From the NCBI RefSeq assembly GCF_009741735.1, contig NZ_WHOH01000001.1, forward strand, positions 992,001 to 1,056,000: a DNA stretch of 64,000 nucleotides, read 5' to 3'. Below, piece by piece: positions 1 to 64,000 of this stretch (its first letter is position 1; every line of letters begins with the position of its first letter). Source of the DNA: Lentibacillus sp. JNUCC-1 (GTDB lineage: Bacteria > Bacillota > Bacilli > Bacillales > Amphibacillaceae). The notes beneath the pieces are model-generated. The model saw nothing but the letters and a program-made list of their open reading frames with translations. It ran no database searches and was not told the origin of the DNA. The position numbers were made by a program, and so were the translations under genes.

Positions 1-172
1 TATCAGTAGCTGGGAAGGTTTTACTCACATAAGAGTTAGAGAATAAGCTCTCATAACAAGCTCGGGGAAAACACGGAGACTCCTGTGGGATGCAAAGCCT
101 CGGTGAGACCCCACAGCGCGCAGCGCGAGGAGGCTCAGCAGCGCCCACGGAAAGCGCAGTGTTTTCCCCGAG
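1..172. repeat. Right half of a composite inverted repeat, cut by the window edge
   Basis: A strongly structured non-coding element. Its outer arms CTCGGGGAAAACAC (61-74) and GTGTTTTCCCCGAG (159-172) are exact inverted copies, and inner arms around ACTCCTGTGGGA and CCCCACAGCGCG can also pair. Bases 5-60 match 49725-49768, so the left part of the element probably lies outside the window. Related copies are at 25213-25627 and 49501-49945. No open reading frame in it looks genuine. Confidence 0.8.
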
Positions 173-236
173 CGGTTGCCAGGAGCAGTCATTCCGGTTC
201 GCAGTATGTGTCTTCGTGGTCATGAAGTAGCCAATC

Positions 237-264
237 AAAAAGACCCGGTTTTCGGGTCTTTTTT
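237..264 (-). terminator. Intrinsic terminator of the LacI-controlled sugar operon
   Basis: AGACCCG and CGGGTCT pair around a short TTTT loop, with A runs on the left and T runs on the right, so the hairpin can work in both directions. On the minus strand it lies 17 bases past the stop codon at 281 and ends the 8.2-0.3 kb operon. Confidence 0.85.
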
Positions 265-280
265 GAAGTACATAAAGAAG

Positions 281-1251
281 TTAGTCTGCCCACCAAATCT
301 CTGTGGGCGGTTCTTGTATGTGTATCTGCTGCAGGTTGCGGACGGCTCGGGTGAAGCCTTCGTTAATGGACATAATCGGATCTTCGTGTTCGATGCTGAT
401 GACATGGTCATAGCCGTATGTACGGAGGGCACTGACAATGTCGGACCATTCTTTGATGCTGTGCCCGTAACCGACTGACCTGAAGCTCCAGGCACGTGTT
501 TGAACAGCATCGTAAGGCTGCATGTCGGTCAGGCCATACATATTAACATTATCCTGATCGATATACGTATCCTTGGCATGGAAATGATGGATCGCGTTTT
601 CTTTTCCAAGTATTTTAATGGCGGCGACTGGATCAATGCCTTGCCACCAGAGATGACTCGGGTCCAGGTTCGCGCCGATTGCGTCGTTGGTTGCTTCGCG
701 GAGCTTCAGCATGGTGTATGGTGTATGCACAAGAAATCCGGCATGAAGTTCCAGACCGACTTTCACACCATGGTCCTTAGCGATCTTTCCGGCTTCCTGC
801 CAGTAAGGAATTAACTTTTCCTCCCATTGCCACTTCAAAATATTGCTGTATTCAGTTGGCCAAGGGTTACAGGCCAGTTCGGATATTTAGACCCTTCATG
901 TGAGCCGGGGGTGCCGGAAAATGTATTCACCACCGGTACGCCCATTAACGAAGCCAGTTTAACTGTTTTAACAAACGTTTCATGCGCTTTTTCAGCATGT
1001 GCTTTGTCGGGTGAGACCGGGTTGTCGTGGCAGCTGAATGCGCTGATACTCAGCCCGCGTGACTCAATCTTGTCCAAATAGGCTTTTCGCTTATCCGCAC
1101 TCTCTAGCAATTCATCTAAATTACAAAAGTCATTTCCTGGATTGCCGCCGGTGCCAATCTCAACCGCTTCAAGACCGATATCCCTCACACCGTCAAGCAT
1201 GTCATCCAGCGTTTTTCCGGAAAACAAGACGGTAAATACACCGAGTTTCAT
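281..1251 (-). CDS. Sugar phosphate isomerase/epimerase, TIM barrel (frameshifted here)
   Basis: AP-endonuclease-2/xylose-isomerase-like TIM barrel, a family that isomerises or epimerises sugars and keto-sugars in the cytoplasm using a divalent metal. The N-terminal part (MKLGVFTVLFSGKT, then SAFSCHDNPVSP) and the C-terminal part (GLELHAGFLVHT, NLDPSHLWWQG, HFHAKDT, SIEHEDP) lie in two frames. Adding one base to the GGG run at 864-866 restores PWPTEYSNILKWQWEEKL and a 323-residue protein of normal length. Metal ligands expected of the family (Glu in GLELH, Asp/His in NLDPSH, His in HFHAKD, Glu in IEHED) are present. It is the last gene of the operon, 33 bp after a Gfo/Idh dehydrogenase, a pairing typical of keto-sugar pathways. 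Substrate not assignable. Confidence 0.85.
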
Positions 1252-1283
1252 ATGACCACTCCTACCTCTGTTTATCGTTAACC

Positions 1284-2318
1284 TTAAATCTTCACTATCT
1301 TCTGTGTGTCTGCCGCTTCCAGAATACCAAGTATTACTTTCAACGAAGAAAAAGCGTCGTGTCCGGTGACCACTGGTTCTTCATCCAAGCGCACAGCCTT
1401 AATAAAAGCATCGATCACACCCGTGTTTGACTGGTTGTCGTTCGTCTGAATGGATTCCAGCTGATAATGGACTTTACCGCCATCAGACCGTATGACTTCA
1501 ATTTGATGGTCTGGATGTGTATATATTTTTATGATCCCGTGTTCGCAATAGATGATGGTGCTGTTGTCCTCTTCCCCGTAATACGTCCAGGAAAATGAGG
1601 CAGATCCCAGAACGCCTTTTTTGGTTTTTAGACTGCAGACAATGTTATCAGCAACTTGAATCGGCTGATCGTTTTCATCGACTTTATCAAGCGCCCCTTT
1701 AAAGGCACTGACATATTCAATTTCGTCATCAAGCAAATAATGGATCAGATCAATTTTATGAATGCCTAAGTCACCTGCTACGCCCAGGCCTGAGCGTTCT
1801 TTTTTAAAAAACCAGGTTGAGTTGCTTTTGTTGAAGCCCCAGTGCTCTGGCCCCTGATGTCCAAATGTCGTTTTAAATGTCAGTGGTTTGCCTAATTCAT
1901 TGTTTTTGATGATCCGCTTCACTTCTTGATGGGCCTTTGTCAGACGCTGGTTGTGGTCTACCATCAGTTTTTTGCCTGATTGTTCCTGTGCGGAGAGAAT
2001 TCCCTCGGCCTGCTCTAAGGTTAAGGATAAGGGTTTTTCGCATAAGACATGTTTTCCGTTCAACAAGGCGTTTGTCGTGTGAATATGGTGATATTCATTT
2101 GAAGAACAATCACTGATCACATCAATCTCTGGATCATTCAGTAATGCCTCAACACTTCCGGCTGTCGTCCCGCCGAACAGTTCAGCAAGTGCCTCAGCGC
2201 GTTCCGGATTGCGATCGTAAAAAACAATTTTACTCACATGGGGATTTGCCTTATATTCTGGTGCATGCCGATAACGTGTGATCGACCCGCATCCGATAAT
2301 ACCTGCTGTGATACTCAA
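1284..2318 (-). CDS. Gfo/Idh/MocA family NAD(P)-dependent sugar dehydrogenase
   Basis: Oxidoreductase of 344 residues. The N-terminal Rossmann fold opens with AGIIGCGSITRYRH (GxGxxxxxxH form), and the family's catalytic Lys lies in HVLCEKPLS near residue 95. The C-terminal substrate domain contains GDLGIHKIDLIHYLL, matching the family's GG..D.G.H..D motif with Asp and His at the active site. Members oxidise or reduce a hydroxyl of a sugar, inositol or keto-sugar. It lies 11 bp after the lacI-type gene and 33 bp before the isomerase, in one transcript with the importer. A second, divergent family member opens the operon, suggesting two successive redox steps. The substrate cannot be read from sequence. 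Confidence 0.9.
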   Translation of the reverse strand: MSITAGIIGCGSITRYRHAPEYKANPHVSKIVFYDRNPERAEALAELFGGTTAGSVEALLNDPEIDVISDCSSNEYHHIHTTNALLNGKHVLCEKPLSLTLEQAEGILSAQEQSGKKLMVDHNQRLTKAHQEVKRIIKNNELGKPLTFKTTFGHQGPEHWGFNKSNSTWFFKKERSGLGVAGDLGIHKIDLIHYLLDDEIEYVSAFKGALDKVDENDQPIQVADNIVCSLKTKKGVLGSASFSWTYYGEEDNSTIIYCEHGIIKIYTHPDHQIEVIRSDGGKVHYQLESIQTNDNQSNTGVIDAFIKAVRLDEEPVVTGHDAFSSLKVILGILEAADTQKIVKI

Positions 2319-2329
2319 ACAGATCCCTC

Positions 2330-3322
2330 CTATTTTGGTTTAGTCGATTCTCTGACCACCAGCTCATGCTGCAACACGGTGCTTGTTACCGCCTCGCCGC
2401 GAATTTTCTTTAACAGCATTTGAGCTGCAATGGTTCCCATTTCGCACATGGGCTGAGCAATGGTCGTCAATGTGGGGTGTGTCATGTTGGAAAAGTCAAT
2501 CCGGTCGAAGCCGACGACAGCGATATCGTCCGGAACACTGAGACCGTTCGTGTGAATCTCCCTTAAAGCACCAATGGCTAAGAGGTCGGAAACACCGAAC
2601 ACCGCTGTTGGTCTGTCGTCAAGTTTCAAAATATCCCGCATGGCTTGTTGGCCGTACTCAAATCCCAGTTTATGTGTATATCTGATATACGCTGGATTCA
2701 CTTCAATGCCATGATCCTCAAGAGCCTTCTGGTAGCCTTTTTCACGTTGCCTCGCATATAGAAAGTCCTTATTAGAATTAATGAGCCCGATCTTCCTGTG
2801 ACCTATATTAATGAGATGCTCCACTGCCATATAAGCGGCTTTCTCACTATCAATGGTGACGTAAGGGATGCCGCTGTCGATGTCGTATTCACTGCATTGA
2901 ATAATCGCATGCGCTTCAGCGAGCGCGATCAGTGTTTCCATATTGACCGCCGGATCCATTGATATAATGCCATCTGCCATCTTGGAACGCACCAGATCAA
3001 AGTAAATGTCCTCGCGCTCAGGGTCTGAATTGGTCTCACAGAGAAGAATATTATAGTTGTGATTGAGTGCGGTCGTTTCAATGCCCTTGATGATTTCAAA
3101 ATAAAACGGGTTAGCAATTTCAGGGATCAAAACCAGCAGCAACCGACTTTCCGAATTGCGCAGATTCCGTCCAAGACTGCTCGGTTCATAATTTAATTGT
3201 GCAATAGCTTCCTCCACTTTTTGTTTCGTTTTGTTTGAGACAGTATTGTGCCCATTCAGAACCCTGGATACCGTCGCAACCGAAACCCCCGCTTTGTCTG
3301 CAACCTGTCTGATGTTTGCCAT
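2330..3322 (-). CDS. LacI family transcriptional regulator
   Basis: 330-residue regulator. The N-terminal helix-turn-helix reads NIRQVADKAGVSVATVSRVLNG (shown here in two parts: NIRQVADKAG and VSVATVSRVLNG), followed by the hinge helix near residue 55 (SSLGRNLR) that inserts at the central CG of LacI operators. Residues 60-330 form the periplasmic-binding-protein-like sensor fold (LLLVLIPEIANPF, AVFGVSDLLAIGAL, VVGFDRIDFS). Encoded inside the operon it most likely controls. The two palindromes TGTAATCGATTACA upstream of the first gene have the central CG expected of its operator. Probably a repressor released by the imported sugar or a metabolite of it. Confidence 0.93.
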   Translation of the reverse strand: MANIRQVADKAGVSVATVSRVLNGHNTVSNKTKQKVEEAIAQLNYEPSSLGRNLRNSESRLLLVLIPEIANPFYFEIIKGIETTALNHNYNILLCETNSDPEREDIYFDLVRSKMADGIISMDPAVNMETLIALAEAHAIIQCSEYDIDSGIPYVTIDSEKAAYMAVEHLINIGHRKIGLINSNKDFLYARQREKGYQKALEDHGIEVNPAYIRYTHKLGFEYGQQAMRDILKLDDRPTAVFGVSDLLAIGALREIHTNGLSVPDDIAVVGFDRIDFSNMTHPTLTTIAQPMCEMGTIAAQMLLKKIRGEAVTSTVLQHELVVRESTKPK

Positions 3323-3411
3323 AGTATCGTGCCTACTTTCCTGTATCGAGCCTGTGCGATAGTTGATTGTCTCGTATCATATTTCATTTTAATGGCATTC
3401 TTCCGTTTCGT

Positions 3412-4467
3412 CTAAGAAAGCTTTTCTTTCCTTTGCAGAAGCACTGCTGCCACAACAATCATACCTTTAAACGCTTCTCTTAAAAAAGGCGGTACACCGA
3501 ACAGGTTTAATAGATTATTCATCACGGCAATAATCAGCATCCCATAGACTGCCCCGAGAATAGAGCCTTTTCCACCGCTAAGGCTCGCTCCGCCGACAAC
3601 AGCCGCCGCAATGGCATCCATCTCCATGCCACGTCCCGCATTGGAAAAGTCCATCGAGCCGATGCGCGATACTTGTATGAGCGCTGCGACTGACACAAGC
3701 AACCCCATAAGACCATAGACTCGGAGCTTAACTTTGTTGACTTTTACCCCGGAAAGTTTGGCTGCCCGTTCACTTGAACCGACGGCAATAATCTGCCGGC
3801 CAAATGTCGTGCGCTTCGAAACATAGTATAAAATCGCTGCGATGACCGCCCAGTAGACGATTGGCATAATCATATACGGTCCGATTTTGAAACTGGCAAT
3901 CTGCAAAAACTCCATCGGGACTCTTGGGTTATAGCCCTGCATGAAGTGCTGAGTGACACTACGGAAGATCATCATCGCCCCAAGTGTCGCAATGAAAGGT
4001 GGCACCTTCCCTCTTGTGATCGTGACACCAATGAGCGCCCCGAGCAGGTACCCGAATATGAGCACAAGCGGAATTGCCACAACGAAACCGAGCACCCCTG
4101 TCAGACCAAACATCCCGAGAAAACCTTTTGCGCCCGTGTCGATCAGCATCATGGTGAAGGCACCTGTGGCCACAAGCGTTGACCCAACAGACAAGTCAAT
4201 GCCTTCTGACATAATGACCATTGTCATCCCGAGTGCAATAATGCCGATGCCTGCGTTATTTCTTAGAATATTGATCCAGTTGTTGGTCCAGGACTGCAGC
4301 CAGTCACCGAAAGAATCATAATCAAATCCAAGGACCAGTGTTTGTAAAATAATCATGATGACCAATGCAATAAAGATGCTGAACAACGGATTATTGGACC
4401 ATCTGTATTTAAACCATTCCATAAAAGATCTTTTTTGTGTTGCTTGGCTGTTCTCCATGTCTGGCAT
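3412..4467 (-). CDS. Ribose-type sugar ABC transporter permease (RbsC family)
   Basis: 351-residue membrane subunit with 8-10 hydrophobic segments and the family signature GIGIIALGMTMVIMSEGIDLSVGS (in parts: GIGIIALGMTMV, MSEGIDLSVGS) near residues 70-95 and AAVVGGASLSGGKGS near residue 290, the region contacting the ATPase. N-terminal cytoplasmic stretch of about 35 residues. Forms the sugar channel with the ATPase encoded 18 bp upstream and the lipoprotein before that. One complete permease gene is present; CUT2 importers usually use a homodimer or two paralogues, so a homodimer is expected here. Confidence 0.92.
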   Translation of the reverse strand: MPDMENSQATQKRSFMEWFKYRWSNNPLFSIFIALVIMIILQTLVLGFDYDSFGDWLQSWTNNWINILRNNAGIGIIALGMTMVIMSEGIDLSVGSTLVATGAFTMMLIDTGAKGFLGMFGLTGVLGFVVAIPLVLIFGYLLGALIGVTITRGKVPPFIATLGAMMIFRSVTQHFMQGYNPRVPMEFLQIASFKIGPYMIMPIVYWAVIAAILYYVSKRTTFGRQIIAVGSSERAAKLSGVKVNKVKLRVYGLMGLLVSVAALIQVSRIGSMDFSNAGRGMEMDAIAAAVVGGASLSGGKGSILGAVYGMLIIAVMNNLLNLFGVPPFLREAFKGMIVVAAVLLQRKEKLS

Positions 4468-4484
4468 CCAACTCCTTTACGATG

Positions 4485-5966
4485 TTAATTCCCGCCTGTC
4501 GCAAGCCGCATAATCTCATGTTCGGTCATCTTATCGTCTGTAACCTCACCCTGAATGACCCCGTGGTACATCACAACCGCTCTGTCACACAGGCGGATAA
4601 TTTCCTGCGCTTCCCCTGAGAGGACAATAATGGCAATCTGATCTTCTGCCAATTTAAGGATAATGTCATAGATGTCTTCTTTGGCACCGACATCAACACC
4701 TTGCGTTGGATTATCCAGAATCAGAATCTCCGGATTTGTAGCCAGCCATTTCGCCAGAACAACTTTTTGCTGGTTGCCACCTGAGAGACTTGTAATGCTG
4801 TCAGTCAATTCACCCATTTTCAGACGTAATGTTTTGCGGTGACCGGCAAAAGCTTCCTCATGCCGGTTGATGTCAATCACCCCGCCCCGGGAAAATTTTG
4901 GCCAAGTGGTGATCGCAGCATTTTCAATAATATTCATATCAGGGAGGATCGCATTCTCTTTGCGATTTCGCGGGAGGTAAGCAATCCCCTTTTCAAGCGC
5001 CTCCGTGGTGTCATGAATGGTGATCGCCTGACCGTCCAAATAAATCTGTCCGGAAGGCGGGTCATTAGCCCCAAAGACTGACTGGAAAAGTTCACTCCTG
5101 CCGTCTCCGAGTAACCCAGTAACCCCGAGAATCTCACCAGCACGTACGGTCAAGTTAATATCTTTAAAAAGCTGCTTTGATGTTAAATTTTCCAGACGCA
5201 GCACTTCACGGCCCAGTTCTTTTTCCCGTCTCAAGGATTCTGTCCGGACATCAAACCCGACCATAAACCGAGCCAGATCATCTGTGGTCACATCCGCTAC
5301 ATCCCCCTCTGACACGAGGTTGCCGTCTCTTAATACGGCATAGCGGTTACACACCTGTTTCACTTCATTTAATTTATGAGAAATAAATATAATACCGACA
5401 TCATGGGTCTTCATCGTCCGCATCATTTCAAAAACCCGCGCAATTTCTTGTTCAGTCAGAGACGTTGTCGGTTCATCCATAATAATGATCGATGCGTTCG
5501 TCATCATTGCACGACAGATTTCCACGATTTGTTTATAGGAAGAATCCAGATCCTTGACCATTGTCCGCGGATCCAGATCAATGTTCATTTGTTTAAAAAT
5601 TTCAGCTGTTGCTGTGATCATACCTTTCAGATCAAGAGTCCCGAATTTGGTTTTCAGTTCTCGGCTGAGAAACATATTTTCATAAATGGGCAGGTCATTA
5701 ATCAGATTTAGTTCTTGATGGATAAAAGCAATGCCTGCATTGAGCGAATCTGAAGGTGTTGTGAAGCTGACCGGTTCTCCGTTGATTTTAATGGCGCCAG
5801 CGTCCATCTGATGAACGCCACCTAAAATGTTCATCAGCGTCGATTTCCCTGCACCATTTTCTCCGAGCAAGGCACAAATGTCACCGCCTTGAATGGTTAG
5901 GGAGACCTCTTTAAGCACATTGTTGCTGCCGAATGATTTTTTAATGTTTTCCATTTCGATGATCAT
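4485..5966 (-). CDS. Ribose-type sugar ABC transporter ATP-binding protein (RbsA family)
   Basis: 493-residue tandem ATPase. Domain 1 (about 1-240) has Walker A GENGAGKST near residue 36 and Walker B IIIMDEPTTSLT. Domain 2 (about 250-493) has the degenerate P-loop GLLGDGRSELF usual for this family, an intact LSGGNQQKVVLAKWL signature and ILILDNPTQGVDVGAKEDIY. Odd: the signature of domain 1, usually LSxGxQQ, reads DLDSSYKQIVEI, so one composite ATP site may be weakened. Drives the permease encoded just downstream, with the lipoprotein upstream. Start ATG follows a purine-rich ribosome site. Confidence 0.92.
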   Translation of the reverse strand: MIIEMENIKKSFGSNNVLKEVSLTIQGGDICALLGENGAGKSTLMNILGGVHQMDAGAIKINGEPVSFTTPSDSLNAGIAFIHQELNLINDLPIYENMFLSRELKTKFGTLDLKGMITATAEIFKQMNIDLDPRTMVKDLDSSYKQIVEICRAMMTNASIIIMDEPTTSLTEQEIARVFEMMRTMKTHDVGIIFISHKLNEVKQVCNRYAVLRDGNLVSEGDVADVTTDDLARFMVGFDVRTESLRREKELGREVLRLENLTSKQLFKDINLTVRAGEILGVTGLLGDGRSELFQSVFGANDPPSGQIYLDGQAITIHDTTEALEKGIAYLPRNRKENAILPDMNIIENAAITTWPKFSRGGVIDINRHEEAFAGHRKTLRLKMGELTDSITSLSGGNQQKVVLAKWLATNPEILILDNPTQGVDVGAKEDIYDIILKLAEDQIAIIVLSGEAQEIIRLCDRAVVMYHGVIQGEVTDDKMTEHEIMRLATGGN

Positions 5967-6056
5967 GCCATCACTTCCAGACCAGGATTTTTGTGGAGAG
6001 GGGTGTGTGGGCCCCTCCCCTGTTATCCTATTTTCTCATTCATGCTGTTCGTGACC

Positions 6057-7048
6057 TTAGTAAGGTGAGTCTTCGTCAAGAAACTCTTCATAATTGTCGC
6101 GATCCACAATGGTTGTCGGAATAATGGTTTGTTTGTCAACGTCTTTGCCATTTAAGAGGTCAAGCGCAACATCGACCGCATCTTTAACCATTGCCGGACT
6201 GTACAGAGCAGACTCAATCCAGATGTCTTCATTTTCCGGCATCATTTTAAAGTACTCCTGCATGCCGCCCCGCCAGTTACAACTTGGATCTCATCTCTTC
6301 CAGCTTCATTGATGGCCTGAAGCACACCAATGGATGTCTCATCATCGATCGAATAGACAGCGTCAATATGGTCAAGGGATGTCAGGATATCGGAAAAGTC
6401 ACTCAGACCAGATTCCCGCGTAAATTCTGCTGCATATGTTTCAAGGTTCATGTCAGGTGCGATGTCAGCGATCGTGTCTTTAAACCCGTTGACACGGAGT
6501 TTGGACACAGAGCCAGCAGATGGATTTTCCAGTACGACGACCGTTCCTTTTGTGCCGATCTTATCGACAATATAATTGGCGCCCTGGATCCCCATGTCTT
6601 CGTTGTCACCCGCAACACGGTAAACGCCTTCAGCATCGATTTCAATATCGAAGTTGACAACCTCGATGTCTGCGTCTAATGCTTTCTGGATCGGAACTTC
6701 CATTCCTTCCCACTGTGGGAATGCAACAATGGCTTCTGCGCCCCAGGTCATCAAGTCGTCAAGCTGTGAGGTCATTTCCTCTGCGTTACTGCTCGTTTGA
6801 ATCTGATACTCAATCTCATCAGACAATTCTTCAGCTCTGTTCTCAGCATGATACGCGACCGCTGCCACCCAACCATGCGTCACGGCTGGTGCCAGGATAC
6901 CGATTTTATGTTTATCACCATCGCCACCATCGTTCCCGCCGGTATTTCCTTCAGCTTCTGCTTCTGTTGTGTTATCTCCACCACAGGCACTCAAGATTCC
7001 AGCGATCAGTAAACCGAATAATACCAGCACATAAAAAGATTTCTTCAT
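6057..7048 (-). CDS. Sugar ABC transporter substrate-binding lipoprotein (frameshifted here)
   Basis: Extracellular sugar receptor of the periplasmic-binding-protein type 4/RbsB family. A signal peptide with lipobox LSAC (Cys near residue 22) is followed by an acidic Gly/Asp linker (residues 23-46) and the sugar-binding fold beginning HKIGILAPAV. The frame breaks near the C-terminus at the CCCC run 6268-6271: adding one base joins QVVTGGGG to MQEYFKMMPENEDIW and gives 330 residues, normal for the family. The last 68 residues otherwise appear as a separate short frame. It is the second gene of the operon, followed by ATPase and permease. The very acidic linker is typical of salt-tolerant bacilli. 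Confidence 0.9.
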
Positions 7049-7113
7049 TTGAATAACCCCCTAAATGGTTTCGTGTTCAGAAATACAGGCTCAGATACGG
7101 TCATGTGCGCTTG

Positions 7114-8166
7114 CTAGCTTTCTGACTGATTGGAACACACCCCCTCCTTTCGAGTTGTGTTGTGCATGCTTATAACCTTTTTTGTTTCCAATGACCGTTC
7201 GATTGCCTTCAGCAGCTTCAGTGTATACAGGACATCTGAAAGCGGAATAATTGTGTTGTCCTGATTCGCTTCAAGGCAATGGATGAAATAAATCAGTTCT
7301 TGTTGAAAAGGATCTGTTGCCTCGACCTGTAAGGATGTTTTTTCTGTAGATGAGTAATAGGTCATTGTCGTGTGACTATCCTCATCCGGATCGATATTGT
7401 CACCGGCTTGACTCTTGTAATCTAATGTTGCATCCGGTGTTTGAGCCCTGAAGGTCATTGAGAACGGATAATCTGGTGGCATGCGGTGTGAAGCTTCCAC
7501 GAATGCCTGACTGTTATTATTAAATGTTAACGTCGTCATAACATGGTCCCATGCCCCGTACGCATTTTGGTGACCAACAGCGTATACCGTCGCAACCTCT
7601 CCAAGCAACGCACAAATGTAATCGATATCATGAATATGCAAATCGAATAAGGCCCCGCCACTTTTTTCAGGGTATTGAAACCAGTCACTCCACTTCGGGG
7701 CCTGCCCAAGCCGCTTGGCGTGGATCACTTGTATATCTTGCATTTTTGTCTGGCTGTAGGATTGGATGAGAGCGTATTCTGGCCAAAAGCGCAGAACATG
7801 TCCCACGAACAGTCGCACCCCGTTTGCTTCTGTTGCCTCAATCATGCGTTGCGCTGATTCCGCTGTTAGCGTCAGCGGTTTCTCGCAGAAAATGTGCTTA
7901 CCTGCATGTGCCGCCTTGAGCGCGTATGATTCATGCAAGTGTGTCGGGAGGCAAATATCAATCACATCGATGTCGTCATCTGCTAATAAGTCTTCAAAGC
8001 TTGTAACATGGGACGTATTGAATTCAGCAGCCAGCTTAGTGCCTTTTTCCTGATCAGCCGTACAAATTGCCTTCACCCGAGCGTTAGGGATATGACTATA
8101 TGCTTCCAAGTGTTTCTGACCAATAAACCCCAGACCAATAAGACCGATGTTTTGGATGAAGATCAC
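7114..8166 (-). CDS. Gfo/Idh/MocA family dehydrogenase, first gene of the operon
   Basis: About 350 residues. Nucleotide-binding motif GLIGLGFIGQKH at the N-terminus, catalytic Lys in IFCEKPLTL near residue 97, and GGALFDLHIHDIDYICALLG near residue 175, carrying the family's Asp/His pair. Likely oxidises the imported sugar or inositol-like polyol with NAD(P). The only in-frame conventional start is GTG at 8164-8166, which overlaps the ribosome site GAGGAGGTG. The codon at the ideal distance from AGGAGG is ATC at 8155-8157, so initiation is uncertain. Preceded by a strong promoter and two LacI-type operators. Confidence 0.88.
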   Translation of the reverse strand: MIFIQNIGLIGLGFIGQKHLEAYSHIPNARVKAICTADQEKGTKLAAEFNTSHVTSFEDLLADDDIDVIDICLPTHLHESYALKAAHAGKHIFCEKPLTLTAESAQRMIEATEANGVRLFVGHVLRFWPEYALIQSYSQTKMQDIQVIHAKRLGQAPKWSDWFQYPEKSGGALFDLHIHDIDYICALLGEVATVYAVGHQNAYGAWDHVMTTLTFNNNSQAFVEASHRMPPDYPFSMTFRAQTPDATLDYKSQAGDNIDPDEDSHTTMTYYSSTEKTSLQVEATDPFQQELIYFIHCLEANQDNTIIPLSDVLYTLKLLKAIERSLETKKVISMHNTTRKEGVCSNQSES

Positions 8167-8200
8167 CTCCTCAGTTAGTGAGTGGATACTACAGCACTGA

Positions 8201-8214
8201 TGTAATCGATTACA
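8201..8214. promoter_or_regulatory. LacI-type operator O2 (TGTAATCGATTACA)
   Basis: Perfect 14-bp palindrome with central CG, about 35 bp upstream of the first gene of the operon. Identical to 8277-8290, centre-to-centre 76 bp (about seven helical turns), which allows looping by a dimer of dimers. The likely ligand is the LacI-family protein at 2330-3322. Confidence 0.8.
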
Positions 8215-8276
8215 TTTAGCGGTAAAAATTAATGATTGCTTATTATGTTATGTATCTCCTGCTGAGAAACCCTTAC

Positions 8277-8290
8277 TGTAATCGATTACA
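8277..8290. promoter_or_regulatory. LacI-type operator O1 (TGTAATCGATTACA)
   Basis: Second identical palindrome, placed just downstream of the -10 box at 8296-8301, so it overlaps the expected transcription start. Binding here would directly block RNA polymerase. Confidence 0.82.
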
Positions 8291-8295
8291 TTTAC

Positions 8296-8324
8296 ATAAT
8301 AAGCACAAATCTAAAAAATGTCAA
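8296..8324 (-). promoter_or_regulatory. Sigma-A promoter of the sugar operon
   Basis: On the minus strand TTGACA (8319-8324), a 17-bp spacer, then TATTAT (8296-8301): consensus -35, near-consensus -10, optimal spacing. It reads toward the dehydrogenase at 8166 and across both operators. Confidence 0.85.
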
Positions 8325-8435
8325 CACTTTTCTAGAAACAGATAGCCACTTTTTACGATTCTATGTAAAACACCCCATGAATATGACAAACACCTCATAA
8401 ACATTAACCCTCCCTACAGTCGGTAGGTGCCTAAG

Positions 8436-8468
8436 TGGTGCCTGTCACTTTCCGAATTTTGTCGAATG
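8436..8468. repeat. REP-like palindromic half element
   Basis: Reads TGGTGCCTGTCACTTTCCGA followed by ATTTTGTCGAATG. One half of the recurring palindrome seen at about ten places in the window; together with 8761-8793 it brackets the 21-bp array. Confidence 0.75.
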
Positions 8469-8538
8469 AGGTGGTCTGGGAGATGCGATCGCAAGGCGTC
8501 TTTTGCTGAGTGGGTAGGTTTATTCAGGAAACGTGTTT

Positions 8539-8706
8539 CTATCGGGGCAAGTGGGCGTTCTATCAGAGCAAGAGTATGTGCTATCGGAGCAAGAGCGTGT
8601 CCTATCAGAGCAAGACCACGTTCTATCGGAGCAAGAGCGTGTCCTATCAGAGCAAGACCACGTTCTATCAAAGCAAGAGTGCCTCCTATCAAACGAAGAT
8701 CGCCAC
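8539..8706 (+). repeat. 21-bp tandem array A1 (8 units, core CTATCNNAGCAAG)
   Basis: Eight head-to-tail units of exactly 21 bp. Positions 1-5 (CTATC) are invariant, positions 6-13 are RRAGCAAG-like, and the last 8 are variable. Because 21 is divisible by 3, several frames stay open on both strands and give low-complexity pseudo-proteins (LSEQERV, ALIERGL); these are judged spurious. Lies between divergent genes, flanked on both sides by REP-like halves. Most of 8329-8435 and 8794-8913 shows no other feature. Confidence 0.9.
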
Positions 8707-8760
8707 TTCCACTTCCCCATTAAAACGTGGCGCCGGATCCAAAATATGTTTGCTACGGTT

Positions 8761-8793
8761 TGGTGCCTGTCACCTCCAGGTTTTTGTCGAGTG
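8761..8793. repeat. REP-like palindromic half element
   Basis: TGGTGCCTGTCACCTCCAGG then TTTTTGTCGAGTG, same orientation as 8436-8468 and diverged in the middle. Bounds array A1 on the right. Confidence 0.7.
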
Positions 8794-8913
8794 GGATTTG
8801 GGTGGAGGCAGGTCTTTGCGGGTGACCTGTGTGGGGGATTGGTATAGTATTGTTTTAGGAATTATCTTTTTGGATTTTTTGATGAGTTGTGAAATGAAAG
8901 GATTGAAATATGT

Positions 8914-10148
8914 ATGGCTACATCCGTGCAGCGTTTGGGAAAGGATCATTTAATGCCGTGGAAGATGCTGGCGCTGCTTGTGGGGCTGCAGGTTCTGGTG
9001 GCTTTTGTGGGACGGAGTCTGGCACCACTTGGACCGTTGATTGGCGTTGACTTATCGTTGACGAAGGCGCAGATTGGGTTAATGCCTGCTGCGTTGTTTG
9101 TGGGACAGTCGGTTATAGCCCTGCCGGCTGGGTTTTTAACGGATCGGATTGGGACCAAGTGGATGCTCTTGATCGCAGCTGTTTGTCTGGGCGGCAGTTT
9201 TATGGTGATGACGTTTGTGTCTGTTTATGCGGGCATGCTGCTGATGATTGTACTTGGTGGTGTCGGGTACGGTGCGTCCCATCCGGCTGCGAATCGTGGC
9301 ATTTTGTATTGGTTTGATGCGAAGAAACGTGGCACGGCGATGGGCATTAAGCAAATGGGTATTACGGCAGGCTCTGCTTTGTCAGCGTTGTTGCTGCTGC
9401 CGCTTGCGAATGTGTGGGGCTGGCGACCAGCGGTTATTCTTGCCAGTGTGCTGCTGGTGATCGTGGGCTTGGCTGTGTTTATGCTTTTTCGGGATCCTGA
9501 GGGGTGGCAGAGGCGGAATCTTCAGCTGAACCGGCACGTTTTTTTAGTGGACTGGTTGAGATGGCGAAAAACGGAGCGCTCCTTTTGATCAGTTTTGCCG
9601 CGATGTTGTTGAGTGGGTCTCAGATGATTTTCAATACGTATATTGTGTTATTTGCTTATGAATTCTTGGAGATCGGGCTAATTTCTGCCGGGTTGCTGCT
9701 GGTAATCGCTGAAGTGGGCGGATCTTTTGGCAGGATCATCTGGGGGCTGGTCAGTGACCGGCTGTTTGACAGCAAGCGGATCGTGATTATTTTGATCATC
9801 TCCATAATGGTTGCGGGGATGGGGCTTTTGTTTGCCTTTTTGCCAGCGGGTATTTCTTTCTGGGCAATGACGCCGCTCACGTTTGTGTTTGGTTTCTGTG
9901 TATCGGGCTTCAATGGCATTTGGATGAACGCTGCGACGGAATTGGTGCCATTTCGGCAGTCCGGGATCGCTACCGGATTCAGCTTGACTATCGGTGCAGT
10001 TGGGGTCATGTTTGCTCCGCCAGTGTTTGGGCATCTGGTTGACACGACGGGTGCGTATACATGGGGCTGGCTGTTTGTCGCGATGATGATGGGCGTTGTG
10101 ATGACGCTGCTGTTGGGCGCGATGCGGTTTGTGAAGGGGCGTGGATAG
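8914..10148 (+). CDS. Major facilitator superfamily transporter (frameshifted here)
   Basis: A 12-helix secondary transporter split over two frames. The first half (helices 1-6) has the loop 2-3 motif GFLTDRIGTKW and motif GIKQMGITAGSALSALLLLP, typical of MFS exporters and nitrate/cyanate-like members. The second half (helices 7-12) begins after FRDPEG and includes GRIIWGLVSDRLFDSKR. Adding one G to the run at 9501-9504 joins the halves into 411 residues, the usual MFS length. The start at 8914 follows GAAAGGA at a longish distance; ATG at 8953 is the alternative. Monocistronic; substrate unknown. Confidence 0.87.
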
Positions 10149-10182
10149 GAGCGGTGTTTCGGGGTGGTGCTGGGTACCGGTC

Positions 10183-10215
10183 TGGTGCCTGTCACTTCCC
10201 GGTTTTTGTCGAATG
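10183..10215. repeat. REP-like palindromic half element at the left border of the AT-rich segment
   Basis: TGGTGCCTGTCACTTCCCGG then TTTTTGTCGAATG, 35 bp after the MFS stop codon. Base composition falls sharply to its right (10.2-19.5 kb). The rest of 10216-10445 is AT-rich with no feature called beyond possible promoters of the next gene. Confidence 0.75.
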
Positions 10216-10445
10216 GACATCCTTAATAAAGGGTTCAGCCTCTTAAGGTTGGGCTCTTTATTATGTTATTTGCACAAAATCCTATTTATTCACTTTGCAT
10301 CGGTTCTCACATCAAACTGGCATTTGTATTAATATGATGTTATATTACATCTTAGATATAATAATTGATTAATAATTTCTAATTAAGGTAAAAATATTTT
10401 TCTTTTGCACACACTTACATAAATACAAACTCGAGGTGATAACAC

Positions 10446-11096
10446 ATGATAAAAGCTTTAATATTTGATTTTGACGGCCTCATTTTAGATACGGAAACGG
10501 CATGGTATGAATCCTATAAAGAAACTTTGGAGGAACTATATGGTTATAATCTACAAATAGAGGATTTTGTTAAATGTGTTGGCTCCAATGGAGAAGTTTT
10601 TTGGGATTTTCTACAAACAGAGTTAGGTGATTCATATGATTATCATATGATTAAAGATAAAGCCGGAAAGTTACACACACTAAAAATAAAAAACTATAAA
10701 GAGCGGGATGGCGTAAAAGACTTTTTGGAGGATGCCTTCAAAAAAAATCTTAAAATCGCTTTGGCAACAAGCTCTTCCAAAAGGTGGGCTACGACACACT
10801 TAACCAATCTCAAATTAATATCTTATTTTGATATTTTGATAACGAAAGACGATGTGAAAGATGTCAAACCTTCTCCGGACCTATTTAATAAAGCAATCAA
10901 AGAATTAAATATAAGACCGTCAGAGGCCATCGTTTTCGAGGATTCATTAAACGGATTGATTGCAGCCCAAAAAGCAGATTTAAAGACAATTATTGTGCCT
11001 AATCCGATCACTAAGTCTCTTCCGTTCAAGGATTATCATTTAAAATTAAATTCTATGAAGGACATGACTCTTAAAGAGGTCATAAGTACGACCTGA
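10446..11096 (+). CDS. HAD superfamily hydrolase, beta-phosphoglucomutase-like
   Basis: 216-residue cytoplasmic HAD protein. Motif I DFDGLILDTE (nucleophile Asp8 and acid/base Asp10), motif II Ser in LATSSSKRW near residue 100, motif III Lys in DVKPSPDLF near 138, motif IV FEDSLNG near 162. The helical cap between motifs I and II is the C1 type of beta-phosphoglucomutase and sugar-phosphate phosphatases. Could dephosphorylate a sugar phosphate or act as a mutase; the sequence does not decide. 46 bp before the acetyltransferase gene, with which it may be co-transcribed. Start ATG follows GAGGTGATAACAC. Confidence 0.9.
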   Translation: MIKALIFDFDGLILDTETAWYESYKETLEELYGYNLQIEDFVKCVGSNGEVFWDFLQTELGDSYDYHMIKDKAGKLHTLKIKNYKERDGVKDFLEDAFKKNLKIALATSSSKRWATTHLTNLKLISYFDILITKDDVKDVKPSPDLFNKAIKELNIRPSEAIVFEDSLNGLIAAQKADLKTIIVPNPITKSLPFKDYHLKLNSMKDMTLKEVISTT

Positions 11097-11142
11097 ATAG
11101 ATTAATAAGATTAAATTCTATTTCTAAATTGGAGGTCATAAG

Positions 11143-12315
11143 TTGGAAGATATTATTGAATTAAAAGAAAGTGATTATGAATCTGTTTCTTTATTATCAC
11201 AATTTGCCTTTCAATACGAGTTATCTGAAGACGAGCTTATAAAGAAAAAGAAAGAAATGGCCCGGCATAGAATATGGGGGTGGATGGTGGAAGGGGATCT
11301 TGCAGCCAAATTGCATCTCATCCCACTTTCCTGCTATATTCTTGGAAACACGTACAAAATGGGTGGTATTAGTGCTGTTGGAACATGGCCAGAATACCGC
11401 AGACAAGGCATGGTCAAAAAACTGCTAAAGCATGCCTTAACAGAAATGAAAAAAGAAGGTCAAACCATATCTTTTTTACATCCATTTTCAATTCCATTCT
11501 ACCGTAAATATGGTTGGGAAATGGCTTTTCATAGTAACAAATATACCATTCCCATGAAAAAGCTAAAAAAAGACTGGGATGGTAAGGGATATTTACGTCG
11601 TAACCCATTGGACCTTGACACGCTACATTCGGTTTATACGAGGTACGCTAAACAATTTACAGGTATGCTCACACGAGATAGAAAATGGTGGGAGCAGCGA
11701 GTTTTTAAAGATAGATGGCACACCGCGGTCGCATATGATGAAGCTGGGAGTGCTGAAGGATATCTTCTTTACATGGTTAAAGAGAATGTTCTTCACGTGC
11801 ACGAAATGGTTGACTGCACGCTCAATGCCAGAAAGTTGTTATTCCAATTTATCAGTGACCATGACTCGATGGCAGAGGAGGTACGAATCACTCTACCTGA
11901 TAATGATCATATTAGGTTACTCATTAATGATCCTTCATTCCAACACAAAGTTGAACCCAATTTCATGGCACGTATTGTCGACGTGCTGGCATTTCTGGAA
12001 AAGTATCCATTACAAAAATGTTACTTAACACAGCCTCTCTTATTACATGTTGTAGATGACTTTTTACCTGAAAACAATGGTACATATCACTTTAATTCTA
12101 TTGGTGACCACATTAAGATAACCTATGAAGCTTATGATGACATTTCTGTCAAAGGGCTTCATTGTAACATCCAACAGCTAACCATTATGATGCTTGGTTA
12201 TAAGCGTCCCAGTGATCTCTTTAATGCTGGTCTTTTAAAGGGGGAATATGAAGATATAAAGAAACTCGAAAAAATCATCCCTTTTCAACAAACCTTATTA
12301 ACAGACTCATTTTAA
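11143..12315 (+). CDS. Eis-like GNAT acetyltransferase
   Basis: 390 residues with TTG start, chosen because GGAGG lies seven bases upstream. The N-terminal GNAT domain (about 1-150) includes the acetyl-CoA loop VGTWPEYRRQGMVKKLL (R/QxxGxG/A-like) and FLHPFSIPFYRKYGWE, hallmark of the Eis family. The middle region is a second GNAT-like fold (WWEQRVF), and the C-terminal 100 residues resemble the SCP2 sterol-carrier fold, ending LFNAGLLKGEYEDIKKLEKIIP. Family members acetylate amines of aminoglycosides or polyamines, but many bacillar members are uncharacterised. Ends at a shared terminator opposite frlR. Confidence 0.88.
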   Translation: MEDIIELKESDYESVSLLSQFAFQYELSEDELIKKKKEMARHRIWGWMVEGDLAAKLHLIPLSCYILGNTYKMGGISAVGTWPEYRRQGMVKKLLKHALTEMKKEGQTISFLHPFSIPFYRKYGWEMAFHSNKYTIPMKKLKKDWDGKGYLRRNPLDLDTLHSVYTRYAKQFTGMLTRDRKWWEQRVFKDRWHTAVAYDEAGSAEGYLLYMVKENVLHVHEMVDCTLNARKLLFQFISDHDSMAEEVRITLPDNDHIRLLINDPSFQHKVEPNFMARIVDVLAFLEKYPLQKCYLTQPLLLHVVDDFLPENNGTYHFNSIGDHIKITYEAYDDISVKGLHCNIQQLTIMMLGYKRPSDLFNAGLLKGEYEDIKKLEKIIPFQQTLLTDSF

Positions 12316-12340
12316 AGTCTTTCAGTCTTGTTACCTTTAT

Positions 12341-12380
12341 AAAAAATGAGCAGGGAAAGCGTTGTCCCTGCTCATTTTTT
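12341..12380. terminator. Bidirectional terminator between convergent genes
   Basis: Stem TGAGCAGGGA (12347-12356) with TCCCTGCTCA (12365-12374), A6 on the left and T6 on the right. Serves the acetyltransferase on + and the GntR regulator on -. Confidence 0.92.
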
Positions 12381-13125
12381 ATCCATCCATTCTAATATCA
12401 ATATGGAGACTCACTCTACTACCCAATAGGTAATAATTAGAGAAATGGACCGGTTTATTGTTGGTATCTTCAATTAGTTTATCAACTCTGATTACTGGGT
12501 CAATACTGGAGATATCAAATAGCTTACTAATGTCTGTTGTGGGCAAAGAAGCTTCAATCTTCTTCTTTGCATTTTGAAACTCTATGCCATAATCTTGGTG
12601 AATTATATCGAAAGTAGACACATCATCCTTAATTTTAGGAAGGATGTCGGGATAAACATCACATGGCAGATACGCAAAGTCAACACTAAAAACATCGTGT
12701 TCATCTTTAATGATTCTTACTAGCTTTACGAGTTCAAAAGGTTTTTTCCGATCGAACTTTTCCATTAAATATTTGTCCGCCTCTATGATTTCTTTTGATA
12801 TTACTTTTTTTGTGAATTGATTCTCCATGGCAGACAATCCTTCAGTAAACCCTTGCAAATCCAAAATATGAATAGGGCGTTTGTGCCCCTTAACAAAAGT
12901 CCCCTTGCCATGTACAACTTCTATAACATCCTCATTTTCTAGTTCTTTCAATGCTCTTCTAACAGTAATTCTGCTTGCATTAAATCGATCACACAACTCT
13001 TTTTCTGAAGGTAGTTTTGCCCCTTTTTCAATCATTTCTGTTTCAATCATATCTTTAATGTGAAGCTTAATTTGTTCATATAAAAAAACAGAGCTTTCTT
13101 TATTCATTTGTTTGTAAGTTGACAT
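12379..13125 (-). CDS. frlR: GntR/HutC family regulator, probable FrlR
   Basis: 248 residues: winged helix of the GntR type (about 10-75: KLPSEKELCDRFNASRITVRRALKEL, here two motifs SEKELCDRF and SRITVRRALKEL, then VVHGKGTFV) followed by the UTRA ligand-binding fold of HutC-type regulators (about 85-245). By position at the end of the frl cluster it corresponds to the fructosamine-responsive repressor of Bacillus. A near-perfect palindrome upstream of frlB (19397-19426) and another just upstream of this gene are candidate operators. Confidence 0.85.
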   Translation of the reverse strand: MSTYKQMNKESSVFLYEQIKLHIKDMIETEMIEKGAKLPSEKELCDRFNASRITVRRALKELENEDVIEVVHGKGTFVKGHKRPIHILDLQGFTEGLSAMENQFTKKVISKEIIEADKYLMEKFDRKKPFELVKLVRIIKDEHDVFSVDFAYLPCDVYPDILPKIKDDVSTFDIIHQDYGIEFQNAKKKIEASLPTTDISKLFDISSIDPVIRVDKLIEDTNNKPVHFSNYYLLGSRVSLHIDIRMDG

Positions 13126-13159
13126 ATTCCACCTTGCCTTATCATTTGTTAAAAACAGT

Positions 13160-13181
13160 ATGTTGTTTATTTAAATAACAT
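13160..13181. promoter_or_regulatory. Palindrome upstream of frlR, candidate autoregulatory operator
   Basis: ATGTTGTTTA pairs with TAAATAACAT (9 of 10) about 35 bp upstream of the frlR start. AT-rich, so chance is possible. Sequence differs from the frlB palindrome. Confidence 0.4.
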
Positions 13182-13227
13182 CCACCAGACATCCTGCGTA
13201 GCTAACCAAGAGTAGCATATGCAGGTA

Positions 13228-13242
13228 TGTTAACGGTTTCAA
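13228..13242. promoter_or_regulatory. cre-like site (catabolite control)
   Basis: ATGTTAACGGTTTCA fits the CcpA site consensus WTGNAANCGNWNNCW with one mismatch. It lies in the 330-bp gap between frlR and the cyclotransferase gene, which otherwise shows no gene. Confidence 0.45.
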
Positions 13243-13455
13243 ACACTTAGGCACAACTAAACTAAGTGGCGTATTATAAATCATATATTTTTAGTTTAAC
13301 AAAAAGGAATCAATATTCCTAGAAGAACACATACAATTTTTACAAAGGTGGGTATTACTATCTTTAACTCCAAATGAATCCTTGTGAGTTGCATTAGAAA
13401 GCCATTTTAAACTTTTTGTGCCATCTTTTACGTAAATCTGATAAATATGCTTCAC

Positions 13456-14235
13456 TTAGTGTACCATGCCCCCGTTAAGAATTTCCTCTGCGTAATGATT
13501 AGGTGGCGCTATCTCCTCCTCTTCCTTGTTGACAACAATGAAGGTTAATACATTGGTTTTCTTTTCACCATTCACTGTTACATCTATAAACGCCGGTCTA
13601 TAGTCACCTGTAAAAACACCTTCTCGTTTGTATAAATACTCTCTTGCTTTTTGATTAATTCTATAAACCTTTCCTTCTACTCTGCCACTTTTTTCAATAA
13701 TATCCGCCCTGCCACCGTCAGACTTGCCTATTAAAAATTGAAGCTTATAATTAGATAATACCCCTCTGCCAATTACGTCTTGAAATAAGTCATTCACGCC
13801 TGCTTCAATAAATCTTTTGTGATCCATACATGAGCCATAAGCAAAATAGAAAAGTTCTTCTTTTTTCTCATATAAATAGCTTTTCCAATCTCCGAAGCGT
13901 ACTTGTGTATGCATACCAGGGTCACGAGCCACATACATATATGCCTCTGTCTTCCCTTGATCGGTATATACCGTTCTGGTACACCGATGCAAAGAAGTGT
14001 TTTTTTCAGATATTAACCTATCGAACTGTTTCAATTGATTATCTGTTACCTCAATCAACTCACCATAGACCCTTTGATCGCCCTCTATTGCAAGTATTGG
14101 ATATCCGAGCGTGGTATCGTATAAGCTGCCAAAGACCCAGGCCTGTTCAAATAGCAATTGTGTCTTATACTTTGTATGAGAGTTAACTTCATTTTTTCGA
14201 AACGTTCCGTACACAAAAAGATATACAGTAGCCAT
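13456..14235 (-). CDS. Two-domain gamma-glutamyl(amine) cyclotransferase-like protein (YkqA type)
   Basis: About 259 residues. The N-terminal cyclotransferase-like domain opens FVYGTFRKNEVNS (the YGTLR-like glycine loop of GGACT/AIG2 proteins) and the second domain opens FYFAYGSCMDHKRF (YGSN-like loop) near residue 112, with the EGKVYRI and REGVFTGDYRP elements of the family. Known members convert gamma-glutamyl amines or peptides to 5-oxoproline and a free amine. Lies 55 bp after the corrected frlD stop, so probably in the frl transcript; not part of the Bacillus subtilis frl operon. ATG 14235 chosen for its GAAAGGG ribosome site. Confidence 0.8.
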   Translation of the reverse strand: MATVYLFVYGTFRKNEVNSHTKYKTQLLFEQAWVFGSLYDTTLGYPILAIEGDQRVYGELIEVTDNQLKQFDRLISEKNTSLHRCTRTVYTDQGKTEAYMYVARDPGMHTQVRFGDWKSYLYEKKEELFYFAYGSCMDHKRFIEAGVNDLFQDVIGRGVLSNYKLQFLIGKSDGGRADIIEKSGRVEGKVYRINQKAREYLYKREGVFTGDYRPAFIDVTVNGEKKTNVLTFIVVNKEEEEIAPPNHYAEEILNGGMVH

Positions 14236-14290
14236 ATCATCAGACCCTTTCTTCACTTCCCATTAACCTGATTAAAGGTTCCCTGCTTGC

Positions 14291-15108
14291 CTAGTCCAAC
14301 TGCTTAGGATACTCAAAACCTCCATAGAAACCGCATGTAACACTCGCACTCACTGCGGCAGATTGTAGAGCCTTTTTAATATCCTTATGTGTATAGTATT
14401 CAGTTAGGAAGCTACCAATGAAACTGTCTCCAGCGCCCATTGTATCAACTACCAATACGTCCACGACATCTTGCTGGTACCGGACGCCATCAGCAAAGAA
14501 CAGCGCAGGTTTATCACCCTGGTAATACCTATAATGTCCATGTCATATTGGGAAAGAAGTTTAACTAGATCATCTATTTCAAAGTCTGAAAGTTCTGCTC
14601 CCGAGAAAAAGCCAATTGAAATATGTGGACAAACCTTTTGTAGATATGCAGGGTCAACGTTATCGGAAAAATCAAACGATATGTTTATGTGCTTTGAAAT
14701 ACCCGAAAGTTCTTCTTCAAGTGAAGAATAACAACTGATATGACATACATCAAATTCACTCATATACTCATAGTCATCTTGTATCATTTTCAATTTCATC
14801 TTATGCTGAACTGTGTTTTTAGGACCTCCAATAAATATCCTGTCACCGTCTTCTGATAAAGACACTTTAGGCTGGCCGCTTATACCCTCAACCGTACGGG
14901 ACAGCTCATAATCCACTCCCTCCGATTGAAGGGCATATTTAATGTGTTTAGCTTTTTCATCAGTAGCAAAAACACCAATATACCCCACTTTATTTGCTCC
15001 AGATCTTTTACTGTTTACTGCAACATTAACACAATTGCCTCCTGGGAAATATACACCTTTGTCTAAATAACAATCCACAACGTTGTCCCCTACAGTTATA
15101 ATATTCAT
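14291..15108 (-). CDS. frlD: PfkB-family kinase, probable fructosamine/fructoselysine 6-kinase (frameshifted here)
   Basis: Ribokinase-fold kinase. The N-terminal half includes the substrate loop GGNCVNVAVNSKRSG near residue 23. The frame breaks at the CCC run 14517-14519; adding one base continues with GDKPALFFADGVRY and the PfkB signature VVDTMGAGDSFIGSFLTEYY (anion hole GAGD, catalytic Asp), ending FEYPKQLD. Restored length is 272 residues, close to known FrlD proteins. The uncorrected frame stops early and lacks the catalytic Asp. Phosphorylates the imported Amadori compound at O6 for cleavage by FrlB. Next to permease genes frlM and frlN, 18 bp after frlM. Confidence 0.83.
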
Positions 15109-15126
15109 TACTCTGCACCCTTTCTA

Positions 15127-15981
15127 TTATCCTTTTACAGACCCCTCCGATAAACCACGAACTAAGTATTTCTGAAGTACAATCAGTAAAACAATCATTG
15201 GTAATGAAGCGATTACCATTCCTGAAAGAAGCACACCCCAATCTGTTTGTAAAGCATCTCTGAAGTTCATCAGACCAGAAGGAATTGTCTTAAGTGATTC
15301 TGAATCAATAAATACAGTAGCAAATAAGAATTCATTCCACGCATAGAAAGCAGTTAATACTACCGTCGTGATTAATATTGGTATAGACATAGGAAGATAA
15401 ATCCTCAAGTATATACCGAATTCTGTACACCCATCCATTAAAGCAGATTCGTTTAGTTCTCTGGGTATGCCTAAAAAATACGCTCGTAATAATAAGATAC
15501 ATATAGGCAAACGAAAAGCAATATAAGGCAGTATTAAAGCAAGCCTTGTATCAACGATGTGCAAAGAACGCAGCAGATTAAATAATGGAATAATGGCTAC
15601 CTCAGGATTCATCATCATTCCGCCAATTAATACGATTAATGCAACATCTATTAGACGCGAGCGATAACGCGCTAGTGCAAACGCCGCCATGGACCCGATA
15701 ATAAGGACAGCACCTATCGTAATACCGGTTACAATTACACTATTAAAAAAGTAACTTGAAATCCCTTTTGACCAAGCATCAGTATAATTATGAACTAACC
15801 ATTCACTTGGGAAGCCCCATACGTTATTATATATTTCATCATAACTTTTCATGGATGAAACAACCATCCAAAAAAGAGGATATAGGATAATTATTGCAAA
15901 TATAATTAAGCCCAATAATGCAATAAACTCACCCACTCCAAACTTTACCAGTTTATTGGATGATTTATTTTGTTTTCTCAT
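15127..15981 (-). CDS. frlM: ABC transporter permease, probable FrlM
   Basis: 284-residue CUT1/MalG-type permease with six membrane segments. The coupling motif near the end of the third quarter reads ESALMDGCTEFGIYLRIYLPMSIP (EAA loop; in parts ESALMDGCTEFG and IYLRIYLPMSIP). ATG 15981 is chosen over ATG 15990 because AGGAAAGG lies at better distance. Its coding start is adjacent to the frlN stop. With FrlN it forms the channel for fructosamines delivered by FrlO. No ATPase gene is in the cluster, so a shared MsmX-type ATPase from elsewhere is expected. Confidence 0.87.
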   Translation of the reverse strand: MRKQNKSSNKLVKFGVGEFIALLGLIIFAIIILYPLFWMVVSSMKSYDEIYNNVWGFPSEWLVHNYTDAWSKGISSYFFNSVIVTGITIGAVLIIGSMAAFALARYRSRLIDVALIVLIGGMMMNPEVAIIPLFNLLRSLHIVDTRLALILPYIAFRLPICILLLRAYFLGIPRELNESALMDGCTEFGIYLRIYLPMSIPILITTVVLTAFYAWNEFLFATVFIDSESLKTIPSGLMNFRDALQTDWGVLLSGMVIASLPMIVLLIVLQKYLVRGLSEGSVKG

Positions 15982-15982
15982 A

Positions 15983-16865
15983 TCAATCATCCTTTCCTGT
16001 GCCAGATAATTTAATTTGAATTAACGCCAATATCGCCGTAATGAGAAATATTACAAAAGCGACAGTTGATGCAAGGCCCATGTTATCTTTGACAAAACCT
16101 TCTTGATACATGTGCACCGACATTGTAATGGAACTAAAACCAGGTCCGCCGCCAGTAAGTATATACGGCTCATTGAACACCAACATTGATCCAGTGACAG
16201 TTATTAATGTGTTTACGAAAATGGCTTCCTTAACTTGAGGAATAGTAATACTGAAGAATTTTTTTATCTTACCCGCCCCATCAATATCAGCCGCTTCATA
16301 TAATTCTTTAGGAACCTTTTGAATGGCAACTACAAAGAGCATCATAATAAAACCGATACTCTGCCATTGGGACATGGCGATTACTGCATAAATTGCTGTT
16401 GAGGAATTACCTAGCCATGGTTTAGCTAAGTCTTCTAAGCCAATGAGTTGAAGAAATTCATTTAATAACCCCATTTGCGGGTTATAAACAAAACCAAACA
16501 GAAGCGCAATGACCGAAACAGATATCATAACTGGCATAAAGTATACAACCCTGAAAAATGGCGCTATTTTTCTAAAAACCTTATCCTCTAATACATAAGC
16601 TAGAACCAAGGCAAATCCGACTTGTAAAATAACTGATATAATTGCGTACTTAGTGTTATTTAACAAGCCTGTTATCATTACTTGGTCTGAGAACAGTAAC
16701 TTAAAGTTCTTCCACCCGACGAACGTTTTTTCAGTGGAAAATACCGAGAAATCAAAAAACTGTTGTAAAAATTCTGAAATAAAGGGATATAAACAAATAT
16801 TGTAATGAAGATCAACCCAGGTAACAAAAAAGTATGGGAATCATTTTATTCTTTCTTTGTTGCAT
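15983..16865 (-). CDS. frlN: ABC transporter permease, probable FrlN (two frameshifts here)
   Basis: CUT1/MalF-type permease with EAA loop EAADIDGAGKIKKFFSITIP and TGGGPGFSSIT. The first 60 residues are only readable after two one-base corrections: A6 at 16826-16831 to A7 and GGG at 16784-16786 to GGGG. The protein then starts MQQRKNKMIPILFLLPGLIF and continues IPFISEFLQQFFDFSVF, a normal first membrane helix. Ribosome site GGAGGTG lies five bases upstream of ATG 16865. Restored length 294 residues. Uncorrected, the longest frame begins at 16678 and lacks helix 1. Follows an attenuator-like hairpin after frlO. Confidence 0.82.
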
Positions 16866-16890
16866 TCTTACACCTCCGTACACTTGGTTG

Positions 16891-16928
16891 AAAAAATGTT
16901 GTTCCGAGACTCTAAATCTCGGAACAAC
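16891..16928 (-). terminator. Hairpin with U tract between frlO and frlN (attenuator)
   Basis: On the minus strand GTTGTTCCGAGA pairs perfectly with TCTCGGAACAAC, followed by ATTTTTT. A strong intrinsic terminator inside the operon would let the abundant binding protein be made in excess of the permeases. Confidence 0.85.
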
Positions 16929-16942
16929 GGGTTATTTTTTTG

Positions 16943-18217
16943 TTACTTTAATTCTTGGGCTGTTTTCTGAACCTCATTCATTACTTCTTCCGGAGTTTTC
17001 TGGTTGGTTGCCAGTGACTGACCACCCCTCATGAAAACATCAGCAACATTGATATCGACAGCGTTATCAAACCACGGAGCTGTTTTTGAAGCATCCGTTA
17101 TCAGTTTATATGCTCTTAAACCAATATCGGAGGTGTTTTCTTCCGTTACCGCGCCCTTAATGGCATTTAATTGACCATCTTTTTTAGTGAATTCAAACGC
17201 AGTCTCTTCTGAGGTTAAAAACTTCAAAAAGTCAACTGCTTCAGGAGGCGCATTTTCACTTAACATCCATCCCTCTGGAGCCCCAGTTAAAGCTTTAGGA
17301 TCGCCTTTTCCATCTTTGAATGCAGGAAAATCAAAGAAATCAAAGTCAACATCTCCTCCCTCTTGTACCATTCTGAATTCCGCAAATTGACTATATGAGA
17401 TCGGGACTTCTCCACTGCTAAACATATTCCTCGCTTCCTCATTATTGATCGCAGTAGATATATCACCCATATAGGAAGTTAATTTTTGGAAAGCTTCAAG
17501 ACCCTCAACATAACCTGGATCCGTAAATTCGCCAGTTTCTTTATTGTAGTCTTCTTCTAAAACTTCTGGATCTAAAATTCTTTGAAATATTGTTCCCATA
17601 AAATGAGAAACAACCCACTTATCAGACAATCCAGCTACTATTGGCGTCTCATACCCATTCTGTTGAAGTTTATCCAGTACAGAAATGAGTTCGTTGAACG
17701 TTTCTGGTGGTTCTAAATTATTTTCTTCAAATATCTTTTTGTTGTAGAAAAATGCTTTACCATCAACTGTGAAAGGAGCACCATAAATTGTATCGTCAAA
17801 GGTAAAGCCTGATAATTGGGACTCGAGTATTTGATCTGACCACTCTTTATCCTCGCTCATTACATCATCTAGCGGCATAATCTTGCCTGATGACACCAAG
17901 TTAGATGCAAATGAATCTGACCAGGATGAGAAGATATCCGGAAGTTCGTTACTGGAAACCAATACTTTAATTTTTTCTTTGTAAGAGTCATTTAAAACGG
18001 AGTTAACATTGATTTTCACATTGGGATGTTCATCCATATACTCTTCTATTTTTTCATTATAGAAGGTTTTTCTTGGTTCGTTTGGCCAGCGATGAAAAAA
18101 GTCTATTTCTACAACATCTTTTCCACTTGCGTTTGCTTGTTCATCATCTGATGAACAAGCAGCTATCATTGGGATGATCAGCAACAGCATAATGAAACTC
18201 AATATGCCTTTTTTCAT
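16943..18217 (-). CDS. frlO: Sugar/fructosamine ABC transporter substrate-binding lipoprotein, probable FrlO
   Basis: 424 residues, family 1 extracellular solute-binding protein. Signal peptide with lipobox IAAC (Cys near 21), then binding fold with DIFSSWSDSFASNL and GAPFTVDGKAFFYNKKIFEENNLEPP (in parts GAPFTVDGKAFFYNK and IFEENNLEPP), typical of MalE-like receptors. ATG 18217 preferred: it has AGGAGTGA upstream and gives a clean signal peptide. Captures fructosamines at the membrane for FrlN/FrlM. 186 bp after frlB, a gap with no other feature seen. Confidence 0.85.
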   Translation of the reverse strand: MKKGILSFIMLLLIIPMIAACSSDDEQANASGKDVVEIDFFHRWPNEPRKTFYNEKIEEYMDEHPNVKINVNSVLNDSYKEKIKVLVSSNELPDIFSSWSDSFASNLVSSGKIMPLDDVMSEDKEWSDQILESQLSGFTFDDTIYGAPFTVDGKAFFYNKKIFEENNLEPPETFNELISVLDKLQQNGYETPIVAGLSDKWVVSHFMGTIFQRILDPEVLEEDYNKETGEFTDPGYVEGLEAFQKLTSYMGDISTAINNEEARNMFSSGEVPISYSQFAEFRMVQEGGDVDFDFFDFPAFKDGKGDPKALTGAPEGWMLSENAPPEAVDFLKFLTSEETAFEFTKKDGQLNAIKGAVTEENTSDIGLRAYKLITDASKTAPWFDNAVDINVADVFMRGGQSLATNQKTPEEVMNEVQKTAQELK

Positions 18218-18403
18218 AAAAATCACTCCTACTCTTGAATTTTGTATTGTCAAAAGTTTCTCAGCCAAACAACTCACAACCGGCGACATCTGGATGATAA
18301 GTTAAAAATGATCGTCCACCGCGAAGGTATATCATTGAATAACTGTGTCTGATTAAAGCATTTAATGGCTTTGACAAGCCGTCACATCAATTTTTAGATG
18401 TAT

Positions 18404-19378
18404 TTAGTACTCCATTTTCCACATATATCTTCTTACAGAAAGTGGGTGTCCAGTATGTTCAGAGAGTCCATCAGCATACTGTCTTAATACGACCCCTGCC
18501 AACGCCGGACCAAAGTATTCTTTCAAGTCCTCGTCAATACCGCTATAGTCTAATTTGGTAATATCAACCACTTCTACTTTTTCACTAAACTTCTCAGCGA
18601 AACTAATAGCTCTTTCATCTAACGGAAGAGTCGGTCCTTCTCCTTTAATAATTAGAAAAGGCACATCGAAATCAGTTATTTCGAAAGGTCCATGGAAGTA
18701 TTCCCCTGTATGAATAGCATTTGAATTAATCCAAAGCATTTCCATAAGTAAGCAACTTGTAAATGAATAAGCTTGATGATAATATGCTCCGCTACCCATG
18801 GTATAAATAATCTTTTCTCTTTTGTTCTCTTTTCCAAATTGAAATGCTCGCTCGTATGTTAATTTCTGGTTTGAATCAAATAGTTCTTCAAGTTTATTTA
18901 ATTGATCCAATACTCTTTCGTACTTTTCGTTCGGGTTTAAGCTATTGATAATGGAGAAAACAAGAGTATAGAATATCCCAATTTCACCATCAATAGCATC
19001 TGACCCATCTTTATAATTGTAGTGAACTGTGTACTCAGCTTCTTGGCATAGTGGTGATTCAGTGTCAATGGAAATCGCAACTGTAATTGCACCTTTCTCT
19101 CTGGCAAACTTCGCCGCTTCGACAGTTTCAGGAGTTGTGCCTGAATGCGAGCGTAAAATAACCAAGCTATTGTTCCCAAGCCCCTTTGGATTACTGTGAA
19201 TAAATTCATTGGATGTATAGGCCTTACTTGGAATGGAAAGTTCCCTGTCAACAAAATAGTCTCCAGTTGAAAGCGATGCCAAAGATCCGCCACAAGCTAC
19301 AAAGTAAATATTATTAATATCTTTTTCCTTCACCGCACTTACCACACTATTGATCTGCTCTACATGCTCTGTCTTCAT
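18404..19378 (-). CDS. frlB: SIS-domain fructosamine 6-phosphate deglycase, probable FrlB
   Basis: 324 residues with two sugar-isomerase folds: CGGSLASLSTGDYFV near residue 29 and SHSGTTPETVEAAKFAREKG near 77 (the phosphate-binding Ser/Thr loop), and the second fold around YTMGSGAYYHQAYSF. The stretch EMLWINSNAIHTGEYFHGPFE (in parts EMLWINSNAIHT and GEYFHGPFE) and the C-terminus HPLSVRRYMWKMEY are characteristic of FrlB. Cleaves fructosamine 6-phosphates to glucose 6-phosphate and a free amine or amino acid. First gene of the operon, with its own promoter and operator upstream. Confidence 0.88.
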   Translation of the reverse strand: MKTEHVEQINSVVSAVKEKDINNIYFVACGGSLASLSTGDYFVDRELSIPSKAYTSNEFIHSNPKGLGNNSLVILRSHSGTTPETVEAAKFAREKGAITVAISIDTESPLCQEAEYTVHYNYKDGSDAIDGEIGIFYTLVFSIINSLNPNEKYERVLDQLNKLEELFDSNQKLTYERAFQFGKENKREKIIYTMGSGAYYHQAYSFTSCLLMEMLWINSNAIHTGEYFHGPFEITDFDVPFLIIKGEGPTLPLDERAISFAEKFSEKVEVVDITKLDYSGIDEDLKEYFGPALAGVVLRQYADGLSEHTGHPLSVRRYMWKMEY

Positions 19379-19396
19379 TCTAATACCTCCAGTTAT

Positions 19397-19426
19397 TTTT
19401 TAAGACGTCATATGATGTCTTAAAAA
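19397..19426. promoter_or_regulatory. 30-bp palindromic operator of the frl operon
   Basis: Half-site TTAAGACGTCAT faces its inverted copy across the centre at 19411/19412, with 14 of 15 pairs matching. It sits just downstream of the -10 box of the frlB promoter, an ideal place for repression by the GntR-type FrlR. Confidence 0.75.
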
Positions 19427-19427
19427 G

Positions 19428-19456
19428 ACTATAAGCTTTCCGTTTAGAATTGTCAA
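19428..19456 (-). promoter_or_regulatory. Sigma-A promoter of the frl operon
   Basis: TTGACA (19451-19456), 17-bp spacer, TATAGT (19428-19433) on the minus strand, leading to frlB through the palindrome. Confidence 0.85.
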
Positions 19457-19552
19457 TAGTTTTTTTAACATTTCAAGTAAATTTTATTTAGAAATGGTTT
19501 GCACTAGGCACAGTTTAACTAAGATTCTCGTTATGAGAATATAAAACGCAAT

Positions 19553-19617
19553 ACCTTACCTGTCACTTTCGACATGTTTCGGGAAGTGACTGTCACTTGT
19601 CGAGTCGTTTGTCGAAG
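19553..19617. repeat. REP-like palindrome at the right border of the AT-rich segment
   Basis: TACCTGTCACTTTCGACATG followed by TTTCGGGAAGTGACTGTCAC and GTCGTTTGTCGAAG: two facing diverged copies of the recurring element. Base composition rises to its right. Confidence 0.65.
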
Positions 19618-19623
19618 TTAGTT

Positions 19624-19668
19624 TTGACTAATTTAACTATTGTGATATCATATTTGTAAGCGTTTACT
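19624..19668 (+). promoter_or_regulatory. Promoter with cre site upstream of the fatty-acid permease gene
   Basis: TTGACT (19624-19629), 16-bp spacer, TATCAT (19646-19651), then TGTAAGCGTTTACT (19655-19668), a strong CcpA cre match covering the expected transcription start. Suggests glucose repression of the permease. Confidence 0.7.
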
Positions 19669-19700
19669 TCATATAAATAGTGTATAGGGAGGGGATTTTG

Positions 19701-21022
19701 GTGAAGGGGATAACGAATTTTTTTGATCGGGTGGTACAGCGGTACTTGCCTGATGCGTTTTTGTTTGCAGTCATTTTGACGTTAGTCGTGTTTGTGATGG
19801 GGATCTTTTTTACATCGAGTTCGACGCTGGAGATGGTGAGTTATTGGGGTGACGGGTTTTGGGACTTGCTGGCGTTTGCCATGCAGATGTCGCTCATTGT
19901 TGTAACGGGGTATATTTTGGCCAATACGCCGGTTGTTAAAGGTGGGCTCGAGCGGATAAGTCGGCTGGCCAATACACCTGGACAGGCGATTGTGCTGATT
20001 ACGATTGTGACGATTATTGCGTGCTGGATCAACTACGGGTTCGGCCTTGTGGTCGGGGCGCTGTTGGCGGTGCATATTGTGAAGCGCGTTCCGTCGGTCG
20101 ATTACCGTCTGCTGGTGGCGAGTGCGTACAGTGGTTTCCTTGTGTGGCATGGCGGGCTTTCGGCATCAGCGCCGCTTCTGGTCGCGACTGAGGGGCACTT
20201 TTTGGAAGACACGATTGGGACCATTCCGGTGGTCAACACGTTGTTCAGTCCTTTTAATTTGTTTATTGTGATTGTGTTTTTGGTGACGCTGCCGGCGTTG
20301 AACTGGCTGCTTATGAAGAGTCGCGGTCCGGTCACGATTGAGCAGCAGCCGTGGAATTTTCAGGAGGAAGAAAAGGTGGAGGAAGCTTCGGCCGAGGAAA
20401 TGACTCCAGCGTCACGGTTGGAGAACAGCATGATCCTGTCACTGCTCGTCGGGGCGCTTGGCGTGGTGTACATCGTCTATCATTTTGTGCAAAATGGCTT
20501 TGATTTGAATTTGAACATCGTCATTTTCACGTTCCTGTTACTCGGTATTCTGCTGCACCGGACGCCGAAGCAGTTTCTGGGCAGTGTCACGGATTCGGTG
20601 AAAAACGTCGGCGGGATCATCATTCAATTTCCTTTTTACGCGGGATTATGGGTATGATGGTAGAGTCCGGGCTTTCACAAAAAATGTCGCTGTTTTTTGT
20701 GAACATTTCCAATGACTTCACGCTCCCGTTATTTACTTTTATCAGCGCGGGTATCGTAAACTTCTTCGTCCCGTCTGGCGGTGGTCAGTGGGCTGTGCAG
20801 GGGCCGATTATGATTCCGGCTGCGCTTGAGATTGGCGTTGACACGGCGAAAACGACCATGGCTGTTGCCTGGGGTGACGCGTGGACGAACATGATTCAGC
20901 CGTTCTGGGCGCTGCCGCTGCTCGCGATTGCGGGCTTGAAAGTGCGTGACATCATGGGCTATTGTGCATTGATTTTAATTTATAGCTTTTTCCCGATAGC
21001 GATCGGGTTGTTGTTCTTTTAA
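19701..21022 (+). CDS. AtoE-type short-chain fatty acid transporter (frameshifted here)
   Basis: Membrane permease of the short-chain fatty acid/AtoE family, about 12 helices. The first frame ends at FPFYAGL; adding one G to the run at 20642-20644 gives the family motif FPFYAGIMGMMVESGLSQ and 440 residues in all, the normal size. Other family landmarks are SGFLVWHGGLSASAPLLVAT near residue 155 and FFVPSGGGQWAVQGPIM in the second half. GTG 19701 is chosen because GGGAGGGG lies just upstream. Imports acetoacetate, butyrate or similar acids. Monocistronic, under an apparent cre site. Confidence 0.88.
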
Positions 21023-21030
21023 AAAGATGT

Positions 21031-21069
21031 GCCCGGGTGCCTTGTGAAAAGGTGCCCGGGCTATTTTTT
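21031..21069. terminator. Bidirectional terminator between convergent genes
   Basis: GCCCGGGTGCCTT and AAGGTGCCCGGGC form a 13-bp stem with one mismatch, with A5 to the left and T6 to the right. Shared by the permease gene and the EamA gene, whose stop codon it overlaps. Confidence 0.85.
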
Positions 21070-22029
21070 CTGCATCTGCTTGGCGCTCAGCTGAGCAATG
21101 ATGATGCCGGCGATGATTAAGACGGATCCCGTGATGACGCCGGGAGTGAGTGTTTCGTTTAAAATTATTGAACTGAACAAGAGGCCGAAAATGGGCACGA
21201 GCAACGTTGAGATTGTCGCGGTGACCATATCGATCAGGCTGAGAATGAGAAACCAGACGGTGAAGCACAGCGCAGACGCGAACACGCCGGTGAACATGAT
21301 GTAGTAGATGCTCGGTGTGTTCAGCACGATGGGTTCGCCCCATTCCATGACAAGGGCGGCGATGATGATGCCGATTGTGCCGCACGTCATTTGCCACGTG
21401 TTGACCTGGAGTTGGGGCAGGTTTTGCAGGTGGCGGCGGTAATAGACATTCGACATCCCCCAAGAAAATGCGGCTACGATGATGAGCAGCTCCCCGAAAA
21501 CAGCTTGGAGGTTATCCGTGAAAATGCTGTCCCAGCCCACGATCGTGATGATGCCGATCATACCTGCGAGGAGACCTGTGACTTTGCCTGGGCTCATTTT
21601 TTCGTTCAGGAATTTTGCGGCGAGAAAGCTGCTCCAGACTGGCATGGAGTACAGGAGCACGGATGATTTTCCCGCGTCGACGAATTTCAGACCGTACATG
21701 ACGAGCAAGAACACGATCGATGTTTGCAGCAGTCCGACGAGGGTCAGGTGCTTCCAATACTGTTTCGGCGGCAGGCCGGTTTTGCGAATCCAAATGACGA
21801 TGAGCAGGGTGATCGAGCCAGTCGCAAAACGGAACGCGGAAAATGTGAACGGCCCCATATAGTCGAGCGCCTGCTTCATGAGCACCCAGGCATAGCCCCA
21901 AAGGAGCGTGACAATGAGGATGGCCAGGACGAGCGCCCATTTGTGCTGCTGGAGATATGTGATAAACGCTGATGTGGGGGCTTCTCCGCTTTCTGACTGT
22001 TGTTGTGTATGTAATTCCTTCTTTTTCAT
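21061..22029 (-). CDS. EamA/DMT family transporter
   Basis: 322 residues with ten predicted helices in two repeated EamA halves (about 35-160 and 175-310). Landmarks are LLWGYAWVLMKQAL at helix 1, GLLQTSIVFLLVMYGLKFVDAGKSSVLLY in helices 3-4 (in parts) and AFSWGMSNVYYRRHL at the start of the second half. Such proteins export amino acids or small metabolites; the substrate is unknown. ATG 22029 follows a purine-rich GGTGGGGGGAGA ribosome site. A cytoplasmic N-terminal tail of about 30 polar residues precedes helix 1. Confidence 0.9.
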   Translation of the reverse strand: MKKKELHTQQQSESGEAPTSAFITYLQQHKWALVLAILIVTLLWGYAWVLMKQALDYMGPFTFSAFRFATGSITLLIVIWIRKTGLPPKQYWKHLTLVGLLQTSIVFLLVMYGLKFVDAGKSSVLLYSMPVWSSFLAAKFLNEKMSPGKVTGLLAGMIGIITIVGWDSIFTDNLQAVFGELLIIVAAFSWGMSNVYYRRHLQNLPQLQVNTWQMTCGTIGIIIAALVMEWGEPIVLNTPSIYYIMFTGVFASALCFTVWFLILSLIDMVTATISTLLVPIFGLLFSSIILNETLTPGVITGSVLIIAGIIIAQLSAKQMQKK

Positions 22030-22058
22030 AACCGTCTCCCCCCACCTTTCCTGTTTCT

Positions 22059-22086
22059 ATCGTAGCATTTTTTGAGCTAGGAACAA
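22059..22086 (-). promoter_or_regulatory. Possible promoter of the EamA gene
   Basis: TTGTTC (22081-22086), 16-bp spacer, TACGAT (22059-22064), 30 bp upstream of the start codon. Moderate match only. Confidence 0.4.
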
Positions 22087-22108
22087 ATGAAGTTGTGGTG
22101 TTTGGTGC

Positions 22109-22143
22109 AAGGGAAGTCCACAGCGGTTGGGGACTTCCTTTTT
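22109..22143 (+). terminator. Terminator-like inverted repeat
   Basis: GGAAGTCC and GGACTTCC around a GC-rich loop, T5 at the right. No + strand gene ends here, so it is more likely part of the recurring inverted-repeat/array module than a gene terminator. Confidence 0.6.
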
Positions 22144-22207
22144 GATTTTGGGTGGGTGGTGGGATTTTGGTGCGGAGCGAGGAGTGGTCTACTGGAGGGC
22201 TGTGCTG

Positions 22208-22396
22208 CTGTCGGAGCTAGGGTGCGTTCTATCAGAGCAAGATCGACTTCTATCAGAGGAAGAATGCGTTCTATCGGAGCAAATGCGCATTCTATCAGAT
22301 GAAGACCCTGTTCTATCAAAGCAAGATCCAACCCTATCCAAGCAACAGCCGATTCTATCAAACAAACTTCCTCTTCTATCACACCAACCGTCTCCT
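22208..22396 (+). repeat. 21-bp tandem array A2 (9 units)
   Basis: Nine units of exactly 21 bp. The first is degenerate (CTGTCGGAGCTAG), the others start CTATC. Units at the left are of the CAGAGCAAG kind and decay rightward to CACACCAAC. Same polarity as A1. Apparent open frames over it are by-products of the repeat. Confidence 0.9.
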
Positions 22397-22438
22397 CCAC
22401 CTTATTCCAATAAAAAGCACCTCACCTCAGACGACAGC

Positions 22439-22472
22439 ATTCGACATAATTCGGGAAGTGACAGGCACCCGC
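22439..22472. repeat. REP-like palindromic half element
   Basis: ATTCGACATAATTCGGGAAG then TGACAGGCACCCG, the inverted orientation of the halves at 8436 and 10183. Confidence 0.75.
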
Positions 22473-22487
22473 CTTCCCCCACCGCAC

Positions 22488-22531
22488 AAAAAAATGCCAG
22501 GCGCCCGGGACGTATGTCCGGGGCGCCTGGC
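22488..22531 (-). terminator. Terminator of the sodium:solute symporter gene
   Basis: GCCAGGCGCCC and GGGCGCCTGGC pair around a short loop; on the minus strand a T7 run follows. Placed 22 bp after the symporter stop codon. Confidence 0.92.
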
Positions 22532-22552
22532 CGTGTCTGTCACATTTACCGT

Positions 22553-24064
22553 TTAGGATGCTGGGCCTTTCACGTATGCTTCGTCTTTTGTATAGATGGT
22601 CAGACCGACGATGTTTTTGCCGGTTGACGGGAAGAAGAAGCTGGCGATGTAGCCGAATACGACTGAGCTGAAGAATGAGACCATGCTGACGGCGAATGGT
22701 GACAGTCCTGTTTTTTGGATAAAGAATGATGTGATGGCTGCGAGTATCAAGCCGACGAATACGCCTGGTGTGTTGGCGCGTTTTGTGAATATGCCAAGAG
22801 CGAATATCCCGGCGATTGGCACGCCGAACAGGCCGGTGATGCTTAGGAACAGGTTCCATGTTTCGGCGCGGTCGGTGGCGACGAGATACAGGGCGGCTGT
22901 CATGCCGAGTATTCCGGCGGCGATGATGGTCAGCCGGGCTAGGAGCACGTCTGTTTTTTCATGATTTTTACCGAAAAAGCGTTGTTTGAAGTCGGTGACC
23001 ACACAGGCTGAAATACTGTTCAGGCTGGATGAGATCGTTGACTGGCAGGCCGCGAAAATGGCTGCAATCAAGAGTCCGGCGACACCAACGGGCAGGCTTG
23101 TCACGATAAAGTATGGCACAACGGCTGATGTGTTGAAGCCCTCAGGTAATGTGCCAGCTGTTGAATAGTACATGTACAGAACGGTTCCCATGCCATAGAA
23201 AATCGGGATCGTGATCAGCGCGAGCACACCATTGGTCCACAGGGATTTGTTCGTTTCTTTAACAGAGGACGTTGTCTGGTAACGCTGCACGACGTCCTGG
23301 CTCGCTGTGTACTGGTGCAAGTTGTTGAAAATTGATCCGAGAAAGATGATCGGAATCGCGGCTGCGGCTGTGCCGAATTTAAAGTTGTCGGTTGTGATGA
23401 ATTTGCCCTGCTCGTTTGCATCCTGAATGATCGATGCAAAGCCACCGTCGATCATGTTGATGCCCATGAATACGATCAAAAGCGCACCGCCGAGCAAGAG
23501 AATGCCTTGGATCACGTCGCTCCAGATGACGCCTTCCATCCCGCCGAGGAATGTGTAAATGATACACAGGATCCCGACGACGGCTGCGATCAGAACGGGG
23601 TTGATGTTGGACACCGATGTGATCGCGAGTGTTGGCAAGTAAACGACGATTGCCACGCGCCCGATGTGGAACAGGATGAACAACAAACTGCTGACCGATC
23701 GCATGGACACGCCGAAGCGCTCCTCAAGGTATTCATACGCCGTAGTGACGTTCAATTTTCTGAAAAACGGGATGTAGAAATGAATTAAAACAGGGATAAT
23801 GGCGAAAATGGCCAAGTTACCAGCAGCATATGACCAGTCTGTCAGAAACGCCTGCTCCGGTGTTGACATGAATGTGATGGCACTGAGCGTTGTCGCGTAA
23901 ATACTGAAGCCCGCTGCCCAAGCCGGAATTTTTCCGCCGCCTTTAAAGAACGCGTCGGTGTTTTTTCCGGACCGTCGGGTGAAATACACACCCACGCCGA
24001 GCATTGCGATTAAGTACACAACCAACACAACCCAGTTGACCGTACCGAGACCTACCTTTTCCAT
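22553..24064 (-). CDS. Sodium:solute symporter (SSS family), likely sialic acid uptake
   Basis: 503 residues, about 13 helices. Family landmarks: helix 1 VLVVYLIAMLGVGVYFTRR, GFSIYATTLSAITFMSTPEQAF near residue 52 (in parts; Na+ site region), GGMEGVIWSDVIQG near 178 and ASQDVVQRYQTTSSVKETNKSLW near 265 (in parts), the sodium:solute symporter signature region. Genes for sialic-acid lyase, kinase and epimerase follow upstream, so sialic acid is the likely substrate (SiaT/NanT-type SSS proteins are known); related sugars or proline are alternatives. AAGGAGG lies before ATG 24064, and a cre-like site lies 50 bp upstream. Confidence 0.88.
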   Translation of the reverse strand: MEKVGLGTVNWVVLVVYLIAMLGVGVYFTRRSGKNTDAFFKGGGKIPAWAAGFSIYATTLSAITFMSTPEQAFLTDWSYAAGNLAIFAIIPVLIHFYIPFFRKLNVTTAYEYLEERFGVSMRSVSSLLFILFHIGRVAIVVYLPTLAITSVSNINPVLIAAVVGILCIIYTFLGGMEGVIWSDVIQGILLLGGALLIVFMGINMIDGGFASIIQDANEQGKFITTDNFKFGTAAAAIPIIFLGSIFNNLHQYTASQDVVQRYQTTSSVKETNKSLWTNGVLALITIPIFYGMGTVLYMYYSTAGTLPEGFNTSAVVPYFIVTSLPVGVAGLLIAAIFAACQSTISSSLNSISACVVTDFKQRFFGKNHEKTDVLLARLTIIAAGILGMTAALYLVATDRAETWNLFLSITGLFGVPIAGIFALGIFTKRANTPGVFVGLILAAITSFFIQKTGLSPFAVSMVSFFSSVVFGYIASFFFPSTGKNIVGLTIYTKDEAYVKGPAS

Positions 24065-24112
24065 TTTGTTGTCCTCCTTTAGATGCGTCTGTTCATGGTG
24101 TTTTCATAATGT

Positions 24113-24126
24113 TTAAACCGTTTTCA
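24113..24126. promoter_or_regulatory. cre-like site upstream of the symporter gene
   Basis: On the minus strand TGAAAACGGTTTAA, one mismatch from the palindromic CcpA consensus. Would place sialic-acid uptake under carbon catabolite control. Confidence 0.45.
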
Positions 24127-24133
24127 TTTCCTG

Positions 24134-24180
24134 CAAAAAGCAGGGCGTGATCTGCCCGAGGACAGCCGCCCCCTGCTCGT
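24134..24180 (-). terminator. Terminator after nanA
   Basis: On the minus strand GCAGGGGGCG and CGCCCTGC pair, followed by TTTTTG. Directly after the nanA stop; read-through into the symporter gene is possible. Confidence 0.75.
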
Positions 24181-24181
24181 T

Positions 24182-25051
24182 TTACAAATTAAAGTCAGCG
24201 ATTAATTGCTTAACCTCGCCCACCTGACTGCTGTCAAAGCCGCGCATTGGCTTTTTATTAGTGCCGGCGTCGATGCCTTTTTGATTCAAAATTTCCTTCA
24301 GCGTCTGATAAAGGCCTAGGTCGAGAATTTTTTCAATCAAGTCGTTGGTCGTGTGCTGAACATCGTATGCTTCAGTGACTTTTCCTTCAGCGACCAGATT
24401 CATGATCTCTTTCGCCCGCTTGCCGTTCACGTTAAACGTGCTGCCGATCGCACCATCCACACCTGATACGAGGCCGTAAATGAGCATTTCGTCGAATCCG
24501 GAATAGATCAGCTTGTTCGGGTAGCGTTTCCGCAGACGTTCGAGCAGGAAGAAGTTCCCGTCGGTGTATTTCACGCCGATGACTTTTTCATTCTGGAAAA
24601 GTTCATCAAACTGTGCCATGTCCATTGATACGCCGGTCAAAGCTGGGATCGCGTAAATGATCATGTTATTGTTCGTTTCATTAATGATCGTTTCGTAGTA
24701 AGACTTGATTTCGGCAAAAGTGAACGGATAGTAGAACGGTGTGACCGCAGACAAGCTGTCATAGCCGAGTTCAGTGGCATACTTGCCAACCTCAACCGCT
24801 TCCTCAAGATTGATCGAACCGACTTGGGCGATCAATTTCGCTCTGCCAGCCGTCTCCTCATGTGCGATGCGGAAAATCGTCTTCTTCTGGTCCGTAGACA
24901 GCATGAAATTTTCCCCTGAGCTACCGTTGACATACAACCCGTCAACACCTTGCTCCTCGATATTCTGATTCACCACTTCACGAAGACCTTGCTCTTTTAT
25001 TTGACCCTGCTCATCAAACGGCACGAGTAATGCTGAAAATAAACCTTTCAT
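24182..25051 (-). CDS. nanA: N-acetylneuraminate lyase
   Basis: 289-residue aldolase of the DHDPS/NAL family. It splits N-acetylneuraminate into N-acetylmannosamine and pyruvate through a Schiff base. Visible: [14 protein letters not shown] near residue 39 (the GS[ST]GE substrate-carboxylate loop), Tyr in [13 protein letters not shown] near residue 137, and the Schiff-base Lys in [16 protein letters not shown] near 164. GVKYT.NFFLLER is closer to NanA than to dihydrodipicolinate synthases (which have Lys in a GIKE context). AAGGAGG precedes the start. A FadR-type operator lies 50 bp upstream. Confidence 0.93.
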
Positions 25052-25100
25052 GGGAAGTTCCTCCTTGTGATTGCTTCTTTTATCGTAAAAAGTTATAATA

Positions 25101-25111
25101 TGGTCAGACCA
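25101..25111. promoter_or_regulatory. FadR-type GntR operator upstream of nanA
   Basis: TGGTCAGACCA is a perfect palindrome matching the FadR-subfamily consensus TNGTNNNACNA. It overlaps the start of a TATTAT-like -10 on the minus strand (25097-25102). The two GntR regulators of the cluster are the obvious ligands. Confidence 0.75.
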
Positions 25112-25212
25112 ATTTTTAAGTCACCTCAATCATAAAAGCGTTTTAACAAAATGTCAACCGTTTTTTGTAAGAGGTTACAGGATGGATGTTATCGTGAGAT
25201 TTTGTTCGCATG

Positions 25213-25627
25213 TGAGAGCAACGTGATTTCCGCTACGGGTAATCGCTTTAACTTCATAACAGCTCAAGTGCGACATCTGTTCAAAAAAACCATTTTCACA
25301 GTGTCTTCTAGCCGCGGGCACGGCCTCAGCCTCCTTGCCCCGGCAAGGGGTATGTCGACGTTGCCCGCAAAGGGCGGTTTTAGTCGACCCTCCTTAATGT
25401 ACTCGCTGTGGGGTCTTCGGACTCGTGCTGTTCCCGCAGGAGTCGACTACCCTTCGCTACAATCACTTTATCCTGTTTGGCGCATATACATTTTTGAGGT
25501 AGCAATCCTAGCGGAGGGAAAATACGAAGACTCCAGTGGGAGGATAAGCCTCGGTGAGACCCCGGAACGCGATAGCGTGAGGAGGCTCAGCAGCGCCCAC
25601 GGAAAGCGCAGTGTTTTCCCGGAGCGG
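25213..25627. repeat. Composite inverted repeat, copy 2, between nanA and the regulator genes
   Basis: Left half (about 25213-25475) and right half (about 25510-25627) are diverged inverted copies: GCCTC...CTGTGGGGTCT on the left mirrors AGACCCC...GAGG on the right. The left half carries an extra cassette (about 25338-25402) containing CCCCGGCAAGGGG and a GTCGAC...GTCGAC hairpin. The right half matches 61-172 and 49769-49945. No coding potential found; it fills most of the 700-bp gap. Confidence 0.85.
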
Positions 25628-25751
25628 TCATTTCGCTTCATTTTTTAATGAAATATATTAATTATGATTTTCTCCTCTATTCAAGAAGGCTAAGAGCGAC
25701 GACTTATATGATAAAATAACTATAATTCACAAATGTTCGGGGGGTGTTGCC

Positions 25752-26459
25752 ATGGCCTTACAGAGAGCGTCACTGGTGGATATTGCGATTGACCGGATTA
25801 AGGCGCATATTGCGGAGCAGGGGCTGCGACCGGGGGATCGGTATTTGTCGGAAAAGGAATTGACTGAGAAGCTGCAGGTGAGCCGGACCGTGGTGCGTGA
25901 GGCGCTGATTTCGCTGCAGTCGATTGGGCTGCTGGCGATTAGGCGCGGTGGCGGTGTTGTGATCAGCGACCAGAATTTTGATGTGATCAAAGAGATTTTG
26001 CATCATCATTATGACGCGCACGGGGTGAAATTGCGTGAGCTGGTGGAAATCCGGCAGATTATTGAACTTGGCGCGCTGCGGTTGATGATTGAAAAGGCGG
26101 TCGCGGTGGATTTTGCCGAGCTGCGTGACATTAATCAGCGGTATTATGAGGCGATTGTTGAGCACCGGGATACGCGTGAGGCAGACCGGGAGTTTCATCA
26201 GGCGCTGATCCGGGCGACGGGGAACGAGACGTTTTACAATTTTAGCGAAATTATTCATGATTATTTTTCCATAACGAAGATCGATCTTGTTCAGAGTGAA
26301 TCTGCCCTTTTGGCGTCCCATCAGGAGCATGAGGCGATTGTCGAGCGGCTGGCGGCGGGTGATTTGGCGGGTGCGCAGGCATTGATGACGGATCATTTGA
26401 AGCCGATCACCGCCTATATCGATCAGTTGGAGGTTGATGGTGACGATGAAACCGATTGA
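25752..26459 (+). CDS. FadR-type GntR regulator 1 of the sialic acid cluster
   Basis: 235 residues. Winged helix about 5-75 (GDRYLSEKELTEKLQVSRTVVREALISLQ in parts: LSEKELTEKL, VSRTVVREALISLQ; then RRGGGVVI) and an all-helical FCD ligand domain about 85-225 with the metal-binding pattern (Asp/His: REFHQALIRATGN near 155 and HQEHEAIVERL near 197). FCD regulators sense organic or sugar acids, here plausibly sialic acid or a product. GGGGGG ribosome site before ATG. Overlaps the next gene, also a GntR regulator. Confidence 0.9.
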   Translation: MALQRASLVDIAIDRIKAHIAEQGLRPGDRYLSEKELTEKLQVSRTVVREALISLQSIGLLAIRRGGGVVISDQNFDVIKEILHHHYDAHGVKLRELVEIRQIIELGALRLMIEKAVAVDFAELRDINQRYYEAIVEHRDTREADREFHQALIRATGNETFYNFSEIIHDYFSITKIDLVQSESALLASHQEHEAIVERLAAGDLAGAQALMTDHLKPITAYIDQLEVDGDDETD

Positions 26460-27117
26460 GGTGACGGAGCGGCAATCGCTGAAGCATCAGGTGATTGCGG
26501 CGATGAAGCAATATATTGTTGATGAGAAGCTGACGGCCGGGGATAAGCTGCCGACAGAGCGGAAATTTTCCGAGATGTTTGAGGTGAGCCGGTCGGTCGT
26601 GCGTGAAGCCTTGAGTTATTTGGAAAATACGGGCGTCGTTCGTGTGCGGCAAGGTCAGGGCACGTTTTTGAATGAGTCGAACATTGATAAGCTGCTGGAT
26701 AATTTCTTTTTCCTCTGGCAGATTAATAACGGTGATATCCGTGATATTCGCGGGCTGAGGCTGATTTTTGAATCGAGTGCGATTGATGATATTGTGGCGC
26801 GAAATGATGAAACGGCTGTTGCGGCGCTGAGACAGATCGTTCAGGAAAATTTGCAGGCCAAGACGCTGGATGCTTTTCGGGAAGCGGATATGGCGTTTCA
26901 TAAGGCGCTGCTGCAGGCGACGAACAATCAGCTGTTTGCTCAGTTGACGGACGTGATTACGAATTACTTTTTCCAGGTGCAGCATATTGAGCTGTCGCTG
27001 GCGGAATACAAACGCGTTGGCGAGGAGCATGCGCAGATTGTGAACGCGCTTGAGAAGGGTGACGCGGCCGAGGCCAAGGCTGTGCTGGCGCGTCATATGA
27101 AGCAGGCGAAGGATTAG
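26440..27117 (+). CDS. FadR-type GntR regulator 2 of the sialic acid cluster
   Basis: About 225 residues, same architecture as its neighbour: winged helix (LPTERKFSEMFEVSRSVVREAL, in parts LPTERKFSEMF and VSRSVVREALSYL; RQGQGTFL) and FCD domain (DMAFHKALLQATNN, GEEHAQIVNALEKGD). Overlaps the 3' end of regulator 1 by about 20 bp in another frame, so translation is probably coupled. Start uncertain among ATG 26437, GTG 26440 and ATG 26446; GTG 26440 is six bases after GGAGG. The two proteins share layout but only moderate identity, suggesting an old duplication and possibly different ligands. Confidence 0.88.
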   Translation: MTMKPIEVTERQSLKHQVIAAMKQYIVDEKLTAGDKLPTERKFSEMFEVSRSVVREALSYLENTGVVRVRQGQGTFLNESNIDKLLDNFFFLWQINNGDIRDIRGLRLIFESSAIDDIVARNDETAVAALRQIVQENLQAKTLDAFREADMAFHKALLQATNNQLFAQLTDVITNYFFQVQHIELSLAEYKRVGEEHAQIVNALEKGDAAEAKAVLARHMKQAKD

Positions 27118-27127
27118 GAGTGATGGT

Positions 27128-27991
27128 ATGGGACAGTTTTTGGCGATCGATATCGGCGGGACGTATATGAAATACGCTGTGCTGGATGATGGGCTTGAGC
27201 TTCAGGAGCACGGGAAAAAGCGCACGCCGGTCAATGCGGATCATGCGATTGTCCGAGAGCTAAATGCGATTGTGGCGGACTTTACCGGGCGATTTCAGCT
27301 GGACGGAATTGGCATTTCGACGGCGGGGATCGTTGACCGTGACCGGGGTGAGATTATTTATGCCGGGCCGACGATTCAGGACTACCGCGGGACGAATTTT
27401 AAAGAAGCGCTGGCCTGGAGCGGTGTGCCGGTTCATGTGGAAAATGACGTGAATGCCGCGCTGCTCGGTGAACGGTGGCAAGGCGCCGGGGCCGGATGTG
27501 ACGATATATACTGCATCACACTTGGCACGGGAATCGGCGGTGCGCATTATCGCGGCGGGCTTGTGAGCGGGACCCATTTTCAGGGAAATTCGGTTGGCTA
27601 TATGCTGGCTGATCCTGTTAGCGGCACGAATTATGAAGGCCGGGCGTCGACGTCGGCGTTGAATGCGCTGATAGTAGAGCGCTTGGGTGACGGCTGGACG
27701 GCGCGCGATGTGTTTGCATTTGCCCGGGAAGGCGATCCGGCGTGTGTCGCGGTGCTTGAGGCCTGGGTGCGGGAAGTTGCGGCTGGGCTGGCGCAGATTA
27801 TTTTGCTGGTGGACCCGGAGCGGATTGTCATTGGCGGCGGTGTGTCGCAGCAAGGTGACTTTTTGCTGGAGATGATTCATGAAGCGGTTCTGGCATTTTT
27901 GCCGGGAGATTTTTTGAAAACGGAGCTTGTGATTGCGGAGTTGTTTAATGATGCGGCTTTGTATGGTGCGGTGTATCCGTTTTTTGAATGA
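27128..27991 (+). CDS. nanK: ROK family kinase, probable N-acetylmannosamine kinase
   Basis: 287 residues. ATP phosphate loop AIDIGGTYMKYAVLDD at the N-terminus, sugar-binding VHVENDVNAALLGE with catalytic Asp near residue 105, and TLGTGIGGAHYRGGLVSG. The usual ROK zinc motif CxCGxxGCxE is absent: the segment reads GTNYEGRASTSALN. Listerial and lactobacillar ROK kinases without the motif are known. Between regulators and nanE, so N-acetylmannosamine is the likely substrate. GGAGTGATGGT precedes the start, 10 bp after the regulator stop. Confidence 0.85.
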   Translation: MGQFLAIDIGGTYMKYAVLDDGLELQEHGKKRTPVNADHAIVRELNAIVADFTGRFQLDGIGISTAGIVDRDRGEIIYAGPTIQDYRGTNFKEALAWSGVPVHVENDVNAALLGERWQGAGAGCDDIYCITLGTGIGGAHYRGGLVSGTHFQGNSVGYMLADPVSGTNYEGRASTSALNALIVERLGDGWTARDVFAFAREGDPACVAVLEAWVREVAAGLAQIILLVDPERIVIGGGVSQQGDFLLEMIHEAVLAFLPGDFLKTELVIAELFNDAALYGAVYPFFE

Positions 27992-28035
27992 GATGGTTTT
28001 GGTTTGAAAATTTTACAAAGAGGTGTGTGTAGGAT

Positions 28036-28704
28036 ATGAAGTTACCTAATGATTTGATTGTGTCGTGCCAGGCTTTGGAAGATGAGCCGCTGCATTCCTC
28101 ATTTATCATGAGCAAAATGGCGCTTGCTGCTAAGGAAGGCGGCGCCAAAGGGATTCGCGCCAACTCGAAAGACGATATTCTTGCGATCAAAGGTGAGGTG
28201 GACCTCCCTGTCATCGGGATCGTGAAGCGCGATTACCCGGGCTCAGATGTGTACATCACCGCGACGGCGCGTGAAGTGGACGAGCTTGTCGAGAGCGGAT
28301 GTGAAGTGATTGCCATGGACGCGACGTTTGGCGAGCGACCTGAGAAGTCTTTGGCGGAATTGGTTGCTTATGTGCGTGAGGCTGCGCCGGATGTGGAACT
28401 GATGGCTGACATCGCGACGGTTGAAGAGGCTGTGGCGGCGGCGGGGCTTGGATTTGACTATGTGGGCACGACCTTGCATGGCTATACTGAGGACACTAAA
28501 GGAAAAAAATTGTACGATGACGACTTTGCGTTCTTGCGGGAAGTTGTAGCGGCTGTTGACGCTGCCGTGATCGCGGAAGGCAACATCCAGACACCGGAGA
28601 TGCTCGCCCGGGCGTTTGAGCTCGGCGTCCATGCCGCAGTCGTCGGCGGCGCGATCACACGGCCGCAGCAGATTACCGAGCGCTTTGCTCGGGAAGTGAA
28701 GTAA
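28036..28704 (+). CDS. nanE: N-acetylmannosamine-6-phosphate 2-epimerase
   Basis: 222-residue TIM barrel of the NanE family. Converts N-acetylmannosamine 6-phosphate to N-acetylglucosamine 6-phosphate. Landmarks: [13 protein letters not shown] near residue 11, KGIRANS near 38, [18 protein letters not shown] near 60 (catalytic Lys), IAMDAT near 95, LMADI near 124, [10 protein letters not shown] near 150, AEGNIQTP near 182 and VVGGAITRP near 205. Last gene of the + strand part of the nan cluster, followed by a terminator. Confidence 0.95.
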
Positions 28705-28727
28705 GCTCGGGGGCTAGGCCCTCTTTG

Positions 28728-28778
28728 AAAAGCGAGAAGGAAGCAGACAGAGTCTGACCGCTTCCCTCTCGCTTTTTT
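28728..28778 (+). terminator. Terminator after nanE
   Basis: AAAGCGAGAAGGAAGC pairs with GCTTCCCTCTCGCTTT, then T run. Near-identical stem to 33015-33065, a member of the recurring inverted-repeat family. Confidence 0.9.
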
Positions 28779-28818
28779 GTGTGGTTTGGATTTGATGTCC
28801 TCTGCCTGAGGAATTCGC

Positions 28819-28965
28819 CTATCGGACGAATAACACGGCCTATCCAAGCAAGAAGCCCCTCTATCAAACGAAAAACAGCCCCTATCCAAGCAAGAACACG
28901 TTCTATCAAAGGAAGCACCCAGTCTATCCAAGCAAAAACCCCCTCTATCCAAGCAACCCTCCCCA
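28819..28965 (+). repeat. 21-bp tandem array A3 (7 units)
   Basis: Seven exact 21-bp units, roughly alternating CTATCCAAGCAAG and CTATCAAACGAA cores. Located between convergent nanE and the NSS symporter gene, after a terminator and directly before a REP-like palindrome. Confidence 0.9.
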
Positions 28966-29060
28966 TTCGACAAAATTCGGGAAGTGACAGGCACTTCCCG
29001 AATTTTGTAACTTCCCGAATTTTAATACTTCCCGAATTTCATCACTCCCCCATTTTTTAT
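28966..29060. repeat. REP-like palindrome running into a 17-bp tandem repeat
   Basis: TTCGACAAAATTCGGGAAGT faces ACTTCCCGAATTTTGTA across GACAGGC. The right arm is then repeated in 17-bp steps (28993, 29010, 29027, 29044), each unit ACTTCCCGAATTT-like and decaying. The last unit overlaps the stop codon of the symporter gene. Confidence 0.85.
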
Positions 29061-30418
29061 ATCATTGCGCTGCTGATGAGGATGAGGAAGATGACGGCCG
29101 GGATGACGATGTTGACGACGGGTTTGCCGAAGTGTGGGAATCTTAGGTTGTCAGTGCCAATGTTAATGTCGTGCAGGAAGTTTTTGAAGCGCCATTTGAA
29201 TACGACATACAACGAAAGCAGCAGTCCTCCGAGCGTCAGCAGGATGTTCCCCGAGACGTAATCGATCAGGCCGAATATGTCCATGCCGAACAGCTGGACG
29301 GAAGACCATGGGCCTTGTGACAAGATGGACGGAATCGAGAGTAAGAATATGAACCCGAGAATCACCCATGAACTCACTTTCCTTTTAATACCGAGAAGTT
29401 CCGAGGTGTTGTGGGCAATTGCTTCAATCAAACCGACGCCGGTGGTCAGGGCTGCGATCATGATCAACGCGAAGAATACGAAGCCGAATAATTGACCCAT
29501 GGGCATCTGGTTGAACAATGCCGGGAAGGACATGAAAAGCAGACCTGGACCAGAGTCGGGGGCCATATTAAAGGCAAACAGCGCTGGAAAAATGACGAGT
29601 CCTGAGATGAATGCGATGAACGTGTCCAGCCCTATCACCCATGCGCCGTCTTTGACGAGATCGGATTTATCCGGTTTTAGATAGCTGCCATAGGTGAACG
29701 CTGCGGCAAAACCAATTCCGACTGAGAAGAACACTTGCCCCAACGCTTCGAGTAGTGTGCCAGCGGTGACTTTGCTGAAGTCAGGCTTCAAGTACCAGAG
29801 GACACCCTCCATTGAGCCGGGCTGAGCCAGTGAAAACACAGCGAGCACGACCATCATAATCAGCAGGATCGGCATGAGGGTTTTTACAAATTTTTCAATA
29901 CCATTTTTGACACCTCTTGAGACAACGAGTCCGATAATGAGAGTCGGGATCAGCGTAAAGCCAATCACGGCAAGCGGATTGCTCACCAAGCTGTCATAGA
30001 CCACAGCGGCCTGGTCGGAAGTGACACCGTTAAGCGAGCCGCTGCCAATTTTGAACAGGTAGGCCATGATCCAGCCCATAATCATTAAATAATAGGACGT
30101 GATCAGTATCGATGTTATATTTCCCAGCCAGCCGATCGACACCCATGGACTGCCTTTACGAGTTAATTTCCTCAGACCCGTTATGGCGCTCGCCTGACTT
30201 TTTCTGCCAAGCCCGGCTTCTGCCAGAAACAGCGGCAGACCGATCAGAACCACGAGCACGACATAAATCAGCAGGAACGCGCCACCGCCATTATTACCCG
30301 CAACATAGGAAAACCGCCAAATATTGCCGAGACCGATTGAAAAGCCGGCCGCTGCCATAATAAAGCCAGCACGACTCCCCCACCCTTCTTTCACCTTATT
30401 TGTCCGTTCTTTCATCAT
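29057..30418 (-). CDS. Sodium:neurotransmitter symporter family (SNF/NSS) transporter
   Basis: About 453 residues, 11-12 helices, LeuT fold. Helix 1 carries GSRAGFIMAAAGFSIGLGNIWRFSY (in parts GFIMAAAGFSIGLGN and IWRFSY), the Na+ and substrate site signature of the family, followed by GGGAFLLIYVVLVVLIGLP. Helix 6 region: FFSVGIGFAAAFTYGSYL. Imports amino acids or related amines with Na+. ATG 30418 or 30415 preferred over upstream GTG because GAGGTGAGG precedes. Its neighbour is an FAD amine/imino-acid oxidase, so an N-methylated or cyclic amino acid could be the shared substrate. Confidence 0.92.
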   Translation of the reverse strand: MMKERTNKVKEGWGSRAGFIMAAAGFSIGLGNIWRFSYVAGNNGGGAFLLIYVVLVVLIGLPLFLAEAGLGRKSQASAITGLRKLTRKGSPWVSIGWLGNITSILITSYYLMIMGWIMAYLFKIGSGSLNGVTSDQAAVVYDSLVSNPLAVIGFTLIPTLIIGLVVSRGVKNGIEKFVKTLMPILLIMMVVLAVFSLAQPGSMEGVLWYLKPDFSKVTAGTLLEALGQVFFSVGIGFAAAFTYGSYLKPDKSDLVKDGAWVIGLDTFIAFISGLVIFPALFAFNMAPDSGPGLLFMSFPALFNQMPMGQLFGFVFFALIMIAALTTGVGLIEAIAHNTSELLGIKRKVSSWVILGFIFLLSIPSILSQGPWSSVQLFGMDIFGLIDYVSGNILLTLGGLLLSLYVVFKWRFKNFLHDINIGTDNLRFPHFGKPVVNIVIPAVIFLILISSAMI

Positions 30419-30463
30419 CCTCACCTCACCCTATTTTTATAAAAACCCATTTAGCCAGCTTCC

Positions 30464-31627
30464 TTAAACGATTGCCCCTTCGATGATCAAATCTTGTTCA
30501 TAAAAACGTTCAAACCGCAGCGGTGTCAGATCGAGTGTTTCATAACGTCCAAGTCTGATCAGTTCAGATATCCCCTTACCGACGGCTGGTGCTTGCTGCA
30601 TGCCATGACCGCTGAACCCGCACGCGACATAATAACCGTTCATGCCGGGGTGCTCTCCGATGATGGCATTCTGATCAATCGTGTTGTGGCTGTATATTCC
30701 AGCCCAGCCGCGCTTAACTTTGGCCCGTTCAAAATTGCTGACACGACCGGCAAGCACGGGCCACAATTGTTCAATGAAAAAGTCCCGGCTCCAGTTAAAA
30801 TAGATTCCCGGTTTAACTTTTTCTCCAAAGCCGGTGATGAGTGACTGGCCTTCATGGCGAAAATAGACACCGGTCGGATCCACTGTAAGCGGAAGGTCCC
30901 GTGTCAGCGGCTCTGCGATATCGAATTGAATAATCTGGCGCTTGAGCGGGACAACCGGCAGCGGCAAATCCATTTGATCGCTGAGCTGCGGCGCCCATGG
31001 CCCGGCACAGTTGATGACGATTGGCGCCTCGTGCACCTCACCATTTGTGAGCCTTACTCCCGCTGCCCGGCCACGCGCATATTCTATCCCGGTCACTTCT
31101 TCATAAATATATTCCGCCCCAAGCGCTCTCGCTTTTTTCGCGTAGCCTTCCATAACAGAGTACGGATCGAGATAGCCATCTTCAGCACAATACAAACCGC
31201 CCTGCAAATCATCTGTTGTCAGCTCCGGGATGATGGTATGGAGGTCGTCTTTTTCGATAAATTCCGATGGCACGCCCAAGCTGTTCTGCAGTTTTAATTG
31301 GTTTTGAAGCGCTTTCAAATTTTCGCCTTTTGCCAGAAACAGGTAGCCCCGCTGCTTAAAATCAATCTCTGCTTTGTCCCCGTCCACTGCCATATCATCG
31401 GCGAATGTCTGATACTTTTTCAGTCCATAACGGCTGATTTGAATGTTCACTTCTGTTGTGAACAGCTGCCGGATCCCGCCTGCACTCCTTCCTGTTGAGG
31501 AATATTCATAAATCCTGTCTTTTTCATAGACGGAAACCTGCCCGGTAAACCCGTCATTTAACAAATTGTATGCGATACTTGACCCAATTGCACCGCCGCC
31601 AATGATAATTACGTCAGATTTTCTCAT
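30464..31627 (-). CDS. FAD-dependent oxidoreductase (DAO/sarcosine oxidase-like)
   Basis: 387 residues. Rossmann FAD motif SDVIIIGGGAIGSSIAYNLL at the N-terminus, YEKDR at the end of beta-2, SSTGRSAGGIRQLF near 44 (flavin loop), VINCAGPWAPQLS near 205, and C-terminal GYYVACGFSGHGMQQAPAVGKGISELI (in parts VACGFSGHGMQQAP and GKGISELI), typical of the sarcosine oxidase beta/proline dehydrogenase beta group. Oxidises a secondary or primary amine of an amino acid, probably feeding electrons to the chain or to oxygen. 46 bp upstream of the NSS symporter gene, likely one transcript; divergent from a CdaR-type regulator. Confidence 0.9.
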   Translation of the reverse strand: MRKSDVIIIGGGAIGSSIAYNLLNDGFTGQVSVYEKDRIYEYSSTGRSAGGIRQLFTTEVNIQISRYGLKKYQTFADDMAVDGDKAEIDFKQRGYLFLAKGENLKALQNQLKLQNSLGVPSEFIEKDDLHTIIPELTTDDLQGGLYCAEDGYLDPYSVMEGYAKKARALGAEYIYEEVTGIEYARGRAAGVRLTNGEVHEAPIVINCAGPWAPQLSDQMDLPLPVVPLKRQIIQFDIAEPLTRDLPLTVDPTGVYFRHEGQSLITGFGEKVKPGIYFNWSRDFFIEQLWPVLAGRVSNFERAKVKRGWAGIYSHNTIDQNAIIGEHPGMNGYYVACGFSGHGMQQAPAVGKGISELIRLGRYETLDLTPLRFERFYEQDLIIEGAIV

Positions 31628-31735
31628 GATTTTTCCACCCCTTTTAAGTGATCATCTATTTTGAATATTTATCCATTTATATCATAAAGACGGAATATCA
31701 TGCTATGGGCAATCCGTACAAAAATAGTGATTGTT

Positions 31736-31765
31736 TTGATAATAAAGCATGAAGCATGATATAAT
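31736..31765 (+). promoter_or_regulatory. Promoter of the CdaR-type regulator gene
   Basis: TTGATA (31736-31741), 18-bp spacer, TATAAT (31760-31765). Direct repeat GCATGA lies within the spacer. Confidence 0.65.
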
Positions 31766-31796
31766 GAAAGGTAATCAGATGCATGGAGGGACCCGG

Positions 31797-32972
31797 ATGA
31801 AGAGCTTTGTGCAATTTCTACAAACAAGTATGAAAGCGATTACAGATATTTCTCCATTTCCGATCAGTGTAACGGATGAAACGGGGCGGATTATCGGTGA
31901 CAGCAATCCTGAGCGTATCGGGACCTACCATGAGCCCTCAGCAGATGTGCTGCAGCGCGACATACCACAGATTTTTGAAAAGGCTGCCGTCAGTACGATG
32001 GAAAACGTGCTCCCAGGTGTTGCGGTACCGCTTTATTTTGACAATGAGAGAAAAGGTGTGCTCGGGCTTGTCGGGGAGCCGGACGAGGTGCTGCCTTATG
32101 CCAGACTCATGAAGCAGCACGTGGAAATGGTGTGGCAGGACACTGTCAGACAACGCATTGACGACCTGGAAAGCGCGATTTTGGACGCCTTCATTCAATA
32201 TATTTTATCGGCAGAAGAACTGGACGGGGAGAAGGTCGTTCAGTATTGTGACATGCTCGAAATCAACCCTACTCTCAAACGCTATTGCATCGTCATCGAC
32301 CTCCGTGACACACTGCTGCGCCGGATGCAGGAACATCACCATATGTCCGCTACCGCCCATTTTCGCAAGATCCTCCTAGATTCAGTCGATGCTGTTTTTG
32401 GAAAAACGCCTGAAGATCTGTCGGCGTTCTTAAACACAGAAAAAATCATTCTGATCAAAGCGGTCACGTCGGATGATATTTATTGGAAAGAACTGGACTT
32501 GTTTCGGGAAAAAGGTACCCAATTGCTCAAACTGCTCGCGGCCCATGATGTGAAAAAAGTCAGCATGGCGGCGGGCGCTCTTTCAGATGGACTGGATGAT
32601 TTGGCGCGCTCTTATCATGAAGCAGAACGTCTGATTGAGTACGGCCGAGACCACGGCATTCAGCCGGAGATCTATTCTTATCAGCAGTGGGATATTCTTG
32701 TGTCCATGCTGCCCGACCGATTGGATGATGGATATAAGCAGAAGCTTTCGGAACGATTTGCAGCTCTCTATCGTGATAAACAATTTCCAGACCTGGCTGC
32801 AAGCTTTGAAGAATACTGCCATCACAATCTCAACATCAGCAAAACAGCCGCCGCCCTCTTCATCCACCGCAACACCCTCATCTACCGGCTGAAAAAAATC
32901 GAAACCATCACCCAGCTCAACCTCACCCGCTTCGAACACTGCACCCTCTTGTGGATCGCATTGAAGACATGA
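31797..32972 (+). CDS. CdaR/PucR-type transcriptional regulator
   Basis: About 391 residues. N-terminal putative sugar-diacid recognition domain (about 1-135: ITDISPFPISVTDETGRIIGDSNPERIG in parts PISVTDETGRIIGDSNPERIG shortened here to ETGRIIGDSNPERIG), a middle GGDEF-like segment, and the C-terminal PucR helix-turn-helix (NISKTAAALFIHRNTLIYRL within the last 60 residues). Family members activate genes for sugar diacids, purines or amino acids. ATG 31797 chosen for GGAGGG seven bases upstream. Divergent from the oxidase/symporter pair, which it may control. Confidence 0.87.
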   Translation: MKSFVQFLQTSMKAITDISPFPISVTDETGRIIGDSNPERIGTYHEPSADVLQRDIPQIFEKAAVSTMENVLPGVAVPLYFDNERKGVLGLVGEPDEVLPYARLMKQHVEMVWQDTVRQRIDDLESAILDAFIQYILSAEELDGEKVVQYCDMLEINPTLKRYCIVIDLRDTLLRRMQEHHHMSATAHFRKILLDSVDAVFGKTPEDLSAFLNTEKIILIKAVTSDDIYWKELDLFREKGTQLLKLLAAHDVKKVSMAAGALSDGLDDLARSYHEAERLIEYGRDHGIQPEIYSYQQWDILVSMLPDRLDDGYKQKLSERFAALYRDKQFPDLAASFEEYCHHNLNISKTAAALFIHRNTLIYRLKKIETITQLNLTRFEHCTLLWIALKT

Positions 32973-33014
32973 CGAAATGTCAACTCGGGTGAAGGGGGAT
33001 TCGGGGCGTTTTAG

Positions 33015-33065
33015 AAAAGCGAGAAGGAAGCGGACAGCGTTTGACCACTTCCCTCTCGCTTTTTT
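33015..33065 (+). terminator. Terminator after the CdaR-type gene
   Basis: AAAGCGAGAAGGAAG pairs with CTTCCCTCTCGCTTT, T6 at the end. Same stem as 28728-28778, with loop variation. Confidence 0.88.
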
Positions 33066-33087
33066 GTGTAGATGAATTTAATATCCC

Positions 33088-33134
33088 ATTCGACAAAATT
33101 CGGGAAGTGACTGTCACTTCCCGAATTTTCTTGG
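33088..33134. repeat. REP-like palindrome
   Basis: ATTCGACAAAATTCGGGAAG and CTTCCCGAATTTTC face each other across TGACTGTCA. Inverted-repeat and REP parts of the module occur here without a 21-bp array. Confidence 0.8.
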
Positions 33135-33236
33135 CCGCCTTCTTCCCTTTTGTTTCGGTCTAGCCTTTTTCGGGAAGAGCGGTATAAACAAATTTAACCG
33201 ACTTTTTTACCGTTATAGAACAAGGAGGCGTTTGGT

Positions 33237-34658
33237 ATGACCCCGAATCAGATTGGGTTTGCCATATTATATCTGGGTGTTTTCATCCTGATTGGCAAGT
33301 GGCTGCGGGTGCATGTGAAATGGATGCAGAATCTGTTCCTCCCCTCATCTCTCATTGCCGGTTTTCTCGTGCTTCTCGTCGGTCCACAAGTGGCTGGGAG
33401 AATCACGGGTTATTTCGTGTCGGACGACAGTTTTTGGTCGACAGGCATTTTAACCGAGAATATCGTCAGTGTATGGGAAACACTTCCTGGATTGATGATT
33501 AATATTGTATTTGCGACGTTATTTCTCGGAAAAAAGCTGCCGTCACTGAAAAACATTTGGCAGATCGGCGGGCCACAGCTGGCGTTCGGCTGGACGGTCG
33601 GGTGGGGCCAATATGTGATCGGTATTGGGCTCACGGTTCTTCTGCTTACCCCTTTCTTCGGGGTGCCGCCGATCGCGGGTGCGCTGATTGAGATTGCATT
33701 TGAAGGCGGTCATGGGACGGCCGCCGGCATGAAAAGCACCTTTGAAGAAGTCAATTTTGCCGCGGGTTATGACTTGGCAGTCGCCCTGGCCACAGTCGGT
33801 GTCCTGTCAGGTGTGATCGTCGGGATTATCCTGATCAACTGGGGCGTACGCAAGCAGAAAACGAAGGTCATTGAGGACGTGCAAGGCTTCTCAACACTCC
33901 GAAAGAAAGGCATTATGGAGTATGAAAACCGCGAACCAGCTGCGGATTTGACCGTGCGTCCAGAATCGATCGAACCCCTAGCGCTTCACTTTGGTTTCGT
34001 CGCGCTGGCCGTACTGATCGGCTTTTTACTGCAAAAAATGCTCGTCTGGATTGAGGCGCTGACATGGGGTGCGGCAACCGGGTCTGAGTTCATGACCTAC
34101 ATACCCCTCTTTCCGCTCGCCATGATCGGCGGCATTATTTTGCAAGGCATTCTCGGAAAAATTGATAACGCGCATGTGCTGGACCGGCAGATGATCAACC
34201 GGATTCAGGGCTTTGCGCTCGACGTCCTGATTTTGGCAGCTGTCGGAACGGTTTCGCTCGATGTGATCGGTGAATATTTCGTACCATTTATGGTGCTCGC
34301 TGTAGCCGGTATTCTGTGGAACGTGTTTGGTTTCCTCGTATTCGCCAAACGCATGATCCCAGACTACTGGTTCGAACGCGGCATCGGCGACTTTGGTCAG
34401 TCAAGCGGGATCACCGCCACAGGTCTGCTGCTCATGCGTGTCGTCGATCCCGATAACAAATCACCAGCATTCGAAGCATTCGGGTACAAACAACTCATCT
34501 ATGAGCCCTTCCTCGGCGGCGGACTCGTGACCGCACTCTCCGTCCCGCTCATATTCGAGTTCGGACCATACCCATTCCTGATCTTCGCAACCGTCATGAG
34601 TCTGACCGGCCTGTTTGCGGGTCTATTCTACTTCGGCGGTAAGCGGGCTCGGAAATAA
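33237..34658 (+). CDS. Sodium/glutamate symporter family (GltS) protein
   Basis: 473 residues, 10-12 helices. GltS family features: MQNLFLPSSLIAGFLVLLVGP near residue 30 (in parts NLFLPSSLIAGFL), GALIEIAFEGGHGTAAGM near 148 (Gly-rich re-entrant loop), and a second copy GIGDFGQSSGITATGLLLMRVVDP near 378 (in parts). Imports glutamate or a related acid with Na+. Somewhat longer than Escherichia coli GltS (about 400), as in many Firmicutes members. AAGGAGG ribosome site. Monocistronic. Confidence 0.9.
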   Translation: MTPNQIGFAILYLGVFILIGKWLRVHVKWMQNLFLPSSLIAGFLVLLVGPQVAGRITGYFVSDDSFWSTGILTENIVSVWETLPGLMINIVFATLFLGKKLPSLKNIWQIGGPQLAFGWTVGWGQYVIGIGLTVLLLTPFFGVPPIAGALIEIAFEGGHGTAAGMKSTFEEVNFAAGYDLAVALATVGVLSGVIVGIILINWGVRKQKTKVIEDVQGFSTLRKKGIMEYENREPAADLTVRPESIEPLALHFGFVALAVLIGFLLQKMLVWIEALTWGAATGSEFMTYIPLFPLAMIGGIILQGILGKIDNAHVLDRQMINRIQGFALDVLILAAVGTVSLDVIGEYFVPFMVLAVAGILWNVFGFLVFAKRMIPDYWFERGIGDFGQSSGITATGLLLMRVVDPDNKSPAFEAFGYKQLIYEPFLGGGLVTALSVPLIFEFGPYPFLIFATVMSLTGLFAGLFYFGGKRARK

Positions 34659-34739
34659 CAAGAGCCAGAAGGAAGCGCCCACGGCTTGGCGGCTTCCTTC
34701 TGGCTTTATTGTTTGTGTGAATTGGAGGTGCGGCTGCGG

Positions 34740-34907
34740 CTATCAAAGGAAGGTGGCGCTCTATCCAAGCAAGGAGCACACCTATCGCACGAAGCATCCG
34801 CCCTATCCAAGCAAGAACCCGTTCTATCGAAGCAAGTATGCAGTCTATCAGAGCAAAAGCCACTTCTATCATACGAAGATGTGATCCTATCAAAGCAAGC
34901 CCACAAG
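34740..34907 (+). repeat. 21-bp tandem array A4 (8 units)
   Basis: Eight exact 21-bp units starting CTATC. Unit-by-unit matches with A5 (offset 248 bp) show they arose by duplication of the whole block. Confidence 0.92.
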
Positions 34908-34987
34908 CAAAAGCCAGAAGGAAGTGCCCACAGCTTGGCGACTTCCTTCTGGCTTTTTGACTGTTTGAACTGGAGGTACGGCTGCGG

Positions 34988-35155
34988 CTATCAAAGGAAG
35001 ATGGCGGTCTATCCAAGCAAGGAGCACGCCTATCGCACGAAGCATCCGCCCTATCCAAGCAAGAACCCGTTCTATCGGAGCAAGCATGCAGTCTATCAGA
35101 GCAAAAGCGACTTCTATCATACGAAGATGTGATCCTATCAAAGCAAGCCCACAAG
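34988..35155 (+). repeat. 21-bp tandem array A5 (8 units)
   Basis: Duplicate of A4 in the same unit order; unit 5 changed from CTATCGAAGCAAG to CTATCGGAGCAAG, unit 1 GGTGG to GATGG. Confidence 0.92.
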
Positions 35156-35241
35156 CAAAAGCCAGAAGGAAGTGCCCACGGCTTGGCGGCTCCTTCTGGC
35201 TTTTATTAGAAATGTAGTCTCATCCCTCCATCGCAAATGCT

Positions 35242-36282
35242 TCACAATTTTATATGATTAAAAGAGTTATGCCGTTGTGAAGGCGGCTCGTCCGTTTGCG
35301 GGAACGCATTGAACGGAGGCGCATGGTAGACACGCCACCGCCCATGTCCGGTTTTCTTTAAATCAAGTGCGTTTAACAAATGATATGCAGTGCTCGCCAT
35401 GCTGAGCTGCAGCAACTCACGGCATTCACTGTTTGATATAGTAGGTTTCCGTAAAAGAAAATAATCCAATATGACGCGTACATGAGCGTCAATCGAAGTA
35501 TGACCGCATCGGGGACATGACCATTTCACGCGTAGTCTTTCCATTGGAGAATGGTCGCATTTTTCACAAGGAATTCCTTGAATAAAGTGATCCTCCTGAA
35601 GTCCAAACATGCTGACAAGGTCAGGGTGATGCGGTTTGTCACTTGAATTGAGCAGGCGATCCAGGTTGAGTTGCTGCTGGCGTGTTAGCAGACGTTGAGG
35701 ATATTTTTTCTCGATTTCTTGAAGTTTTTGCGGGAGGGATTCCACATGAATAAGTTTATTTTGAACATCAGGTGCTTCATGAATGTTATGCAGGATGGCA
35801 TTTGGATTGCTGACGACGGTGAGGGTTTCGATCGGCATGAGTGGGAGATTGAAGTTTTGCAACCAAGATTGGAGGTGCATTTTTTGCTGTGTGACCTGTT
35901 GAATGGGGTTGCGCTGACGCTTTTTATCAGCTCCGACCGTTTGAATAAATTGATGGTGCAGGCTGTCATATGCAAGTTCACCTGTCATGTTTTTGATTTC
36001 AATGATGAGCTGAAACGCCGGCGTGACAATTTTCGTATCCATTTGAAAAGGGAATCGTCCATTTAAAAGCCGCAGTCCCCTATAATATGCTGCATTTTTC
36101 AACGGGGAAATTGAGGCAGCGTAGTCCACGGCCTGTTCTCCCTGGTAACCGGCCACGTGCTTTCCGTATTCACTGAGCAATTTGGGGTGCTCTCGATAAC
36201 GGGGTTTTAAACTTCGGAACAGCGCTTCATAACACAATAGAACGGGAGGTTTGGTGCGGGGTTTACCTGACAATTGAGTCAC
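35242..36282 (-). CDS. NERD domain protein with C-terminal zinc ribbon
   Basis: 346 residues. NERD (nuclease-related) region about 35-145: GYQGEQAVDYAASI with the Glu of GxxGE, and the core AFQLIIEIKNMTGELAYD, where Glu-x-Lys is the restriction-endonuclease-like catalytic pair. Zinc ribbon near 245-275 (CEKCDHSPMERLRVKWSCPRCGH in parts CEKC, SCPRCGH). C-terminal helical segment with putative winged helix (SNSECRELLQLSMASTAYHLL). Expected to be a DNA-processing or DNA-associated protein; no function known. Boxed in by 21-bp arrays on both sides (16 units left, 11 right). Confidence 0.87.
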   Translation of the reverse strand: MTQLSGKPRTKPPVLLCYEALFRSLKPRYREHPKLLSEYGKHVAGYQGEQAVDYAASISPLKNAAYYRGLRLLNGRFPFQMDTKIVTPAFQLIIEIKNMTGELAYDSLHHQFIQTVGADKKRQRNPIQQVTQQKMHLQSWLQNFNLPLMPIETLTVVSNPNAILHNIHEAPDVQNKLIHVESLPQKLQEIEKKYPQRLLTRQQQLNLDRLLNSSDKPHHPDLVSMFGLQEDHFIQGIPCEKCDHSPMERLRVKWSCPRCGHTSIDAHVRVILDYFLLRKPTISNSECRELLQLSMASTAYHLLNALDLKKTGHGRWRVYHAPPFNAFPQTDEPPSQRHNSFNHIKL

Positions 36283-36395
36283 TCCTTTTTATCTATTAAA
36301 AATAAGATAGCATAACTTGAGGGTGAAAGGAAATTTAAACCATTTTTAGTTGAAAAGCCGTGAATGGGGAGTGAAAATGGTGATGCGTGGAGAGG

Positions 36396-36626
36396 CTATC
36401 AAACGAAGATCGCGTTCTATCAAAGCAAAAGCCTCATCTATCGGACGAAGCACTGGCTCTATCAAAGGAAGAACCGGTTCTATCAGAGCAAGAATCTCAT
36501 CTATCCAATGAAGTATCGGTTCTATCAAACGAAGAACGCACTCTATCAGAGCAAGCACACCGGCTATCCAAGCAAGAACACCTTCTATCATACGAAGACG
36601 CCGTCCTATCCGAGGAACCGCACTGT
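36396..36626 (+). repeat. 21-bp tandem array A6 (11 units, the longest)
   Basis: Eleven exact 21-bp units starting CTATC, with position-6-13 variants AAACGAAG, AAAGCAAA, GGACGAAG, CAAGCAAG. Begins about 110 bp upstream of the NERD gene start and is followed directly by a terminator-like stem and a REP element. The remainder of 36283-36395 shows no clear feature. Confidence 0.92.
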
Positions 36627-36677
36627 TAAAAGCCAGAGGGAAGCGATCCCAGCTTGGCGACTTCCCTCTGGCTTTTG
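36627..36677. terminator. Terminator-like inverted repeat
   Basis: AAAAGCCAGAGGGAAG pairs with CTTCCCTCTGGCTTTT. On the minus strand it can terminate the gene ending at 36751. Confidence 0.85.
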
Positions 36678-36701
36678 TTTGAATTGAAAATTTCAGAGCC
36701 C

Positions 36702-36750
36702 CTTCGACATAATTCGGGAAGTGACAGGCACCGGGAAGTGCTGGCACTTC
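36702..36750. repeat. REP-like palindrome
   Basis: TTCGACATAATTCGGGAAGT followed by GACAGGCACCGGGAAGTG and GGCACTTC; reaches the stop codon of the next gene. Confidence 0.75.
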
Positions 36751-37452
36751 TTAATTTGGGTAGACGGTTCCGCTTTCTAGTATGTACCATTTGTCTTGGT
36801 ATTTTCCGATAGCGAGATTGAGCTCCCAGCCTTCTTGCAGGAGCTCGGTGATTTGCCTGGTCGCAACTACTGGGCCGGTCGGTGGTCCTTCTTCTAAGAA
36901 ATCCACCAGCCATAATTCACTATTTTCTATCTTTTTAATTATAAATTGTCCATCTGTAACTTCCTGATAGTTTCTGTTTGGTGTTTGCTGTGTTTTTTCA
37001 TAGATCAATTCAGCTGCTTTTTCGGCATTCGGCAGTGATGCCGTTTTGTCGTTCTTAAAGTAACCCATTAAATCCTGAAAATGTTCATCAGTAATATAGC
37101 TGTTTTCATGCAGCCACTTCGTCAGTTTTTTCATCACACGCACGGCTGTTTTCATGAACGAGGGACCACTTGCGACTTTTCGTACGATAAAATACTCGAA
37201 GAACTCAGCATACTCAGAGGCTGAAATTTCATCCAAACCAAACATTTTAACGAAACAGTCTGGATCTGACTCGGAACGCTTTTCCCATTCACGCGCTTCT
37301 GCTTCATCTAACATCATGTATCCATAACCATTCAAATAAACCTCAAACAGCTCGATGACTGAATAATACCCGTTGTAAGTCGGACGCTTCAGCCTCTTCT
37401 GTTGTGCTTTCAAAAAAGCATCCAAAGCCTCCGTAATCATCACTTTAGACAT
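36751..37452 (-). CDS. Protein of unknown function
   Basis: About 233 residues, soluble, acidic and Glu/Lys-rich, no signal peptide or membrane segment. ATG 37452 is chosen because AAGGAGG lies nine bases upstream; the open frame extends further without a ribosome site. The first 120 residues are helical, with an arrangement vaguely like the N-terminal SAM-like domain of tyrosine recombinases (ALDAFLKAQQKRL, FFEYFIVRKV, MKKLTKWLHE), but no catalytic domain follows. The C-terminal 70 residues look like a small beta domain (FIIKKIENSELWLVDFLEEG). Homologues are probably widespread in bacilli, but I do not recognise a named family. Confidence 0.75.
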   Translation of the reverse strand: MSKVMITEALDAFLKAQQKRLKRPTYNGYYSVIELFEVYLNGYGYMMLDEAEAREWEKRSESDPDCFVKMFGLDEISASEYAEFFEYFIVRKVASGPSFMKTAVRVMKKLTKWLHENSYITDEHFQDLMGYFKNDKTASLPNAEKAAELIYEKTQQTPNRNYQEVTDGQFIIKKIENSELWLVDFLEEGPPTGPVVATRQITELLQEGWELNLAIGKYQDKWYILESGTVYPN

Positions 37453-37606
37453 CCATAAAAACCTCCTTGCATCCATACCTCTTCTAAATAAATAGTATAC
37501 CGCCATTTTAAAAAAATCAAAACCGATATCCGGTTCCTAGCCCTCTCTGCCCCAACTGTGATAAGTTAACTACAGACACATTGTAAGTGGCGAGAGGAGG
37601 GTTTTT

Positions 37607-38968
37607 ATGATTAGGTTGAGAAAAAACAATCGTGAGCCATATATTGAGGCAGTGTTGAATGCTCTGCATGCCAAGCAAGAGGCTCTGTTTCGTACATCAT
37701 TTTTAGAGCTGCATCCTGCTGATCAGGCGGATACGTTTCTAAGATTTGATGCGGCTGAGCGTCAGCAGGTGTATGCATACCTGGCGCCTGATGAGCTGGC
37801 GGTGCTTTATGACGGGCTCGAGGTTAAGAACCAGGTTTTATTTTTTGAGGAAATGGATGAGGGCTATTTTTCCGAGGTGCTCAACCACATGTTCACCGAT
37901 GATGTGGTCATGTTTTTAAATGACATCGATGAGGAGCAAGCGGCGAATTTCCTCAAAAAAATGGCGCCTGAAAAGGCTAAAAAAATCGAAACGCTTTTGG
38001 CGTATGAACCAGAAACAGCTGGGGCGATTCTGACAAAAGAGTTTGTGACTATATCGTCGGCTGACAGCGCTGAACAGGTGATCGAACACCTGCGCAAAGA
38101 AGCACCGGGTGCGGAAATTATCTATTATAATTATGTGGTCGATGAGGCTGGTGCGCTGGCGGGAGTTGTGTCGCTACGGGATTTGATCACTGCGGCGCCG
38201 GATGAGCCGATCACCAACATCATGAGCAGGCAGGTCGTGTCGGTGCCTGACGATATGGACCAGGAAGACGTAGCAAAAGTCATTCAGAAGTATGACCTAC
38301 TGGCGGTACCGGTTGTGACCGAGGCACAGCAGCTGCTCGGCATTGTCACGGTAGATGACGTAATTGATATCATTGAACTGGAAACGACAGAGGATTTCGG
38401 GGAAATTTCCGCGACCAAAGGAGCCACGGATCTGCAGCTAAGTGCTTTTACCGCCGCCAAGAAGCGGACGCCATGGATTATTACATTAATGTTTTTCGGA
38501 CTGATCACCGCGGGCGTAATTGGTCGCTTTGAAGACACGCTTGAACAGATCGTACTGCTGGCCGTGTTCATTCCGATGATTATGGATTCAGCCGGAAATG
38601 TTGGGACCCAGTCGCTCGCTGTTTCCGTTCGAGGACTTGCACTTGGAACGGTCGAACACGGCAAGTTCTGGAGGATGATCCGGCGTGAATTCAGCACCGG
38701 CTTTCTGATCGGACTGCTCTGTATGATCATCGTGCTCGGCATTATTCCACTCATTTACGGGGAATGGCTGATTGCTTTTATTGTAGGGGTATCGATTCTG
38801 TGCACGCTGAGTATTTCAGCTGTGATTGGCTCGGTCGTTCCATTGGTCATTAACAAACTGAAATTCGACCCTGCCATCGCATCCGGGCCATTTATCACCA
38901 CCCTGAATGACATTACCGGTCTGCTGATCTATTTTACCATCGCCACTTCTCTGCTTGATCGACTGTAA
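37607..38968 (+). CDS. mgtE: Magnesium transporter MgtE
   Basis: 453 residues with the full MgtE layout: N-terminal helical superhelix (about 1-130), two CBS domains (about 135-255; VVSLRDLITAAPDEPITNIM, in parts), connecting helix, and five membrane helices (about 280-453). Family motif FIPMIMDSAGNVGTQSLAVSVRGLALG (in parts IPMIMDSAGNVGTQ, SLAVSVRG) lines the Mg2+ pore, and GPFITTLNDITGLLIYF closes the protein. A Mg2+-gated channel in the membrane. GAGAGGAGGG ribosome site; no riboswitch visible in the short leader. Confidence 0.95.
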   Translation: MIRLRKNNREPYIEAVLNALHAKQEALFRTSFLELHPADQADTFLRFDAAERQQVYAYLAPDELAVLYDGLEVKNQVLFFEEMDEGYFSEVLNHMFTDDVVMFLNDIDEEQAANFLKKMAPEKAKKIETLLAYEPETAGAILTKEFVTISSADSAEQVIEHLRKEAPGAEIIYYNYVVDEAGALAGVVSLRDLITAAPDEPITNIMSRQVVSVPDDMDQEDVAKVIQKYDLLAVPVVTEAQQLLGIVTVDDVIDIIELETTEDFGEISATKGATDLQLSAFTAAKKRTPWIITLMFFGLITAGVIGRFEDTLEQIVLLAVFIPMIMDSAGNVGTQSLAVSVRGLALGTVEHGKFWRMIRREFSTGFLIGLLCMIIVLGIIPLIYGEWLIAFIVGVSILCTLSISAVIGSVVPLVINKLKFDPAIASGPFITTLNDITGLLIYFTIATSLLDRL

Positions 38969-39148
38969 AATTGTGTCTGAAGAGGCCGGCTTCCTAGAAT
39001 CTAATGCATTGGTATGCTAGCCTACTTGGACACATTTGTTTTACATTTCCACTAACGGGAATACTCACTTTGGAGAGACATTTAATAGAAGCGTTTCGCC
39101 AAATATGCGCGGATCGTGCTGAATACATTTTCCAAAGGAGTGATGGAA

Positions 39149-40552
39149 ATGGCAGATACATTGACTGTGAAAAACCCGGCCACCGGGGAAAAAGTTGAGA
39201 CGATTGAGCAGCATACGGAAGATCAGGTGAACGACGCACTCGAGCGGAGCCACCGCGCATTTGCAGATTGGTCTGCGCGTGACGCACATGACCGCTCAGC
39301 GCTGATTAAAGCCTGGTCGGCGAAAGTGAAGGAGCACACCGAGGAGCTTGCCGAGCTGATGACGAAGGAAAACGGCAAGCCGCTGAAGGAATCGCGCGGC
39401 GAGGTCACCTACTCGACCGAATACCTGGATTGGTATGCCGAGGAAGCCAAGCGCATTTACGGCAAGACGATTCCGGCCAATACACCAGACAAACGGATCC
39501 TGGTGACCCAGCAACCGGTCGGACCCGTCGCAGCGATCACACCGTGGAATTTTCCAACGGCGATGATGGCACGTAAAGCAGCGCCAGCCTTGGCAGCAGG
39601 CTGCACGTTCGTCGTGAAACCGGCATCTGATACACCGCTCTCAGGCATGCGGTTCATCGACCTTGCGCATGAAGCGGGCGTTCCGAAAGACGTGATCCAG
39701 TATGTGAATACTTCTGGAAAAGTCGCGGGCGAGCTGTTTACTGAGAGCCCATACGTCCGAAAAATCACATTCACCGGCTCAACCGCAGTCGGGAAAAAGC
39801 TGATCAAAGGCAGCGCAGACACTGTGAAGCATGTGACGATGGAACTCGGTGGCCATGCACCATTTATTGTGGCCAAGGACGCGGATGTTGACGTCGCTGT
39901 CGAACAGGCGCTAAACAATAAATTCCGCAACTCGGGTCAGACGTGCGTGTGCGCAAACCGACTGCTCGTCCACGAATCTATAGCCGAAGAGTTTACTGAG
40001 AAGTTTTCGGAAAAAGTCAAAGCGCTGAAAGTCGGAAACGGCATGGAAGACGGCGTGCAAGTCGGCCCGATCATCAACGAAGACGGTTATGACAAGATCA
40101 AAAAGCAAGTCGACGATGCGGTCGACAAAGGCGCTGAAGTTACTGCCGGCGATCAGTACAACATTGATCGCGACAAAGGCTACTTTTTCGTGCAGCCGAC
40201 CGTCTTGACCGATGTGACGCTCGACATGACGATCATGCACGAGGAAACTTTTGGTCCCGTCGCACCGATCATGACGTTCAGAGATCTCGAAGCAGCAGTG
40301 GATATCGCGAATGACACACCATACGGACTCGCAGCCTACTTCTTCACGAACGACTACCGGACAGGCACGTACCTGCACGATGCCCTCGACTTCGGCATCG
40401 TCGGCTGGAACGACACCGGAATTTCCGCTGCCCACGCCCCATTCGGCGGCATGAAAGAAAGCGGCATGGGCCGTGAAGGCGGACAGGAAGGCATCGAACC
40501 TTACCTGGTGACGAAGTATATGTCTGTTGGTGGCTTTGGGAAGAGTGAATAA
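39149..40552 (+). CDS. NAD(P)-dependent aldehyde dehydrogenase, succinate-semialdehyde type
   Basis: About 467 residues. Coenzyme region [22 protein letters not shown] near 130 (in parts), [11 protein letters not shown] near 205, general base Glu in [11 protein letters not shown] near 236 and catalytic Cys in [12 protein letters not shown] near 270; the CxC arrangement is the one used for redox control in succinate-semialdehyde dehydrogenases. [12 protein letters not shown] near 370. Closest to GabD-type enzymes, but other semialdehydes are possible. ATG 39149 selected: AAAGGAG is eight bases upstream. The 180 bp before it show no clear promoter. Monocistronic. Confidence 0.9.
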
Positions 40553-40582
40553 GTTGATGCGTGAATAGATGAGAAATGAGTG

Positions 40583-40633
40583 AACCAGAAGCGTGCCTCT
40601 GCTGCTCGGGCAGAGGGCGCTTCTGGTTTTTTG
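40583..40633 (+). terminator. Terminator of the aldehyde dehydrogenase gene
   Basis: AACCAGAAGCG-CCTCTG pairs with CAGAGG-CGCTTCTGGTT, followed by T6. Confidence 0.9.
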
Positions 40634-40700
40634 TGTTCCAAATGAAGCGCGAAACTCTTCTGTGTCGGAACATGATATCTCTCACCAGAAAAAGGCAGCT

Positions 40701-40868
40701 CTATCCAACGAAGAGCACCATCTATCAAAGGAAAAAACCACTCTATCACACGAAGAACACTTCCTATCCAACGCAAAACCCCTTCTATCCAAGCAAAACC
40801 TCATTCTATCAAACGAAGAACGCTCTCTATCAAAGCAAGACAGCATCCTATCCAACGAACCCCCTCCC
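40701..40868 (+). repeat. 21-bp tandem array A7 (8 units)
   Basis: Eight exact 21-bp units starting CTATC; a decayed ninth may precede it. CCAACGAAG cores predominate. Between convergent genes and followed by another terminator-like stem and a REP element. Confidence 0.9.
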
Positions 40869-40896
40869 TCATCACCACAACAATCCCAAGCACATC

Positions 40897-40942
40897 AAAA
40901 AGCCAGAAGGAAGCCGCCCATGGGTGACTTCCTTCTGGCCTT
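40897..40942. terminator. Terminator-like inverted repeat
   Basis: AAAAGCCAGAAGGAAG pairs with CTTCCTTCTGGCCTT around a CCGCCCATGGGTGA loop. On the minus strand it lies 145 bp past the CocE-type gene. Confidence 0.85.
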
Positions 40943-40950
40943 CAAAAGAT

Positions 40951-40995
40951 CATTCGACATATTTCGGGAAGTGACAGGCACTTCCCGAATTTTCT
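40951..40995. repeat. REP-like palindrome
   Basis: ATTCGACATATTTCGGGAAG faces CTTCCCGAATTTTC across TGACAGGCA. Confidence 0.8.
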
Positions 40996-41078
40996 TCTCT
41001 TCCCGGTTTTTCTTTTTCTTCGGGTTTTTCTTTCACGATTTCCCTTCCTCTTCTTCCCGGCTCCCCTCCACTCCACAC
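40996..41078. other. Polypyrimidine tract
   Basis: About 80 bases almost wholly C and T on the + strand (TTCTCTTCCCGG, TTTTTCTTTTTCTTC, CCCTTCCTCTTCTTCCCGG), between the REP element and the CocE-type gene. May derive from degenerate copies of TTCCCGG; no function evident. Confidence 0.6.
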
Positions 41079-41087
41079 GCGCACTTC

Positions 41088-43142
41088 TTATTGAAAGTCG
41101 CGTGGGATGGTTTTGTTCCAGGTTCTTGAGAAGAAGTGTTCGCCGTTATGGTAGGCGGTTAGTGTGTTGACCAGGTGAAAGTCGGTTTCGTCGCTGGTCA
41201 TTTCGCTGTGGGTCAGAATTTTAATATCCCAGCCTTCGCGCCCGACTGTCATCTCCCAATCACATGTGACACGGGCTGATAAAGGATCACCTGATGTAAT
41301 GTAATAGGTGTTCTTGTTGATGCTGCCGTGTTTGATGCCGTTATGGGGCAGCAAACGTTCACCTTCATCAGAATAGTCCTCTAGCTTCCATTCGTTTGTA
41401 ATCGTATTGTGGCTCACTTCCCGGTTGCGCGTTTCTTCACGCAGAATCTCCCGGTCAATGACAGGTGCCGTCTCGGACGTTTCAAAATGAACGGTTGCAT
41501 CCAGCTCAGGATTCGGTGTCCGGACTGGCAGCCGCAGTGCACAGCCTTTCTCGCCTGTTAACAGTTCCAAACTGACAGGCTTTGGTGATGGCCAGGCTTG
41601 TGGCCAATACGTTGGTGATACAGCTACTTCCAGCTTATGGCCAGCCGGAATGGTTTGGCCGAGGCTGTCGAGCTTCACACTTGCATGGTAGATTTCGCCT
41701 GGCACGAGTGATTCCGGATGTTCATGAGACTCAAGATGGTTCAGATTCAACATGCCCCAGCTGAGTAGAGTCGATTCTCCAGTTGGTGCTTTATCGTTCA
41801 GGCGTACGGTCACAAGCGCATTTGGCTGATCCGATGCAAATGCGAGATCCAGGTGCGGATGGCCAAGCAAATCGGTCGGTTTCTCAAATGCCTCTGATGT
41901 GAACACGACCGCCTTGCCATTTTCCAGCCTTTGATCTGACGGCAAATCCCCTGGCTCGCCGAATGGACAATAAACACCCGCATAATAGCCATGTTCCTGT
42001 ACACTCGGAATGAGCATTTCCGCAGTTTTTTCATCAGCTTGATCGGTCAAGCCGCCATCAGCCTGTAAAAACAACTTCCGCTCAGCCATTTGCTTCGATG
42101 GCCACGCGGTGTCAGCCACCCATTTGCCTGGACGTTCATCATAATTCACTTGTGGCGGGGCGCTTTCCTGAATGTAAGACCGCAGCAAAGGCTCTTCAGT
42201 AACGCCGGTGTCGATCCCCTTCAGCCACTGGTCCCACCAGCGCAGACATTCCTGCAAAAAGCCAATGGTTGGGTCTGGGGTCGCAACTTCAGGATACTCA
42301 TGTGCCCATGGCCCGATAATCCCTTTGGAACCCGGGATGTTTTCGATAATGCGGAATACAGCGTCTGTATAACCATCCTGCCAGCCGCTCACGGTCAGAA
42401 CAGGAACTTTGACGTCGGAGTAGTCTTCACAAACAGACCCGTGTTTCCAGTAATCATCACGGCGCTGATGGCTCATCCATTCATTGACATATGGCGTCGT
42501 GTTCAGCCGCTCAATCCAATTCTCTTTCCAGCTGTCCCCCACGACTTCAGGGTCTTGCGGACGGGCACTATACGCAAACATGGTCGATGCCCACCACAGC
42601 ATGTCAGAAGCCAGCACATTACCGCCGCGATAATGCACATCATCCCCATACCGGTCGTCTGTTGAGCATAAGGAAATGATCGTTTTTAGAGCCGGGTGTT
42701 GTCTGGCAGCGACCTGCAGACCATTAAAGCCGCCCCACGATTTACCGATCATGCCAATTGACCCGGTTGACCACGGCTGAGCGTTGATCCAATCAAACAC
42801 TTCCAGCGCATCGTCATGTTCCTGTTTCGTATATTCATCTGGCAGATAACCGTCTGAGTTTCCCGTTCCCCTGATGTCGACACGGATGCTCGCATACCCA
42901 TGCCCGGCAAAATACGGATGGCGAATCGAGTCACGGATCGCTGTAAAATCATCTTTTCGGTAGGGCAGATACTCTAAAATCGCCGGAACCGGATGTTGTT
43001 CCGCATCTTTCGGCAGCCAAATCGTGGCTGCCAGTTTGGCACCGTCGGACATTGGAATCCAGACGAGTTCCCATTTCTCGATTTCACGGGGAAAATCTGT
43101 CTTGATGTGTCTGTCTCCTGTATCTGATACGTTAAAAACCAT
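41088..43142 (-). CDS. CocE/NonD family (peptidase S15-like) hydrolase
   Basis: About 684 residues. Alpha/beta hydrolase (about 20-300) with nucleophile Ser in IGMIGKSWGGFNGLQ near 145, Asp in VSGWQDGYTDA near 262 and His in GPWAHEYPE near 290, then a helical cap and the C-terminal X-Pro dipeptidyl-peptidase beta domain (about 330-550). The family includes cocaine esterase and Xaa-Pro peptidases. No signal peptide, so cytoplasmic. ATG 43142 chosen: AGGAGTG lies six bases upstream. 25 bp downstream of a second S15 enzyme and in the oligopeptide importer cluster, so it probably cleaves imported peptides or amides. Confidence 0.88.
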   Translation of the reverse strand: MVFNVSDTGDRHIKTDFPREIEKWELVWIPMSDGAKLAATIWLPKDAEQHPVPAILEYLPYRKDDFTAIRDSIRHPYFAGHGYASIRVDIRGTGNSDGYLPDEYTKQEHDDALEVFDWINAQPWSTGSIGMIGKSWGGFNGLQVAARQHPALKTIISLCSTDDRYGDDVHYRGGNVLASDMLWWASTMFAYSARPQDPEVVGDSWKENWIERLNTTPYVNEWMSHQRRDDYWKHGSVCEDYSDVKVPVLTVSGWQDGYTDAVFRIIENIPGSKGIIGPWAHEYPEVATPDPTIGFLQECLRWWDQWLKGIDTGVTEEPLLRSYIQESAPPQVNYDERPGKWVADTAWPSKQMAERKLFLQADGGLTDQADEKTAEMLIPSVQEHGYYAGVYCPFGEPGDLPSDQRLENGKAVVFTSEAFEKPTDLLGHPHLDLAFASDQPNALVTVRLNDKAPTGESTLLSWGMLNLNHLESHEHPESLVPGEIYHASVKLDSLGQTIPAGHKLEVAVSPTYWPQAWPSPKPVSLELLTGEKGCALRLPVRTPNPELDATVHFETSETAPVIDREILREETRNREVSHNTITNEWKLEDYSDEGERLLPHNGIKHGSINKNTYYITSGDPLSARVTCDWEMTVGREGWDIKILTHSEMTSDETDFHLVNTLTAYHNGEHFFSRTWNKTIPRDFQ

Positions 43143-43166
43143 GTATGTCACTCCTAAAAATGTATG

Positions 43167-44897
43167 TCATTGATGCTTGGCAAGCGGCAGCTCAATCTGG
43201 CTTTTGCCGCAATATACCGTGATTTCAGCCCGTTCTACCGGCCTGATCGTATAATCTTTGTCACTGGACATTAGAACCAGACCAATTTGGTGTCCTTTTT
43301 GAAACACATAATCATGCGGTTCCATATCCCATGAAAATGTATACGTTTGATCGCTATCCAATGCCTCGGGTTTGCTAAGTGAATGCACATGCCCGAGGTC
43401 CATCCAGCCTCTCGTCACAATGACCGGCTCTTTCGGACCGTAGTCCACGAGTAATGCGGTCAGCCGTGCTGTCGGTTCATCCACACTGGCTTCAATCTTA
43501 AGTCTTGGGAAGCCGCTCAGACGCATTGTTTCTGTCAGCGTCGGCATCACATAAGCCAGCCTGTGTTTCATTTTTTTATCAGGATTCTTAATCAGCTTTT
43601 CCGGTTTCTTATAAGGGTCGTCCACAAGCGCCATTGAAGCGTCTGTCTCGCCTAATGCTTCCTCACTCAAGCCCGCTTCATTCAAATAAAACGTCCTTGC
43701 CTCGGCATGTTCATGCGGCCAGTTGCTTTCATGCACCCATGATCCATCTTCCCTTTGCACCGTCACTTGAGGCTCGTCCATAATGCCGTTATCGATGTCA
43801 TACAGCCAGTAATCAAACCAGCGATGCAACGTCTGAATCCAAGACTTGCCGCCATTCTTTTTCGGATCGATGTGACCGCCTTGATGCAGCCAGAGCTTGC
43901 GAGGCACGTCATGCGCTTTGAGCCCTTCCCACCATTGGGCAAATTGCTTTCTCTTTACATTCATATCGTTCAAACCATGCACAACGAAAACACTTGCTTT
44001 GATGGTCGACATATCTTTTAAATAATTGCGTGCATCCCAAAAGTCGTTATAACTCCCCGAAGCACGGTCCTGATCATGCACCATTTGTTCAATGCAAGGC
44101 TTGCAGACATCCGCATCCTCACGCGTTAAAACACCGCGAGCCAGCCGGTCAGCATCGTCACCTTGGTAGCCGCCCGGAGCCACGACCGCGCCATTCGCCC
44201 GGTAATAATCATACCAATTGCTGATCGCGCCAATCGGAACAATCGTCTCAAGACCTTTAACCCCTTCAAGCGCTGCGCCATTTGGGATGGTGCCTTCATA
44301 AGACAGACCAATCATCCCCGTTTTCCCTGTCGTCCAATCCGCCTGAACCGGACGCTGCTTTTCATCTACTGCAGAGGCCCGGCCATTCAGCCAGTCCACA
44401 ACAGCTGTAGCAGCAAGGATTTCCTGTCTGTCCCCGATCGTCGGGCAGCCGTCAGATCCTTTTGATCCGATGCTGCTGGCATTGACAATCGCATAGCCGC
44501 GCTTCACAAAGTACGCATCATAATGATATTTTTCCGTAAAAGCCGGACGCGGACCGCCGTGCTTTTCATCAACGTTGTAGTATTTGGGATACGGAATCTC
44601 AGTGTTGTAAGGGCTCATATTGTATATGACAGGCACTTGTAACCCGTCAGCCGTTGCTTTTGGTCTGATGATCTCCACTTTAACAAAATCATGACGCCCG
44701 TCGTTGTCACTGTCGACTTCGGTTTGGACCCAGACGGTTTCTCGAATTGCTTTTTTAAAAGAATGGGCCGGAGCAGTGCTATTTGTTGGGAGGCGGTCAG
44801 CTGCGTCGGACTGTTTTTTCCGATTGAGCAGCAAGCCAAGTCCGCCGAGCAATAGCGTTCCGCCCAATATCAAGCCTTTTCTAGTACGTCTATTCAT
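43167..44897 (-). CDS. Membrane-anchored Xaa-Pro dipeptidyl-peptidase-like hydrolase (S15)
   Basis: About 576 residues. N-terminal RRTRKG and a hydrophobic segment (about 8-25, rich in Gly/Leu) make an uncleaved anchor or signal. The catalytic domain has Ser in TGMIGLSYEGTIPNGAA near 200 (GxSYxG of PepX), Asp in VVHGLNDMNVKRKQF near 320 and His in LWLHQGGHIDP near 350, followed by the S15 C-terminal jelly roll. Likely trims proline-containing peptides at the outer face for the Opp-type importer. ATG 44897 is eight bases from AGGAGG. Close to the TetR gene, probably one transcript. Confidence 0.88.
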   Translation of the reverse strand: MNRRTRKGLILGGTLLLGGLGLLLNRKKQSDAADRLPTNSTAPAHSFKKAIRETVWVQTEVDSDNDGRHDFVKVEIIRPKATADGLQVPVIYNMSPYNTEIPYPKYYNVDEKHGGPRPAFTEKYHYDAYFVKRGYAIVNASSIGSKGSDGCPTIGDRQEILAATAVVDWLNGRASAVDEKQRPVQADWTTGKTGMIGLSYEGTIPNGAALEGVKGLETIVPIGAISNWYDYYRANGAVVAPGGYQGDDADRLARGVLTREDADVCKPCIEQMVHDQDRASGSYNDFWDARNYLKDMSTIKASVFVVHGLNDMNVKRKQFAQWWEGLKAHDVPRKLWLHQGGHIDPKKNGGKSWIQTLHRWFDYWLYDIDNGIMDEPQVTVQREDGSWVHESNWPHEHAEARTFYLNEAGLSEEALGETDASMALVDDPYKKPEKLIKNPDKKMKHRLAYVMPTLTETMRLSGFPRLKIEASVDEPTARLTALLVDYGPKEPVIVTRGWMDLGHVHSLSKPEALDSDQTYTFSWDMEPHDYVFQKGHQIGLVLMSSDKDYTIRPVERAEITVYCGKSQIELPLAKHQ

Positions 44898-44927
44898 GCT
44901 CATTGCCTCCTGATACAAGGATCATTC

Positions 44928-45635
44928 TTAGAATCTTTCTTTTTTGTACGTATACGTAATGGTGTCCCGTTTTTCAGGAATAATGGTGTTCAAAATGGAT
45001 TGCTCAATATAGGACATGGTTTGTGCAGCTGCCTCTTCCTTCGTGCAATTGCGTCTTAAATTCAGCACATTGGTCAGCATTCCCGTCCAAATCAGCATCG
45101 TCGTGTCGGCGATATAACCGACGTCTTCTTCTCTGATAAAACCTTCCTCAGCAGCCGGCTTGATAAAAAGCGAGCTCCGTGTCGCGATGTTGTGCTGGCT
45201 GATAATCAACTGCACATCTTCGCTTAATCCAATCAATTCATTTTGGTAAATCTGATAGTATTGCTGAACAAGCTCATCCGCAACCTTACCCAGGTTATCG
45301 ATATAAAGAAGCGAATAGATCTCCGGCAGCTGAAACGAATGCTTGCAAAAGCACTCCCAGGCATACAGCCATTTATCAATCGTCGTCTGTCCAAGCGCCA
45401 TATACTCCGGCAGCTCATTGATGTACGGCTGGGTATAGCGCATGACTGCAAAAAATTTCAGATGTGACAGATCTTCAAAATAGTTATAGACAGTTGAACT
45501 GGTATACCCCGCTCTGTCGGCGATCTCCCGAATGGTCATATTATGCAGGCCTTTGTCTTCAATGATTTCTTCTGTTGCCTCCAGAAAATATTTCCACATT
45601 CTCGCCTTTTGAATCTCCTTGCGTTTCGTATTCAC
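44928..45635 (-). CDS. TetR family regulator of the peptide utilisation cluster
   Basis: About 235 residues. Helix-turn-helix: MTIREIADRAGYTSSTVYNYF near residues 33-53 (in parts MTIREIADRAG and TSSTVYNYFEDL), then an all-helical ligand domain. GTG 45635 is preferred: GGGGGAGA lies upstream, whereas the longer frame starting at 45680 has none. Between oppC and the peptidase genes. Candidate operators are the three AACRTGTTCAT-like repeats at 52108-52152 upstream of the first gene. Confidence 0.87.
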   Translation of the reverse strand: MNTKRKEIQKARMWKYFLEATEEIIEDKGLHNMTIREIADRAGYTSSTVYNYFEDLSHLKFFAVMRYTQPYINELPEYMALGQTTIDKWLYAWECFCKHSFQLPEIYSLLYIDNLGKVADELVQQYYQIYQNELIGLSEDVQLIISQHNIATRSSLFIKPAAEEGFIREEDVGYIADTTMLIWTGMLTNVLNLRRNCTKEEAAAQTMSYIEQSILNTIIPEKRDTITYTYKKERF

Positions 45636-45707
45636 AGATCTCTCCCCCAAGTCCATCCATTGTTTGCCATTATTATACATTACCCCTGTTGTAGTTCATA
45701 TAAAATC

Positions 45708-46619
45708 TTATTGCTGATCACTCTTGGGATCAAAAGCGTCACGCAATCCGTCACCAATGAAATTGATCGACAGTACCGTCAGCAGGATCAGCAATCCTGG
45801 CGGCAGCCATGCTTCGGGATGTCCCCGCAAAATTCGGATGTTTTGCGCTTCCGAGATCATATTGCCCCATGTCGGTGTCGGCTGCGGAATGCCCATTCCG
45901 ATAAAGCTCATACCGGACTCGATAATGATCATCGTTGCCATCATTAAGGTGGCATTGACGACAATCGGTCCGATCGCATTTGGGAGAAAGTGTCTAAAAA
46001 TCGTGCGCAGGTCTCCGGCACCAATCGCTTTGGCACTCATAATAAATTCCTGTTCCCGCAAGCTCAAAAATGTTCCGCGAATAATCCGTGCCAAGTTAGG
46101 CCAAGTCGTAAACGCAATGACGGTTACGAAAATTCCGATTGTCACTTCTTCCACAATGGAAATGATCGTTAACGCCAGAACGAAAAATGGCAGTGCATAC
46201 ACCAAGTCGGCCGCACGCATGATCAATGCGTCAATTTTACCGCCATAATACCCGGACACCGCGCCTGTTAATATCCCGAAAACCAGCGTGAACAGCATGG
46301 CACTGAACCCAACAATCAAAGAGATGCGCGCCCCGTACAGCAAACGGGAAAAATTATCACGGCCAGAACCGTCTGTCCCAAGAATATGGTCACTTGACGG
46401 CCCTTGTTCCACGAGCATTAAATCACTCTTAGTCGGGTCATATTCCGTGAGTAATGGCGCAAAGACTGCCATCAAAACGATTAAAACCAACACAACCGTG
46501 CCCAGCACCGCCAGCTTATTCTGCATAAAGCGTTCAAACGCCATCTGACGGGGTGTTTTCGGTTTTTCTATGAGTTCGTTCCCTAAATCTAGTGCTGTAT
46601 CCTGATTGTTTTGACTCAT
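45708..46619 (-). CDS. oppC: Oligopeptide ABC transporter permease (OppC/DppC family)
   Basis: About 303 residues, six helices. N-terminal OppC_N segment (FMQNKLAVLGTVVLVLIVLMAVFAPL, in parts NKLAVLGTVVLVL and AVFAPLL), then DHILGTDGSGRDNFSRLLYGARISL near 85 (in parts), characteristic of OppC/DppC, and coupling loop EFIMSAKAIGAGDLRTIFRHFLPN near 205 (in parts). ATG 46619 follows GAGAGGTGATTGG. The frame overlaps the end of oppB in the ribosome site region, so translation is coupled. Confidence 0.92.
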   Translation of the reverse strand: MSQNNQDTALDLGNELIEKPKTPRQMAFERFMQNKLAVLGTVVLVLIVLMAVFAPLLTEYDPTKSDLMLVEQGPSSDHILGTDGSGRDNFSRLLYGARISLIVGFSAMLFTLVFGILTGAVSGYYGGKIDALIMRAADLVYALPFFVLALTIISIVEEVTIGIFVTVIAFTTWPNLARIIRGTFLSLREQEFIMSAKAIGAGDLRTIFRHFLPNAIGPIVVNATLMMATMIIIESGMSFIGMGIPQPTPTWGNMISEAQNIRILRGHPEAWLPPGLLILLTVLSINFIGDGLRDAFDPKSDQQ

Positions 46620-46630
46620 CCAATCACCTC

Positions 46631-47590
46631 TCAATCATATCGAATTCTAGGATCAACCAGACTGTATAAGATGTCAGCGACCAAATTTCCAACGAGTATC
46701 GTCACACCAAGCAGCAGGTTAATGGCCATAATGACCGGGTAATCCCGATTCACTATGGAATCAATAAACAACGTACCTAAGCCAGGGTAATTAAAGACCT
46801 GTTCTGTAATGACTGCTCCCGATAACAGAACGCCCAACTCAAATCCGAGCAGTGTAACGATCGGAATAAGCGCATTGCGCAAGGTATGTTTATACAAAAT
46901 GTTCGATTCGCTCATCCCCTTGGCTTGGGCTGTCCGGATATAGTCGCTCTTCATAATGTCCAGCACTTCAGAACGCACGTAGCGCATATATGTAGCGATA
47001 CCGGCAAGTCCCAACGTGAAGCCCGGAAGAATCAGGTGATGGAGTCTGTCCAGCACACGTCCAAACCCTTCACTGTCACCGGAAATAGACCCTTGTGCAG
47101 GAAACCAGTCCAGATTGATTGAAAACACATAAATCGCCACAAGACCAAAGAAGAAATTCGGTATCGCCAGTCCGAGAAAACCAAATGTTGTCGCTGTGTA
47201 ATCCAATAGCGAATAGGGGCGTCTGGCGGAATACAAGCCAATCGGGATTGCAAATATAAAAGTAATCACAAGTGCAAACAAGCTCAGATAAATCGTATTT
47301 GTGATGCGTTCGCCAACAATACTTTCAACAGAGCGGCCTTTATATTGAATCGACTCGCCAAAGTCACCTTTAACAAAGCCGCCCAGCCAATTAAAATACT
47401 GAATAGGCAATGGATCATTCAATCCAAGTGCTTCTTTTTGCTGTTCATATATTTCCGGATCAATGCTCGGGTCGATGTTTTTTGTGAAAGGATCCCCTGG
47501 TGCCGCTTTCGCAAGTGCAAATATAATCACAGTCAAGATCAGCAGCATCGGGATAAACACAAGAATTCTTCTGATAATATATTGAGCCAT
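46631..47590 (-). CDS. oppB: Oligopeptide ABC transporter permease (OppB/DppB family)
   Basis: 319 residues with six helices. IIRRILVFIPMLLILTVIIFAL at helix 1 (in parts) and PGDPFTKN near 32, both typical of OppB. Coupling loop DYIRTAQAKGMSESNILYKHTLRNALIPI near 190 (in parts YIRTAQAKGMSE, HTLRNALIPI). Forms the membrane channel with OppC. 65 bp after the binding-protein gene; a GGGGAGG/CCTCCTTCCC hairpin lies in that gap. Confidence 0.93.
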   Translation of the reverse strand: MAQYIIRRILVFIPMLLILTVIIFALAKAAPGDPFTKNIDPSIDPEIYEQQKEALGLNDPLPIQYFNWLGGFVKGDFGESIQYKGRSVESIVGERITNTIYLSLFALVITFIFAIPIGLYSARRPYSLLDYTATTFGFLGLAIPNFFFGLVAIYVFSINLDWFPAQGSISGDSEGFGRVLDRLHHLILPGFTLGLAGIATYMRYVRSEVLDIMKSDYIRTAQAKGMSESNILYKHTLRNALIPIVTLLGFELGVLLSGAVITEQVFNYPGLGTLFIDSIVNRDYPVIMAINLLLGVTILVGNLVADILYSLVDPRIRYD

Positions 47591-47655
47591 TCCATCACCC
47601 CTTTTTTAAAATGATTGGGAAGGAGGGATGATGCCTCCCCCCATTTAGTCTTGAA

Positions 47656-49407
47656 TTATTTGCTGACCCACCATTCATGTGCATTGTGATACATTGTAAA
47701 TGGCAGCGGGTCAATGCCGTGCATACGCTTGTTATAGCCCCAAAGCGCTTGCTCTTCATACAAAATCAGCTCAGGTAAATCACGTGAGAAGATCCCTTGC
47801 CATTCTGAATAAAGCTTCGCCCGTTCTTCTTGCTCAAACGATTTCGGGCCTTCTGTCGCTTGCTTCAACAGCTCATTGGCTTCTTCATTGTTCCAACGCG
47901 CATAGTTGTAAGGTGTTTTAATCGAATAGATCTCAGAAGGATCCGGATCACGGCGGTTCAGTCCCCATCCGATTAGGTATAGATCCCAGTCGTTGTTGTC
48001 ATTTTCGATTTCCTCTAGAAACGCAGAGAACTCTTTCGGCTGACGCAAATCGATTTTAATCCCAACTTCTTCAAGCTGTTCCTGAATAATCGGACCAAAA
48101 CGGTCTTTTTCAGCAGGATAATTCAGATTCAATACCCACTTTTCTCCGTCAGGATCTTCTCTCATACCGTCGCCATCGACATCAACATAGCCTTCTTCGT
48201 CGAGAATTTCCTTGGCTTTTTCAGGATCAAACGAGTAGTTTTTAACGGCTTCTTCATCATAAGCCCAGAACTTCCTTGGAATAGGGGATTCAACAATCTC
48301 ACCCTGTCCATACAATAAACCTTTAATGATGCCTTCACGGTTAACCGCATAGGCAATGGCCTGGCGTACCTTCTGATTGGAAATCTTTTCATTTTCTTCC
48401 CAGTTATCCGGGTCGATCGTTTTATTCTTAACGTCTTTGGTTGTGCGGTGGTTCAGCTTAAAGCCCAGCACATGAATCGCAAAGTCTGGCTGTTTAATCG
48501 TTTCTATATTGTCGTTTTGCTCAATTTGTTCAAAGTCTGCTTCCGGAATGTTGTCGGGCTGAGCGATAAAGTCGATCTCGCCTTTTTCCAAAAGACCGAT
48601 CATGACCGATGTATCAACCACTTTCCATTCCACACCATCAAGATGCGGCTTGCCTTGCCAGTAGTCTTCATTTCGTACCATTTCATAGCTTTCACGCTCA
48701 ACCATACTGTCGAACTTGAATGGTCCGGTACCAATAATTTTCTCAGGATCTTTTGATTCAGGTGAACTGATGACATCCGCAATCGCCATATCGCCGAATA
48801 CATGCTCCGGAATCAGTGGAAAGCTCGTATAATAAAGCAAGTTCGCATTGGCATTTTCAAATTTGAATGTAACTGTGTAATCATCCTCAGCAACAACAGC
48901 TTCAAATGCGTCTGAATCACCAGAACTGTATGCGTCGTAATCCTTCAGCGGTTCTACAAAAATCGTTCTAAGACCGCCGGATGCTACATACTCCGGATCC
49001 ATCAGCGTCTGATACGTAAACACAACATCTTCAGCCGTAAACTCTTCCCCGTCATGCCATTTAACACCTTCGCGAATGTTAAATGTGATTTCTGTCTGGT
49101 CGTCATTAATGGTCCAGTCCTCAGCAAGCTGTGGGACAAATTCCAGTTGATCGTTCTGAGTCACAAGACTTTCATGTGTCAGTTCAAGCATTTTTTCTTC
49201 ATAGGCATCAGTGTAAAAAATCGGGTTGAACACACCGCCTGGTGCAGTACCAAGTGCCCCAACGACCTTACCGCCGTCCTGAGGTTCACCTGGATCTTCA
49301 GAGGATGTATTTGAGTTATTACTCTTAGCATCATCCCCACAAGCCATCAGCATAGCGCTCATTAAAAGCAGCATTACTATAGAAAGAATTCGTTTATTAA
49401 TCGTCAT
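47656..49407 (-). CDS. oppA: Oligopeptide ABC transporter substrate-binding lipoprotein (OppA/DppA family)
   Basis: About 583 residues, family 5 solute-binding protein. Signal peptide with lipobox LMAC (Cys near 23), Asn/Ser/Asp-rich linker, then the binding fold: LAEDWTINDDQTEITFNIREGVKWHDG near 90 (in parts WTINDDQTEITFNIREG, VKWHDGEEFTAEDVVFTY), the family signature. VDVDGDGMREDPDG near 415 is the usual DxDGDG segment. ATG 49407 is chosen for AAAGGAGATGA upstream and the clean signal peptide. Separated from the ATPase genes by a composite repeat. Confidence 0.93.
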   Translation of the reverse strand: MTINKRILSIVMLLLMSAMLMACGDDAKSNNSNTSSEDPGEPQDGGKVVGALGTAPGGVFNPIFYTDAYEEKMLELTHESLVTQNDQLEFVPQLAEDWTINDDQTEITFNIREGVKWHDGEEFTAEDVVFTYQTLMDPEYVASGGLRTIFVEPLKDYDAYSSGDSDAFEAVVAEDDYTVTFKFENANANLLYYTSFPLIPEHVFGDMAIADVISSPESKDPEKIIGTGPFKFDSMVERESYEMVRNEDYWQGKPHLDGVEWKVVDTSVMIGLLEKGEIDFIAQPDNIPEADFEQIEQNDNIETIKQPDFAIHVLGFKLNHRTTKDVKNKTIDPDNWEENEKISNQKVRQAIAYAVNREGIIKGLLYGQGEIVESPIPRKFWAYDEEAVKNYSFDPEKAKEILDEEGYVDVDGDGMREDPDGEKWVLNLNYPAEKDRFGPIIQEQLEEVGIKIDLRQPKEFSAFLEEIENDNNDWDLYLIGWGLNRRDPDPSEIYSIKTPYNYARWNNEEANELLKQATEGPKSFEQEERAKLYSEWQGIFSRDLPELILYEEQALWGYNKRMHGIDPLPFTMYHNAHEWWVSK

Positions 49408-49500
49408 TTTGCGGTCATCTCCTTTGGTATTATGTTCAGTTGTTTTTGAAAATTTTCGTGGCGTTAAACTATGGAGCAAATACAGTCATCTTCTTTCATA

Positions 49501-49945
49501 AGAGCACCGTGATTTCCGCTGCGGGAAGTCGCTTTAACCTTATAACAGCTCAAGTGCGACATCTGTTCAAGAAGACCACTTTCACAGTGTCTTCTAGCCG
49601 CGGGCACGGCCTCAGCCTCCTTGCTCGCAAAGACCGCTCACTGTGGGGTCTTTGGACTCGTGCTGTTCCCGCAGGAGTCGACTTCCCTCCGCTCCAATCA
49701 CTCTGTTTAATCTAGTAGCTTGGACCGTTCCACTCACCTATGAGTTAGAGAATAATCTCTCTTACCTAGCTCGGGGGAAACACGGAGACTCCTGTGGGAT
49801 GCAAAGCCTCGGTGAGACCCCACAGCGCTCAGTAGGGGAAGGAAGGCTAAAACCGCGACGTCCTGTCGCAACGCCTTCATGACCCACGTCCTGTGGGCCC
49901 GAGGCTCAGCAGCGCCCACTGGACGCAGAGTGTTCCCTTCCGAGC
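49501..49945. repeat. Composite inverted repeat, copy 3, inside the opp cluster
   Basis: Left half (about 49501-49712) closely matches 25213-25475 without its cassette. Right half (about 49769-49945) matches 61-172 but carries an extra 70-bp cassette (about 49829-49899) with two hairpins sharing loop GTCCT: GCGACGTCCTGTCGC and CCCACGTCCTGTGGG. Flanks 49725-49768 match 5-60. Sits between oppF (minus) and oppA (minus); 49408-49500 and 49946-49992 hold nothing else recognised. Confidence 0.87.
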
Positions 49946-49992
49946 GGCCGCATGAAGCCGTTATAAGTTCCTAATTCCATCCCAAAGTATTT

Positions 49993-51045
49993 TTACCTCT
50001 TCAACTCTGGTCTCTCTGGGTTATCGGTGTCGTATGCGTGACAGGCGACGTAATGACCTGACTCGATTTCTTGCAGCTCAGGTCTGACCTGGGCGCAAAG
50101 GTCATTTGCAAATGGGCATCTTGTCCGAAATGCACAGCCTGATGGCGGGTTCGCCGGGTTGGGAATATCACCGGACAAGACGTCATCGGTAGCCTCAGAG
50201 TCTTCCGTCACTTCAGGAATCGCCTTCAGCAAAAACTGTGTATATGGATGAAGCGGCTTCGAATATAAAGCGTCATTTGGCGCGATCTCTGCCACGCGGC
50301 CAAGATACATGACAGCCACCCGGTCACTCACATGATTCACAACATTCAAGTCATGCGAGATAAATAAATATGTTAAATTCAACTCGTCCTGCAAGTCCTG
50401 CATCAGATTCAGCACCTGTGCCTGAATTGACACGTCCAGCGCTGAGACTGCCTCATCACAGACAACCAGCTCCGGTTCGACAATCAGCGCTCTCGCAATG
50501 CCAATCCGCTGCCGCTGCCCGCCAGAAAACTGATGCGGATACTTTTGCAAATCTGATATGCGCAGCCCCACTTTTTGAATCATGGATTCAACTTTTTCAG
50601 TACGTTCGGCTTTTGAGTGATCGGTTTGCACAATCAGCGGTTCTTCAATCAGCTGCCGAATGCTCATTTTAGCGTTAAGTGACCCAAACGGATCCTGAAA
50701 AATCATTTGCAGCGCCTTGCGATAGGAACGCATTTTGCGGGAAGGCGCCTCTGCTATATTTTCCCCATTAAAAATGATGTCGCCTTCAGTGGAATCCAGC
50801 AGTCGTATTAAGACACGACCAAGCGTTGACTTTCCACAACCAGATTCTCCGACAATCCCGAGCGTTTCACCGCGCCGGACTGAAAAAGAGACGTCATCTA
50901 CCGCTTTCACATAGTTGACGGGGCGTCTTAATATCCCGCCGTTGATTGGAAAGTATTTTTTAATATTTTTCACACGCAGGATGTCATCTTGATCAGGAGA
51001 TGCCGCAGATTTCGAATTATGCATAACTGTTTGGTTAGCTGTCAT
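49993..51045 (-). CDS. oppF: Oligopeptide ABC transporter ATP-binding protein (OppF/DppF family)
   Basis: About 350 residues. Walker A GESGCGKSTLGR near 75, signature FSGGQRQRIGIARAL near 175, Walker B LVVCDEAVSALDVS near 195, and the C-terminal oligopeptide domain with GCAFRTRCPFANDLC, whose cysteines bind an iron-sulfur or metal centre in this family. ATG 51045 overlaps the end of oppD by 11 bp and follows AAGGAGG; the open frame runs further upstream through oppD but without a ribosome site. Powers the OppB/OppC channel with OppD. Confidence 0.92.
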   Translation of the reverse strand: MTANQTVMHNSKSAASPDQDDILRVKNIKKYFPINGGILRRPVNYVKAVDDVSFSVRRGETLGIVGESGCGKSTLGRVLIRLLDSTEGDIIFNGENIAEAPSRKMRSYRKALQMIFQDPFGSLNAKMSIRQLIEEPLIVQTDHSKAERTEKVESMIQKVGLRISDLQKYPHQFSGGQRQRIGIARALIVEPELVVCDEAVSALDVSIQAQVLNLMQDLQDELNLTYLFISHDLNVVNHVSDRVAVMYLGRVAEIAPNDALYSKPLHPYTQFLLKAIPEVTEDSEATDDVLSGDIPNPANPPSGCAFRTRCPFANDLCAQVRPELQEIESGHYVACHAYDTDNPERPELKR

Positions 51046-52033
51046 GATGTTCGCCTCCTTCTTTATGCAAGATACAGCGTGACAAATGGTCATCGGCTGC
51101 TTCATATAACGGAATCGGGCCTTCTCTGCAGGCATCCATCGCATAAGGACAACGCGGCGCAAACCGGCAGCCTTTGGGGAAATCATATGCAGGCGGGATC
51201 GTGCCCTCAATAGCCTGCAGTCGCTTAACGGGTTTGTGCATATGAGGCAAACTGTTTAGCAACCCCTCTGTATAAGGGTGCTTGGTATCAAACAGCACTT
51301 CTTTCGTTGCAGCTTCCTCGACAATCTGGCCGCCATACATGACCATCACTCTGTCCGCATGCTCAGAAACGACGCCCAGGTCATGGGTGATAAACAGTAT
51401 CGCCATATTAAACTTCTTTTGGAGATCGAATAGCAGTTTAAGTATTTGCAGCTGAATCGTTACATCCAGTGCTGTGGTAGGTTCATCGGCAATCAGCAGC
51501 TTCGGTTCACACGAGATCGCTATCGCAATCATTACACGCTGCCGCATGCCTCCGGATAATTGATGGGGATAATCTTTAATGATCTGTTCCGGGCGGGAGA
51601 TCCCGACTAAGTTCAACAACTCGATCGCCTTCAGCTTGGCTTCTTTTTTGCTGACCTTTTTATGTTTGACAATCATCTCGATCATTTGATTGCCAATGGT
51701 GAAAACAGGGTTAAGTGCGGTCATCGGCTCCTGAAAAATCATCCCGATGTCTTTCCCTCTGACACGTTCAATTTCTTTCTTGGAAAACTGTGTCAGCGAC
51801 TCATTTTCCAAATAAATATCGCCACCCGCAATTTTGCCAGGCTTTTTAATCAGCTGCATAACCGACAAGGCCGTCATACTTTTACCGCTGCCTGACTCAC
51901 CAACCAAGGCAACTGTTTCCCCTCGTTTAATGGTGAATGATACATCGTCAACAGCTTTGGCAACTTTATCGTCTTTCATATAAAAGTAGGTCTTCAAATG
52001 GTCAACCTTCAGCACTTCATTGTCAGATGCCAT
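51035..52033 (-). CDS. oppD: Oligopeptide ABC transporter ATP-binding protein (OppD/DppD family)
   Basis: 332 residues. Walker [14 protein letters not shown] near 46, Q-loop [16 protein letters not shown] near 100, signature [15 protein letters not shown] near 158, Walker [16 protein letters not shown]-terminal cysteine-bearing segment [15 protein letters not shown]. First gene of the importer cluster, preceded by a promoter and repeated operator-like sites. Overlaps oppF. Confidence 0.93.
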
Positions 52034-52107
52034 TTCATCACTCCTTTATGTATATTCAGCGGGACCTTTGAGGCTGAGTGGAATTGCATGTAATAGGATA
52101 GTTCTGT

Positions 52108-52152
52108 GATCATGTTATTTTTATGAACATGTTTTCTTTATGAACACGTTTT
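52108..52152. promoter_or_regulatory. Three operator-like repeats upstream of the opp cluster
   Basis: ATGAACATGTTTT (52123-52135) and ATGAACACGTTTT (52140-52152) repeat at 17 bp, with a weaker copy GATCATGTTATTT at 52108-52120. The inner AACATGTT is palindromic. They lie just downstream of the -10 box and are candidates for the TetR regulator of the cluster. Confidence 0.6.
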
Positions 52153-52181
52153 ATTATAGGGTAATACTAAATCGATCGCAA
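52153..52181 (-). promoter_or_regulatory. Promoter of the opp/peptidase cluster
   Basis: TTGCGA (52176-52181), 17-bp spacer, TATAAT (52153-52158) on the minus strand, about 120 bp upstream of oppD. Confidence 0.65.
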
Positions 52182-52412
52182 AGCGCTTTCTTTGTATTAA
52201 ACCGGCGCATACATGAGAGATTTGTAGCCTAATAGTTTTAGACATCTATTATGGTTGATTATGAGAAAATACGTTGGATAATGCTGAAAAATGCGTATTG
52301 AAGGGAAATCGTGGAAGTGTTATTGGGGATTGGAAGTGAGGAGCTAGGGGAAGTTGGACCTTTTGAAATGTGTGTGGCGGAGCTGGGTGAGGCGGTAGAT
52401 TATCTGCTTGGT

Positions 52413-52579
52413 CTATCTGAGGGGAGGCAGTTCTATCAGACGAAAAGTTTGGTCTATCCAAGCGAGAGGCAGTTCTATCAAACGAAGAACACAGACTATC
52501 CAAGCAAGAAGCAACTCTATCAAACGAAGAAGACTCTCTATCCAAGCAAGCCTTCATCCTATCCACCCCCCAACACCAC
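52413..52579 (+). repeat. 21-bp tandem array A8 (8 units)
   Basis: Eight units, the first 20 bp and decayed (CTATCTGAGGGGAG), the rest 21 bp, alternating CTATCCAAGCRAG and CTATCARACGAA cores. The last unit decays to CTATCCACCCCCC. Between the opp promoter and the 3' end of the SLAP gene. 52182-52412 otherwise holds nothing recognised. Confidence 0.9.
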
Positions 52580-52597
52580 CAAAATCCCACGCACACC

Positions 52598-52643
52598 AAA
52601 AAGCCAGAAGGAAGCCGTCCCATGGGTGGCTTCCTTCTGCCCT
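52598..52643. terminator. Terminator-like inverted repeat
   Basis: AAAAAGCCAGAAGGAAG pairs with CTTCCTTCTGCCCTT around CCGTCCCATGGGTGG; nearly identical to 40897-40942. On the minus strand it lies about 150 bp past the SLAP gene. Confidence 0.8.
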
Positions 52644-52652
52644 TCAAAAGAT

Positions 52653-52696
52653 CATTCGACATATTTCGGGGAGTGACTGTCACTTCCCGAATTTTC
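52653..52696. repeat. REP-like palindrome
   Basis: ATTCGACATATTTCGGGGAG faces CTTCCCGAATTTTC across TGACTGTCA. Confidence 0.8.
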
Positions 52697-52793
52697 TTTT
52701 TCTGTGTAGCGTCGGTCGTTTTCTACTAAAGGCTTCAAAAGCGCCCTCATGACGACTTCTTTCTCGCTTTCACGAATATAATAATCCAGCAGC

Positions 52794-53618
52794 CTACTCT
52801 ACATGTTCGATTTTCCAGCTGGACAAATCAAGCTTCTCTTTGACCAGCGCTTCCTTTGGAAAGACGAGGGTGATGGGCTTGCTGGAGTTCGCTTTAATGG
52901 TGAGATGTGACAGTTTGAAGGTGCCTCTTGCGGCCGCCTCGCCTAAAGCATCATAAATGATCAGAGGAACCTGCTTAAGTTCCAAGTCTTGTATGGTGCC
53001 GTTTCGCACGAGCAAGGTCGTAATCAATTCATCATCTTTTGTTTGTCTGATGGACAGGCCCATAAAAGACAACTCGTCTTTGTCGAGCGCAGGAGCCTGT
53101 TCTACAATTTTACGCAGTTTTGCCAAGGATACTTCGGAAATACTGGCCTTCTCCTCATCAGTCATATCCAGCTTATGAGCGGGCTTGGTTTCAAAAGCCA
53201 ATGACCATACGTTCGAATCCCAAGGGACTTCATCCCCCATGATAGATTCAGGCGGAAATACAAATTGCCAAGGGTATGCTGTATTCGGTTGCAGAGCTTC
53301 TAGGCTCGAAAAATTTTCCGTAATCCTCGCAATCGGCTGCCCATTTTCATCCAAAATAACAATCTCAGACTCTTTCAGACGGACTGGCTTATGTACGGTG
53401 CTGCGGATGAGGGCGGTTGCCTGCAAACTGCCATCCTCTAACTGGGAAAGATCAATTCCATAGAGGGAGAGCTGATCTTTTTTTAACTTGGGGCTTTTAT
53501 CGTTGTGTGAAGCATAGTAATGGTAAGTGTCATCCGAAACAAGCTTGCCAGAGGGGATACGCAATGTTGTCGCAAATCGTTTCTCACGTCCAGCGTTTTT
53601 ATTATATCGATCTGTCAT
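52794..53618 (-). CDS. SLAP-domain protein (accessory Sec/S-layer assembly type)
   Basis: About 274 residues with two SLAP-like repeats (about 60-150 and 185-274). Each starts LSLYGIDLSQ / LSFMGLSIRQ, has an ALIRST / LLVRNGT strand, and ends with the family motif PWQFVFPPES / PITLVFPKEA. Related proteins sit beside accessory SecA2 or S-layer genes. No signal peptide is visible. ATG 53618 selected; upstream frame lacks a ribosome site. 120 bp downstream of the giant wall nuclease gene but separated by a terminator. Confidence 0.78.
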   Translation of the reverse strand: MTDRYNKNAGREKRFATTLRIPSGKLVSDDTYHYYASHNDKSPKLKKDQLSLYGIDLSQLEDGSLQATALIRSTVHKPVRLKESEIVILDENGQPIARITENFSSLEALQPNTAYPWQFVFPPESIMGDEVPWDSNVWSLAFETKPAHKLDMTDEEKASISEVSLAKLRKIVEQAPALDKDELSFMGLSIRQTKDDELITTLLVRNGTIQDLELKQVPLIIYDALGEAAARGTFKLSHLTIKANSSKPITLVFPKEALVKEKLDLSSWKIEHVE

Positions 53619-53693
53619 TGAGGTCACATCCTTGTATCGCGTGTTGTCTCTATTATAGTATTGAATGTCATATATCAAAAGCCTTCATCGTTC

Positions 53694-53736
53694 AAAAAGA
53701 ATAACCGCCGAGCATCATGCCCGGCGGTTGTTCTTT
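53694..53736. terminator. Terminator of the wall nuclease gene
   Basis: ACCGCCGAGCATCATGCCCGGCGGT hairpin shown by its arms ACCGCCG and CGGCGGT, with A5 to the left and T7 to the right; acts on the minus strand after 53739. Confidence 0.85.
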
Positions 53737-53738
53737 TT

Positions 53739-56700
53739 TTAGTGTGCCAATTTTCTCTTGCGGTAAAGCACAAGGGCGGTACCAGACAGGATCAGAATAA
53801 TCCCTGCCAACAAAATGGAATACATGGTTGTTGCTGTGACAGGCAGTTTTTGGCCGCCATTTCCGCCACTGCCTGGAGGTGTGCCATCTTTGTCACCGTC
53901 TCCAACAGATCCTGGAGGTGTACCGTTTTGATCGCCATCCCCGTCAGATCCTGGAGGTGTGGTGTCATCTCCATTTTCATCTGATTCACCAGGGATTTCA
54001 GGCGCTTCTTCACCTTTAAGGTCAATAATACGACCTTCTCTTTCAGGATCGACAACACCATCGAGGTATTGTTCCTCTACCATATAATCTCGGAGCTGCT
54101 GCCAATCAGTTTCACCAATGTCTTTAACACGTCCGTCTTCATAAGCTTTGGCGAATGTTTCAAACCCGTCTCCGCCTTGTCCTGTAAAGCCGTTCGTGGT
54201 AACCAAATATTCACCATCAGGCTGAATTTCAATTAACTCGCCGCCTCGGTCAAGATACATTTTGGCAACACGATCACCCGGTTCTTTTGTACTGTCATAA
54301 TAGTACTTCATACCGGATACATGCAGGAATCCGCCATTTTCAGCAGGGGCCTGACGCACGGCGTGTTCCAGAATGTCCTTGATTTCCTGTCCTGTCAATG
54401 TAGCAATAACAGGGTCATTTCCAAACGGCAGGACACTGATAACTTCACCTGTTGTAATCGGACCTTTGTCGATCGGAGCCCGGATGCCACCACCGTTTTG
54501 AAAAGCGATGACTGTTTTTGGAAACTTTTCTTTAGCTTTCGCGAGCATCGCATCCGTAACCAAGTTGCCGAGTTCTGTTTCGTTAGCGCGGACACTATCG
54601 TCACCTGGCTCGTCTTGACGAGGGTTAATGAGATCTTTCATGGCTTCAGCACCGATCTCTTCATTCATAACTTCGTCAATTTGCTCCTTATACGCCGCTA
54701 GAACTTTCTCAGCTTCAGGATCAGCTTCATAGTTATCCACTTCAAGCAATTCTCCAGCATGCCCAACGATTTCACCGTTATCATCGAATGATACGTTAAG
54801 TGTGCCGAGATATTCTCCGTATTCACCAGCTTGAACGATGACTGTCGGAGCTTTTTCTTTACCATTTTCACCTTTTGTAATGACATCAGGCGGTGTTACC
54901 TCAGAGTGAGAATGCCCACCAATAATGACGTCAATACCATCGACCTCTTTAGCAAGACGCAAGTCATTTCCGACATCCGGCGCACTGTCATAGCCAAGAT
55001 GGTTAACGGCTACTACCTTGTTAATACCGGCGTCTTCAAATTCCTTGACCGCTTTTTCAGCGGAGGCTTTGAAGTCCTCAAACTTAACATCCATTGGGCT
55101 GGCAATATTAATCGTATCTTCAGTCGTCAATCCGAAAATACCGATCTTTTCACCATTAACTTCTTTGACAATACTGTTATAGATTTCCCCATTATTAGGG
55201 TCTTCTGCAAGTGATTCGTTCGTTTCAAGATCTTTCATAAATGGATCTTTGGAAAAGTCAATATTCGTACCGAGAAATGGAAACTCTGCCCCTGCAACAA
55301 ATTCAGAAAGGGACTTTTGGCCGCTTTCCTCGTCTCCAAGGTCAAATTCGTGATTTCCAAAGACCATGGCATCAATGTCCATCATATTCATAATGGCCAA
55401 ATCTGCCTGACCTTTAAATTCGTTGAAATAAAGCGTTCCAGAAAATACATCTCCACCATTAAGTAGCAATGATTCTGGATGTGTTGCTCGAAAGTCTTTA
55501 ATAGCCGTGAGCATCTTAGGCAATTGCTCTGCACGTGCATGCGTATCGTTCATGTGCATGATATTCAGTTTATAGGAATTATCTGCAGCTGCCAGATCAA
55601 GTTGTGCGAGCACTGGATCATGGTCGCTGGCGCGTCCATGCATGTCTGTAAAGTCGGCGTTTACGTGTAAAACATCGACTTTTGAGGCTTCGGACAGATT
55701 ATTAGAAACAAGGATGTGATCCAGCACCTGGGAATTCCCCTGGAACACATAGCTGTAACGTTCTTCAGCAGGCACCTGATCAATTAAGTTAGTCAATTCA
55801 TTACCTTTTAAAACCTTAAGCGGTGTCGAGAATTCAAAATCATTCATGTCACCGAGCACAACCACATTTTCTTTAGGGTTGTCTTGTTTGATTTCTTTTA
55901 CAAAGTCATTAACTGCACGAGCCAACTTAATACGCTCGGCTTCACTCCCGAGAACTGGTGGCTGGTTCTGTCCAAATGTTCCGTCATCGCCACGCTTGGA
56001 ATTCAAATGATTGTTGACGACGACAACACTTTCCCCTTGGAACTCAAACTGTGCTGCCAAAGGTTTCCGTGTCCCTTCAAAAGTATCTGGTGACACACGA
56101 CCAGGGTTAAGGGTCAACTGACCATTTTCATATCCAACTGCCGCTGTAGACGAACCTTTTTGCCCGTCAATCATAGTTACACGATCAGGGTTATAGAGAT
56201 AACCAACGCGGATGTTACCGTTTGGCGCTCCGCCGTCTTTGTTGTACTCTGGGTTGATATTAGCATATTCGTAAGTTGGACCATTTTGAGCCTTAATTTC
56301 TGAAATGAGTCGTTCATAGCTTTCTGACGCATCAGCATCGTTTGGACCTTTGTCTTGTCCGTTATTATCCATAACCTCAACAATACCAATGATGTCAGGA
56401 CTGTTCATGCCGTCAACAAAAGCTTTAGCAATATTTTCAGCTTTCTTAGGTGGCGTCTCACTTTTGTTATTTGAGAAATTCTCCACATTATAAGAAGCAA
56501 CAGTCAGTTTATCAGCTTCTTTTGTGATGGTTGTTTTTTGTGGCTCTGTATTGCCTTCTTTAAAAACAGATTTAACTTCATCGAGATTTGAATAGACCTT
56601 ATAGTTGCCATAGCCATAATTGACTACACCTGTAATGGCCTCCGTAAATTTGTCTCCAGTTTTAACGGCAAAATCCCGTGCTGGCCCGTTTGGCTGCAAT

Positions 56701-58586
56701 TTAAATTGAACCGCTTGTGCCATCGGCCCGTTTTCTGTCAGACGAATGCCGCCATTAACAGTTGTGTTTTCTGGTTTGAATTCATCAGTTACAACAACGA
56801 GATCACCATGTTGCTGTGGTGCAACCGCTCTGGCAGGTTCCACTTCCACTCTCATGCCTTCAATGCTTTCCCAGAAATCGATAGCGTATTTGTTTGGTTC
56901 AAAAACATCAAATGTATCTTCTCCAGCGATCTTAGATGGAATATCACTTGATGTGATTTTAACCGGGGCAGGAAGTTCAACATTTTTTTCTTGAATATTG
57001 ACAGAACCGCCCTTATCATCACGGGCATTGATCTGAGTAACCGGCAAATCGGTTTTTTCTTTGTCACTATAGCCGTCAATATAATACTCGTCTACCTTAC
57101 CTGTGACTTCAACAAGATCGCCGACTGAGACGTCTTCTGCTTTTCCAGTATAAATGACGATCCCTTCAGATGTTTTCGGGTTGCCGTCGTATTGATCTTC
57201 GGGTGTCTGCATGTGGAAGTAGTGGGAGCCTCTAATATCATACTTATATGTCACGATGCCCTCGACATTTTCCACATTCTGACCTTTCATTGGTGATTCG
57301 TGACTCTCCCCTTGGATATGGTGGATTTTCACGCCATCTTCTGCCTGGTAAACCGTGTAACTAAATTCAACTGGGTCACTTGTCGTCAACCCATCTTTTT
57401 TGGCAATAGCTTTGACTGTCATGTTCTCACTGACTGTTATTGGTCCATTGTAAAGTTTACCTTGTTCTGGATCACTTCCGTCAGTGGTGTAAAAAATTTC
57501 CGCTCCTTCAGTACCCGTTTTGAGTGTGACTTCAGAATCAGCCGGGATGGTACCTGCATTCGGGCTTGCTGTAACAGGGCGTACTTTCGAACTATCAGCT
57601 ACAACATCCTGTTTGCTTCTCGGAATGATTTGATGGACATCGCCAAATTGGGTCACAATGCCTGTGATAGATTCATAGGTTCTATCAGTGTTGAGCCCAA
57701 GTGCGTCAGTTTCATCTCGAACGACAAAACCGTTGCCATCAGCATCTTCGGCACTATAGTTGCTGCCATCGACACCTGTGAGTTTAACGTTTTCAATTAT
57801 GACAAGCTTGGATTGATGGTTTTTTAACTGGCTGCCATCAATCGGCAAGGCACTTGGCACACCAACACCCGCGGTTTTCTCTTCTATGGTCGTGCCTTGT
57901 AATTGCAACAGGCCATTATAGTTATCCAAAGATCCGGTTACGGTAATCTCATCACCAAGTTGCACATCGAGTGACGGTGGACGAAGCGCAATCGCGGCAT
58001 TATCATCCTGGATCTGTATGGAGTTTTTTAATTTTGCTGTTACAATGCCTTTTGTTTTAGCTTCACCCGTTTCTTGAGCTCGAACTTCTGTAATGGTCTT
58101 AAGCTCGAGTGGTGGAGCAGGCTCTTCGGATTCGGAGGTGAATTTCATCTCTGTTGGATCTTTCAATCCGTAGTGTGACGATATATAACCCAAAAGTTTC
58201 CCAGTTACAATCACTTCTTTCCCAACGTTATTAGGATTTGTTTTCAGACCAAAATCTGATCTAAATTGTTTTGAAACCTGTACGTACAGCATGTTATCCG
58301 TATTGGTTTCATCCTTATTATCAGCGATTGCGTAATTATAATCCTCAGGGAATTCTTCAGGATTTTTTGTAACATTATCTTTACTTAGAGCGTACCCAAC
58401 AATATATCCTTTGACGGTCTTGTCACTGCCATCATTATCCAATCCAATTGCCTCTGCTACAGAAATAGAATGATCAGCATCCGCTGCCTGAACTGTAAAT
58501 GGCGCAGCTGCTGGGGTAAACAAACTCAGCAAAAGAACAGCAATCAACAATATGCTATAGTGCTTTTGTCTTGCTTTTAAATGCAT
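53739..58586 (-). CDS. YhcR-type wall-anchored nuclease/5'-nucleotidase, 1615 residues
   Basis: Signal peptide (about 1-35, hydrophobic core ILLIAVLLLSLF, AQA-like cleavage VQAAD). Then a YhcR-type N-terminal domain (about 38-150), OB-fold repeats (about 160-330 and 430-680), a chitobiase C-terminal-like segment (about 340-415: GTIPADSEVTLKT, IFYTTDGSDP), an endonuclease/exonuclease/phosphatase domain (about 690-1005: VASYNVENFS, VVNNHLNSKRG, LGDMNDFE, SDHDPV), a calcineurin-like phosphoesterase (about 1007-1260: MHMNDTHAR, NGGDVFSG, FGNHEFD, GGHSHSE) and a 5'-nucleotidase C domain (about 1300-1490: NGGGIRAPI, NGFTGQGGDGF). The C-terminus has PPGS/DGD repeats, LPVTA at 1581-1585, a membrane helix and RKRK: a sortase signal. 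Degrades extracellular DNA/RNA and releases phosphate from nucleotides. Confidence 0.92.
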   Translation of the reverse strand: MHLKARQKHYSILLIAVLLLSLFTPAAAPFTVQAADADHSISVAEAIGLDNDGSDKTVKGYIVGYALSKDNVTKNPEEFPEDYNYAIADNKDETNTDNMLYVQVSKQFRSDFGLKTNPNNVGKEVIVTGKLLGYISSHYGLKDPTEMKFTSESEEPAPPLELKTITEVRAQETGEAKTKGIVTAKLKNSIQIQDDNAAIALRPPSLDVQLGDEITVTGSLDNYNGLLQLQGTTIEEKTAGVGVPSALPIDGSQLKNHQSKLVIIENVKLTGVDGSNYSAEDADGNGFVVRDETDALGLNTDRTYESITGIVTQFGDVHQIIPRSKQDVVADSSKVRPVTASPNAGTIPADSEVTLKTGTEGAEIFYTTDGSDPEQGKLYNGPITVSENMTVKAIAKKDGLTTSDPVEFSYTVYQAEDGVKIHHIQGESHESPMKGQNVENVEGIVTYKYDIRGSHYFHMQTPEDQYDGNPKTSEGIVIYTGKAEDVSVGDLVEVTGKVDEYYIDGYSDKEKTDLPVTQINARDDKGGSVNIQEKNVELPAPVKITSSDIPSKIAGEDTFDVFEPNKYAIDFWESIEGMRVEVEPARAVAPQQHGDLVVVTDEFKPENTTVNGGIRLTENGPMAQAVQFKLQPNGPARDFAVKTGDKFTEAITGVVNYGYGNYKVYSNLDEVKSVFKEGNTEPQKTTITKEADKLTVASYNVENFSNNKSETPPKKAENIAKAFVDGMNSPDIIGIVEVMDNNGQDKGPNDADASESYERLISEIKAQNGPTYEYANINPEYNKDGGAPNGNIRVGYLYNPDRVTMIDGQKGSSTAAVGYENGQLTLNPGRVSPDTFEGTRKPLAAQFEFQGESVVVVNNHLNSKRGDDGTFGQNQPPVLGSEAERIKLARAVNDFVKEIKQDNPKENVVVLGDMNDFEFSTPLKVLKGNELTNLIDQVPAEERYSYVFQGNSQVLDHILVSNNLSEASKVDVLHVNADFTDMHGRASDHDPVLAQLDLAAADNSYKLNIMHMNDTHARAEQLPKMLTAIKDFRATHPESLLLNGGDVFSGTLYFNEFKGQADLAIMNMMDIDAMVFGNHEFDLGDEESGQKSLSEFVAGAEFPFLGTNIDFSKDPFMKDLETNESLAEDPNNGEIYNSIVKEVNGEKIGIFGLTTEDTINIASPMDVKFEDFKASAEKAVKEFEDAGINKVVAVNHLGYDSAPDVGNDLRLAKEVDGIDVIIGGHSHSEVTPPDVITKGENGKEKAPTVIVQAGEYGEYLGTLNVSFDDNGEIVGHAGELLEVDNYEADPEAEKVLAAYKEQIDEVMNEEIGAEAMKDLINPRQDEPGDDSVRANETELGNLVTDAMLAKAKEKFPKTVIAFQNGGGIRAPIDKGPITTGEVISVLPFGNDPVIATLTGQEIKDILEHAVRQAPAENGGFLHVSGMKYYYDSTKEPGDRVAKMYLDRGGELIEIQPDGEYLVTTNGFTGQGGDGFETFAKAYEDGRVKDIGETDWQQLRDYMVEEQYLDGVVDPEREGRIIDLKGEEAPEIPGESDENGDDTTPPGSDGDGDQNGTPPGSVGDGDKDGTPPGSGGNGGQKLPVTATTMYSILLAGIILILSGTALVLYRKRKLAH

Positions 58587-59098
58587 CTTTGTCTCTCCCT
58601 ATGGTTTATTTATCCCTGTCCTAAAAAATTGTCAACCTCTAGTTAGAATGTTTCTATTGATATGTATATCTCAGGATCCAGAGATAGATTTAATTAATGG
58701 ATACAAACGCGCACTTTGACAGCGTTTTCACATTTATAAGAACACCTCGCTTTCTGTAAAAGTAAGCCGTTCCTACAATGTAAGTTACTAAACTATTATA
58801 AGGTTGTCAATGTATATTAGCGACAATTAAAGATGTTTTAATAATGTTTTTATTCGACTGTAAATAGTTCTTTGTGGTCATTTTCAGCTGTTCTTATAAG
58901 AGTTAAAAGACCTAGTTCGGGACTATTGTATTAGTATTAATATAAACTGTTTGTGAAAGGTTGCTGGAATTATAAAACTTGAAAGTGACAGACATTAGCC
59001 AAATTGTTCAATCCTAAGAGAAGAAAGATCCCTTTAAAATAAGTTGATATTCAGTCTTGTAAGGTTAATTCTCGACTTTAGTTTAAAAATTTAAAATA
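58587..59098. other. AT-rich leader region of the wall nuclease gene
   Basis: A possible minus-strand promoter TTGACA (58630-58635), 17 bp, TAAATA (58607-58612) lies so close to the ribosome site AGGGAGAGA that the leader would be about 14 bases; a promoter further upstream may be the real one. A weak REP-like fragment GAAAGTGACAGACATTAG is near 58981. Nothing else recognised. Confidence 0.4.
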
Positions 59099-59149
59099 TA
59101 AAAAAGCCGGGTAGAAGTCGGTTCCAAGGAGTGACTTCTTTCTAGCTTT
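59099..59149. terminator. Terminator-like inverted repeat (diverged)
   Basis: AAAAAAGCCGGGTAGAAGTC pairs imperfectly with GACTTCTTTCTAGCTTT. Diverged relative of the AGCCAGAAGGAAG family. Confidence 0.65.
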
Positions 59150-59206
59150 GTATGGACCATAACTAAATAATTTACCTATCAATTTCTGTGGCAACGTTCA
59201 TAAACT

Positions 59207-59252
59207 AAAAGACAGAAGGAAGCCAACCCAAGAATGACTTCCTTCTGTCTTT
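59207..59252. terminator. Terminator of the GH31 gene
   Basis: AAAGACAGAAGGAAG pairs with CTTCCTTCTGTCTTT around CCAACCCAAGAATGA; on the minus strand it lies 55 bp past the GH31 stop codon. Confidence 0.85.
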
Positions 59253-59306
59253 ATATATCTGTAATTATCTCATTCAAACTACAGTTCGACTTGATAGAAC
59301 CAAAAA

Positions 59307-61643
59307 TTAAAGGTCTATCTGTCTCTTTTGCTGTCCATTCACCTTTACATCATCCACCGAATCTCCATGAAATCCAACTAATATCGACCCATAAGCCGGC
59401 TTGAAATTTCCACTCTGGCCCACAACGCGGACATCAACGCCCTTGGCTTCGCTCACGATTTTGAGCTCAAGCTTCATGTAATCACCGTTTTCATAGGCAT
59501 ACGTTTCCCCGTCATCGTCGTAAAATGTCATCCGATACGTCTCTCCCGGTTCACCATGGTAAACGTTCAATGTCACATCTTTTGGTGTTTTGTCCTTGTT
59601 GGATGTCCAGTCGCCCATGACAAAAGCGGTCCCTTTTTTCACGAAAATCGGGAGGTCTTCAAGTTCAGCATGAATCAGGTGTGACATACCACCCGCATAT
59701 TCTTGCTCAGTCATGATATCGACCCAGGTGCCCTCTGGCATGTACACAGCGCGGTCTGTCACAGACGGCTGCAAGATTGGGGCGATCATCACGTTGTCGC
59801 CGATCATGAACTGATCATTCAAATTGTATGTTTTTTCATCGTCCGGAAATTCCATGAACAATGGGCGCATCACAGGGAGTCCTGAAACACTCGCTTCATA
59901 AAAAAGACTGTACAGCTGTGGCATCCATTCGTAACGCATCTGAATATAGCGGCGCATGATCGCTTCATACTTTTCCCCGAATTGCCATGGTTCCTGGTAG
60001 CGAAAACCGATCGCTGAGTGGTTCCGGAAAAATGGGGTAAACGCGCCGACCTGGGTCCAGCGGGTAAGAAGTTCGGCGTTGGTATCATGAGCAAATCCGC
60101 CAACATCCGGGCCTGTGAATGCAACACCGGAAAGGCCGAGATTCATCACCATTGGAAGCGACATTTGCAAATGCTCCCAGAAGCTGCGGTTGTCGCCAGT
60201 CCATACCGACCCATACCGCTGTACGCCGCCATAGCCTGCACGGGTCAACAGGAATGGCCGCTTGCCGTCGAGCTGCTTTTTCATCCCTTCATAAGTTGCC
60301 TCGCCCATCAAAAGACCGTACACATTATGGAGTTCGCGATGTGTTGTTGGGCGTCCGTCGTTTCGGTGCATGACCGACGTGTCCATCGTTTTCGTTTCAT
60401 TGAAAACAGCTGGTTCGTTCATATCGTTCCAAATGCCCTCGACGCCGATTTCGGTGTAAAAAGCATGCTTCTCTCCCCACCAGTCGCGCACCTTTTGCTC
60501 AGTAAAGTCTGGAAATGCACTGGTTCCAGGCCATACATCGCCAAAGTAGATGTCTCCTTCAAGGTATTTACAGAAAAGATCATCACGAACGCCTTCCTGA
60601 TAAATCGCATATTCGCTGTCTTTTTTCACACCTGGGTCAACAATCGGAACGACTCGGATGCCCATGTCACGCAGATCAGCGATTAATTTTTTCGGATTGG
60701 GAAAGCGATCTTTGTCGAACGTGAACACGCGATAACCATCCATATAATGAATATCGAGGTGAATCACATCAATTGGAATGTCTTTGTCGATAAAATTTTG
60801 AGCGAGTGCACGCACTTCTTTTTCCGACTCGTAGCTGTAGCGTGACTGATGATAGCCGAGCGACCATTTTGACGGGAGTGGAATGCGTCCAGTCAAATGG
60901 GTGTACTGCTGAAGGACAGCTTTTGGATCAGGCCCAGCCATGACATAATAATCAAGCTGACCGCCCTCTGCGGAAAAGCTGTACGTGTCTTCAGATGTTT
61001 TCATGTCAAAAAACGACCGGAATGTATTGTCAAAAAAGATGCCATGCGCCCGGCCTTCGCGGAGTGTCATGAAGTACGGGATCGACTCATACAATGGATC
61101 GGTCTCAGGATTGTGCGGGGCATACACGTCCGTGTTCCACATCTCGAGCGCTTCACCGCGTTTGTTGAGATGTCCGCTTTTCTCCCCAAAGCCATAAAAG
61201 TGATCTGCCCCATGCATTTTTTTGAACGCAGCCACTGTACCGTCTGCTTGGTAGCACATGCCGCGCTCCCCTTCCCCGACAAGCTCCTGGCCGCTTGAGT
61301 CTTTAATCGTGATGCGGAACGGTGTTTTTGTGATATGAATTTCAAGACGTTCTGTTGCGAGCGTCAGGTAGATATCCTCATCAATAACCCGCACCGCGAC
61401 ATCTTCCGCGTTTGCAATTACTGCCCGAGACTGATCAAGGGCAGGCGTACTCTCGGGATTCATCACCACACGCACAATGTCAGCCCGGAAAAACCGAACC
61501 GCCACTTCAGCGTTCTCACACGAAAATAAATAAGTAGAACCATCTTTTTCATAACTATTCAAACTGCCAACATCACGGTAAATAACCGGCTTCTCTGCCT
61601 GGCTATTCCCCGGATGAATCGCAAAACTCGTATCGTCTAGCAT
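59307..61643 (-). CDS. Glycoside hydrolase family 31 alpha-glucosidase
   Basis: About 778 residues, cytoplasmic (no signal). N-terminal beta-sandwich (about 1-230), TIM barrel (about 230-590) and C-terminal beta domains. GH31 landmarks: GYHQSRYSYESEKEVRALA near 263 (in parts), DVIHLDIHYMDGYRVFTFD near 290 (in parts), nucleophile Asp in GIWNDMNEPAVF near 406, RPFLLTRAGYGGVQRYGSVWTGDNRS near 468 (in parts; acid/base Asp in WTGDN), and GPDVGGF near 515. Cleaves alpha-1,4/1,6-glucosides or related alpha-linked sugars. ATG 61643 follows AGGAGG; upstream 35 residues of open frame lack a ribosome site. Neighbour of a sulfatase gene. Confidence 0.93.
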   Translation of the reverse strand: MLDDTSFAIHPGNSQAEKPVIYRDVGSLNSYEKDGSTYLFSCENAEVAVRFFRADIVRVVMNPESTPALDQSRAVIANAEDVAVRVIDEDIYLTLATERLEIHITKTPFRITIKDSSGQELVGEGERGMCYQADGTVAAFKKMHGADHFYGFGEKSGHLNKRGEALEMWNTDVYAPHNPETDPLYESIPYFMTLREGRAHGIFFDNTFRSFFDMKTSEDTYSFSAEGGQLDYYVMAGPDPKAVLQQYTHLTGRIPLPSKWSLGYHQSRYSYESEKEVRALAQNFIDKDIPIDVIHLDIHYMDGYRVFTFDKDRFPNPKKLIADLRDMGIRVVPIVDPGVKKDSEYAIYQEGVRDDLFCKYLEGDIYFGDVWPGTSAFPDFTEQKVRDWWGEKHAFYTEIGVEGIWNDMNEPAVFNETKTMDTSVMHRNDGRPTTHRELHNVYGLLMGEATYEGMKKQLDGKRPFLLTRAGYGGVQRYGSVWTGDNRSFWEHLQMSLPMVMNLGLSGVAFTGPDVGGFAHDTNAELLTRWTQVGAFTPFFRNHSAIGFRYQEPWQFGEKYEAIMRRYIQMRYEWMPQLYSLFYEASVSGLPVMRPLFMEFPDDEKTYNLNDQFMIGDNVMIAPILQPSVTDRAVYMPEGTWVDIMTEQEYAGGMSHLIHAELEDLPIFVKKGTAFVMGDWTSNKDKTPKDVTLNVYHGEPGETYRMTFYDDDGETYAYENGDYMKLELKIVSEAKGVDVRVVGQSGNFKPAYGSILVGFHGDSVDDVKVNGQQKRQIDL

Positions 61644-61746
61644 ACAAAAACCTCCTGACTTATAAAGGGATAATATCATGGGGGCTGTCGCTGATACCTG
61701 TGACCTGGGTGAAAGCACCGCGTTGGTAACTGTCTCCATTAAAATC

Positions 61747-61795
61747 AAGCCCTGAAGGAAGTCCTCTCATGGGGTCGCTTCCCTCTGGCCTTTTA
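61747..61795. terminator. Terminator-like inverted repeat next to array A9
   Basis: GCCCTGAAGGAAG pairs imperfectly with CTTCCCTCTGGCC, then TTTTATTTT. Lies between the sulfatase 3' end and the GH31 start. Confidence 0.65.
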
Positions 61796-61798
61796 TTT

Positions 61799-61938
61799 TA
61801 TCCAGGTTTTCGAGTATGGTATCCAGGTTTATTTTCGTATATCCAGGTTTTTCAGGCGGATATCCAGAATATTTTCTGTATATCCAGAATTTCGGGCGCT
61901 TTATCCAGAATTTAAGCGGTTTTATCCAGGTTTCACCT
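61799..61938 (+). repeat. About 21-bp tandem array A9 with a different core (TATCCAGGTTT/TATCCAGAATT)
   Basis: TATCCAG recurs at 61799, 61820, 61840, 61861, 61881, 61902 and 61923 (steps of 21, 20, 21, 20, 21, 21). Same polarity, same period and same place next to a terminator-like stem as A1-A8, but the core reads TATCCAGR rather than CTATCNNAGCAAG and spacers are T-rich. Probably a divergent subfamily. Confidence 0.85.
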
Positions 61939-61962
61939 GATCACAACGCCCCTGCAAAAACT

Positions 61963-63355
61963 TCACTCATAATCCTCCACAGCATCTTTCAACCGATACA
62001 GCTCTTCTTTCAACGTCTTCACGGTTTCGGCGTACTCAGGAACGTCATAAACGTTATTCAGCTCATGGGGATCTTTTTTTAAGTCGAACAGTTCCCACTC
62101 AGGTTCACGGGATTCATCAAGTGTGTTGGACGAACCCAGCGCCTCGCCGTAATAATAGATTAGCTTATAACGGTGCGTGCGCATGCCGTAATGGGCTACG
62201 ACTTTGTGCGGTTCACTCAGATGCTCCCAGTACCGGTAGTAGTGGGACGTCTGCCAGTCGTCGGGCGTCCGTTCCTCAAGCACCGGACGCAGACTTGTCC
62301 CTTGCATGAACTCGGGGATCTCAACGCCCGCGTAATCCAGGAAGGTCTCCGCAAAGTCCACGTTTAAAGCGAAATCCTCTGTCGTGGTCCCAGCTCGCAC
62401 GCCTTCTGGATAGCGGACGATGAATGGCATGCGGAGCGATTCTTCATACATGAACCGCTTATCATACCAGCCGTGGTCCCCAGGAAAAATCCTTGGTCAG
62501 ATGTATAGATCACAATCGTGTTGTCAGCCAGTCCGGCTTCATCCAGATAGTCAAGCATACGTCCGACGTTATCATCGATCGAGGCAACGACGCGCAAATA
62601 ATCCTTAATGTACCGCTGATATTTCCAGCTTTTCAACTCAGCCGGGGTCAAGCCCTCGGGCGGTTCAACTTTTAAATCAATTTCATTCAAATCGCTCTCA
62701 ATCCGCATAGTAGCCTCTTTTGCAGCATTGGACCGGTTTGAATAATCATCGTTAAAGGTGACCGGCTCAGGGATGTCGACCTCGTCATACATATGGGCAT
62801 GTTTCGCGTCAGGTTCCCACGGCCGGTGGGGGGCTTTATGGTGACACATTAGGAAAAACGGCTGATCCTCGGTTCGTTTTTTCAGCCAGTCCAACGAGAG
62901 GTCTGTGATGATGTCGGTCACATACCCCTCATATTGCTTCTCCTCTCCCATTTCATACATCGGCGGATTGTGATATTCCCCTGGCCGGGCAACACATTCC
63001 AGTAGTCAAACCCGGTTGGATCATTGTTGCCGCCATGGCCAAGATGCCACTTTCCGACGATGGCGGTCTGGTAACCGTTGTTCTGTAAAATTTTCTGGAC
63101 GTTCGGCCGGTTGCCATCGAATGTGTCGCCCAGCGTTTTAACCCCGTTCATATGGTTATACTGGCCGGTCATAATCGCCGCCCGGCTCGGCGCACAGATG
63201 GAGTTCGTGCAGAAACAATTGTCAAAACGCATCCCTTCCTCAGCAATCCGGTCCAGATTCGGCGTCTCATTGATGCGGCTCCCATAACAACTCATCGCAT
63301 GTGCCGCATGATCATCACTCATAATAAATAAAATATTCGGCTGTGTTTGTACCAT
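61963..63355 (-). CDS. Sulfatase, Cys-type (two frameshifts here)
   Basis: Type I sulfatase, 464 residues after correction. N-terminus [20 protein letters not shown] carries the metal-binding DD pair. [13 protein letters not shown] near 54 holds the Cys that becomes formylglycine (CxPxR). GKWHLG near 101 and [11 protein letters not shown] near 173 are active-site segments. Frame breaks at CCCC runs 62978-62981 and 62478-62481; one added base at each gives [20 protein letters not shown] and [20 protein letters not shown] (the metal site DQG..LGDHG). Hydrolyses sulfate esters of a sugar, probably in the cytoplasm since no signal is seen. No formylglycine-generating enzyme lies in the window. 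Confidence 0.9.
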
Positions 63356-63393
63356 TTACATTCCCCTTTCAAAATTTAATACAATTTTGCGCG

Positions 63394-64000
63394 CTACAGG
63401 CCAGGCCCCGAATAATGTCCGCGGACCGGCTCAGATGTATTAGGCGGTGCAGCCCACTTGACAGCGTTTTTAATAACACGCTGAACAGACTGGTTATGAT
63501 AAGTCGGATACGTCTCATGCCCGGGACGAAAGTAAAATATTTTCCCGCGGCCCCGTTTGAACGTCGCCCCGCTTCGGAACACCTCGCCGCCTGAGAACCA
63601 CCTGATAAATACGTGTTCATCCGGTGTCGGGATATCGAAATGCTCACCGTACATCTCTTCTTGCTCAAGTTCTATGTACTCGTCAATCCCTTCAACAATC
63701 GGATGCGTTGGATCAGCGACCCAAAGCCGCTCTGTATCACCAGCTTCCCGCCACTTCAAATCGCAAGACGTCCCCATCAGCTTCTTAAATACCTTGGAAA
63801 AATGCGCTGAATGCAGCACGATAAGCCCCATTCCCTTGAGCACACGAGCCTGCACCTTTTCCACGATCTCGTCCTCAACTTCCTCATGCGCCTTATGCCC
63901 CCACCAAACAAGCACATCCGTCCGGTCCAAAACCGCATCTGACAGTCCATGCTCCGCCTCATCCAGCACAGCCGTTTGCACATCATGTCCTTCTTTTTTC
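63394..64000 (-). CDS. ThuA-like (trehalose utilisation) domain protein, 5' end outside the window
   Basis: At least 200 residues of a ThuA-like protein with a glutamine-amidotransferase-like fold: [33 protein letters not shown] (in parts GLIVLHSAH), [21 protein letters not shown] (in parts), [13 protein letters not shown] and [20 protein letters not shown] (in parts [14 protein letters not shown]), the family's most conserved stretch. Reading stays open to the window edge ([14 protein letters not shown] before the first Met), so the start lies outside. ThuA relatives act in keto-sugar and disaccharide breakdown. Just upstream of the sulfatase gene, likely one operon. Confidence 0.85.

Follow-up and report, generated by a model that had tools for sequence, protein, structure and literature searches.

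What are the phased tandem repeats of this locus, and what might bind them? The stretch analysed here (64,000 nucleotides of Lentibacillus sp. JNUCC-1, contig NZ_WHOH01000001.1, positions 992,001 to 1,056,000; hereafter the window) was described in an earlier note, made from its letters alone, as carrying nine intergenic arrays of about 74 units with an invariant CTATC core, suggestive of a cooperatively bound protein that was left unnamed. A candidate for that protein is encoded inside the arrays' own coordinates. It is a NERD-domain nuclease-like gene (35242..36282, - strand, 346 aa) between the arrays A5 and A6, and we propose it as their cognate gene.

Eight of the nine arrays were recovered as CTATC arrays, with 66 units in all and the + strand throughout: A1 (8539..8698, 8 units), A2 (22229..22388, 8 units), A3 (28819..28957, 7 units), A4 (34740..34899, 8 units), A5 (34988..35147, 8 units, about 90 bp past the 3' end of the NERD gene), A6 (36396..36618, 11 units, about 110 bp upstream of its start codon), A7 (40701..40860, 8 units) and A8 (52413..52571, 8 units). 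The period of 20-21 bp given in the earlier note was borne out, as the step between CTATC units is exactly 21 bp in 57 of 58 cases and 20 bp in one, the first step of A8. A 42-bp step does not occur in the eight arrays; thus, none is broken by a unit with an altered CTATC. The strict motif CTATCNNANSRAR has 55 matches in the window, against 0.80 on average and 4 at most in 100 dinucleotide-preserving shuffles. The CTATC columns hold 2.0 bits each by construction, since the units were found by that word. Beyond them, the unit columns A8 (not to be confused with the array), A11 and A12 hold 1.77, 1.61 and 1.77 bits, positions 9, 10 and 13 hold 0.8-0.9 bits, and the spacer positions 15-20 hold 0.15-0.49 bits. 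Together A4 and A5 form one 248-bp tandem duplication, with A4 as its first half; their six differences lie at unit positions 7, 14, 14, 17, 20 and 20, none of them in CTATC, column A8 or AAR.

The ninth array of the earlier note, A9 (61800..61938, + strand), is a repeat of about 20-21 bp with the core TATCCAG(R)(W)TT in place of CTATC. By eye, it matches none of the four NERD-flank cores of its own genome, and this TATCCAG array is possibly what remains of a lost pair. Larger ORFs border the arrays in no single shared arrangement: the neighbours diverge at A1, run co-directionally at A2, A6 and A8, and converge at A3, A4-5 and A7; to the right of A8, the neighbouring gene matches nothing in Pfam. 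The near-identical repeats and longer unique spacers of a CRISPR are absent, as each 21-bp unit joins a short core to 8 bp that vary.

Several other elements were seen in the window. Related terminator-like hairpins, AGCCAGAAGGAAG...CTTCCTTCTGGCT with variants, form a family that mostly adjoins the arrays; its unstranded members lie beside A4 (34663..34707), between A4 and A5 (34912..34957), between A5 and the NERD gene (35160..35203) and at the right end of A6 (36631..36677), with others of the same family at 40900-40944, 52600-52645, 59205-59250 and 61750-61795. The same hairpin also adjoins the arrays of a locus of the same genus (L168), whose repeat core differs. A second, slightly variable element, ATTCGACATAATTCGGGAAGTGACAGGCAC, follows several arrays (near 22449, 28965, 36705, 40953 and 52655). 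Rfam matches to the Bacillaceae-1 RNA (RF01690) occur at 49831-49897 on the + strand (76 bits) and at 25337-25399 on the - strand (35.1 bits), in keeping with a Bacillaceae-like origin. Two overlapping ORFs in different frames (8914-9588 and 9504-10148) cover the start of an MFS transporter, where the MFS_1 Pfam match reaches profile position 187 of 347; the pair is possibly a frameshifted gene.

The protein encoded by the window NERD gene matches Pfam PF08378 with an E-value of 1.1e-11 and 45.6 bits (cut-off 22.1). NERD is its sole Pfam family and the only one common to the members, being matched at E 0.01 or better by 45/45 aligned homologues; the alignment covers 45 of 50 loci, five having been dropped as partial, weak or duplicate. 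G48, D82, K97, Q129 and the four cysteines of a zinc ribbon (C239, C242, C256 and C259 in the window protein) are invariant in the 45 homologues, and E49 and E95 are conserved at 90% or more. The D...ExK residues (D82, K97, E49 and E95) are taken by us to be a nuclease-type active site. Judged from its sequence, the window protein would combine a PD-(D/E)XK-type nuclease with a Cys4 zinc ribbon and, probably, a C-terminal winged helix-turn-helix (HTH). A structure model from the single sequence had a mean pLDDT of 34.9, and a profile search of solved structures gave weak matches to the zinc-ribbon region (E 0.086 or worse). The genome of the window contains four NERD genes of the array-linked family. 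A search with the window gene in this genome and 36 relatives gave a match in 26/37 at E 0.001, and a class-wide profile search gave matches at E 1e-20 in 43/200 genomes; in some of these every match was of the non-array type.

Arrays were scored as an identity of at least 0.55 between bases 20 or 21 apart in an 84-base window, and 1.5 kb was retrieved on either side of each NERD homologue. Most NERD flanks of the 26-genome match set contained degenerate tandem repeats with differing cores and a period of 20 or 21. Overall, 61/76 distinct NERD loci passed and 15/76 fell below the threshold. This total is made up of 23/30 best NERD loci, 20/20 further rows (19/19 distinct, as L208 duplicates L179) and 21/30 rows of a class-wide set (19/27 new, with three loci already known). 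Among homologues of a control gene for an ABC binding protein in the same 37 genomes, arrays were found at 0/29 loci, and none of 600 shuffles passed. The association is also specific within the NERD proteins: arrays were found at 0/8 loci encoding NERD proteins without the C-terminal zinc ribbon module and at 0/12 loci of a sister subfamily of NERD-zinc ribbon proteins of about 309 aa, these 8 and 12 loci being part of the lower rows of the class-wide search. Because a relaxed array detector gave 9/29 false positives in the controls, its per-side array counts are not taken as evidence. From these sequence comparisons, the arrays appear to belong to the NERD gene that sits among them. The earlier note had raised the case that such arrays might be confined to one genome; the same kind of array was found in others. 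Its invariant CTATC holds for every unit of the eight window arrays and is not general, CTATC being one of many cores.

The period is restricted. When other periods from 14 to 30 were scored in 50 loci, only 18 and 27 appeared, once each, and 19 and 22 stayed below the threshold in all 50; in the 30 class-wide rows, two loci touch 0.55 at period 19, with main periods at 0.81 and 0.95. A genome of the same genus has the core CGCATATC at period 20, and three loci (L195, L200 and L210) combine periods 20 and 21. At L205 (3550-3785), unit orientation flips within an array and reverse-complement cores carry on the series, as judged by eye.

Co-variation of core and protein was examined in one genus with 40 sampled species, with homologues 50-100% identical to the query; of 34 rows, four of which came from a second genus, 30 passed the array threshold, and 27 loci were kept after three without a usable array were dropped. 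Over these 27 loci, core similarity correlated with similarity of the whole protein at a Mantel r of 0.60, of the zinc ribbon-HTH part at 0.70 and of the NERD part at 0.47. Within the one genus, the partial correlation was 0.60 for the zinc ribbon-HTH part (p 0.001, as with the other p values here an optimistic figure, since genus-level loci share ancestry) and -0.06 for the NERD part. The C-terminal part has 70/250 scanned columns and 11 of the 20 that follow core similarity most closely. The 11/11 loci with proline at one HTH position, which belong to few lineages, have a GCAAA core, and GCAAA is absent in 16/16 loci with other residues there; outside the genus this rule fails. Over 38 diverged loci, the correlation was weak, at 0.09 for the whole protein (p 0.04), 0.10 for the NERD part (p 0.02) and 0.06 for the zinc ribbon-HTH part (p 0.15), and cores therefore seem to turn over fast. 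A switched core (GCAAA versus ACGCACG) was seen at L333 and L364 versus L361, among homologues up to 81% identical to L333.

The comparison of core with spacer between orthologous arrays, suggested in the earlier note, was made at six syntenic loci, of a genus other than that of the window, with arrays upstream and downstream of the gene, and cores diverge less. Mismatch per column was 0.100 downstream and 0.126 upstream for cores and 0.224 downstream and 0.209 upstream for spacers (pooled, 0.113 versus 0.217; p 1.5e-4). Mismatch outside the arrays was 0.17 and 0.11 in a first version of the count, which places spacers at or above background and upstream cores (0.13) not below it. One species is short of exactly one array unit. 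Among dispersed arrays, 5/10 tested locus pairs (L401/L402, L401/L403, L402/L403, L403/L404 and L395/L398) match between species in one flank or both, at 83-93% identity, so that some arrays are old residents with rearranged interiors. Presence also follows the gene. The core TACGCACG, searched at period 20 with one mismatch allowed, was found in 12/12 species with its gene group, which was set at 65% identity after inspection, and in 2/28 without it, with one match each (p 1.6e-8); the reversed control gave 10 matches in 5 genomes. In one genome (G266) the gene copy is in two pieces, yet 10 array matches are kept, and in another (G191) the group's gene copy is reported with an inner stop.

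Arrays with the core of a NERD gene are also found far from it. A genome-wide search, likewise suggested in the earlier note, gave 121 matches of the two-unit CTATC pattern in its own genome (73 forward, 48 reverse; 0 for the reversed pattern), with at least 29 arrays among the 100 places listed. A near-identical form of the pattern was found in 0/60 other genomes, one of the same genus included. At a second NERD gene of the same genome the core is GTGCATAT and the period 20; its two-unit pattern occurs 79 times genome-wide, at ten listed places, and in none of 36 relatives. Evenly spaced 200-kb samples of NERD-bearing genomes gave 7 array rows in G014, 5 in G040 and 2 in G007, and those of three genomes without a NERD match gave 0 rows each. 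By eye, several G040 rows and both G007 rows resemble coding repeats, and the G014 arrays L257, L259 and L266, far from NERD genes, share the cores of that genome's own NERD flanks; the L258 rows of G014 have other cores. No NERD-core array was seen in the 200 kb sampled from G007, so that dispersal may not be universal. A DNA scan of the whole collection gave at least 119 stretches, and most of the 80 listed among them were tandem repeats of other kinds or matches due to chance. One array of similar style was seen on a Siminovitchia terrae contig (NZ_QYTW02000032.1; L124, 230-400), and a look-alike at L056 consists of iteron-like repeats beside an ORF read as replication-initiator-like.

Could the arrays have arisen without a dedicated protein, as plain slippage minisatellites? 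They do change copy number and duplicate as blocks, as in A4/A5 and in the shared-flank arrays with rearranged interiors. We hold this to be very improbable, since only periods 20 and 21 stand out, one protein clade is associated, cores change less than spacers and the differing units of one array keep phase. The selection on core and phase argued for in the earlier note thus finds support in the periods and in the core and spacer mismatches, and slippage alone, which that note had set against it, is contradicted by the control loci, the core/spacer contrast and the phase kept despite differing units. No more credible is a role of the arrays as RNA or as coding sequence for repeat peptides, to which a 21-bp unit of seven codons and several frames open through the arrays might point. 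Ten folds (seven of the + strand, three of the - strand) gave z-scores of -1.97 to +2.25 against shuffles with no shared fold apparent, and no Rfam match lies at the arrays. CTATC is unchanged in every unit (the units being found by that word) and so is fixed at third codon positions whichever forward frame is read, a fixation that peptide selection would not seem to demand, and 20-bp arrays shift frame with each unit. The slippage reading was rejected on the control loci, and the coding and RNA readings on the fold scores, Rfam and the codon evidence.

The remaining alternatives accept a binding protein and differ in what it does. The arrays may be chromosome-organising or regulatory sites that the protein coats for nucleoid shape or promoter repression, with NERD as a structural relic and no cutting; this we regard as a real possibility, if the less probable one. 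Some arrays stay at shared places between species, cores of orthologous arrays are constrained, and the position of A6 upstream of the window NERD gene makes autoregulation possible. Array orientation also fits the replichore in 29/40 clusters (G268, G281, G283, G264 and G275), a mild bias over orthologues that are not independent and one that gene strand bias could cause. A relic, however, would not need the invariant D82 and K97 or the well-conserved E49 and E95, and arrays occur in all three gene settings, converging, diverging and co-directional. It seems unlikely that the protein is a restriction-like or defence nuclease, titrated by chromosomal arrays and released or directed against invading DNA. 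NERD occurs in defence proteins, and at E 0.01 the PADLOC PglW profile matches 30/45 members and the NCBIfam MADS6 kinase profile 37/45, both presumably due to the NERD domain; the patchy distribution over the class noted above would suit defence as well. Against it, neither PADLOC nor NCBIfam has a family that the window protein itself matches at E 0.01, and there is no conserved partner gene, as no neighbour family occurs in more than 5/73 loci and the one that reaches 5/73 resembles array-derived ORFs. The window protein also had no relative at E 1e-5 among 72,556 plasmids (tblastn) or 50,697 phage records, and no close relative was confirmed in viral contigs.

Known systems share parts of this arrangement. 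Plasmid iterons are direct repeats of about two helical turns beside the gene of an initiator Rep protein, and the NERD arrays are likewise two-turn direct repeats next to the gene of their proposed binder; unlike iterons, they are chromosomal, with many dispersed copies, a nuclease domain and no plasmid match. In the ParB and Noc systems, the parS and NBS sites are single palindromes bound by CTPase clamps. The NERD arrays resemble these as dispersed chromosomal sites of one, here proposed, DNA-binding protein, and differ as tandem arrays paired with a nuclease fusion. The closest likeness is to REP/REPIN-RAYT (TnpA-REP), the REPtron. REPs are described in the DNA flanking each RAYT examined (PMC3116915), and groups of RAYT proteins as having co-evolved with their cognate repeats (PMC8266576; PMC3116915). 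The NERD gene similarly has its repeats in its flanks (61/76 loci) and many extragenic copies, with a genome-specific dispersed repeat in the cases of CTATC, GTGCATAT and G014. RAYTs are of the HUH family and act on single-stranded palindromic hairpins, whereas here a predicted PD-(D/E)XK-type NERD protein with zinc ribbon and HTH goes with helically phased tandem arrays. Pfam finds only NERD in the window protein and no HUH/Y1 transposase, and the unit is no palindrome or hairpin, the ten folds (RNA parameters, CTATC arrays only) lying near shuffles. Since protein family and repeat type both differ, the NERD/array pair is not a member of REP-RAYT. The NERD domain (PF08378), common in bacteria, is also present in SmdA of Staphylococcus aureus, described as a membrane protein of cell division that is without several conserved NERD residues (PMC9040797). 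The authors of that report stated in 2022 that, to their knowledge, NERD function had not previously been studied experimentally (PMC9040797). No description of NERD genes with repeat arrays was found among the titles and abstract openings listed by searches of open-licence papers.

We consider it likely, on the sequence evidence, that the arrays are the DNA sites of the adjacent NERD-zinc ribbon-winged HTH protein, in an organisation like that of REP-RAYT and built of unrelated parts. The C-terminal module would read one recognition core per unit (here CTATCNNANSRAR), and the two-turn spacing of 20 or 21 bp would align the bound copies along the same side of the helix. The nuclease domain, of PD-(D/E)XK type and with its active-site residues intact, may then act at or through the arrays. 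The NERD gene lies between arrays of its own, with arrays of the same core spread through intergenic space and some persisting, in a related genus, at the same places across species. Scattered extragenic repeats would thereby depend on one gene, in the manner of REP-RAYT. What the sequences show is the association and its specificity, the two-turn phase, the conservation of cores, the dispersal and partial persistence of arrays and, within one genus, co-variation with the DNA-binding module; we infer physical binding of the units, cooperative filaments, nuclease action, and upkeep and spread of arrays by the nuclease. More tentatively, and with somewhat less than even confidence, we suggest that these are self-maintaining nuclease/repeat pairs forming a widespread class, in which the enzyme would cut or nick its own arrays and repair between arrays would seed and renew them.

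If this is true, then gene and repeat population would evolve together as a non-HUH counterpart of REP-RAYT, and several independent pairs, each with a different password, would coexist within a single genome. With a candidate DNA substrate for a particular gene, the function of NERD becomes directly testable, and the many natural protein/core pairs, including homologues with switched cores, offer material for a DNA recognition code. The pairing would also account for one kind of degenerate repeat found between the genes of this bacterial class.
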